Source: a virus
Direction: 5' to 3' (one strand)
Length of the DNA: 30,361 nt
IMG/VR virus record: IMGVR_UViG_3300032245_000776
Location: 1-30,361 of that record
Below are positions 1 through 30,361 of the stretch, one piece after another. The number at the start of each line of letters is the position of its first letter. The stretch's first letter is position 1. The translations under genes were made by a program, and so were the position numbers. Below the pieces are notes generated by a model. It was given only the letters and a program-made list of their open reading frames with translations, did not search any database and had not been told where the DNA came from.

Positions 1-178
1 AGGCTCGGCACACACTCACGGGATGGAGCAAAAAAGACCCGTTCGCTGTTCGCGAACTGCGGGCATCGCAATATCCTTGATTCGAGGTGCTATTGGCTAT
101 CTCCCCCGGTCGCGCCGTGGACTTCCCGCGCAGGTTTGTGTGTCCCGGTATCCTACAGATAGTAGGAGCAATAGACAA
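1..178. other. Leader upstream of the terminase genes, no gene recognised
   Basis: The frame of the small terminase stays open back to an ATG at 23, but those extra residues do not resemble the P27 family and a good ribosome site sits further down, so I treat this as leader. It holds a perfect 10-base palindrome GTTCGCGAAC at 48-57, which overlaps a small hairpin (GTTCGC 41-46 with GCGAAC 52-57). An AGGAG Shine-Dalgarno lies at 164-168. I see no convincing promoter and no gene on either strand. What precedes base 1 is unknown. Confidence 0.5.
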
Positions 179-667
179 ATGCGACCAGGACCGCCCCCAA
201 AGCCCAAGCATGTCCTCGCCTTGACAGGCTCATGGCGGGCTGACCACCGCGAGGAACTCGGCGAGTTCTACGACACGCTCCCGGAGCCGCCATCCTTCAT
301 GCGGGAGCGAGCGGCAGACTTCTTCAGGGAAGCCTGCGCCCAACTCGACGCGATGGGCGTCCTCGCCAAGACCGACAAGCATGCGGTCGTCCGGTACGCA
401 GCGACCCTCGACCGCTGGTATTCGGCCGAGGAGGAACTGGCCAAAAACGCGATCCATTTTCACAGCATGGTCGGACGCCAGGGCGAAGAAAAGGCGTCGA
501 AGCCGACGCCGTTCTTTGCGCAGTCTGCCGCATGCCATGAACAACTGCGGCAACTTGAGGCTGTCCTCGGGTTCACGCCCGCAGACAGGACTCGCCTGGG
601 CATGACCGTCATGGACAAGCAGGCCAAGTCGGCCGACCCCATGAAGGCGGTCCTCGCTGGTGGCTGA
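179..667 (+). CDS. Terminase small subunit, P27 family
   Basis: This is the DNA-recognition subunit of the packaging motor; it binds phage DNA and hands it to the large terminase. The 162-residue product opens with MRPGPPPKPKH, the basic proline-rich start typical of P27-family small terminases, followed by a helical body with the EPP and aromatic-rich segment common in the family. The start at 179 is chosen because AGGAG at 164-168 is 10 bases upstream and the family motif begins exactly there; an in-frame ATG at 23 would add 52 unrelated residues. The stop overlaps the GTG start of the large terminase by 8 bases, so the two are probably translated together. Family assignment is from sequence pattern and gene order. 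Confidence 0.85.
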   Translation: MRPGPPPKPKHVLALTGSWRADHREELGEFYDTLPEPPSFMRERAADFFREACAQLDAMGVLAKTDKHAVVRYAATLDRWYSAEEELAKNAIHFHSMVGRQGEEKASKPTPFFAQSAACHEQLRQLEAVLGFTPADRTRLGMTVMDKQAKSADPMKAVLAGG

Positions 668-2165
668 CGTTCGAGACTTCATATCCTGCCTCCGGCACTC
701 TCGCGGCGAGTTCGCCGGGAAACCGTTTGAGTTGTTCCCTTGGCAGGACGAGTACCTCGACAAACTCTTCAACACGAAGCGCCAAGACGGCACTCGTCAG
801 TACAGGCAGTCCCTTCTGGCCATCGGGCGCAAGAACGGGAAAACCCAGTTGTCGGCAGGCATCGGCCTGTTTGGGCTGGTAGCCGACGGAGAGCCGGGCG
901 CCGAGATCGTCTGCGTGGCCGGCGACCGGGAGCAGGCCACGATCTTGTTCGACGCCGCGAAGCAGATGGTCGAGGGGAACGAGACCCTTTCCTCGATCAT
1001 CAAGCCTTACCGCCGGTCGCTCGCTGTCCCCAGCACGAACAGCGTCCTGAAGGTGGTCTCCAGCGAGGCCGCGAGCAAGCACGGCTACGGCTGTTCGATG
1101 ATCTTGTTTGACGAGTTTCATGTCCAGAAAGACAGGGAACTTTACGATGTCCTGACCACAAGCACCGGCGCGCGGAGACAGCCGCTCACCATCCTGATTA
1201 CGACGGCCGGCTTCGACCGGCAGAGCATCTGCTACCAGATCTGGCAGTATGCCGAGAAGGTCCGGGACGGCCTGATCCAAGACCCGTCTTTCCTTCCATG
1301 CATCTACGCGGCACCGAACGATGCCGACCCGTTCGACGAGGCCAACTGGCGGCTTGCGAATCCGAACTTCGGCGTGACGGTCAAGGAAGAGTATTTCCGC
1401 GAGATCGCCGCCAGGGCCAGGAAGTCCACCAGCGACGAAATGACCTTTCGTCGCCTCCACTTGAACCAGTGGACGGCTTCCGAGGAGAAGTTCTTTCGCC
1501 ACGGCGTTTTTGAGGCTTGCGGAAGTCCGCTCAGGCCCACGGCCGGCCGCCCATGCTACTGCGGCCTTGACCTTGCCAGCACCTATGACACGACGGCCTT
1601 CGTGGCCATCTGGCCGGACGAAGACGGGACGTTCGACATGGAGGCGATGTACTGGATCCCAGGAGAGAACGCGCTAAAGCGCGAGCGCGCTGACAGAGTC
1701 CCGTATGGTCAATGGGCCAAGAGTGGTTTTGTTAGAATGACCGATGGTGACATCACCGATTACGACGAGATTCGCGACTACATACTCGATTTCTGCAACA
1801 GAAATTGGGTCAAAGGAGTGGCTATCGACCGCTGGAATGCGGTTCATTTGATGACCCAACTCTCTGCCGAGGGAGTGGTTGTTCACCCATTCGGGCAAGG
1901 ATATGGCGCGATGAACGCGCCGACCCGCCTCCTCGAAAACATCGTGACAACTGGCAGGCTCCGGCACGGCGGGAACCCGGTCTTGCAGTGGCAGGCGAGC
2001 AACGTCCAGGTGAAGACGAACGAAGATGGATTCATCAAACCTGTCAAAAAGTCTTCCCACGACATCGGCCGCATCGACGGCATCGTGGCCGCCTGCATGG
2101 CGCTCTCGCTTTCGAGCGGCGAGATTCACGGCCCCCAAGTAGAACCTGAAATCCTGGTGCTGTAG
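660..2165 (+). CDS. Terminase large subunit (ATPase-nuclease)
   Basis: This is the motor that pumps DNA into the prohead and cuts it. The 501-residue protein shows an N-terminal ATPase with Walker A GRKNGKT (residues 56-62) and Walker B MILFDE (147-152), including the catalytic acidic pair D151-E152. The C-terminal RNase H-like nuclease has CGLDLAS with D304, AIDRW with D390 and RIDGIVA with D473, the three metal-binding acidic positions expected. Length and motif order match HK97/P27-associated large terminases. It starts at a GTG at 660 that overlaps the small subunit, and ends sharing one base with the portal start (TAGTG). All key residues appear intact. Confidence 0.95.
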   Translation: MADVRDFISCLRHSRGEFAGKPFELFPWQDEYLDKLFNTKRQDGTRQYRQSLLAIGRKNGKTQLSAGIGLFGLVADGEPGAEIVCVAGDREQATILFDAAKQMVEGNETLSSIIKPYRRSLAVPSTNSVLKVVSSEAASKHGYGCSMILFDEFHVQKDRELYDVLTTSTGARRQPLTILITTAGFDRQSICYQIWQYAEKVRDGLIQDPSFLPCIYAAPNDADPFDEANWRLANPNFGVTVKEEYFREIAARARKSTSDEMTFRRLHLNQWTASEEKFFRHGVFEACGSPLRPTAGRPCYCGLDLASTYDTTAFVAIWPDEDGTFDMEAMYWIPGENALKRERADRVPYGQWAKSGFVRMTDGDITDYDEIRDYILDFCNRNWVKGVAIDRWNAVHLMTQLSAEGVVVHPFGQGYGAMNAPTRLLENIVTTGRLRHGGNPVLQWQASNVQVKTNEDGFIKPVKKSSHDIGRIDGIVAACMALSLSSGEIHGPQVEPEILVL

Positions 2166-3781
2166 TGGAGTCTCAGACTTCCGTCATCGAAGACATTCTT
2201 GAGATGCGCAGCGGCGTATCTCGCATCCTCGAAGAACTGATGGACAGGCGCGGCACCGTTTCTGGTGTCCAAGTGTCGCCTGAACTTGCCCTTCAGTGCA
2301 GCGCTGTTCTGGCCTGCGTCCGAGTGGTCTCCGAATCTGTGGCGTCCCTGCCATTCTCGCTCTACCGACGACTCGACATGGGCGGCAAGGAAGTGGCCGA
2401 TGGGATGCCGCTGCACAAGATCCTCTCAGAGACTCCGAACCCGTGGATGACGAGTTTTGAGTGGCGGGAACTGATGAACTCCTGGGCGATGCTCTGGGGT
2501 GCCGGCTACTCCGAGATCCGGCCGGGCCGATCAGGCTCCGTCACCGAACTCTGGCCGCTGCACCCGAGCCGCATGAAGCCAGAGCGGCTGAAGAACGGCA
2601 AGATTCAGTTCCTCTACAACGATCCGAACAAGCCCGGGGATCCAATCCCGTACCGGCAAGATCAGATCTTCCGGGTAACGTGGATGACGAAGGACGGGCT
2701 GAACTGCTACGTCCCCGTCAACATCTGCCGCGAGGCCATAGCGCTCGCCCAGGCTACCGAACTGCACTCTGGTGCGTTCTTCGGAAACGGCGCGAGGCCC
2801 GGCATCATCCTGGAGTCCGACCAGCCGCTCAAGCCAGAGACCGCCCAGCGTCTCAGGCAGACCTGGAACGACGCCCACGGCAGCGGCCCAGGCAACGCAT
2901 ACAAGACGGCCGTGCTGCCGTTTGGCATCAAGGCCAAGGAACTCTCCGGAACGAACGAGTCCAGCCAACTGATTGAGACCCGGCGCTACCAAGTCGAGGA
3001 CATCGCGAGGGGCTTCCGGGTGCCGGTCTACATGATCGGCGACCTGACAAAGAGTTCGTACTCATCGGTCGAGCAGCAAGGCTTGGACTTCGTGACGTTC
3101 ACGCTGGTGCCGTGGCTTCGACGCTGGGAAGGGGCTGTCAGGCGCGATCTTGTTGCAGACGATGACAACTACTTCGCCGAGTTCGACGTTCGCGGGCTTC
3201 TTCGCGGCGACAACGCCGGCCGGGCGCAGTATTACCGGGATCTCTGGTCGCTCGGCGTTCTTTCGATCAACGAGATTCGCGCCAGCGAAGGGATGAACCC
3301 CATTGACGGCGGCGACAAGCGGTTCGTCCAGGTCAACATGGCGCTGCTGGAGTCGTTCACGGTTCAGCCGGCGGAACCAGTTGCCGCCGATCCGGCGGCA
3401 ACGGATCCAGCGGCCGAAGCGGACCCTGCGGCGGCGCAGACCGACCCGGCGGCCACAGAACCGGCGGCAGACGCCGCCGCTGCACGCGCACTCTTCAAGC
3501 AGACGCTCCGGAAGTTGGCCGTCATCGAGGCCGATGGCATCAAGGAGCGCCGCAACAAGCCGGCCAAGTTGGCCGCGTGGCTCGAAGCCCACGAAAAGAG
3601 AATGCGGACAGAACTCTGCGACACAGCCAAGGCCACTGGGCTACAGATTGACGACTTCACTGCCCAGTGGATGAACGAAACACGCGAACTCCTGCTGTCG
3701 TGTCATCGCAGCGGAAAGCAGTACGAGGAGGTACTTGATACATGGACGGACAGAATCGAGAAGACATCGAGCGACGGCTGA
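2165..3781 (+). CDS. Portal protein, HK97 family
   Basis: The portal is the dodecameric ring at the head vertex through which DNA enters and leaves. Residues 1 to about 395 have the HK97-portal pattern: an SPELALQCSAVLACVRVVSES region near the start, TPNPWMTSFEWRE, and later RVPVYMIGDLTKSSYSSVEQQ followed by FTLVPWLRRWE, which is strongly diagnostic. After about residue 400 comes a low-complexity Ala/Pro/Asp linker with repeated DPAA units (nt about 3365-3490), then a charged helical domain to residue 538 that ordinary HK97 portals lack. The GTG start at 2165 is fused to the terminase stop. The gene runs 40 bases into the protease gene. Function is secure; the role of the C-terminal extension is unknown. 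Confidence 0.93.
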   Translation: MESQTSVIEDILEMRSGVSRILEELMDRRGTVSGVQVSPELALQCSAVLACVRVVSESVASLPFSLYRRLDMGGKEVADGMPLHKILSETPNPWMTSFEWRELMNSWAMLWGAGYSEIRPGRSGSVTELWPLHPSRMKPERLKNGKIQFLYNDPNKPGDPIPYRQDQIFRVTWMTKDGLNCYVPVNICREAIALAQATELHSGAFFGNGARPGIILESDQPLKPETAQRLRQTWNDAHGSGPGNAYKTAVLPFGIKAKELSGTNESSQLIETRRYQVEDIARGFRVPVYMIGDLTKSSYSSVEQQGLDFVTFTLVPWLRRWEGAVRRDLVADDDNYFAEFDVRGLLRGDNAGRAQYYRDLWSLGVLSINEIRASEGMNPIDGGDKRFVQVNMALLESFTVQPAEPVAADPAATDPAAEADPAAAQTDPAATEPAADAAAARALFKQTLRKLAVIEADGIKERRNKPAKLAAWLEAHEKRMRTELCDTAKATGLQIDDFTAQWMNETRELLLSCHRSGKQYEEVLDTWTDRIEKTSSDG

Positions 3782-5271
3782 TCGCCTGCGACACCGTCGT
3801 GGAGCGGTGCGCCTGCGACAAGACCGGCAAGAAGAAGGCCGTAATTCGCGGCTACGCGGCCTTGTTCAACTCCGACTCTCACGACCTGGGTGGGTTCGTG
3901 GAGCGGATTGCGCCAGGCGCCTTCGACGAGGTTATGAGGCGCGGCACCGACGTTGTTGGCCTTTACAACCACGAACAGATGTTCCTGCTTGGCCGCGAGT
4001 CTTCCGGGACGCTGCGGCTGTCTGTGGATGAGCGCGGCCTGCGGTACGAAATCGACGCCCCTGAAAGCCGCGCCGATGTCGTCGAGTCCATCGAAAGAGG
4101 CGATGTCCGCGGAAGTTCGTTCGCATTTCGCGTGAAGGGTGCCGGAGAGAAGTGGTCGCGCATGCAGGACGGCCGACAACTGCGTGAGATCACCTCGTTT
4201 GACGGCCTGTTCGACGTTGGGCCTGTGACGCGGCCGGCCTACCCGGCCACCGAGACGTTCGTGAGTCGCCGTGCGCTTGAGATGGCCAGCCGGTCGATGT
4301 ATTCAGCAGGCGACTTTGTCGCTTGGGATGGCGGCGTCGGCCGGATCGAGTACGTCATGTCGGAGGGATCCATCGGAGACTACTCCGAGTCGCCCATTGA
4401 GGCCACTCCGGACGACCCAGCCGCGCTTGTCCGGAAGTTCGACTTCGAGGACGGCACCTGGGAGGAGTCCGACTACTTCGTGGCCAAGAAGATGAGCGAA
4501 CTTGTCTCGGCCAGCAACATCATGGGCGAAGCCCCAGCGTTCATCGACCAGCGGGCCGCAAGCCTGAAGCCCACGGCCGGCATGGCCGCCGCCGCCAAGC
4601 GTGGCCTGCGTCTGCACGAAGAAGGCAAGTCTGGTGACGGCCTGAAGCCAGAGACCGTGGCCAGGGCAAACAAACTCGCCCGCCGCGAAGAGATGAACGA
4701 AGATTGGGTCGTTGAGATGAACGCTTGGTTTGCCCGACACGCTTCCGACAAAAAGGATGGCTGGGACAAGGCTGGCGAGGAAACGCCGGGCTTCGTCGCG
4801 CACTTGCTCTGGGGCGGCACACCGGCGAAGAACTGGGCCGCCCGCAAGGTGAAGGAACTTGAGGGACGCGCGATGGAGGATCCGGGCGGTGAGTCCCTCT
4901 CTCCGGCCAACTTCGCGCTCTACGAAGCAATCGAGCAGATCGTCGTCGATAACGGCAAGTGGCCGCAGGGCGGGCCAGACGGGGCGCACTACATGACCGA
5001 GAACCCGTTCGCCGAGCAAGGCATGCGGTGCGAGAACTGCGTGTTCTTCGAGAACGGCGCTTGCGAAGTCGTGGACGGTGAGATCGACCCGAACGCCGTC
5101 TGCAAACTGTGGGTCATCCCGGAGGAGAGGATCCAGGAGCCGGCTTCGCCGGCTCCTGACGCCGACCCTGCTGCGAAGAAGCCCGCAGAGCGATCCATCA
5201 ACCCGGCGTCGGAGGCGGCGAGGCTCCGAGCGAAGGCGTTGGAGGCCATCTCCAGTGGATCCTCTCGATAG
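3742..5271 (+). CDS. Prohead protease (U35/HK97-like) with three-part C-terminal extension
   Basis: Residues 1-180 match the HK97 prohead protease fold, which cleaves capsid and scaffold during head maturation: AVIRGYAALFN, the F-x-E-R-I-A-PGAF segment, a probable catalytic His in LYNHE (H77), Ser in GSSFAF (S125/S126), and DVGPVTRPAYPAT. The usual family length is near 200 residues, but this product has 509. Residues about 188-255 form a small Tudor/SH3-like module (GDFVAWDGGVGRIEYV, then DDPAALVRKF). Residues 275-375 resemble a phage module with NxxFARH and LLWGG motifs. Residues 429-460 hold C430-x2-C433-x7-C441-x12-C454, resembling a HiPIP-like or zinc-binding motif. The start has GAGGAGG at 3725-3731. 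The protease call is firm; the extension may act as a scaffold or be packaged. Confidence 0.88.
   Translation: MDGQNREDIERRLIACDTVVERCACDKTGKKKAVIRGYAALFNSDSHDLGGFVERIAPGAFDEVMRRGTDVVGLYNHEQMFLLGRESSGTLRLSVDERGLRYEIDAPESRADVVESIERGDVRGSSFAFRVKGAGEKWSRMQDGRQLREITSFDGLFDVGPVTRPAYPATETFVSRRALEMASRSMYSAGDFVAWDGGVGRIEYVMSEGSIGDYSESPIEATPDDPAALVRKFDFEDGTWEESDYFVAKKMSELVSASNIMGEAPAFIDQRAASLKPTAGMAAAAKRGLRLHEEGKSGDGLKPETVARANKLARREEMNEDWVVEMNAWFARHASDKKDGWDKAGEETPGFVAHLLWGGTPAKNWAARKVKELEGRAMEDPGGESLSPANFALYEAIEQIVVDNGKWPQGGPDGAHYMTENPFAEQGMRCENCVFFENGACEVVDGEIDPNAVCKLWVIPEERIQEPASPAPDADPAAKKPAERSINPASEAARLRAKALEAISSGSSR
5134..5158. repeat. Perfect 25-base stem-loop inside the protease gene
   Basis: Arms CAGGAGCCGGC (5134-5144) and GCCGGCTCCTG (5148-5158) pair perfectly over 11 bp around a TTC loop. 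It lies in frame in the protease tail and encodes roughly residues 465-472, in a disordered EPASPAP stretch. It has the same 11-3-11 geometry as the palindrome at 27442-27466. Confidence 0.75.
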
Positions 5272-6904
5272 CCTGCGCGAAGCCGTGCTGCGAGTTGCCG
5301 CCGCGCTCCGTCGTGGCGGCCGCGGCATGAAGAGTCCGCAGAAGCAGAAGAAGGTAAAACTCTCCGGTCGCAGGCCGGCGAAGGCGGGGCCGTCTGCCGG
5401 CTGCGGTACTGGTTCTGGTGGCTTCAAAGCCGGCAACAACTGCGCCAAGGAAGACGGCATTCCGCGGAAGCCTCTGTCTCAAGGCGGCGCGCTGAAGCAG
5501 CCGAGCGCAAAGCAGGACTTCGCCGCCGCAAAAGCCATGAAGGCGAAGGCCGCCGCCAAGAAGGCGGCCAAGGAGGCCGCGGCGAAGGCAAAGTCGGCTG
5601 TCGAGAAGCCGAAGCGAGAGAAGCAGAAGAAGATCGACAAACTCAAGAAGGCCGCCGCCGACCGCAAGGCACAAAAAGACGCCAAGTCGGCCGCCGAAAC
5701 CAAGGCCGCCCAAGAGGCAGTCGCCAAGAAGAAAGCGGCCATGCTCCAAAAGATCCGCGTCAAGAGCGCGAATCAGAAGATCGCAGTCGTCGGGACGCCC
5801 AAGAGCATCAAGCAGGAACTTCAGGAACTCAAGTTGAAGAAGGCGAGCGAGAAACTCGCCGTCTCATCTACGCCCAAGAGCATCAAGGACGAACTTGATG
5901 AACTCAAGGCGTCGATGCAGAACCTCAAGAAGATCGCAGCGCCGACGCCCAAGCCCGCCCCTGCGCCGCCGCCGCCAACCGTCAAGCCGTCAAATCCGCC
6001 TGCGTCCAGCAAGGTCGGCGAACTCCAGCACAAGAAGAAAAACCAACTCACGCCCGGCGACCAAGACCAGTTGAACATTGACCGGGAGCGGGTGTTCGGC
6101 AAAGACTCTACCGACGGCTGGAAGTACGGTGCGGCATATCAAGACTCCCTGAAGGTTAGGATTACTACGAAGATCAAGACATCGTTCGATGCCGCAAAGC
6201 GGCTCGAAAAGATGGGCATCAAGGAGTCTGATGTCACCGACGAGATGCTCAACACGTTCGACACCAGCGGGAAGTATTACGGCAGCAGTGCCGCAGCCGA
6301 CAAACTCATCCTGGATGGCGTCCCGGCGCAGTATCACAGACGATACGCGCTGTCGGCCGGAATGGTTGACAGTTGGGCCAACACCTCCGGCGACTCGTCC
6401 GCGAAGGCTATCGGAATCCAGTATGCGATTCGCGAAGAATTCAACGTGAAGGGCGCGTACACGCGGCACCTTACTCCGAAGACAACCTACGGCACCGTGG
6501 CCAAAGCCGAGTTCAAGGCGCTGGCAAACAAGGTCGGAAACGACAAAGCCGTGCGGGCGGTAGTCAGGGCGCACTACGAAAACACGCAGGCACGGCTGAA
6601 AGCCGAAGGTATCTCCGAGATCACTCTCGTTCGCGGGTACAGCAGTTCCGCCAAAATCAACGTGAGCGGCGATCAAGTTGTATCGCTCCAGCCGGCGTCT
6701 AGTTTCTCGATGGACAAGAGCATCGCGGCCGGTTTCTCAAACAATGGCGGGGCAAGCAAGGCGCGGCACCTAGTCCTAAGAGTCCCAGCAAATAGGGTTC
6801 TTTCAACGTCTGTTTCTGGCTTCGGGTGCCTCGGCGAGCAGGAGATCGTAGTATTGGGCGGCAAGGTAACTGGCCGGGTTCATAAAAGCGCCTGGAGTTG
6901 GTGA
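5255..6904 (+). CDS. Head-associated ADP-ribosyltransferase fusion protein (R-S-E type)
   Basis: The predicted 549-residue protein probably transfers ADP-ribose from NAD to a target protein. The C-terminal domain carries the arginine-specific ADP-ribosyltransferase triad in order: Arg in TLVRGYSS (R460), the STS-like strand SSFSMD (S483-x-S485), and the ExE motif LGEQEIVV (E528-x-E530). The first half is a very basic Lys/Ala helical region (about residues 90-230) with a CGTGSGGFKAGN motif near residue 50, a doubled TPKSIKxELxEL unit and a Pro-rich linker (about 230-250). I chose the GTG at 5255: GGAG at 5241-5244 precedes it, and the frame upstream overlaps the protease gene and is Arg-rich shadow. 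It sits where MuF minor head proteins usually lie, between protease and capsid, suggesting the enzyme is packaged and injected. I do not see a clear MuF domain. Target unknown. Confidence 0.75.
   Translation: MDPLDSLREAVLRVAAALRRGGRGMKSPQKQKKVKLSGRRPAKAGPSAGCGTGSGGFKAGNNCAKEDGIPRKPLSQGGALKQPSAKQDFAAAKAMKAKAAAKKAAKEAAAKAKSAVEKPKREKQKKIDKLKKAAADRKAQKDAKSAAETKAAQEAVAKKKAAMLQKIRVKSANQKIAVVGTPKSIKQELQELKLKKASEKLAVSSTPKSIKDELDELKASMQNLKKIAAPTPKPAPAPPPPTVKPSNPPASSKVGELQHKKKNQLTPGDQDQLNIDRERVFGKDSTDGWKYGAAYQDSLKVRITTKIKTSFDAAKRLEKMGIKESDVTDEMLNTFDTSGKYYGSSAAADKLILDGVPAQYHRRYALSAGMVDSWANTSGDSSAKAIGIQYAIREEFNVKGAYTRHLTPKTTYGTVAKAEFKALANKVGNDKAVRAVVRAHYENTQARLKAEGISEITLVRGYSSSAKINVSGDQVVSLQPASSFSMDKSIAAGFSNNGGASKARHLVLRVPANRVLSTSVSGFGCLGEQEIVVLGGKVTGRVHKSAWSW
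5795..5887 (+). repeat. Doubled 75-base unit within the ADP-ribosyltransferase gene
   Basis: The 18-base string acgcccaagagcatcaag occurs at 5795-5812 and again at 5870-5887, exactly 75 bases (25 codons) apart. The translated units read TPKSIKQELQELK and TPKSIKDELDELK with similar flanks, so this is an in-frame duplication in the helical linker. Confidence 0.8.
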
Positions 6905-7275
6905 TGCTCAAAGACTTCTTCGCAGACGACGATTCGCCCGACGAGAACGACGCCGACCCCATCGACGCCGAACTGTCGAACGCCGATTGGCCCAAGCGGA
7001 CCAAAGACACCCAGGCCGACATCGAGGAAGCCCTTGCCTCCGCGCCGCCATCGACCCCGTTCATCCACGGCCGCAACTGGTTCGCGTGGTTCGACTACGA
7101 AACGATGGATTGGGACGGAGACAGCGAGGACGCCCCGGTGGGCATGCTCCGCGAAGAGTTCAACGAATCTCGCATCACCGAGTACGTCGATGCCGAGAAG
7201 ACGCGCCGTGAACTCTACGAAGACGCCGTCATCTTTTTGGCCATCTGGGGCGTGAAGGCCGAAGTGGTTTCCTGA
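6904..7275 (+). CDS. Small very acidic protein coupled to the ADP-ribosyltransferase
   Basis: This 123-residue protein is not recognised. It is strongly acidic, with a D/E-dense N-terminus (FFADDDSPDENDADPID) and aromatic clusters such as RNWFAWFDYETMDWDGD, and has no membrane segment. The ATG at 6904 shares its first base with the toxin-like gene's stop (TGATG), and GGAG at 6894-6897 is well spaced, so the two are made together. An acidic protein placed directly after an ADP-ribosyltransferase could be its immunity partner or chaperone; that is inference from position and charge only. It could equally be a head protein or scaffold. A TTG two codons earlier (6898) is a less likely start. Confidence 0.7.
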   Translation: MLKDFFADDDSPDENDADPIDAELSNADWPKRTKDTQADIEEALASAPPSTPFIHGRNWFAWFDYETMDWDGDSEDAPVGMLREEFNESRITEYVDAEKTRRELYEDAVIFLAIWGVKAEVVS

Positions 7276-7337
7276 CCACCCGCCGACTGACTTGCACGGC
7301 GCGCCATGCAGCGCGTAGGCTACAGGTAGACATATTG

Positions 7338-7359
7338 CTCCGCGATGGAAGTCGCGGAG
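7338..7359 (+). promoter_or_regulatory. Hairpin in the major capsid leader
   Basis: CTCCGCGA (7338-7345) pairs perfectly with TCGCGGAG (7352-7359) around a 6-base loop. A second weaker stem, GCGGG/CCCGC, lies at 7401-7415. Both are in the 189-base gap 7276-7464, the largest in the window, ahead of what is normally the most expressed phage gene. There is no T-tract, so it does not look like an intrinsic terminator; an mRNA processing or stability role is possible. The rest of the gap shows only a weak TTGCAC/TAGGCT promoter-like pair. Confidence 0.45.
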
Positions 7360-7464
7360 TGCAGTGCGAGCGACTTGAGGATTCATTTCGCGGCGCGCTT
7401 GCGGGAACCACCCGCCAGCCGCCGCTTTTGCGTTTGGCTGGCTCAGACAAGGAGCAACAGCCAG

Positions 7465-8805
7465 ATGAAGAACCTCAAGCGACTTCAGGATCGTGCCGCG
7501 GCCATCGCCGCTCGCCTCAACGAACTTGCCGACATCGACGAGCGCTCGGAAGAGCAGACCGTCGAACTTCGTCGGCTCACCGAGGAGGCCGACACGGTCA
7601 AGACCGACCTTGAGTTCGAGCAGCGCCTTGCGGCCAAGTCGGCCGAACTCCAGACCATGATCGAGCCGGCCGCCCCCGCTCCCGCCAAGGGCAGCGAAGA
7701 AGGTGCGAAGCAGAAGAAGACCGAGGTTCGGGCGATTCTGCCCCATCACAGCACCCTGAAGGCGTTCAACGACGGTCCCGAGGCCGTCGAGTCGGCCTAC
7801 CGCTCGGGCCGCTGGCTCGGCGCGACGGTGTTCCGCCGGGAGGAAGACCTCCGGTGGTGCAAGGACAACGGCGTGGACACCCGCGCACTCGGCGAGAACT
7901 CGAACGCCCTCGGCGGCGCTCTGGTTCCCGAAGAGTTCGCCAACCGGGTGATCCGGCTCGTCGAGACCTATGGCACGTTCACCTCGGCCGCCGAGAACGT
8001 GTCGATGAGCCGCGACACCCTCATCATCCCGAAGCGGGTTTCTGGCACCACGGCGTACTTCGTTGGCGAAGGCTCCGGCGTGACCGAGAGCGACCCGACC
8101 TACACGAACGTCAGCCTGACGGCGAAGAAGTTGGCCGTGGCCTGCCGTATGTCGAGCGAGGTGGTGGACGACGCTTTTGTGAGCCTCGCTGACAGCGTGG
8201 CTCAGGAGTTCTCGACTTCGCTGGCATTCCGAATCGACACTTGCGGCTGGATCGGCGACGGCTCGGCCCAGTTTGGCGGCATCAACGGCATCGTCAACAA
8301 GATCAACGACGGCACTCGCACTGCGTCGGTGGTCACGGCCCTCGCCGGAAACACGGCGTTCGAGACCCTCGACATCGAGGACTTCCTCGCGGTCGTCGGC
8401 CGGATTCCTCTCTACGCCCGCCAGGGCGCTGCGTGGTACATCTCGCCGGCCGGGTATGCGGCGAGCATTGCTCGCCTGAAGTACGCAGCCGGCGGCAACA
8501 CCGTGGACAACATGGGCCGAGACGCCGGAGAGTCCTTCCTGGGCTACCCAGTGAAGACGATCCACGTTCTCAACAGCACCCTCGGGGCCGACGCCAACAA
8601 GGTGAAGGTTCTGTTCGGGAACATGGGCCTATCGAGCATCTACGCTCGCCGGCGTGACTTCTCGGTGCGGCTGTACGATCAGGTCTACGCCACGACCGAC
8701 CAGTTGCTCCTCCAAGGCACGATGCGGTTTGACATCAACCACCACTCCCTCGGATCTACGACAGAGAGCGGCCCCGTGGTCGCCCTCCGTACTCCGAACT
8801 CTTGA
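7465..8805 (+). CDS. Major capsid protein, HK97 fold
   Basis: This is the main shell subunit of the head. The 446-residue product has an N-terminal charged coiled coil (about residues 3-70, LNELADIDERSEEQT region) followed by an Ala/Pro linker, the layout of the HK97 delta/scaffold domain removed by the prohead protease. Then comes a mature HK97-like core with GGALVPEEFANRVIRLVE, TAYFVGEGSGVTESDP and the YISPAGYAASIARLK region, ending with DQVYATTDQLLLQGTMRFD. The ATG at 7465 is preceded by AAGGAG (7449-7454), a strong ribosome site; the frame is open 40 codons further upstream but lacks a comparable site. Gene order after portal and protease supports the call. Confidence 0.93.
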   Translation: MKNLKRLQDRAAAIAARLNELADIDERSEEQTVELRRLTEEADTVKTDLEFEQRLAAKSAELQTMIEPAAPAPAKGSEEGAKQKKTEVRAILPHHSTLKAFNDGPEAVESAYRSGRWLGATVFRREEDLRWCKDNGVDTRALGENSNALGGALVPEEFANRVIRLVETYGTFTSAAENVSMSRDTLIIPKRVSGTTAYFVGEGSGVTESDPTYTNVSLTAKKLAVACRMSSEVVDDAFVSLADSVAQEFSTSLAFRIDTCGWIGDGSAQFGGINGIVNKINDGTRTASVVTALAGNTAFETLDIEDFLAVVGRIPLYARQGAAWYISPAGYAASIARLKYAAGGNTVDNMGRDAGESFLGYPVKTIHVLNSTLGADANKVKVLFGNMGLSSIYARRRDFSVRLYDQVYATTDQLLLQGTMRFDINHHSLGSTTESGPVVALRTPNS

Positions 8806-8826
8806 TAGCGAAGGAGCAATCAGCAG

Positions 8827-9273
8827 ATGATCCCTCTCCAGAATCACCGGATGGTGGGCGAACTCCCGACCGCGGCGGTTGGCGCCACGGCTACGGCTAC
8901 GCTGACCATCGACACCATCGGCTACGACAGTGCCAGCATCGGCGTCCTCCGGGCGTCGAACGCCAGCACGGTCTTCGCCAACGTCCTGAAGGTGGCCGAG
9001 TCCGAAGAGTCGAACGCCAACTTCGTTGACATCACGGCGATGGTGGCCGGCGGCACCGGCGGTTTCACCATCCCGGCGATCTCGGTGGCCGGAACTGCCT
9101 TGACGCAGGTCGTGAAGTTGGACGTTGACACCAAGGCTCGTCGTCGGTATCTGCGGGTGTCCTACACCCCGGGCGCCTCGGCGACCGTGGCCATCGTCGG
9201 ACGGCTCGGCCGGGCCGAAGAGATGCCAATCGACGCCACCGGTGCGAACGTCCTGACCTGGGTCCGTGGCTGA
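8827..9273 (+). CDS. Capsid-adjacent beta-rich protein, possible head decoration
   Basis: The 148-residue protein follows the capsid gene by 21 bases and has its own strong AAGGAG site (8811-8816). It has no cysteine or membrane segment and alternates small hydrophobic residues with Thr/Ser/Gly, suggesting a beta sandwich (IDTIGYDSASIGV, LKVAESEES, RYLRVSYTPG). Phages often place a decoration or cement protein directly after the capsid gene, and patterns like IDTxGYDxA followed by LKVxES are frequent in phage structural proteins. I do not recognise a named family; the decoration role is inferred from position and predicted fold. Confidence 0.7.
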   Translation: MIPLQNHRMVGELPTAAVGATATATLTIDTIGYDSASIGVLRASNASTVFANVLKVAESEESNANFVDITAMVAGGTGGFTIPAISVAGTALTQVVKLDVDTKARRRYLRVSYTPGASATVAIVGRLGRAEEMPIDATGANVLTWVRG

Positions 9274-9351
9274 TCCCGTATAGCGGGACGGCCAGGACGG
9301 CCGACAAAGGCGCAAGGAAGCGCGCCCGCTCCAACACAAGGAGCGAATGAC

Positions 9352-10077
9352 ATGATGCTGCGTGTCGGCAACTGTGAGGCCGAGGCGAAGGTGGTTGCTC
9401 TGATGAGTACGCCTCGCCTCGGCTTCACCGATAACTTCTTCTGCGTCGCGCAAGCGCTGACGCCGCACAAGATCCCCCTGGTAAAGCACTCCGGGGCATT
9501 TTGGGGTCAGTGCATCCAGAGGTCAATGGAGGAGGTCGTCAACGACTACGACATCATCCTGACCATCGACTACGACAGCATCTTCACGGAAAAAACCATC
9601 GAGGGGCTGATGACGCTCCTGTACCATTCCGGCATGGACGCCATCGCCCCGCTTCAGCAGAAGCGGGAGAGCAACACGGTGATGTTCGCACTCCCCGGCG
9701 TGAAGCCGGAGGACAAGACCACGGTCGAGGACGAGTGGTTCTCGAAGCCGGTCCAGCCGGTCGAGACGGCCCACTTCGGCTGCACTCTGTTTCGGACGGC
9801 CGCACTCAAGCGGGTTGCGAAGCCGTGGTTCTCTGCCGCCCCGAACGACAAGGGCGAGTGGACCGGTGGCCACACAGACGAGGACATTCACTTCTGGCGC
9901 CAGTGGGCCGCGGCCGGTAACACAGCAGGGTTGGCCACGCATCTCAGCATCGGCCACGCCGAACTGATGATTACTTGGCCGAGCAGGACTGAACCGAGCG
10001 GCAAGGTGCAGCAGCACACGACCGAGTTCTGGAAGGACAAGAATCCGCCGGAAGGCTCATGGGGGTTCCTGAAATGA
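9352..10077 (+). CDS. GT-A-like glycosyltransferase among head genes
   Basis: The 241-residue protein resembles a GT-A fold (GT2-like) glycosyltransferase: VALMSTPRLGFTDNF near the start, DYDIILTIDYDS with a DxD-type metal/nucleotide-sugar motif at D73-x-D75, and a TDEDIHFWRQW segment (D176-E177-D178) in the place of the acceptor/catalytic acidic motif, followed by a His (H202) often used for metal binding. No membrane segment is seen, so it would act in the cytoplasm. AAGGAG at 9338-9343 supports the ATG at 9352. Lying between capsid and connector genes, it might glycosylate a virion protein; alternatives are modification of host glycans or DNA bases. The acceptor is unknown. Confidence 0.72.
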   Translation: MMLRVGNCEAEAKVVALMSTPRLGFTDNFFCVAQALTPHKIPLVKHSGAFWGQCIQRSMEEVVNDYDIILTIDYDSIFTEKTIEGLMTLLYHSGMDAIAPLQQKRESNTVMFALPGVKPEDKTTVEDEWFSKPVQPVETAHFGCTLFRTAALKRVAKPWFSAAPNDKGEWTGGHTDEDIHFWRQWAAAGNTAGLATHLSIGHAELMITWPSRTEPSGKVQQHTTEFWKDKNPPEGSWGFLK

Positions 10078-10265
10078 AGATCGAGATCGTTCGCCCGTTC
10101 GGCGGGTATCGCGCCGGGCAGAAGTTTGAGTGGGCCGATGGCATGGCTCGCATTCTCATCGGCCGCGGACTCATCAAGGAAGCCGAAGAGTCGGTCGAGG
10201 CGGCCGCAGTTGACGTGCGCTCCGAGACTGCTGCGATGGCAGTGCAGAAGAGGAAGTTCAAGTGA
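10074..10265 (+). CDS. Small conserved-context head-region protein
   Basis: A 63-residue protein beginning MKIEIVRPFGGYRAGQKFEW with a small beta-strand pattern and an Ala/Glu-rich tail. The ATG at 10074 overlaps the glycosyltransferase stop (ATGA), and the stop overlaps the connector's GTG (GTGA); the in-frame ATG at 10059 is less likely given the coupling used throughout the window. Short proteins of this kind, with an F-x-x-G-x-x-F core, are common just before gp6-like connectors in siphoviruses, but their role is not established. Function unknown. Confidence 0.65.
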   Translation: MKIEIVRPFGGYRAGQKFEWADGMARILIGRGLIKEAEESVEAAAVDVRSETAAMAVQKRKFK

Positions 10266-10894
10266 CCTACTACTTCATCGAGCCGGGGCTTCCTGCGAGC
10301 GGTGTCACTCCGTACCGCAGCCTGATCCGGGTCACGCCGCCAGCCGTCGAGCCTGTGACAATGGCCGAAGCCAAGGCGCACTGCCGCGTCGATACGGCCG
10401 ACGACGACACCTACATCTCGACGCTGATTACCACCGCGCGGTCCTACGTCGAGGACATGCTCGACATCTCCCTCATCACGACCGTCTGGGAGGCCCGGTA
10501 TGACTGCTTCCCGCTGTGGGAGATCACACTGCCGCGCCCGCCCATGCAGGCCGGCGGAGTCGTCGTCACCTACCGGGATGAGGGCGGAACTACCAGGACT
10601 CTCGCCGGCACCGAGTACCAGATCGACAACTTCACCACGCCCGGCCGGATCTACCCGAAGTACGCCGGCAACTGGCCGGCTGTTCGCGGCGACGAGAACA
10701 GCGTCGTGGTCCGGTTCTCCTCGGGCTACGGCGCCACGGCCGCCAGCGTCCCGAACATTATCGAACACGCCATCTTGCTCCTAGTCGCTCACTGGTACGA
10801 AACCCGCCAGCCGGTAGCGCAGGGCATGCAGATGCCGATCCCAGGCACCTTCAACACGTTGCTCGCCGCGGCGGGGTGGGGCGGATACCGGTGA
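10262..10894 (+). CDS. Head-tail connector, HK97 gp6-like
   Basis: This protein probably forms the adaptor ring beneath the portal. The 210-residue sequence has the gp6-like helical start EPVTMAEAKAHCRVDTADDDTYISTLITTARSYVEDMLD, the common head-tail connector signature, followed by a beta-rich insertion (VTYRDEGGTT, YQIDNF) and a C-terminal helix (IEHAILLLVAHWYETRQPV). It is longer than the usual 100-residue gp6 because of that beta-rich middle, which is typical of the longer phiE125 gp8-type members. GTG start at 10262 overlaps the previous stop by 4 bases. Confidence 0.85.
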   Translation: MTYYFIEPGLPASGVTPYRSLIRVTPPAVEPVTMAEAKAHCRVDTADDDTYISTLITTARSYVEDMLDISLITTVWEARYDCFPLWEITLPRPPMQAGGVVVTYRDEGGTTRTLAGTEYQIDNFTTPGRIYPKYAGNWPAVRGDENSVVVRFSSGYGATAASVPNIIEHAILLLVAHWYETRQPVAQGMQMPIPGTFNTLLAAAGWGGYR

Positions 10895-11373
10895 CTCTCA
10901 CTGCAACCGTTGGGCTGACCATCGAATCGAACGACTACGGCGGCAGTGGCCTTTCGTCGTCGGTGCTGTCGCGCTCGCTTTCGTCGTTCGTTGGCGTCAA
11001 CGACTGCACGATGGTGCGCCGAGAGGAGCGCACCATCGGATCGTCTGGCGCCGACGACATCAGCCTGTCGGCGTTTTCCGCCGTCAAGGTTCTTTGCGTC
11101 AGGAACCTGTCAAGTGCGGCCGTCATTGGCATGACGGGCGGCTGGAACGGAACCGAGTTCAGGAACTTCCTGCCGGATGCAGTCCAGTGGAACTTCGCGC
11201 CCGTCATCAACCTGGGAAGCCTGACGATTCGTGGCTACCCAATCCGGCCGATGGGAGTGTTCCTGGTCTCCTGCCCGAACTCGGCCGGACTCCTGTCCAC
11301 AATCGGCGGTAGCACTCTCCGGATTGGCGGCCCAAGCGGCACGAAGTACGAACTCTATGTCATGGGGACTTGA
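10891..11373 (+). CDS. Beta-rich virion protein, paralogue A
   Basis: A 160-residue protein without recognised family. The GTG at 10891 overlaps the connector stop (GTGA). The core AVKVLCVRNLSSAAVIGM followed by a GVFLVSCPN strand and a terminal KYELYVMGT resembles the next gene (ASVKAIYVRNKSATSVLSV, AMLVTNPG, NYDLVLIGEG) and, more distantly, the gene at 18839. The pattern suggests a beta-sandwich virion protein. Its position between connector and head-tail joining genes is unusual because those two are normally adjacent. Decoration or tail-side spike roles are both possible; I cannot choose. Confidence 0.7.
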   Translation: MTLTATVGLTIESNDYGGSGLSSSVLSRSLSSFVGVNDCTMVRREERTIGSSGADDISLSAFSAVKVLCVRNLSSAAVIGMTGGWNGTEFRNFLPDAVQWNFAPVINLGSLTIRGYPIRPMGVFLVSCPNSAGLLSTIGGSTLRIGGPSGTKYELYVMGT

Positions 11374-11376
11374 CGA

Positions 11377-11868
11377 ATGCCGCTCAACGCTCAAATCCTG
11401 ATGTCAATCATCGCCCAGGAGTCCTCATCGTCGAACATGGCGACGACCATGCGGACGACGCCGGCCTCCTACTCGCTCGCGCTGACTGACGGCACCGGCG
11501 CAAATCAGTCGCAGTTGGCGTGGAGCGAGGTCGAGACTGTCGGCGGTGACGCTGCGAACGAACTGATGATCCAGGCGCTCAGCGATGACCGCGGCGTAGT
11601 GAACTTGGCTTCAGTGAAGGCCATCTACGTCCGCAACAAGTCGGCAACGTCGGTTTTGTCGGTGACTGCCCAGAACTGGTCAACCTTGTCGCCGACCCTT
11701 GTTCCGTTCAATCACCGCATCCAGCCGGGCGGCGCCATGCTCGTCACCAATCCAGGCGCGTCTGGCTGGACGACGGGGGCTTCCTCGGCGCTGTCGCTTG
11801 TCGCTGCGGCCAGCGGCGAAACAGTGAACTACGACCTCGTCCTCATTGGCGAAGGCACCGTCGCGTGA
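11377..11868 (+). CDS. Beta-rich virion protein, paralogue B
   Basis: A 163-residue protein placed 3 bases after its probable paralogue. Shared features are a Ser-rich N-terminus, the vRNxS core (VKAIYVRNKSATSVL), a proline-anchored PFNHRIQPGGAML segment and a C-terminal strand pair ending in LVLIGEG. No catalytic motif, signal peptide or membrane segment is seen. It overlaps the head-tail joining gene by 4 bases (GTGA). I infer a structural role in the virion from context; divergence from paralogue A is large, so the duplication is old or the pair has been under diversifying selection. Confidence 0.7.
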   Translation: MPLNAQILMSIIAQESSSSNMATTMRTTPASYSLALTDGTGANQSQLAWSEVETVGGDAANELMIQALSDDRGVVNLASVKAIYVRNKSATSVLSVTAQNWSTLSPTLVPFNHRIQPGGAMLVTNPGASGWTTGASSALSLVAAASGETVNYDLVLIGEGTVA

Positions 11869-12179
11869 TTATCGGCCGCATGAGAGAGCGCGTTGCGATC
11901 CAGACCCCCGTCGAGGCCCGCAGCCCGACGGGTGAGACGACGCTTTCGTGGACCGCGCTCGCGACCGTCTGGGCCAGCGTGGACGGGCTGTCCACGCGGG
12001 ACATTCTCCAGGCGCAGCAAGCGAACCTCGTCGCCACGCACCGCATCAGGATCCGGTATCGCGCAGGCGTGAACCACACGCACCGGATCGTCTGGCGTGG
12101 TAGAACGATGGAGATCGCCAGCGTTGTCGAGAAAGACAACCGCACCGCGCTTGAGATCCTCGCCAGAGAGGTGCAGTGA
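11865..12179 (+). CDS. Head-tail joining protein (SPP1 gp16/HK97 gp7-like)
   Basis: This 104-residue protein is the stopper or adaptor that closes the head and docks the tail. It has the family hallmarks: MRERVAIQTP at the start, TGETTLSWTALATVWASVDG in the middle, then THRIRIRYR and HRIVWRGRTMEIASV, with a final LEILAREV strand. Length is normal for the Phage_H_T_join family. GTG at 11865 overlaps the preceding stop, and its own stop shares a base with the next ATG, so it belongs to the same translational chain as the neck genes. Confidence 0.88.
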   Translation: MIIGRMRERVAIQTPVEARSPTGETTLSWTALATVWASVDGLSTRDILQAQQANLVATHRIRIRYRAGVNHTHRIVWRGRTMEIASVVEKDNRTALEILAREVQ

Positions 12180-12883
12180 TGACCAAGGCAGACGCATTCA
12201 TCCGGATCGGCGTGAAGGGCATCAAGCCCGTCTTGGACATCCTCGACACCGTCGCCGGCGCTGCGTCGTATGGCAAGACTCTTGAAGAGGTGCTGAAGAA
12301 AGCCGCGGTCCCGATCAGGGACGGGTACAAGGCCGCTGCGCTGACGCACGACGCCACCGGAAACCTTGCCGCCAGCACGACGATCAAGACAAAGACGTAC
12401 CGCCCAGGCGTGTCGGTGGCAATCGCCGGCCCGCGTCACACCGGCTCGTCCGGCGCAACAACCGAACTTCCGAGCGGCAATCACAGTTGGCTCGTCGAGT
12501 TCGGAAGCAACGGCCGCCGCAGCCCGTCTTCGAGGGGGAAGAGAAAGACGTATATCAACGTCCACAAGAAGATCAACAAGAAAATGACGCAAGTCGCGAC
12601 CCTTGAGGACAGCGATGATTTTGCCAAGCGGTCCCAGGGGTACTACTTCCTGATGTCTTCGTGGCGCGAGCCGACGCGGCAGGCCCGCGCAGGAAAGGGG
12701 TATACACACGACTTCCTGCCGGGTGGCGGCGTCTACACGCTCCAGCCTGGAAAGACCTACGGCGCCATGCCGGCGTATCACCTCATGGAAAACACCGTCA
12801 AGGCAAAGCGGGCGCAGTCAGAGAAAATCATTCGTGACGGCCTCATCGACGCCATCAACAAGGCCGTTGCGGGGGCGCTCTGA
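12179..12883 (+). CDS. Neck/tail completion protein, HK97 gp10-like
   Basis: A 234-residue protein in the position of HK97 gp10. It shows the family features of an N-terminal helix pair (VLKKAAVPIRDGYKAAA), a strand with TGNLAASTTIK, the VEFGS segment after SGNHSWL, and a C-terminal PAYHLMENTVKAKR helix, corresponding to the P-x-F-LRPAxe end of gp10 proteins. It is longer than the usual 130-150 residues because of a basic insertion around residues 115-180 (KRKTYINVHKKINKK). Start is the ATG at 12179, overlapping the joining protein stop. It probably helps terminate the tail and attach it to the head. Confidence 0.8.
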   Translation: MTKADAFIRIGVKGIKPVLDILDTVAGAASYGKTLEEVLKKAAVPIRDGYKAAALTHDATGNLAASTTIKTKTYRPGVSVAIAGPRHTGSSGATTELPSGNHSWLVEFGSNGRRSPSSRGKRKTYINVHKKINKKMTQVATLEDSDDFAKRSQGYYFLMSSWREPTRQARAGKGYTHDFLPGGGVYTLQPGKTYGAMPAYHLMENTVKAKRAQSEKIIRDGLIDAINKAVAGAL

Positions 12884-13311
12884 TGATGCTCCTGCCGGAG
12901 AGCCATATTTACGCCCGGCTGGTGTCGGACCCAGGCGTGGCACGGCTGGTCGGGTTCCAGGTCTACCCCATCGCGGTCCCGAAGGGGGCAGCCATGCCGT
13001 TCATCCTCTACAAGCGGTCGAACGTGCGGCGGGAGGGGACGCTGGGAAACACCCCGCTGTTCATGCCGGAGGTCTCGCTCCAGGTAGCCTCCTGGGCGCT
13101 GACCTATGAGGGCGCCAAGGAACTTGCGGACGCCGTCAGGCTGTCCCTCGATGGCCACACAGGCACACTCTCCGGGGTTACAATACACGATATGAGGCTT
13201 GTCTCCGAAGTGGACGACTTCCTCGACCCCACCGCGGTTGGGGCGCAACTGCCACCGGCATACGAAGTCAGGCAACTGTTTCAGGTCCGCTGGTCTGAAG
13301 CGACCGGCTGA
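12883..13311 (+). CDS. Tail completion protein, DUF3168/HK97 gp11-like
   Basis: A 142-residue protein matching the tail terminator/completion family in size, order and pattern: an N-terminal LVSDPGVARLVGFQVYP segment, PFILYKRS, a beta strand EVSLQVASW, a helix with YEGAKELADAVRLSL, and a C-terminal strand ending FQVRW. It probably caps the tail tube at the head-proximal end. The ATG at 12883 shares a base with the gp10-like stop; ATG at 12886 is an equally possible start one codon on. Confidence 0.82.
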   Translation: MMLLPESHIYARLVSDPGVARLVGFQVYPIAVPKGAAMPFILYKRSNVRREGTLGNTPLFMPEVSLQVASWALTYEGAKELADAVRLSLDGHTGTLSGVTIHDMRLVSEVDDFLDPTAVGAQLPPAYEVRQLFQVRWSEATG

Positions 13312-13340
13312 CACAATCCAGCGCAAGGAGGCGCACCAGA

Positions 13341-13673
13341 ATGGCAACGTCGGCACAGGGACTTACCTTCACGTTTGGCGGCAGCGCCGTCACCGTCACC
13401 TCGGTGCAAGTCAGTGACACGCAAGACCTCCTCGACGAGACCCACCTCGGCGTCCCCGCCAACGCGCGGCGTCTGTTCACGGGCGGTTTCGCCACGAATC
13501 GCGAAGTCCAGATCGACTACATCAACACGACGATCCTCGTCGCCGGATCGTCCGGCGCCCTGTCGATCAGTGGCCCGATGTCGTTCAGCGGCAACGCGAC
13601 CGTGTCGAATGCCTCCATCGGCGGCTCGGTGGGTGACTTCATTCGAGGCTCCGCGACGTTCCGGCTCGCCTGA
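13341..13673 (+). CDS. Tail tube protein, first of a tandem pair
   Basis: A 110-residue beta-rich protein with a strong AAGGAGG site (13325-13331). It begins MATSAQGLTFTFGGSAVTVTSVQV and ends with a strand FIRGSATFRLA, matching the shape of short siphovirus tube proteins. It lies exactly between tail completion and chaperone genes, where the major tail protein is expected. The next gene has a nearly parallel opening (MAISSQGITFSFSGAA), so this is a tandem duplication. Its stand-alone strong ribosome site suggests high expression, as for a tube protein. Confidence 0.75.
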   Translation: MATSAQGLTFTFGGSAVTVTSVQVSDTQDLLDETHLGVPANARRLFTGGFATNREVQIDYINTTILVAGSSGALSISGPMSFSGNATVSNASIGGSVGDFIRGSATFRLA

Positions 13674-13687
13674 CGCCGGAGGCGCCG

Positions 13688-14074
13688 GTGGCTATCTCGT
13701 CGCAGGGCATTACGTTCTCGTTCTCTGGGGCTGCGTTCTCGATCTCTGGCGGCGTCACCTCGATATCTATCGAGGAGGCGCAGCCCGAGATTGTGGACAT
13801 GACTGGCGCTACGGACTCGGTCGGCGCCAGAAAGATGATGTCCACCGGGGACGTTCTGACCCCGCCAAAAGTCACCATCGACTATTTCCGCACCGGAAAC
13901 GACTTGGCCGGCTTCGCGCCAGCGGACTCGGCTGGCGATTACGGTGCGATTGTGCTTCAGCATGCAGCGTTCACAGTCGCTAAGAACGCCATTATTGAAA
14001 GCGCCTCGACGGAGTTGGCCGTAGGAGACGCAATTCGCGGAAAAATCACATTCATCATCAACCCACTGGAATAA
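13688..14074 (+). CDS. Tail tube protein paralogue, second of the pair
   Basis: A 128-residue protein homologous to the preceding one: similar N-terminus (SQGITFSFSGAAFSISGGVT), a DLAGFAPADSAGDYG insertion absent from its partner, and a similar end (GDAIRGKITFIINP versus GDFIRGSATFRLA). The GTG at 13688 follows GGAGG at 13678-13682. One copy may build the tube while the other forms a specialised ring, or the tube may be mixed; the sequence cannot say which is the main tube protein. Confidence 0.75.
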   Translation: MAISSQGITFSFSGAAFSISGGVTSISIEEAQPEIVDMTGATDSVGARKMMSTGDVLTPPKVTIDYFRTGNDLAGFAPADSAGDYGAIVLQHAAFTVAKNAIIESASTELAVGDAIRGKITFIINPLE

Positions 14075-14077
14075 ACC

Positions 14078-14452
14078 ATGTCACTCAGCAAGGCGGCGAT
14101 TCTGGCAGCGAAAGACGTTCGACTCAGCAGCGCGGAGCCTGTCCCGGAGTGGGGCGGCGATGTCTACTTCAAGACTCTCTCCGGCCTGGAGCGGGACGCA
14201 TTCGAGGAGTCGTACCAGGACAACAAGATGCGGGCCTTCCGCGTCCGGTTCCTTGTTCTCACCCTCTGCGACGATGGCGGCTCGCGACTGTTCGACGAAG
14301 GAGACTTCGAGGCTCTCGGCCAGAAGTCCAGCACGGTCATCAACCGCCTGTTCGAGAAGGCGTGGAGCCACAACGCTTTCACCTCGGAGGCAGTTGAAGC
14401 GCTGGGAAAAGATTCACCGAGCGACCAGAGCGGAAGTTCTACTTCCGACTAG
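14078..14452 (+). CDS. Tail assembly chaperone, gpG-like (short product)
   Basis: This 124-residue protein is the short form of the tail chaperone that binds the tape measure during assembly. It has the typical VPEWGGDVYFKTLSGLERDAFEESY region and a helical C-terminal half, in the expected place between tube and tape measure genes. Before its own stop, ribosomes meet the slippery heptamer GGGAAAA (14404-14410), in the right phase to shift -1 and continue into the next open frame, making a longer fusion. Unshifted translation ends after a Ser-rich tail. As in lambda G/GT, both products are expected at an unequal ratio. Confidence 0.87.
   Translation: MSLSKAAILAAKDVRLSSAEPVPEWGGDVYFKTLSGLERDAFEESYQDNKMRAFRVRFLVLTLCDDGGSRLFDEGDFEALGQKSSTVINRLFEKAWSHNAFTSEAVEALGKDSPSDQSGSSTSD
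14404..14410 (+). promoter_or_regulatory. Programmed -1 frameshift slippery site GGGAAAA
   Basis: The heptamer is phased X-XXY-YYZ: zero-frame codons are GGA (14405-14407) and AAA (14408-14410), and after a -1 slip they become GGG and AAA. The new frame continues from 14410 as AGA TTC ACC and stays open to 14712. Position, phase and downstream structure agree with known tail chaperone frameshifts. Confidence 0.85.
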
Positions 14453-14712
14453 CGCTGGCGCTCGGGATGACGGTCAAGAGGTTGCTGTCAGAGATAGACT
14501 CAGAGGAACTCAGCGAGTGGTTCGCGTATGACCAGCGGTGGCCCCTCCCGGACCACTGGTGGCAAACGGCCCGCATCTGCCGCACGATCATGGCGGCGAG
14601 CGGGAACTATAAGCGACTGCCCGAAGAGGACATCTTTGTGCCGGCCGCCATGAAGCCGCACCAGACGCCAGAGCAGATGTTCGCGGAACTGTCGAAACTC
14701 AAGGATGAGTGA
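14410..14712 (+). CDS. Tail assembly chaperone, gpT-like extension reached by frameshift
   Basis: The -1 frame from 14410 adds 100 residues to K111 of the gpG-like protein, giving a fusion of about 211 residues. The junction reads RFTERPERKFYFRLALALGMTVKR, and FYFRLALALGMTV followed by ELSEWFAYDQ is the classic gpT-type signature. The part preceding the ATG at 14467 shares this signature, so initiation at that ATG would cut through the domain; frameshifting is the better explanation. The extension recruits the tape measure or tube protein in characterised phages. Its stop overlaps the tape measure start. Confidence 0.85.
   Translation, partial: RFTERPERKFYFRLALALGMTVKRLLSEIDSEELSEWFAYDQRWPLPDHWWQTARICRTIMAASGNYKRLPEEDIFVPAAMKPHQTPEQMFAELSKLKDE
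14417..14465 (+). promoter_or_regulatory. Stimulatory RNA stem-loop after the slippery site
   Basis: Bases 14417-14428 (CCGAGCGaCCAG, one bulged A) pair with 14455-14465 (CTGGCGCTCGG) over 11 base pairs. Inside it, CGGAAGT (14431-14437) pairs with ACTTCCG (14441-14447) around a TCT loop. The spacer after the heptamer is 6 bases, within the usual range for -1 frameshift stimulators. The pairing was found by eye. Confidence 0.75.
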
Positions 14713-17700
14713 TGGCCCTCCTCGGCAAAATCTCGGCAGTTCTGACTGCAAACACGCAGGACTTCACGCGCCAGATCGGCACGGCGAAGCGGGAACTCAC
14801 CGACTTCGCGAGGACCGTCAACGGCATCCGGCTGAACCTTGACAACAAGGCTCTCAACGGGACGCTGACGCAACTCCAGAGGTTCCAGCGGACCATCCAG
14901 GAGATCAAGAAACTTCAGGCCCAGGGCGTCGGGGCCGGACTCCCAAACCCGGACAGGCTTCTTGGCCAGTTCAAGGCTTTCGAGGACATCGGCAAGCCGC
15001 TCACGGCCCTGAAGAACCAGATCGAGGGTCTCTCGTCCTCGATCCAGCAAGAGTTGTACCCTGAACTCGGAAGGGTTCAGGCCGGCTTTCGGAGACTCTA
15101 CAAGGAGATCGCCGACGGCACCGTTACGTTCGAGAGCCAAGGCTCCAGGATCGACGCCCTGAAGAACAGGCTTGTCGCCCTTGGTCGCGCCACGGCCGCG
15201 ATGAAGGACTTCGGCGGTCTTGTCGGCAAACTCGACGCCAACAACGCCGGTGCTTCGTTCTTCCAGCCGCGAGCCAAGGAGGCTCTCCAGAAGTCACTGT
15301 CACTGCGAGATCAGGCCGAGAAGATTCCTGCCGCCTACCGCGGCGGCCAGTTTGCTGATCTCGCCGTCGCGGCAGAGCAGAACGCAGGCAAGATTGAGGC
15401 CGCCGCGGCGCGGGTCGCAAAGGCTCAACTCCTGATTGCCTCGAAGGGGGCAACGCCAAGCCGTCTCGTCATGCGCGGCCGGGCGCAGCAGCAACTCGAC
15501 AGGGCGACCGTAGACCAGGAAGCGATCAACAATCTGTTCTCCAGAGAGATCTCCTCGTCCCAGATCCGACAAGTTGTCTCGCCGGCAGCGACCCGCGAGG
15601 TTGACGCGCTCATCGAGAAGTTCTCCGAACTGTCCGGGACGCTGCGCAGCACGGGCGACACTCGCTTCAACGGGCTGATCTCATCCGTCGGGTCGGTGGT
15701 TGAGAAACTGAACCAGGGGACCGCGGCCGCCAAGGAGGCAAAGGCCGCCGTCGATTCTCTCGCCGCCGCCTCTCGACAAAGGGATAACGCGAAGGCCGGT
15801 TTCGATGCCGCGGACAAAATCTTCCGGACCGACTCGGAGCGGACCGTCAGCCAGATCAGGTCAGACTTCCAGGCGCAGCGCAATCAGATTATCGGCGGCC
15901 GGCCAACGCTCGGCCCTCGGCGCCAGCGGAGCATCGAGCGCCTAAACATCGGCGAGGCGTCCGCGCTGGAGCGCGAGCAGTTCAATCGAGTCGTTGGGGG
16001 CAGCGTCGGAGACCTCTCCAAGCGCGTCAAGGACATCAACGACCCTGCGCTCAAGAAGGAGTTCGACAACATCCGGTCGCTCTCCACGGACGCCAACTTG
16101 ACGCTGCAAAGGTCTTTTGACGCCAAGGGGCCGAAGGCCGCTGGCCAGGCGCTCGACGAGTACCGCGCGAAGTACGACCCACTTATCAAGAAGATCGAGG
16201 CGTTCGAGGCTCGCATTAAGTCGGCCGAGACCGCCCAGAAGAGGTTCCAGCAGTTCCTTGAGATCTCCGGAAGCCGCAGCGACAAACTCGGCGCCGACCT
16301 GGACAGGGGTGCGAGCGACATCGCGGTTGCGAGGCAGTTCGCAGGAAACTTCGGCGCCAACAACATCGCTGGCCGCCGAAACGTCTCCGCGGAGATTGAG
16401 AAGCAAATCAAGGTCTACCAGCGGCTCACCGAGATTCAGCAACGCATCTTCGACAAGGACTTCAAGAACGAAGGCGCCAAGTTGAAGGCCATTCAAAGCG
16501 TGACGAAGGCCGTCGAGAATCAGCGCGAGAAACTCAAGCAGACCGTCGTGGACAACAGCGACGGGCTGGTGAACGGCAGGCAGTACGACGCCGCGGCAGC
16601 GAGGGCCGCCAAGAACCGCGGATCGTTTGCCATCGCCGGCGCCGCGTCTGCGCAACTCGCATTCCAGCAAGGTCTGTTTGCCATCGACGACTTCATGTCG
16701 GCAACCGGCGGCGTCGAGTACAAACTTCGCGCCATCGGGAACAACATCACGCAACTCGGCCTCTTGCTCGGCCAATCAGGCGTGATTCCTGGAATCAACG
16801 CCACGACCGGCCTTCTGATCGGCCTCGCGACGGTCCTCGGAGGCCAACTCGCGTCTGCGTTCGCGCGGTCAATCGGCGGCGCAGTCGGCTTCGACGACAA
16901 ACTAGAAGCCCTGAACGACACGCTCCGCACTCAGCAGTCGGCCGTAAAGGATCTCGCCACCGCGTTCTCCAATCTTGCCAAAGAGATCGGAGGGATCGGA
17001 CTGTCAGCGCAGCAGGCTGACGCGGATCAGTTCATCAGAAAACTCGACGAGATCCAGAAGAAGCAGGAGGAGTTCCGTCGGCTCGCCGTCTCCGCTCCTA
17101 ATCTCGAAGTTGCGCAGCAGCGCGGCGTTGCCGTCGCGCTGGAAAAGAAACTCAAGGACGAGGCAAACCCCGCCGTTAGGATCGGCCTGGAGCGACAGAT
17201 CAAGGCAGCGAGGCGGGCGGAGCGCCGGGCGCAGGATCAGGCCGTCCGGGACGCGGCCAGGATCACCCCGGAGGGTGCCGCCGGGATCGTGATCGGCGCA
17301 AGGACGGCCTCAAACGACGCTGCTGCCCTCAAGGCCGCTCAGTTCGCAAACCCGGACTTGCCGCCACCGATTGCAATCGCTGACGCGCTCCGCAGGGCAG
17401 ACCTGAAGAACAAGGAGTTCGCTAAGAGCGTCGAGGACAGACTCGGCGCCGAGAAGACTGTCGGAGGCCGATTCCAGGCGGCCGGAAACCTCCTGCTGTT
17501 CGAGCGGTCGCGGCTCGAAAAAGAGGCGCGCGGACCAGCCAGAGACGAGTCTCTCCGCAAGGTCGAGGAAGCCATCGCGCAACTCGACGATGCGATCATC
17601 GCCATCACGAACACCCTGGAACTCGGCGCCCTCACCTCTGCGAAGGCGGCCTCCGACCGCATCGGTCGCGCGCAGGATTCCATCGCCGAATCCATTGAGG

Positions 17701-18827
17701 CCGGAATCCCGAAGGCGGCCGAAGTTGAAACGGCCCTTGGGTCGCTGTCCCGCGACCTCAAGGCCGCCCTTGATTCGCTGGCCGAGGCACAGAAGTCTGC
17801 CAGGGAGAACAATCTCGGCGCGAACCCCGACGCCGTGGCCAATGCACAGAAGGAGATCGACGCCATCACCCGGGCCATCTCTAGCCGAGAGTTGGAAGCC
17901 CAGGTCATTCGCAACTCGCTCGACGCCAGGAACGCCGAGGTTGCTGCCATCGAGTCGGCCGCCAAGAAGTTCGGCGCGGCGTTTGACGCCATCCTGAACG
18001 AGTCGAACTCGATGGTCGATAGCGCGAAGAAGCGCGCCAGTGACACCAGGGCGGAAGCATTCATGCTCGGTGGGCGGTCGCCAATCGCGAACAGGGTCGC
18101 AACCGTCGCCGAGCGCGGAATCGAACGGCAAAGAGACCTCGCCGCGCAGGTATCGGCCTCGGTTGCAGCAGCAAGAGACGCCGCGCGAATGGATCCCGAG
18201 GTTGTCGCCGGTGAGCGCCGTGTCGCGGAAATTGACAGAATGCTCAAGTCCGAGGGCGTACTTCGTGGGAATGTTGACAGGCAACTCCTGGTGAACGAAC
18301 GGTCTGGCATTCTCGCCGCGAACGACGCCAGGATCAACGGCATCGCCGAGAATGACTTCAGCGTTCGACGGGCGCGCAACGTACAACTTATGGACTCCGT
18401 AAAGGCGAAGTCTGCCGAGGAGGGCTTCGCCGCGTCTCTCACAGACGCACAGAAGTCCGGACTCGACCTTGCCAAAAGCCTCGTCAACGTCAGGGACGCT
18501 GTGGACAGGAATCTCGTCAACCAGGACGATGGAGCGAAGGCCCAGCGCCGCCTCGTTGACGAAGCCATGCGGAACACCGCCCCGGCCATCTTCAACATGG
18601 CCGACGAGGTGCAGAACGCAATTATGCAGGGTCCGTCGAGGGCGGCTCTCCAGGCCAGCGACGTTTCGACTGTCCAGGGCGCGTCGGAACTCAACCGGCT
18701 TCTGCGGGGCGACGACTCCGCGAAGAACCAGAACCTCGTCGAACTGCAAAAGCAGAGTCAGTCACTCGACCAACTCGTTCAGATCGCCAAGGAAAACGGC
18801 GCACCGCCGGGCGTATTCGACAACTAA
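14712..18827 (+). CDS. Tail tape measure protein
   Basis: The 1371-residue protein is the longest gene here and sits directly after the chaperone pair. It is mostly charged coiled-coil helix with an extended hydrophobic Gly/Ala-rich patch at about residues 636-730 (IAGAASAQLAFQQGLFAIDDF, then TGLLIGLATVLGGQLASAF), the typical tape-measure membrane-active region. At roughly 1.5 angstroms per residue, the tail would be about 200 nm long, a siphovirus-scale estimate. ATG at 14712 shares a base with the preceding TGA; a GTG one codon earlier is possible. No lytic or peptidase motif was recognised. Confidence 0.93.
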   Translation: MALLGKISAVLTANTQDFTRQIGTAKRELTDFARTVNGIRLNLDNKALNGTLTQLQRFQRTIQEIKKLQAQGVGAGLPNPDRLLGQFKAFEDIGKPLTALKNQIEGLSSSIQQELYPELGRVQAGFRRLYKEIADGTVTFESQGSRIDALKNRLVALGRATAAMKDFGGLVGKLDANNAGASFFQPRAKEALQKSLSLRDQAEKIPAAYRGGQFADLAVAAEQNAGKIEAAAARVAKAQLLIASKGATPSRLVMRGRAQQQLDRATVDQEAINNLFSREISSSQIRQVVSPAATREVDALIEKFSELSGTLRSTGDTRFNGLISSVGSVVEKLNQGTAAAKEAKAAVDSLAAASRQRDNAKAGFDAADKIFRTDSERTVSQIRSDFQAQRNQIIGGRPTLGPRRQRSIERLNIGEASALEREQFNRVVGGSVGDLSKRVKDINDPALKKEFDNIRSLSTDANLTLQRSFDAKGPKAAGQALDEYRAKYDPLIKKIEAFEARIKSAETAQKRFQQFLEISGSRSDKLGADLDRGASDIAVARQFAGNFGANNIAGRRNVSAEIEKQIKVYQRLTEIQQRIFDKDFKNEGAKLKAIQSVTKAVENQREKLKQTVVDNSDGLVNGRQYDAAAARAAKNRGSFAIAGAASAQLAFQQGLFAIDDFMSATGGVEYKLRAIGNNITQLGLLLGQSGVIPGINATTGLLIGLATVLGGQLASAFARSIGGAVGFDDKLEALNDTLRTQQSAVKDLATAFSNLAKEIGGIGLSAQQADADQFIRKLDEIQKKQEEFRRLAVSAPNLEVAQQRGVAVALEKKLKDEANPAVRIGLERQIKAARRAERRAQDQAVRDAARITPEGAAGIVIGARTASNDAAALKAAQFANPDLPPPIAIADALRRADLKNKEFAKSVEDRLGAEKTVGGRFQAAGNLLLFERSRLEKEARGPARDESLRKVEEAIAQLDDAIIAITNTLELGALTSAKAASDRIGRAQDSIAESIEAGIPKAAEVETALGSLSRDLKAALDSLAEAQKSARENNLGANPDAVANAQKEIDAITRAISSRELEAQVIRNSLDARNAEVAAIESAAKKFGAAFDAILNESNSMVDSAKKRASDTRAEAFMLGGRSPIANRVATVAERGIERQRDLAAQVSASVAAARDAARMDPEVVAGERRVAEIDRMLKSEGVLRGNVDRQLLVNERSGILAANDARINGIAENDFSVRRARNVQLMDSVKAKSAEEGFAASLTDAQKSGLDLAKSLVNVRDAVDRNLVNQDDGAKAQRRLVDEAMRNTAPAIFNMADEVQNAIMQGPSRAALQASDVSTVQGASELNRLLRGDDSAKNQNLVELQKQSQSLDQLVQIAKENGAPPGVFDN

Positions 18828-18838
18828 GGAAGGGAATC

Positions 18839-19207
18839 ATGGCAGATATTTCTTACGGAATCACCGTTCGGGTGGACAAGGGTTTTCTGTCGAACGCGAT
18901 GGGTGCGCAGAACGTGACCGCCACGATGGCCCTCACCGGCCTCAGAAGCGACACATACACACTCTCCACGAGCGCGTCGAGCATCTCGACGGCAAACCTC
19001 GGCAGCGTCGGCCTGGGCTTCATGCGGAACCTGTCCACTGCTACGGCGACCACGGTCCAGATCGGCATCCTGTCGGGCGGCTCGTTTCTGCCGTTCTCGA
19101 CGCTTCGAGCCGGCGAGCCGGCCGTGTTCCGGCTCACGACCGGAACCACCTACCAGGCGCGAGGCGAGGCTGGAACGCGACTCCGCGTTGACATCACCGA
19201 GGGCTGA
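18839..19207 (+). CDS. Beta-rich tail-region protein, possible third member of the 10891/11377 family
   Basis: A 122-residue protein 11 bases after the tape measure with an AAGGAAGGG ribosome site (18826-18834). It has the core NLGSVGLGFMRNLSTATATTVQIG, resembling the vRNlS cores of the proteins at 10891 and 11377, then a proline-centred SFLPFSTLRAGEPAVFRL segment and a last strand RLRVDITEG. The likeness is short and found by eye. It may be a small tail or baseplate subunit. No enzymatic motif is seen. Confidence 0.7.
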   Translation: MADISYGITVRVDKGFLSNAMGAQNVTATMALTGLRSDTYTLSTSASSISTANLGSVGLGFMRNLSTATATTVQIGILSGGSFLPFSTLRAGEPAVFRLTTGTTYQARGEAGTRLRVDITEG

Positions 19208-19209
19208 AG

Positions 19210-20271
19210 ATGGCGGTCGTAAGCGAGATCACAAGCGGTACGCAGTTCTCCAGGACTCTGAATGAGAACCAGATCGCCGATGCGCAGACGCGGGTGTTTC
19301 GCGTCATCAGGGAGAACATCAGCGAGTACGTTGACATTCAGGGTGTCTGCGGGATCCGCATCGGTCAGCCGCACCCACAGAACGCCGGCCTGACTTGCAC
19401 CTCGTTCGACGGCCGGCCAGACGGCGACAGCCGGATGGTGCTGATATGCACCTTCCAGTACGCCTCGGCCGCCCCATCGAGCGACGGGAGCCAGAGTCAG
19501 CCGAAGCAGCAGGCGCCGAACATTCGGCCTGCCAACTGGTCAGTATCGTCAACGACATACGAAGCCCCGGCCTACAAGTGGAACGCGATCTCAGGCCCAG
19601 ACCAAGCAAAGGGCTGGATCGCGCCAACGAACCCAGTTGGCGACAGGTACGACGGCGTCACCAGGATGGAGCCGCTCGTCACGTTCTCAATCGAGCAGTA
19701 TGAGTCATCGGACCCGACCCGCCATGTCCAGTACGCCGGCGTTGTGAACCGAAGCACATTCAGTATTGGAGAGTTTGAAGCGCCGCCGCGGACACTCATG
19801 TTCAAGGGTGTTCAGTCGCAGCCTGTGGTCGAGCCGTGGGGCGAAGATTTCTACCGCGGCTGGAAGGCGACCTATGAGTTTGTCTACCGGCGGAACTACG
19901 CAGGCCCAGACCTCAAGAGCATCGGCTGGGACATCGCCGTTCCGCAAACTGGCTTCAACGTGAAGGCGTTCGTCCCTCCCGGTGGAGGCGACGATGACCC
20001 ATACGGCCAGCCGCTTTCGCACGACAACGGGAAGATCCGGATTCCGATCATCTTGCCGTCGCAGATTTTCGCCAACGAAAAGGTCAGGGCGATGGTCAAA
20101 GTGTTCGAGTACGACAACGGCGGCGCCTCTCAACTGCCATCGGCCCAGCCGATCCCGCTGAACGACAGTGGTCGCCCGCGAAAGGACACCGCAGACCCGA
20201 AGGTTCATGTCTACAGGTATCAAGTCCAGGAAGATCACGACTTCTCCACGTTCAACATTCGGCTTTACTGA
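19210..20271 (+). CDS. Distal tail/baseplate protein candidate
   Basis: A 353-residue protein not recognised by family. It follows the tape measure block, where distal tail proteins normally lie. It is rich in beta-prone and aromatic residues (YAGVVNRSTFSIGEFEAPPRTLMF, FYRGWKATYEFVYRRNY) and carries two low-complexity Ser/Gln and Pro/Gly/Asp loops (SSDGSQSQPKQQ; PPGGGDDDPYG). There is no signal peptide or membrane segment. The segment RTLMFKG...WKATYEFVYRRN is reminiscent of tail proteins that line the tube tip. GAGGG at 19199-19203 supports the ATG at 19210. Structural role is inferred from position. Confidence 0.72.
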   Translation: MAVVSEITSGTQFSRTLNENQIADAQTRVFRVIRENISEYVDIQGVCGIRIGQPHPQNAGLTCTSFDGRPDGDSRMVLICTFQYASAAPSSDGSQSQPKQQAPNIRPANWSVSSTTYEAPAYKWNAISGPDQAKGWIAPTNPVGDRYDGVTRMEPLVTFSIEQYESSDPTRHVQYAGVVNRSTFSIGEFEAPPRTLMFKGVQSQPVVEPWGEDFYRGWKATYEFVYRRNYAGPDLKSIGWDIAVPQTGFNVKAFVPPGGGDDDPYGQPLSHDNGKIRIPIILPSQIFANEKVRAMVKVFEYDNGGASQLPSAQPIPLNDSGRPRKDTADPKVHVYRYQVQEDHDFSTFNIRLY

Positions 20272-20273
20272 AC

Positions 20274-20678
20274 ATGGCCAGACCAGAGCGGTACTTCATT
20301 GGGCCGCGCATCAAGAACAAACTTGAGGGTCTGTTCGCAGAGAACGAGTCCCCAGGCAAACTCGGCGAGGGCGGGATCCCGCTGCGCTTGCAGACTATGG
20401 CCCGCCGCGGCGGAGGCGGCTCTCCAATCAAGATCGGCTCCTACAACACAAACGGGATGCAGTGGGAGAAAGGTTCTTCGTTTAGCGTCCACGAATATGA
20501 GATCCAGGCTGAAGAAAACGGTTCTCACACCCTTGTGCCTCGATTCAACAACTCAGTTCCGGTGACTGTCTCGGTCCTGAACCTATTCGTGACAATCCCG
20601 CCCAACTACGACCGCGTCAGGTATTGTGCATTTACGCCGATCAACGGCGTCAACGTCCTCATTGTTGCAGAGTGCTGA
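20274..20678 (+). CDS. Small tail-region protein, unknown
   Basis: A 134-residue protein with a basic N-terminus (MARPERYFIGPRIKNKLEGLF), a Gly-rich bend (ARRGGGGSPIKIGSYN) and a beta-rich C-terminal half ending FTPINGVNVLIVAEC. It starts 3 bases after the preceding stop and ends 2 bases before the large cysteine-rich gene, so it is probably translated as part of the distal tail cluster. No family recognised; it might be a connector between the distal tail protein and the large tip protein. Confidence 0.68.
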   Translation: MARPERYFIGPRIKNKLEGLFAENESPGKLGEGGIPLRLQTMARRGGGGSPIKIGSYNTNGMQWEKGSSFSVHEYEIQAEENGSHTLVPRFNNSVPVTVSVLNLFVTIPPNYDRVRYCAFTPINGVNVLIVAEC

Positions 20679-20679
20679 T

Positions 20680-23600
20680 ATGTCATCCGGTGCCATCGAA
20701 GACGATTTCAAGGTTGGCTACTTCGGCCCGGCCGTGTTCGGAGGTGGCATCACCTCGCAGGACGGCATTTCGGTTCTGTACGGCATGGACGGCGAGCCGA
20801 AGTGCTGCTGCGTCCCTGTGAAGTGCCACATGCCCGATGCCATCTCGGTGTCGCTGTCTGGCTTCTGGGGAGAGTGGGCCTACAAGCGTCCTGGGGTGTA
20901 CCACAGTACGCACCAGGGGATCACGGGCGAGTCGTTCTGCACCAACGGCGTGTCTCCGCCAGTCAGTTTTACCAATCCTTGCTGTCGGCTTGACGACTGC
21001 TGGACGACCGTGCGCTCTGCGTGGTTTGACGGCCGCGCGGACGGTCTCCTCGACATCACTTGGTATCCGTCAAGGAACGTGTGGGAGTTGCCGGACGGGC
21101 CAGACGGCGCGACCATCGGCTACGCTCAACTCTGCATCCAAAACCCGGAGATGCTGGAGTTCTTTCCGGGCCTCGATGGCGACCCTCCGACGCCAGTTGA
21201 AGTTGACCCACTCTGGTTCAACAACGGGTCTTTCGATTGCTCCTACGTCGACGAGTTGTGCGGAGGAGACATCTCATACGTCACTAACCAAGACATCAAG
21301 TGGCGATGGCAGTTCTCGCCAGAAACACGGCCTGGGTGGCTCAACAACTACACGCCCGAGAGCGAGGCGATTGCCCGCTCCAACTGGGTTCTTCATCTTC
21401 CGTCGTGCGTGTACCAACTCTCGGCCTACGTCCCAACGTGTCACATCATCGGCGCCACGGCCGGCGACCTCAATCAAGGCACCATTCTTCGCCGGCTCGA
21501 TGACCAGATGCCGCCGGTTCTTCGGCCTGTCATAGACCGTCAGAGAACGCCAGAGGCAGGCGAAGTCTTCCAGGACGCGCAACTCCTGTTCGACGTTTAC
21601 CTGCGTCCATTCATTCAGAGTTGGTGGAAAGACGAGAACGGCGCGATCAGGGGGGGTTGGGACGGTCGATACAACCGCTACTCGGTGGACTACGTTTGCA
21701 GCCCAAGGTACTACCCGCCTGTCGGAAACAACATCGACCTGTTCACATACAACTGCCTCGCCCCAGGCGGGATCGTGCCGCCCAAGTTGTCCGTCGAGCC
21801 TCACGACGGAGGTGGTGGCGGCGGCGCGGAACTGGCGTTCACGATTGAACCTGTGGCCGGAACAGGGTCAACGCCGCGCGACACGCTCTGGCGGGTAGCA
21901 TCGGTAGCGATCACAAGCGGTGGCAGCGGCGCGGCTGTCGGAGACAAGTTCCGCATCGACTACTACGAAGACCCCATGCGGGGCGGCGAGTTCAGGGACT
22001 CCGAGACGCCGCAGGAAGTCGAGGTGACTTCTGTGGACGAAGAAGGCGTCGTCACCGGCGTCCAACTCGTCGAGCAAGAGTACGAAGGCGACTTGACGAA
22101 AAGGGTCTACTACGGCCGCTTTTTGTGTCACCCGAACAGCGTGGCGCTTCGCGGAACCGGCTACTCCGAAGGTGACATCATCGAGTGGCATGTTGTCGAT
22201 CAGCCGACGGAACTCGGTGGTGGCGTTGCGGCGGAGTATGCCAGGGCAAGAGCCGTCGTGACCGAGGTGGACGAGAACGGCGGCATCCTTGATTGGTATC
22301 TGCCTGGGGCCAGAAACGGCGACGGAGATGACCAGCACACAGACGCATTCAACTGCGTCCCGCCGTTCGTTGCCCCTGGTGGTGAGTGCCTCGGAAGTCG
22401 CTCTGTTCCGAGCGAGTACGGCGCGCCGTGCGCAGAAAGCCATCCGTCGCTGTCATGCGAGTCTGACCTTGAGGGCGTGGATTGCCGCGGCCTCTATTCC
22501 GATGTCATCAAAATCGAGCGATGCTCTATCAGATACAGGGGATACGTCGGCTTTCGGGCGTCGGCGCATGCCGAGGCAAGGACGTACAGCCTTTGCAAGA
22601 GTCTTTTCTGCCACCCGCCGTGCAGTTGCGGTGGAGACACGACTTGCTTCAACAACTACTGCGGAATCAGGACGATCCCGATCACGTTTGAGATCTTTGC
22701 AGTCCAGACGAGGCTCAAGGTTGACATCACGTTGCCTGATAATGTCTCGCCCATTGAATCAGTCGCCGACGCCGTCATAGATGTCAGCGTGGCGGCTCCG
22801 GACGAAAATACGCAGACCATCGAACTGCCAGACCCGCCAGCGGAGGCGGCGAACCAAGACGACTTCATCCAGCACCCGCTGTCCCTGTCTGCGAGCGGCC
22901 AAGGCCCGCTCGGGCTGTCGGGCTTTTTGCCATACGCAGGCCGCGTCGGGAGTTCGTGGAACGGAACCGCAACTGTCTCTACGTCTCACGGGCGAATCTC
23001 TCAGTCTTCCAGCCCGTCAGCAACGCGCTCGCAGTCTGTGTCGATCTCAGGAACGATGTCAGATATCAACGATGCGATGTCGCTGCTTTTCTATTGGCCG
23101 CCAGAAAACAGCCAGGGGCAGGACCGCGTGGTTGTTCGGCTGTCGTTCTCTCCGCCGGGGCATGAGAAGCCGCTTCTAGCGACTGCCCGCGCCGCAACGC
23201 TGGTTGACAGGTGCGAAGACATCCCAAGCGGTCAGAATGGCTACCCGACCTGCGGCGACGAGAACACGCTCGACCTTCTCATTGGCGGGCTGTACGGTGT
23301 AGTCAAAGGGTACGAATACCCAGAATCGCGCCCACTCGGGGGGATTGCGTCATACGAAGTGACTGCCGGCGGCGCGGGGTACGCGGAGTGGGACCACGCG
23401 AGCCTGGAGTGGAAGCCGCAGACTAACCTTCGCGTCTTTGTGGATAGCGCGTGGGACGGACTTCGCAAAGACACGAAGGATGTCCTTCATGTCGATCTCT
23501 ACGCTCACGCCGAGGCCACCGTCGATTTGGACGTAGAGAGCAGCACGTTCGGGCAGATTACGTCGGTCAGTCCGAAGGTGGGTTCATGGGGCGATGGAAC

Positions 23601-24351
23601 TGGCTGGTTCTACTGCCTCCACGGGTACGATCAGATGTGGCGCGCAAACCTGTCGTGGAACTTCTCCTACGATATGTTTACGCAAAGCGGCCTTTACATC
23701 ACTTCGGCTACATTTCCGGGCGTCATCCACAAGGACGGCTATCGGTTCCCAGCGACGTACCTGTGCGGCGACGTACCGAACCTGACTTGCTTCGGCGAAA
23801 CGCTCATGTCTCAGTGCGAGGACCGGACCAAGCCGTGCAAGCCGTACCCGAACAACTACCTGTGGTCGTTTGAATACTGTCCAAAGGACTTGTTCAAGGA
23901 ATACGAAATGATGATTCCGGCCGACAATCTACAGTTGCCGAACGGGCCGACGCTGATTGGCGAAGAAGCCATCCAGAGCCAAATGGCCTACACCCCGCTC
24001 GTCTACGACGACGACGGAAACGTGATTGGAGGCGGGAATGCATACCCGAAGTGCGCAAACGCGCTGCAATTCCCTGAAACGTACACGCCCTGCGACGACA
24101 TCTGCATTTACGAGCCTGGGTATTGGTGCGAGCATCCAGAGGCGGCAGTCACGCATGACTCTGTGTGCTGGCACAACTACCGTGGACAAAACGAGAGTTG
24201 GCCTTACTACCCAGACGGCCATATTGCTGTTTTCCCACGCGCCGGGAGCATCTACCTGAACTTCGGCGCAGGGCCAATCAAGTTCTCAATCTCGGCGATT
24301 GAGGATCCGGAAGACCAAGAGAACGATGAACGCGAGAGGAGCGTCTACTGA
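20680..24351 (+). CDS. Large cysteine-rich tail tip or fibre protein
   Basis: A 1223-residue protein, second longest in the window, in the tail tip/fibre position. By hand I count about 41 cysteines, many in clusters (KCCCVPVKCH near residue 45; SLCKSLFCHPPCSCGG and CFNNYCG around residues 637-662; CDDICIYEPGYWC near the end), which is exceptional for a phage tail protein. It also has GGxG-Y-x-x-GD type turns (GGSGAAVGD about residue 415, GTGYSEGD about 490, GGAGYAEW about 895) and many Trp/Tyr. No enzymatic motif recognised. The start at 20680 is chosen over an upstream in-frame ATG at 20626 lying inside the preceding gene. It may be a disulfide- or metal-stabilised host-binding device. Confidence 0.8.
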   Translation: MSSGAIEDDFKVGYFGPAVFGGGITSQDGISVLYGMDGEPKCCCVPVKCHMPDAISVSLSGFWGEWAYKRPGVYHSTHQGITGESFCTNGVSPPVSFTNPCCRLDDCWTTVRSAWFDGRADGLLDITWYPSRNVWELPDGPDGATIGYAQLCIQNPEMLEFFPGLDGDPPTPVEVDPLWFNNGSFDCSYVDELCGGDISYVTNQDIKWRWQFSPETRPGWLNNYTPESEAIARSNWVLHLPSCVYQLSAYVPTCHIIGATAGDLNQGTILRRLDDQMPPVLRPVIDRQRTPEAGEVFQDAQLLFDVYLRPFIQSWWKDENGAIRGGWDGRYNRYSVDYVCSPRYYPPVGNNIDLFTYNCLAPGGIVPPKLSVEPHDGGGGGGAELAFTIEPVAGTGSTPRDTLWRVASVAITSGGSGAAVGDKFRIDYYEDPMRGGEFRDSETPQEVEVTSVDEEGVVTGVQLVEQEYEGDLTKRVYYGRFLCHPNSVALRGTGYSEGDIIEWHVVDQPTELGGGVAAEYARARAVVTEVDENGGILDWYLPGARNGDGDDQHTDAFNCVPPFVAPGGECLGSRSVPSEYGAPCAESHPSLSCESDLEGVDCRGLYSDVIKIERCSIRYRGYVGFRASAHAEARTYSLCKSLFCHPPCSCGGDTTCFNNYCGIRTIPITFEIFAVQTRLKVDITLPDNVSPIESVADAVIDVSVAAPDENTQTIELPDPPAEAANQDDFIQHPLSLSASGQGPLGLSGFLPYAGRVGSSWNGTATVSTSHGRISQSSSPSATRSQSVSISGTMSDINDAMSLLFYWPPENSQGQDRVVVRLSFSPPGHEKPLLATARAATLVDRCEDIPSGQNGYPTCGDENTLDLLIGGLYGVVKGYEYPESRPLGGIASYEVTAGGAGYAEWDHASLEWKPQTNLRVFVDSAWDGLRKDTKDVLHVDLYAHAEATVDLDVESSTFGQITSVSPKVGSWGDGTGWFYCLHGYDQMWRANLSWNFSYDMFTQSGLYITSATFPGVIHKDGYRFPATYLCGDVPNLTCFGETLMSQCEDRTKPCKPYPNNYLWSFEYCPKDLFKEYEMMIPADNLQLPNGPTLIGEEAIQSQMAYTPLVYDDDGNVIGGGNAYPKCANALQFPETYTPCDDICIYEPGYWCEHPEAAVTHDSVCWHNYRGQNESWPYYPDGHIAVFPRAGSIYLNFGAGPIKFSISAIEDPEDQENDERERSVY

Positions 24352-24698
24352 TGCCTGAAATCCCGAACTTTCCGACGGCACGAACCATCCCATATGCGGC
24401 TCGCCCTGCACGGCTTTCGTGGCAGGCTGTTCACGGCGAAACGATCACCGCTGACTTGCCGTGCGGGCGAGACCTCACGAACATCGACACGGCGGTTCTC
24501 TACGTTTTCACCAGCACTACTGGCGGATCGCCGACGGCGGTCCCGTGCCAGATCATCAACTCCAGCGCTGGTGTTGTCCGCGTCGAGTACGACACCTCGT
24601 CCACGCAGGTAGGCCAGTGGCGTTGGACGCTGTTCCTGATCGCTCCCACCCAGCCGATTCCGGCATACACAGGCACCGTCGAGATCACCGAAGCATGA
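24351..24698 (+). CDS. Small baseplate/fibre-associated protein
   Basis: A 115-residue beta-rich protein whose ATG shares a base with the large tail gene's stop (TGATG). The pattern IDTAVLYVFTS, CQIINSSAGVVRVEYD and WRWTLFLIA, ending TGTVEITEA, resembles the N-terminal domain of BppU-type baseplate or fibre-anchoring proteins, where a TxxIYxFxxG-like strand is followed by a V-x-Y/W-x-L sheet. The likeness is by eye and not conclusive. Alternative: small virion decoration protein. Confidence 0.65.
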   Translation: MPEIPNFPTARTIPYAARPARLSWQAVHGETITADLPCGRDLTNIDTAVLYVFTSTTGGSPTAVPCQIINSSAGVVRVEYDTSSTQVGQWRWTLFLIAPTQPIPAYTGTVEITEA

Positions 24699-25048
24699 TC
24701 GGTCCAAATACATCCTTTGCGCCGACGAAGGGAATGCTCTGCGATTTCGATGTCGCCGGCGAGTCGTTCGTGTGCAAGAACTGCGGAATACGCATCCCCC
24801 AGCGGCTCTCACCTTCTGGCAAGCCGTTCGTCGTCTGCACCAAGCCGGTTGTTGGCCGTCCGGAACCGGAGCCTGCCGGCCTCGGCGACATGGTGGCGTC
24901 TGCCCTGGACGGCGTCGGCATCACGAAGGACCGCGTTCAGGCGCTTGCCAAGAAGGTCGGCATCAACGACTGCGGATGCAGCCGCAGGCAAGAGATGATG
25001 AATCGCTTTGGGCAGAAGTACCTCGGCATTGGCCGTCCGAAGAAATGA
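24695..25048 (+). CDS. Cysteine-motif accessory protein (zinc-ribbon-like)
   Basis: A 117-residue protein with an N-terminal possible zinc-binding module, VCKNCGIRIP with a further Cys in FVVCTKP, a helical middle (GDMVASALDGVGITKDRVQALAKKVGI) and a C-terminal NDCGCSRRQEMMNRF motif. Short proteins ending in a C-x-C/G-C-R-R-x-x-x-N pattern are frequent in phage late regions but have no settled function. ATG at 24695 overlaps the previous stop (ATGA), which fixes the start. It may bind nucleic acid or metal; this is inference. Confidence 0.7.
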   Translation: MIGPNTSFAPTKGMLCDFDVAGESFVCKNCGIRIPQRLSPSGKPFVVCTKPVVGRPEPEPAGLGDMVASALDGVGITKDRVQALAKKVGINDCGCSRRQEMMNRFGQKYLGIGRPKK

Positions 25049-25051
25049 CTC

Positions 25052-25342
25052 ATGGCTACAGAACACCACTTCACGCTCATGGGCAGGAGGTGGCCGATGC
25101 GGTTCACCAAACTGCGCGGCCAAGCGGTCGGCTGGGCATACCTTCCAGACACCAAGAATCCAAACCTCAAGCGCAAGATCCTCATCGACGAAAGGCTAAA
25201 GCGGCGTTCCCTCCTCGAAACCCTCATCCATGAGTGCCTCCATGCCATCTTCCCGCAGATGTCCGAAGAGACCATCACCGAAGCCGCCAGAGACCTCGCC
25301 AGAGTCCTGTGGATCCTTGGATACAGGCAGCAAAATCCTTGA
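25052..25342 (+). CDS. Tiny HExxH metallopeptidase-like protein
   Basis: A 96-residue protein with the zinc-peptidase signature LLETLIHECLHAIFP: H60-E61-x-x-H64, followed by SEETITEAARDLARVLWILGY, where an acidic residue (E72, E73 or E77) could be the third zinc ligand. This arrangement occurs in small phage proteins distantly related to SprT-like or other minimal zincins. There is no signal peptide, so it would act in the cytoplasm or virion. Substrate unknown. The ATG at 25052 has only a weak purine stretch upstream. Confidence 0.72.
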   Translation: MATEHHFTLMGRRWPMRFTKLRGQAVGWAYLPDTKNPNLKRKILIDERLKRRSLLETLIHECLHAIFPQMSEETITEAARDLARVLWILGYRQQNP

Positions 25343-25349
25343 CCGCGTC

Positions 25350-25574
25350 ATGTTGGTGGCCAGAACTGGCCGCGAGCGCGAGAACTGGACGATGCGGCTC
25401 CCGGCCGCAGTCCTGAAAGAACTGATCGAGGTCCGGGAGAAGTTTCTCAGCGGCGAGACCGGGTTCTCTGCCCGCTCGCTCGCCTGGGCTGTCGTGGACG
25501 ACTTGGCAACAACTCATGGTCTCACAAACGTGTGTAGCCGGGAGACCATGCGGATATGGCTGTCAAAGAAATGA
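25350..25574 (+). CDS. Small basic helical protein, possible DNA-binding
   Basis: A 74-residue protein, all-helical in pattern, with a basic start (VARTGRERENWTMRLP) and a C-terminal segment (SARSLAWAVVDDLATTHGLTNVCSRETMRIWL) that could form a helix-turn-helix, with the SRETMRIWL helix as recognition helix. No family is recognised and the DNA-binding idea is weak. The ATG at 25350 is 7 bases after the previous stop; the gene overlaps the phosphoesterase gene by 19 bases. Confidence 0.6.
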   Translation: MLVARTGRERENWTMRLPAAVLKELIEVREKFLSGETGFSARSLAWAVVDDLATTHGLTNVCSRETMRIWLSKK

Positions 25575-26578
25575 CCGACCGCGTTATAGCAGTCGCGGCC
25601 GACGCCGAGGCGGCGCGGCTTCGCGGAGAGATCACTGACCTTCGCAGGAAGTACAACGCCGCGCTGGCTCAGATCGAGCGCGAAAAAGAGGCCCGCGAGA
25701 GCATCACGGCGCTGGCAGGCGTGAAGTCCAGGAAGATCACCAGGGCGAGAAAAAGCGGAAAGCGGCCAGACGCCACCGCAATCCTGGTTTGTTCAGATTG
25801 GCACGTTGAGGAGTACGTTGACCCTGCCACGAACGTGCCTGGGAACGAGTACACCCTTGAGATCGCTGATCGCAGAATCAAGCAACTGGTTCAGCGGGCC
25901 GGAATGCTCATCGAGCATGAGAAGTCCCTGACGAACATCAGGCGCGTCGTCGTGGCGGCCCTTGGCGACTTCGTGACGGGCCATATTCACGATGACCTCG
26001 TCGAGACCACACAACTTGCGCCGCTGGCAGCGATTCGCTGGGCCGGCGAGAGGCTTGGCGGCGTGATCGACGCCATGTCGGAGATAGCCCCCGTCCTGGT
26101 CGTGACGGCCAGCGGGAACCACGGCAGGACTACCCACAAGCCCCGCATTGCTACAGAGAACGAGCATTCGTTCGAGCAGCACTTGTATCTGACGATGGCC
26201 GCGCAGGAGAAGCGCAAGCACGTTTCGTGGCAAGTCGGCGCGGGCTATCTCAACATCGCAGACCTGGACGGGTTCCCTGTCAGGTTCCATCATGGTCACG
26301 CCATCCGGTTCGGTGGTGGCGTGGGCGGCCTGACGATCCCGGCAAACAAGGCCATAAGCAACTGGAACATTTCCAGGCGCGTCCAACTGGACGTATTCGG
26401 TCACTGGCACACGTTTTCGTGGCTTCCGTACAGGTTCGTGGCAAACGGTAGTTTGATCGGCCACAACGCTTTCGCGGATAGAATCAAGGCCGAGTTCCAG
26501 CCCCCGAGCCAGAGTCTCGTCGTCGTGGATCACAGCCACAGCCGCGTCACCAAAGTCCTCCCGGTGTTTGTTGCATGA
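25556..26578 (+). CDS. Calcineurin-like metallophosphoesterase
   Basis: A 340-residue protein with the complete metallophosphoesterase motif set: D81-x-H83 (CSDWH), G137-D138 (ALGDF), G187-N188-H189 (SGNHG), H246-G-H248 (FHHGHAI) and G282-H283-x-H285 (FGHWHTF). These residues bind two metal ions and hydrolyse phosphate esters or nucleic acid. An N-terminal coiled coil (about residues 15-50) precedes it. Many phages carry such proteins, related to SbcD-like nucleases, and they may act in DNA processing or nucleotide turnover; the true substrate is not evident. GGGAG at 25540-25544 supports the ATG at 25556; an ATG at 25571 (ATGA overlap) is an alternative. Confidence 0.87.
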   Translation: MAVKEMTDRVIAVAADAEAARLRGEITDLRRKYNAALAQIEREKEARESITALAGVKSRKITRARKSGKRPDATAILVCSDWHVEEYVDPATNVPGNEYTLEIADRRIKQLVQRAGMLIEHEKSLTNIRRVVVAALGDFVTGHIHDDLVETTQLAPLAAIRWAGERLGGVIDAMSEIAPVLVVTASGNHGRTTHKPRIATENEHSFEQHLYLTMAAQEKRKHVSWQVGAGYLNIADLDGFPVRFHHGHAIRFGGGVGGLTIPANKAISNWNISRRVQLDVFGHWHTFSWLPYRFVANGSLIGHNAFADRIKAEFQPPSQSLVVVDHSHSRVTKVLPVFVA

Positions 26579-27048
26579 GCGAAATCGAACTCCTTCGCAT
26601 CGCAGCCCACGCCGCCAGCACCCGCTCAGGAGACCCAAGAACACAAAACGGGGCCGTTTTGTCTCGGCCGGACAACTTCATTGTGTCGGCGGCAAACTCG
26701 TTCCCGGCAGGCGTCAGGCCAAGGGCGGAACCGCCGGAGAAGTACACCTACATCGAACACGCCGAGCGAAACGTCATCTACAAGGCGGCCTCGATGGGCT
26801 GGCCGACGGGCGGCGCGACCATGTACTGCCTATGGTTCGCCTGCGCAGAGTGCGCGAGGGCCATTGTCCAGGCGGGGATCTACGAAGTAGTCGGACTCGC
26901 GAAGACCAGGAACGCAACGCCCGACAGATGGCTGGATGCCGTCCAGGATGGCGAGGACATCTTGCGTGAGGCTGGAGTTGGAATGCGGTGGCTCGGCGAA
27001 CGAATCGGGGCCACGATCATGTTCGACGGCAAGGAGATGCACCTGTGA
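26575..27048 (+). CDS. Deoxycytidylate (dCMP) deaminase
   Basis: A 157-residue zinc-dependent deaminase converting dCMP to dUMP, feeding dTMP synthesis. It shows the zinc site H62-A-E64 (EHAERN) and C90-x-x-C93 (FACAECARAI), with E64 the proton shuttle, and the DPRTQNGAV segment near the start typical of dCMP and related cytidine deaminases. The usual PCxxC has Ala instead of Pro before the first Cys, a mild variation. ATG at 26575 overlaps the phosphoesterase stop (ATGA), and the stop overlaps the kinase GTG, linking both nucleotide enzymes in one unit. A different deaminase substrate is possible. Confidence 0.87.
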   Translation: MSEIELLRIAAHAASTRSGDPRTQNGAVLSRPDNFIVSAANSFPAGVRPRAEPPEKYTYIEHAERNVIYKAASMGWPTGGATMYCLWFACAECARAIVQAGIYEVVGLAKTRNATPDRWLDAVQDGEDILREAGVGMRWLGERIGATIMFDGKEMHL

Positions 27049-27605
27049 TTCTTGTTGGCATCCACGGCGCAGCCGGGGCTGGGAAAAACTCGTTTGCAGA
27101 AGCCCTGATTCAAGGGACTCACTGGGAAGACAGGGCGTTCGCCGGCCCGCTCTATGAGGCCGTCTCGGTCATCACCAGGATGCCCGTGCCGTGGCTCAAG
27201 GACCGCAAGAACAAGGAGACCGTCATCCCGTGGGTCGGAAAGTCCCCGAGGGAACTCCTTCAACTCCTGGGGACTGACTTCGGCCGGAACATGGTCCGGG
27301 ACGACTTCTGGATCCAACTCGCCATGCAGCCGCCGACGAACCCGGAGTCCACCGGAATCGTCTACACCGACGTTCGGTTCGACAACGAGGCAGAGGCCAT
27401 CATCTCTCGCGGGGGCGTGGTCATAGAAGTCGTGAGGCCGGGTGTCTCCTGCCTCGCAGGAGACACGCAGACACACCCCAGCGAGAAGCCCCTCTCGCGC
27501 CACCTGATCTTTGAGACCATCCAGAACGACGGCACCATGGATGACCTCCGCGTGGCCGCGGAATCAGCCCGCGTGAGGCTACTGGCCAATATAATGAGTG
27601 TGTGA
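27045..27605 (+). CDS. Deoxynucleoside monophosphate kinase (T4 gp1-like)
   Basis: A 186-residue P-loop kinase predicted to phosphorylate dNMPs to dNDPs with ATP. Walker A is GAAGAGKNS (residues 8-16) right at the N-terminus. Family features follow: a LLQLLGTDFGR motif, DDFWI and DVRFDNEAEAI near the middle, VVIEVVRPG and a later HPSE segment. The GTG at 27045 overlaps the deaminase stop (GTGA) and places the P-loop at the usual distance from the start; an upstream ATG at 26988 would add residues from inside the deaminase gene. Between RPG and HPSE lies a short stretch encoded by a perfect 25-base palindrome (27442-27466), perhaps an insertion. Confidence 0.88.
   Translation: MILVGIHGAAGAGKNSFAEALIQGTHWEDRAFAGPLYEAVSVITRMPVPWLKDRKNKETVIPWVGKSPRELLQLLGTDFGRNMVRDDFWIQLAMQPPTNPESTGIVYTDVRFDNEAEAIISRGGVVIEVVRPGVSCLAGDTQTHPSEKPLSRHLIFETIQNDGTMDDLRVAAESARVRLLANIMSV
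27442..27466. repeat. Perfect 25-base stem-loop inside the kinase gene
   Basis: GTGTCTCCTGC (27442-27452) pairs perfectly with GCAGGAGACAC (27456-27466) around a CTC loop. It encodes residues about 133-141, between the conserved RPG and HPSE of the kinase. The 11-3-11 geometry and the CTCCTG/CAGGAG elements are shared with the stem-loop at 5134-5158. Confidence 0.78.
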
Positions 27606-27654
27606 CACGCCACGGGTGGCCCATCGAGGCCCGCAACGCACAAGGAGGTGAAGC

Positions 27655-28008
27655 ATGGAACCGAAGATTCGGCGAAAGTTCAAGGCGGTCGGCGTAACGA
27701 TCTCCACCGCCACTGCATCTTCAACGACCCTCAGATGGGACGACGTTGCTGGCGGCACCCTTGAAATGGGGACCGTCTCGACCAGCGCTACCTCCATCCA
27801 GTTGTGGGCGTCCGACGCCATGACGGGGGCATTCGGCCGCCTTTACAACGCCGACGGCTCCGCGGCCGACATCACGCTTGCCCCGTCTGCCTCCGAGTCA
27901 CGGGTCTACTCGCTTCCTGACGCCTGCTACGGCGCCGGAGCGATCAAGTTGGTGGCTGCGAACGCAGCCGGAACCGGGGCGGTCTGTATCGTCACCATGA
28001 AGACCTGA
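27655..28008 (+). CDS. Small beta-rich protein with very strong ribosome site
   Basis: A 117-residue protein preceded by AAGGAGGTG (27642-27650), the best Shine-Dalgarno in the window, implying high expression. It is basic at the N-terminus (MEPKIRRKFKAVGV) and then Ser/Thr/Ala/Gly-rich and beta-prone (TLEMGTVSTSATSIQLWASDAMTG, DITLAPSASESRVYSLPD), with no membrane segment. Such proteins are often virion decoration subunits, which would fit the expression level, but it lies among metabolic genes and I recognise no family. Leader 27606-27654 has no other evident signal. Confidence 0.7.
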   Translation: MEPKIRRKFKAVGVTISTATASSTTLRWDDVAGGTLEMGTVSTSATSIQLWASDAMTGAFGRLYNADGSAADITLAPSASESRVYSLPDACYGAGAIKLVAANAAGTGAVCIVTMKT

Positions 28009-28010
28009 CC

Positions 28011-28538
28011 GTGACTGACGCCCTGTGGGTTCTGTCGGCGTGGTTGATGGCAGACTTCATGTCCGGGGTCTTCCACTGGTGGGAGGACCGCTATGGCGTT
28101 GAGGATTGGCCCGTCATCGGGCCGCTGATCGTGTCCCCGAACATCATGCACCACACCCAGCCGCGGGCGTTCCTGGAGGGCAGCATCCTCCAGCGGAACT
28201 GGACTACCGTCGTGCCGGCCGCCCTGTTCGCCGCCGGCTGTGTCTGGGCCGGCTGGAACTGGCTGGCGCTGGCCTGTGCGTTCACCGGGGTGGCCAACGA
28301 AGTCCACGCCTGGGCGCACCAGAAGTGCTGCCGGCAGATCCGTGGGCTTCAGATGCTCGGAATCCTGCAAAGCCAGGAGCAGCACTCGCAGCATCACACG
28401 CAGCCTTTCAGCGAGAACTACTGCGTGATGACTGACCTTGTGAACCCGGTGCTTGAGCGGGCCGGTTTCTGGCGCGGAGCGGAGTGGGTCATCAAGCAGT
28501 GCGGGGTAGAACCGAGCCTGGAAAGGGAACTGGCGTGA
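28011..28538 (+). CDS. Kua/CarF/TMEM189-type lipid desaturase (auxiliary metabolic gene)
   Basis: The 175-residue membrane protein has the signature of the Kua/TMEM189 lipid desaturase family, which includes CarF and human PEDS1 (plasmanylethanolamine desaturase, making the vinyl-ether bond of plasmalogens) and plant FAD4. Visible: D15-x3-G19-x2-H22-W-x2-D26 (DFMSGVFHWWED), H47-H48 (MHHTQP), N96-x2-H99-x3-H103 (NEVHAWAHQ), and H125-x2-H128-H129-x2-P-x4-Y-C (HSQHHTQPFSENYC), the eight-histidine di-iron pattern. Hydrophobic spans lie at about 3-20 and 66-92. It is shorter than CarF (about 280 residues), lacking N-terminal membrane helices, but all histidine boxes are present. GTG start at 28011. 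Whether it makes plasmalogens or another desaturated lipid is not decided by sequence. Confidence 0.88.
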   Translation: MTDALWVLSAWLMADFMSGVFHWWEDRYGVEDWPVIGPLIVSPNIMHHTQPRAFLEGSILQRNWTTVVPAALFAAGCVWAGWNWLALACAFTGVANEVHAWAHQKCCRQIRGLQMLGILQSQEQHSQHHTQPFSENYCVMTDLVNPVLERAGFWRGAEWVIKQCGVEPSLERELA

Positions 28539-28765
28539 ACAAGGAAACCCTGTTCAGCATCATCGAGAAGTACGGGTTTCCGGTCTTCGTGGCTTCGGCT
28601 CTCGGAATCTCGCTCCGAGAGGACGTAGTCAAGCCGCTTGTCGCCGAACACACTCAGTTCGTCAAGAGCGTGATAGAGACCCAGAAAGAGATTGCCAAAA
28701 CGGTCAGCGAACAAACAAAACTCCTGTACGCGCTCCAGCCGAGAGCGACTGAAAGCGCCGAGTAA
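28535..28765 (+). CDS. Small membrane protein, holin-like candidate
   Basis: A 76-residue protein with one probable membrane segment near the N-terminus (YGFPVFVASALGISL, about residues 13-27) followed by a charged amphipathic helix (VVKPLVAEHTQFVKSVIETQ). This layout resembles small one-helix phage proteins of the BhlA/UviB type often proposed as holins. No endolysin is visible next to it, which weakens that call. The GTG at 28535 overlaps the desaturase stop (GTGA), so it could instead be a membrane partner of the desaturase. Confidence 0.6.
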   Translation: MNKETLFSIIEKYGFPVFVASALGISLREDVVKPLVAEHTQFVKSVIETQKEIAKTVSEQTKLLYALQPRATESAE

Positions 28766-28768
28766 AAA

Positions 28769-30361
28769 ATGCCTCTCTCGCCTCGCACCTTTCGCCCGGC
28801 GTCCACCGGCTTCACCCCCCGCTCCATCAGCGGCCTCGCCCTCTGGCTTGACGCTGCGGACAGCAGCACCACCTACACCACCGACGCCGGGCCGGTGACG
28901 GCGGTGACGGCGCCGACGGACATTGCGGGGTGCGCGCTGTGGTTGGACGGTGCAGACTCGTCGGCGTCCAGCATGGCGCTGAACGGCTCGCTTGTCGAAA
29001 CGTGGAAGGACAAGACCAGCAACGGCAGAGACTTCACGGCAACCAGCACTGCAAGGCCAACGCTCACAGGCTCCGCGATCAACGCTCGCAGCGTCGTCAC
29101 GTTCAACGGTTCGTCCAATACGATGACCGGCAACGCGGCAGCGCAGGACGTTATCCGCAACCTCGCGGGTTATACCGTGTTCACGGTGCTGCGGACGACG
29201 ACGGTCGCAGCGGGCGAGCGACTCGCATTCGGCGTTGGCGCGACAGTGCTGTTTCGCGCAGGTCAGACCGACAGTCGTTCGTTCATCGGAGGCCGTCGCG
29301 TTGGAGGCGACACTCTGGAAAGCGTTACCGGAACAGCGGGAGAACTGACGGCCAACGCCGCCTTCATTCAGTCGGCCGTCGTCAATCACACGGCGCAGTC
29401 GCTGACCGGCCTTCGCAACGGTACGGCATACGGAACTGACACAACCTACATGGCGGCTGGCGTCAGCGAGAACGTGGCGTCGTCGGTGTCGGTCGGGACG
29501 CAGGCCGGTGGCACATACGGCTTCTGGAACGGAGACATAGCCGAAGTAGTCGTCTACAACACTGCCATCTCCACCGCCGACCGCGCCCGCGTCGAAGCCT
29601 ACCTCGCAACCAAGTGGGGCATCAGCGGCGTCCACGCTCCCGCCACCGCGACGAGCGATCCGGTGGGGTACTGGGCCGACAAGAGCGGCAACGCGAGGCA
29701 CGCTACGCAGGCGACGGGGGCGAGCCGCCTGACTGTCAGCGGTACGGCCTTGAACAACCGGAAGCAACTCGGCCTTGCGTCGCAGCATCTTCGCGGGCCG
29801 TCGCTCTCATGGAACGGATCAGTCACGGCTTACTGGGTAGGCCGAACGGGTCAGGCTTCCAGCGGGGCGGTGGTGTTCCATGATGGATCAGTTGCCGACC
29901 AGACCGACGCCTTCCACTGTGGATGGCTCAACGCGCAGGGCGTCGGCGCATACGGAAACGGCTGGGGCAGCGGCAACGCGCCAAGGGCGGAGTCGCCTTC
30001 TGCTTGGCGGTCTGCGGACATTGTCGCTGGCGTCACACTGTCTGGCACAGAATCGCTCGCTCGCGTCAACGGCGCGACAGTCAACACGGTGGCAGGACTA
30101 ACAGGCACCCTGTCACAGTCAACGCCGGGATCGTTCTACATTGGCCGAGAGGCTTCTGGAACGTGGACGAACCTCAACGGCACGCTGGCCGAACTGCTCA
30201 TCTACCAACCGGCCCTCAGTGCGTCACAGAGGCAGCGAGTCGAACGCTACCTCGCCGCCAAGTGGGGCATCACGCTGGCCCCGCAGGTCAGCAACGCCGA
30301 CGCGCAGGATTGGATCAACCGCGTCTACGCGAACGGCGGCACGGTGTCGTCCAGCACGGCG
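28769..30361 (+). CDS. LamG-like repeat tail fibre protein, partial (cut by window end)
   Basis: An open frame of 531 codons runs from ATG 28769 to the window edge with no stop. It contains LamG/concanavalin-like domains. The opening motif ALWLDxADSS occurs twice (about residues 24-32 and 56-64), and the domain-ending motif GDIAEVVVYN...VEAYLATKWGI (255-287) recurs as GTLAELLIYQ...VERYLAAKWGI (471-501), 216 residues apart. A further YWADKSGNARHATQATG starts the second full domain. These folds bind sugars or proteins, and here probably the host surface. The end (SNADAQDWINRVYANGG) begins a segment often seen in phage fibres. No clear ribosome site precedes the ATG. Confidence 0.83.
   Translation, partial: MPLSPRTFRPASTGFTPRSISGLALWLDAADSSTTYTTDAGPVTAVTAPTDIAGCALWLDGADSSASSMALNGSLVETWKDKTSNGRDFTATSTARPTLTGSAINARSVVTFNGSSNTMTGNAAAQDVIRNLAGYTVFTVLRTTTVAAGERLAFGVGATVLFRAGQTDSRSFIGGRRVGGDTLESVTGTAGELTANAAFIQSAVVNHTAQSLTGLRNGTAYGTDTTYMAAGVSENVASSVSVGTQAGGTYGFWNGDIAEVVVYNTAISTADRARVEAYLATKWGISGVHAPATATSDPVGYWADKSGNARHATQATGASRLTVSGTALNNRKQLGLASQHLRGPSLSWNGSVTAYWVGRTGQASSGAVVFHDGSVADQTDAFHCGWLNAQGVGAYGNGWGSGNAPRAESPSAWRSADIVAGVTLSGTESLARVNGATVNTVAGLTGTLSQSTPGSFYIGREASGTWTNLNGTLAELLIYQPALSASQRQRVERYLAAKWGITLAPQVSNADAQDWINRVYANGGTVSSSTA
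28894..28911 (+). repeat. 9-base tandem repeat in the fibre gene
   Basis: GGTGACGGC occurs twice in tandem (28894-28902 and 28903-28911), encoding a VTAVTA linker between the truncated first LamG start and the second. Confidence 0.7.

Follow-up and report, generated by a model that had tools for sequence, protein, structure and literature searches.

The window analysed here, a stretch of 30,361 bases with a GC content of 61.8%, is a tailed-phage (Caudoviricetes) contig, itself a fragment, in which the genes for the terminase, portal protein, head protease and major capsid protein lie in order. Its recognizable genes are as follows:

23 to 667, plus strand: terminase small subunit (phrog_83, E 1.6e-27; separate gene calling favors 221 as the start)
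660 to 2165, plus strand: terminase large subunit (phrog_9, E 3.7e-148)
2165 to 3781, plus strand: portal protein (phrog_12, E 1.3e-104)
3742 to 5271, plus strand: head maturation protease in the N-terminal part of the frame (phrog_80, E 5.2e-42, residues 26-181)
7345 to 8805, plus strand: major capsid protein, the basis for the relatives and trees below (phrog_10, E 2e-47)
25556 to 26578, plus strand: phosphoesterase/exonuclease-like protein (phrog_284, E 3.1e-37; Pfam Metallophos under the cut-off)
26575 to 27048, plus strand: member of the cytidine/deoxycytidylate deaminase family (PF00383, E 3.3e-14)
27045 to 27605, plus strand: deoxynucleotide monophosphate kinase-like protein (PF21448, E 3.9e-12, matched on the longer frame 26988-27605; the start at 27045 is from separate gene calling)

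Named phages are distant kin only. The capsid protein matched 60 of their records, every one at less than 60% identity, and the terminase matched 2,437, all below 60% and at 44% or less among the 15 matches listed. No close DNA match to bases 1-24000 of the window was found.

The first-pass annotation had claimed that the word AGCT is wholly absent from the window, where some 100 copies would be expected, and that codon choice is bent around it, other four-base palindromes being present. All of this was borne out by exact counting. AGCT occurs zero times in the 30,361 bases, against 71.5 copies expected under a maximal-order Markov model, 104.5 with independent bases and 118.6 +/- 6.7 in shuffles (n=60) that permuted synonymous codons while holding the proteins and codon usage constant; at 0 versus 72 to 119 expected, it lies below the ratio of 0.1 used here to define an avoided recognition word. 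With a Markov z of -10.0 it is the most depleted of the 256 tetramers, the second-lowest, CGCG (z -5.5), still being represented by 271 copies, and the tetramer count confirmed the presence of other four-base palindromes. The 117 Lys/Gln/Glu-Leu pairs are written as xxA-CTN (97) or xxG-TTN (20) and never as xxG-CTN, in a window whose Lys/Gln/Glu codons end in G 1033 times versus 380 times in A. Similarly, AGC accounts for 0 of 111 Ser codons ahead of T, and GCT for 0 of 87 Ala codons following xxA. AGCT can always be avoided through synonymous codons, and the proteins therefore need not change.

The depletion is limited to the exact word: in six AGCT-free contigs pooled, the 12 one-mismatch neighbours of AGCT showed observed/expected ratios of 0.96 to 1.7. 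AATT (7 copies), CTAG (7) and TTAA (1) are also low in the window, to a degree that depends on the model, and are low in AGCT-containing relatives as well, AATT and TTAA less so. TTAA may be a second four-base taboo, with no copy in G001, the longest AGCT-free contig, and one in the window, but its counts are low in AGCT-containing relatives as well.

Comparison with related phages from IMG/VR revealed a strict zero over whole clades. AGCT was missing from 42 of 130 distinct capsid-gene loci, where about 1,596 copies would be expected over 496 kb (one of the 42, L004, belongs to a contig with 3 AGCT elsewhere), and no locus among the 130 had an observed/expected ratio between 0 and 0.14. The AGCT state clusters on the capsid tree, with 7 changes of state on the 130-row tree versus about 35 with shuffled labels, and 4 on a 110-row tree versus a shuffled mean of 26.3; it has switched at least four to five times. 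Partial depletion is common among the relatives that retain AGCT, at 0.31 to 0.84 of expectation in seven contigs. The AGCT-free rule is not absolute, since contig G002 retains 3 sites. Recombination was not supported as their origin: when the surroundings were cut into pieces of 500 bases, in a comparison that omitted contig G014 (L010, L178) and the loci of G002 itself, 13 of 14 pieces best matched an AGCT-free stretch, the fourteenth (12501-13000) having no match.

AGCT is not the only word missing. Twelve of the 30 six-base palindromes expected in the window are absent, compared to 4 of 1,463 non-palindromic six-mers, and across 14 contigs the corresponding figures are 147 of 449 and 59 of 22,242. 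Together with the AGCT neighbours, the six-mers of the window indicate that avoidance is confined to restriction-like, palindromic words. The absence of so many six-base palindromes had escaped the first-pass annotation. Counted against Markov expectations, the missing words of the window are:

1 to 30361, no strand: zero copies of AGCT, CGATCG, CTCGAG, GACGTC, TTCGAA, ACGCGT, AGGCCT, TGATCA, CGTACG, CTGCAG, GGGCCC, TCATGA and ATCGAT

Degenerate catalogued sites have gone as units (GDGCHC 0 of 47 expected, RGATCY 0 of 48, GRGCYC 0 of 81), and 20 of the 432 catalogued enzyme sites with at least 10 expected copies, many of them overlapping, fell below 0.1 observed/expected. Some asymmetric words, CTCAG, GAGACC and CACGTC, are nearly absent as well. 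The sets of missing words differ from one relative to another.

Strong selection against an AluI-type site is well supported, and the reading that we favor, with a probability of roughly 0.87, is long adaptation under selection by Type II restriction enzymes of the hosts, among them one with the specificity of AluI. The agent would be a host enzyme acting on entering DNA. Every unprotected site would reduce the chance of surviving entry by much the same factor, and selection would go on stripping AGCT sites until none remained; the same process would have cleared the genome of other recognition words, about a dozen or more. Relatives exposed to other sets of enzymes, or encountering the AGCT enzyme more rarely or while protected, would retain AGCT wholly or in part. 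The strict zero, the clustering on the tree, the fact that the other missing words are palindromes, the loss of degenerate sites as units and the ordinary character of the replacements described below are all in support, as are the scan of G001 proteins, which gave no nuclease peculiar to AGCT-free phages, and the published finding that elimination is nearly exclusive to orthodox Type II sites (PMC6286503). Of the two readings offered in the first-pass annotation, selection against an AluI-type site was upheld by the strict clades, the exactness of the word and the loss of other palindromes, and avoidance of a methylation mark was not, as the replacements are the same mix as that found between AGCT-containing relatives.

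At positions where relatives carry AGCT, AGCT-free genomes show ordinary, frequently synonymous changes, transversions and serine-codon switches included. This bears on the proposal that host methylation of AGCT, followed by deamination to AGTT and AACT, removed the word by mutation. AACT and AGTT are indeed the most frequent replacements, with higher values in AGCT-free contigs (1.7 versus 1.35), but they lead between AGCT-containing relatives too, and most AGCT sites sit in a frame where these changes are synonymous. Changes of the outer letters are also seen, and mutation pressure could hardly reach exactly zero; we regard this route as highly improbable. Slightly less remote is a phage-encoded nuclease, specific for AGCT, that would be turned against host DNA while sparing a genome without the word. 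Such an enzyme would account for a strict zero across whole clades, and G001 encodes a small HNH protein and a Holliday-junction-resolvase-like protein, but relatives of both are present in AGCT-containing contigs and the dozen further missing words would be left unexplained. Sixteen G001 genes lack a relative in the seven AGCT-containing contigs. A scan of 12 of them, the other four being 41 to 66 residues long, gave no nuclease specific to AGCT-free phages, in a family where most AGCT-free records are fragments; what it did give was a prepilin leader, a methylase of the MT-A70 type, glycosyl-/sulfotransferase-like domains, matches under the curated cut-offs or nothing.

Selection at AGCT could also come from a non-classical four-base host system, such as a restriction glycosylase or a modification-dependent enzyme. 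Word counts do not reveal the class of an enzyme, and unusual restriction enzymes reportedly exist, but the other missing words resemble a mix of ordinary Type II specificities, and we consider such a system very unlikely, if a little less so than the nuclease. Compositional bias or an assembly artefact is close to negligible as an explanation. Rare-codon and composition effects do account for some of the shortage of TTAA and CTAG, two words that relatives also have in low numbers, but the codon-preserving shuffles expect 119 copies of AGCT. The same metagenomes yielded relatives both with and without AGCT, and breakage at AGCT would produce split contigs, not a 56 kb contig free of the word.

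Several points count against host Type II restriction. Neither a host nor an AGCT enzyme was found in the searches of genome contigs described below, and G002 still has 3 AGCT. In the survey by Rusinov et al. (2018; PMC6286503), elimination hardly extended beyond orthodox Type II sites, which the nearly absent asymmetric words do not fit. It was also weaker in temperate phages, and G001 carries an integrase and an excisionase-like domain. As to whether phage methylases let relatives keep AGCT, C5-type methylase matches were found in 0 of 18 AGCT-poor records (most of them fragments) versus 6 of 14 AGCT-containing ones, and N4/N6-type matches in 2 of the 18, mostly fragments that may lack the early region, versus 6 of the 14. 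The AGCT-containing G027 matched neither type.

Searches of genome contigs with the capsid protein and the terminase profile found no prophage and no AGCT enzyme or host; the only hit of the terminase profile was a distant one, to an Oscillospiraceae fragment with 36% identity. The start of a short G001 protein resembles a pilin-like leader common in Planctomycetes. A planctomycete host was set aside; the analysis supports a prepilin-type leader only. AGCT is usable as a handle on the host, as the first-pass annotation had proposed, but the whole missing set is a better one, AGCT being one among about a dozen or more words.

Restriction-site avoidance is a known strategy, of which this family is a strong, orderly new case. 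PMC6286503 describes palindromic Type II sites at less than 0.1 of expectation in dsDNA phages, elimination being complete or nearly so in roughly one viral genome in ten and for 7.1% of the pairs of Type II site and genome. Those phages had known hosts and enzymes, whereas ours are uncultured; unlike in the survey, many words are gone together, and the missing words vary between close relatives. Searches of one open-licence literature library showed no previous description of a phage that has eliminated AGCT. AGCT (m4C) methylation is described in PMC6329791 in an uncultured freshwater prokaryote, a Lake Biwa Thaumarchaeon; its methylase is listed there without a restriction-modification system, and no link between this archaeon and the phage of the window is apparent.

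Tentatively, and at somewhat under even odds, each family genome may mirror in negative, and almost exactly, the restriction enzymes of its uncultured hosts, lacking as units a dozen or more words, degenerate and some asymmetric ones among them, with a set that switches between relatives. If so, the missing words would give a phage's restriction repertoire, and therefore its host range, from its genome, and AGCT would mark one host group into or out of which the family has moved on at least four occasions. On the favored reading, the hosts of the window should cut AGCT, CTCGAG, CGATCG, GACGTC and several more. Relatives with different missing sets are natural replicates for the speed of word loss and the scarcity of near-zero intermediates, and may show whether missing words point to the host.

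Staphylococcus phage K, according to PMC6532042, has likewise fully removed one four-base palindrome, GATC, against Sau3A; by our count the first 50 kb of its deposited genome hold 0 of 113 expected copies. Unlike in the window, only 1 of 30 expected six-base palindromes is absent, and host and enzyme are known. The most alike among 12 yardsticks was Anabaena phage A-4L (GATC 0 of 97, GGCC 0 of 42, 12 of 40 expected six-base palindromes absent, by our count), although it is an unrelated phage of a cultured cyanobacterium and lacks other words. Its 30% share of absent six-base palindromes is exceeded in 9 of 14 family contigs, the highest being 17 of 29 in G010.

An exact count over the window bore out the first-pass annotation, which had described AGCT as apparently absent throughout: no copy was found against 71.5 (maximal-order Markov model) to 104.5 (independent bases) expected, yielding a z score of -10.0, the lowest among the 256 tetramers. 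Permutation of synonymous codons alone, with the called proteins and codon usage held constant, gave an expectation of 118.6 ± 6.7 copies (60 shuffles). Codon choice is bent around the missing word, in agreement with that annotation. Lys/Gln/Glu-Leu pairs are written xxA-CTN 97 times, xxG-TTN 20 times and xxG-CTN never, the latter being used 143 times in the AGCT-containing relative G019; AGC encodes none of the 111 serines preceding T, and GCT none of the 87 alanines following xxA. The AGCT observation is exact.

The window is a tailed-phage contig carrying, in this order, genes for the small and the large terminase subunits, the portal, the head protease and the major capsid protein; its kin among named phages are only distant. 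Its IMG/VR record, 30,361 bases long, is probably a fragment. Further features of the window are:
phosphoesterase/exonuclease-like gene
deaminase gene
nucleotide kinase gene
28011-28538, lipid-desaturase-domain protein, plasmanylethanolamine desaturase-like (below the NCBIfam cut-off)
28769-30361, long repetitive surface-protein-like gene running past the window end
The desaturase-like gene is possibly an auxiliary metabolic gene. The repetitive gene, also present at L160 4420-7398, appears LamG-like by eye; the copy in G001, the longest AGCT-free contig, had no match in NCBIfam. Three long window genes belong to no family in PHROGs or Pfam.

Among the best 80 of 102 capsid relatives in IMG/VR, 26 loci had zero AGCT and 54 had some; terminase and exonuclease searches added 77 loci, 18 of them AGCT-free, some being second stretches of one contig. 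Two more capsid searches brought the loci with a capsid gene to 192, and removal of the window's own copy, same-record refetches, one bacterial contig and identical capsid DNA left 130 distinct rows, window counted, of which 42 had zero AGCT and 88 did not. Observed/expected ratios were 0 in the 42, 0.14 (2 of 14) in the next lowest and 1.0 to 1.2 in the top bin. Summed, the 42 loci amount to 496 kb with 1,596 AGCT expected. A zero-AGCT fragment is no proof of a zero-AGCT genome, however: L004, counted among the 42, belongs to the 43.7-kb contig G002, which has three sites elsewhere. These lie within about 3 kb of each other (positions 12544, 13174 and 15598 of locus L162), in the contexts GAGCTC, CAGCTG and CAGCTG. 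G001 has no AGCT in 56,310 bases, against 145 to 202 expected depending on the model. Within the family, AGCT is often partly depleted, as judged from codon-shuffle observed/expected counts in seven AGCT-containing contigs (G019, 188/224; G031, 127/182; G028, 76/128; G021, 106/224; G020, 100/223; G027, 60/165; G029, 55/179); even so, no tetramer is more depleted than AGCT in G021, G027 and G029. The AGCT state is thus not simply all-or-nothing, the rare range being that between zero and about one-seventh of expectation. Relatives with and without AGCT occur in the same metagenomes, namely 3300042507 (L008 with none, L017 with 13), 3300045999 (L009 none, L029 15), 3300031951 (L025 none, L047 53) and 3300042453 (L086 none, L119 27).

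Quick capsid trees were built without bootstrap, and their change counts, which do not separate gain from loss, were 4 on 110 rows (shuffled mean 26.3) and 7 on 130 rows (shuffled means 35.5 and 35.7), at least 5 of the 7 being forced by well supported branches. AGCT-free rows cluster in groups of 21 (window included), 8, 6, 3 and 2, plus two single loci; in the smaller tree the groups of 21 and 6 fall inside one 29-row clade (support 94).

When homologous genes were compared, all 252 AGCT sites present in AGCT-containing relatives were missing on the AGCT-poor side, whereas 120 of 353 were retained between AGCT-containing relatives, a control that is slightly closer (76.4% versus 72.3% nucleotide identity). 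Replacements were alike in both comparisons, with AACT and AGTT foremost in frame xAG-CTx and TCN serine codons and others elsewhere, and the amino acids were unchanged at 138 of the 252 lost sites. The 12 one-mismatch neighbors of AGCT stood at 0.96 to 1.7 times expectation in six pooled AGCT-free contigs. The replacement pattern resembles normal base substitution, in many cases synonymous, driven by selection, and not the mark that deamination would leave.

AGCT is not the only missing word. Across 14 contigs, 147 of the 449 six-base palindromes expected 6 or more times were absent, versus 59 of 22,242 non-palindromic six-mers; the corresponding figures for the window were 12/30 and 4/1,463. 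CTCGAG was absent from six of the seven AGCT-poor contigs (3 copies in G011) and numbered 28 to 39 in six of the seven AGCT-containing ones (0 in G031), while CTGCAG was found 19 to 31 times in four AGCT-poor contigs and never in three: words are on or off genome by genome. A scan of 614 recognition sites from the Biopython enzyme list traced several of the missing non-palindromic words to degenerate sites that contain them. Absent from the window (observed/expected) are GDGCHC (0/47), RGGNCCY (0/23), YACGTR (0/10), CGATCG (0/19), CTCGAG (0/17) and GACGTC (0/14), among others; since sites overlap, the window's 20 entries below 0.1 of expectation do not amount to 20 independent words. G019 lacks GRGCYC (0/81) and RGATCY (0/48), and GGWCC is near-absent from G028 (2/76). 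Some asymmetric words are all but gone too (CTCAG, 1/46 in G003; GAGACC, 0/24 in G019; CACGTC, 0/31 in G028). In per-word tests on the 130-row tree, using rows with at least 5 copies expected, changes numbered 12 for CTCGAG, 15 for GTCGAC and 11 for GACGTC, versus 24, 32 and 24 with shuffled labels. CGGCCG (129 rows) and TCGCGA (93 rows) were absent from no row. AGCT and CTCGAG absences are loosely linked (both, 18 rows; AGCT alone, 13; CTCGAG alone, 9; neither, 55).

The same code was applied to 12 other phage sequences, ten from named phages, of which six were truncated to 37 to 50 kb, plus two IMG/VR loci. Here, 49 of 395 palindromes and 63 of 18,657 non-palindromic words were absent, with 0/47 palindromes in lambda, 7/36 in T7, 8/32 in D3112, 1/30 in phage K (GATC, 0/113) and 12/40 in Anabaena A-4L (GATC and GGCC, both 0). 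The family share (33%) resembles that of A-4L (30%); 9 of the 14 contigs exceed the latter (maximum 17/29, in G010), but twelve yardsticks are too few for family shares to be called beyond the known range.

The missing words are best explained by Type II restriction in the hosts, and several such systems in the hosts would fit many simultaneous palindromic taboos. The first-pass annotation had proposed either AluI-type restriction or avoidance of a methylation mark; selection by restriction is well supported, whereas the methylation variant is not, the replacements being the same mix as between AGCT-containing relatives. That a phage-borne AGCT nuclease caused the absence is unlikely. G001 does encode HNH and resolvase-like proteins, but these have relatives in AGCT-containing contigs, and the gene clusters contained no nuclease confined to AGCT-free members. 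Sixteen G001 genes have no relative in AGCT-containing contigs; among the 12 scanned for domains, the matches were to glycosyl-/sulfotransferase-like domains, an MT-A70 methylase and a prepilin leader, the rest staying below threshold or giving no match at all. Rusinov et al. (PMC6286503) report that sites are nearly completely eliminated in roughly one viral genome in ten, almost exclusively orthodox Type II sites, and that this is less frequent in temperate phages; G001 carries an integrase gene, which bears on its life style. The family is a strong new case of this already known strategy. Searches of genome contigs with the capsid protein and a terminase profile found no host for these phages; as a handle on the host, the missing words taken together serve better than AGCT by itself.

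TTAA occurs once in the window and never in G001, and AATT is low too; both are also low in AGCT-containing relatives, though some members may be under a second four-base taboo (window 1-30361, L159-L161). Loci L155-L157 (IMG/VR, 53% GC), distant kin of the window via the exonuclease gene alone, have no GATC against 44 to 95 expected and normal AGCT, a single-word elimination in an unrelated phage. In G001, a short protein (L159 9755-10042) starts with a prepilin-type leader (N_methyl domain) and might be host-derived. Two large terminases, of 870 (G008 507-3119, L168) and 839 residues (G029 44399-46918, L193) versus ~500 in relatives, harbor an internal insert resembling an intein, and a helicase-like protein is similarly long in G001, with 842 residues versus 546 in G002.

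Follow-up and report, generated by a model that had tools for sequence, protein, structure and literature searches.

What would a tailed phage do with a lipid desaturase? This question is raised by the ORF at positions 28011-28538 (+ strand) of the window, by which we mean the whole 30,361-base IMG/VR record. Its terminase, portal, protease and capsid genes identify it as part of the genome of a tailed phage, and this genome is incomplete since the last ORF runs past the end of the record. Specifically, a packaging and head module coding for TerS, TerL, portal, prohead protease and major capsid proteins spans positions 2-8805 (+ strand) as judged by Pfam and PHROG matches, and these genes, together with that of a head-tail connector, are located upstream of the desaturase on the same strand. 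There are no tRNA genes in the window, no near-identical phage was found in the reference phage collection, and neither DNA nor terminase similarity was informative as to the host.

The genes that immediately surround the desaturase are all transcribed from the + strand. Upstream there is a metallophosphoesterase/exonuclease-like protein (25556-26578; phrog_284, 3.1e-37), a dCMP deaminase (26575-27048; PF00383, 3.3e-14 and phrog_174, 4.1e-24), a deoxynucleoside monophosphate kinase (27045-27605; PF21448, 2.7e-12 and phrog_139, 5.9e-46) and a 117-aa ORF of unassigned function (27655-28008) that has no Pfam or PHROG match and that has a relative in contig L079, located there downstream of the desaturase. 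Two bases separate the stop of this 117-aa ORF from the desaturase start, and the start codon of the next ORF shares bases with the stop codon of the desaturase (GTGA, 28535-28538). That ORF (28535-28765) codes for a 76-aa protein with a hydrophobic start and a charged tail that is holin-like in appearance and is also without a Pfam or PHROG match. It is followed by a virion structural protein (28769-30361; phrog_10356, E 6.8e-40) that is cut by the record end. Such tight packing and overlaps are as expected for a co-expressed operon, and the gene layout places the desaturase in a late operon with predicted late expression. The desaturase ORF initiates with a GTG codon, which is consistent with the start positions of its relatives in an alignment of 18 viral homologues; a simple codon-based caller favors an alternative internal start that would yield a protein of 163 aa. 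The preliminary description of this locus as coding for a compact 175-residue protein located among phage late genes was exact in regards to coordinates, strand and length, and the gene order bears out the late location.

The assignment to a desaturase family is unambiguous at the level of the Pfam profile. The 175-aa protein matches PF10520 (Lipid_desat) with an E value of 6.8e-38 and a score of 130.9 bits relative to a curated cut-off of 26.4, with residues 11-168 covering profile positions 1-172 of 175; this E value excludes chance. No PHROG family covers the protein. The ligand set comprises eight His and one Asp arranged as H22-x3-D26, H47-H48, H99-x3-H103 and H125-x2-H128-H129, all of which are invariant in the 18 viral homologues as well as in 46 of 46 viral plus genomic homologues, confirming that every histidine box of the family is present as had been proposed. 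Mutagenesis of PEDS1 has identified eight essential His, one essential Asp and a nearly essential Phe (mouse F118) (PMC8960569), and all nine of the essential positions are kept in each of the 46 rows. For comparison, mean column identity is 56% in the viral set and 39% in the wider set. Finally, dN/dS values of 0.07-0.30 for all viral pairs with unsaturated dS indicate that there is selection for function.

AlphaFold2 with the 46-row alignment as input returned a confident helical model (mean pLDDT 94.6, pTM 0.89). The best fold neighbors of this model among viral proteins are an unnamed viral protein and Harvfovirus A0A3G5A308 (TM 0.75 and 0.66, respectively). Viral PF10520 proteins are already present in databases, the Harvfovirus example being named 'Lipid desaturase domain-containing protein'; it has the same predicted fold (Foldseek E 1.2e-4) but is from a giant virus of eukaryotes, is only 23% identical to the window protein and is uncharacterized. 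A PDB sequence search with the protein and its profile returned nothing meaningful, and the closest PDB fold obtained with Foldseek is the fatty-acid hydroxylase Scs7p, a weak match with an E value of 1.0. There is also a sub-threshold match to PF04116 FA_hydroxylase (24 bits versus a cut-off of 31). These weak similarities would be in line with a lipid hydroxylase or another O2-dependent lipid oxidase, and membrane di-iron enzymes with such a ligand set can undertake hydroxylation as well as desaturation, two chemistries that use one common type of active site. However, the PF10520 score is far higher than that of PF04116, and the two PF10520 activities characterized in the papers cited here are both desaturations. 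A hydroxylase in place of a desaturase is thus a rather unlikely identity for this protein.

Two additional sites separate the characterized branches of the PF10520 family. One is the F118 site described above, and the other is mouse H131, a PEDS1-specific histidine whose change to Ala retains ~7% activity (PMC8960569). The presence of this histidine, which is H113 in CarF, distinguishes plasmalogen desaturases from FAD4 and from alphaproteobacterial homologues (PMC9131029, PMC8960569). In the window protein the F118-equivalent residue is Asn44, as 45 of the 46 rows have Asn at this site and only L146 has Thr, and the H131-equivalent residue is Gly57, with His present at this site in none of the 46 rows. 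These sites were located with what we take to be the human PEDS1 sequence, on which all published PEDS1 site numbers landed on the correct residues, and with a sequence presumed to be Arabidopsis FAD4 that served as a residue ruler. The eight His and the D100 equivalent are shared with the plasmanylethanolamine desaturases PEDS1/TMEM189 and CarF, but the window protein scores only 62.7 bits with the CarF equivalog NF045946 (NCBIfam) that has a cut-off of 500, and thus misses it. FAD4, the plastid PG delta-3-trans desaturase, also has the eight His and Asp and, like the window protein, does not contain the PEDS1 histidine; however, its residues at the two diagnostic sites are Phe and Arg, as opposed to Asn and Gly in the window protein. 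The window protein also has no N-terminal extension, being 175 aa in length versus 270-323 aa for PEDS1 and FAD4. The protein therefore shares a full-length profile match and the complete ligand set with the PF10520 family, while forming part of a distinct subclass in which Asn occupies the F118 site.

A tree of 76 rows, for which the collection of bacterial sequences started from motifs that are conserved among the phage proteins and in which long branches are present, places the window protein as sister to L002 and L003 (99/97). The clade that contains it has 28 viral rows along with 2 rows from Pirellula MAGs (96/87), and this one branch holds nearly all of the sequenced phage copies in a larger 58-row clade (97/91) within which it is nested, and from which the PEDS1-like and FAD4-like sequences are excluded. 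Members of the 58-row clade have Asn at the F118 site wherever tabulated, other than L146 (Thr) and L197 (Ile). Signature residues and support values thus speak strongly for a third PF10520 class that is distinct from both PEDS1/CarF and FAD4, although the AU test does not back it, as moving human PEDS1 into the 58-row clade is not rejected (p 0.133). Candidacy as a FAD4 orthologue fails on the diagnostic residues and on the location outside of the FAD4-like rows, and candidacy as a CarF/PEDS1 orthologue fails on the Gly and Asn residues, the equivalog score and the separate clade. The Kua/CarF/TMEM189-type label that was initially given to this protein therefore stands in regards to PF10520 membership and ligand set, but its grouping with CarF and TMEM189 does not.

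These same data bear on whether the protein could be a plasmalogen (vinyl-ether) desaturase that, like CarF and PEDS1, acts on host alkyl-ether phospholipids. Membership in the same Pfam family, the intact set of eight His and Asp, the AU result and the residual activity of mouse H131A are all compatible with such an activity, and Planctomycetes genomes carry PEDS1-like genes, hence ether lipids may occur in possible hosts. Against it are the absence of both H131 and F118 equivalents from the window protein and from all 46 rows, the low CarF equivalog score and the separate clade. Furthermore, a tested alphaproteobacterial homologue, from the group without the PEDS1 histidine, failed to replace CarF (PMC9131029). 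The lack of both PEDS1-diagnostic residues, together with this failed replacement, makes an ether-lipid substrate less likely, and a plasmalogen function consequently appears unlikely.

We consider it reasonably probable that the window instead codes for a compact membrane di-iron PF10520 desaturase of the third, phage-rich class that is made late and that acts on an acyl chain of host phospholipid. An acyl substrate is favored over an ether substrate by the missing PEDS1 histidine taken together with the inability of the alphaproteobacterial homologue to replace CarF. The enzyme class is read from the sequence, whereas iron binding, catalysis, topology, the acyl substrate and the effect on the host are inferred. 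In the proposed sequence of events, the desaturase would be produced late in infection alongside the structural proteins and would enter the inner membrane of the host, its histidines on the cytoplasmic side. There, with O2 and with electrons that a donor of the host supplies, it would create a double bond in a host phospholipid acyl chain. The resulting change in membrane packing or oxidation state would then precede assembly and lysis. Placement in late or morphogenesis modules is observed for the window, for Erythrobacter phage L02 and for Mu-like prophages. Also in favor of this reading are the well-supported phage clade (96/87) and the phospholipase gene that adjoins the desaturase in the phage relative L009. 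Evidence that counts against an acyl-lipid desaturase includes the replacement by Asn of a Phe that is nearly essential in PEDS1, the lack of an identified electron-donor gene within the window, the weakness of the Scs7p similarity and the lack of a conserved lipid operon around the bacterial homologues, which are accompanied by scattered oxidoreductases only.

Little is known of lipid-modifying enzymes from tailed phages. In the present case an intact lipid-desaturase active site is found repeatedly across phages, with purifying selection and a phage-dominated clade. If the enzyme is active, then late infection would rewrite host membrane lipids by an O2-dependent step, and these phages probably do alter host membrane lipids late in infection. 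A broader proposal, which is possible but rather doubtful, is that the third PF10520 functional class is largely phage-borne and makes an unsaturated lipid with a bond position that is new relative to PEDS1 and FAD4, with many aquatic phages remodeling the host inner membrane late. In the literature we found no paper on phage PF10520, Kua or plasmalogen desaturase genes and no experiments on any member of the phage-rich class, in agreement with the preliminary description that knew of no characterized phage enzyme of this family.

Relatives of the desaturase are widespread in viral sequences. A single-sequence scan of viral contigs recovered 22 loci, and a profile scan recovered at least 138 confirmed IMG/VR stretches, 80 of which were kept, with some overlap between the two scans; the contigs that carry relatives range from 4 to 390 kb. 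Carriers include siphophages, a CbK-like phage, contigs of up to 390 kb and Mu-like prophages, with the gene usually located among late genes, and a more distant relative is present among annotated phages in a 595-kb uncultured phage. The isolated Erythrobacter phage vB_EliS-L02 also has a relative, the hypothetical protein UIS25202.1 (PMC9127768), which is 38% identical over 92% of the length and whose gene adjoins the portal and phoH genes. This protein has no desaturase annotation, a desaturase is not mentioned in the paper on this phage (PMC9127768), and it clusters with sphingomonad prophage copies apart from the clade of the window protein. The tree thus suggests that phage L02 may have acquired its desaturase separately, with the reservation that joining L02 to the main viral clade is not rejected by the AU test (p 0.12).

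A scan of the genome collection confirmed 96 loci, and the plasmid collection gave no match. Among the confirmed loci are desaturase genes within the morphogenesis modules of Mu-like prophages (L155:5941-6462, L114 and L143, all Sphingomonadales), specifically in the cultured strain Novosphingobium naphthalenivorans NBRC 102051, in Erythrobacteraceae and in another member of the Sphingomonadales, located beside portal, terminase, sheath and tail genes. As both isolated phage vB_EliS-L02 and the cultured Novosphingobium prophage carry relatives, lipidomics could address function directly. Some Pirellula MAG contigs have sequence and layout in common with viral contigs, and other copies, from Verrucomicrobiota, Bacteroidota and Planctomycetota, look chromosomal.

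Several types of genes recur as neighbors of the desaturase in related phages. These include HNH endonucleases, terminase small subunit, small membrane ORFs comparable to that of the window (3' of the desaturase in L003, L006 and L062), dNMP kinase (close to the desaturase in L005, L006, L042, L043, L064 and L067) and metallophosphoesterase (upstream in L030, L032 and L082). In L076 and L091-L093 the desaturase is located a few genes ahead of TerS, TerL and portal, an arrangement that the window would share provided that its genome is circularly permuted. A patatin-like phospholipase (10513-11376; PF01734, 8.4e-7) is encoded immediately 3' of the phage desaturase in L009. In the Pirellula-like group a secreted trypsin-like protease in which the motif CPRCEWPS is conserved is encoded immediately 5' of the desaturase (L092:4580-5944 with equivalents in L091, L094, L099 and L106); this CxxC-bearing protein was considered as a thioredoxin and rejected as it is a Trypsin_2 protein.

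Membrane-anchored thioredoxin-fold proteins are encoded beside phage desaturases in two lineages (L003:8926-9849, L015:1967-2461, L090:5488-5973 and L096:3041-3541). Three of these neighbors that were tested have no Pfam match, and the fold is visible in the L090 model for which thioredoxins make up nearly all of the best fold matches. Such a protein could be a redox partner of the desaturase, comparable to the enhancement of FAD4 by peroxiredoxin Q as cited in PMC12456178 (Horn 2020), and no more than 1.1 kb separates a thioredoxin-fold gene from the desaturase in L003, L006, L015, L090, L095 and L096. However, no such gene is present in the window, its occurrence is restricted to these two lineages, and the signal/anchor layout suggests a periplasmic thioredoxin domain while the CarF histidines are cytoplasmic. 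As this topology argues against a partnership, we regard it as only a weak rival and as improbable. Least probable of all is a membrane protein that is catalytically idle and retained for a different function, for instance in lysis timing or superinfection exclusion, as deeply diverged phages have all of the metal ligands in common while other positions vary freely, even though small membrane ORFs adjoin the desaturase in several phages and no redox partner was found.

Two additional groups of PF10520 proteins were observed in bacterial genomes. According to published surveys, CarF homologues are almost entirely confined to myxobacteria, Leptospira and a few Alphaproteobacteria. We observed PF10520 proteins with both of the PEDS1-diagnostic residues (Phe and His) in 17 Planctomycetota genomes (L199, L202-L205, L207-L214 and L216-L219), with up to 50.6% identity to the sequence that we take to be human PEDS1. 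Given these planctomycete proteins, aerobic plasmalogen synthesis may be wider than surveyed. Finally, of 299 genomes from the Novosphingobium family, 15 code for a divergent FAD4-like class (L228-L242), and the eleven members that could be aligned have Phe and Arg as their diagnostic residues.
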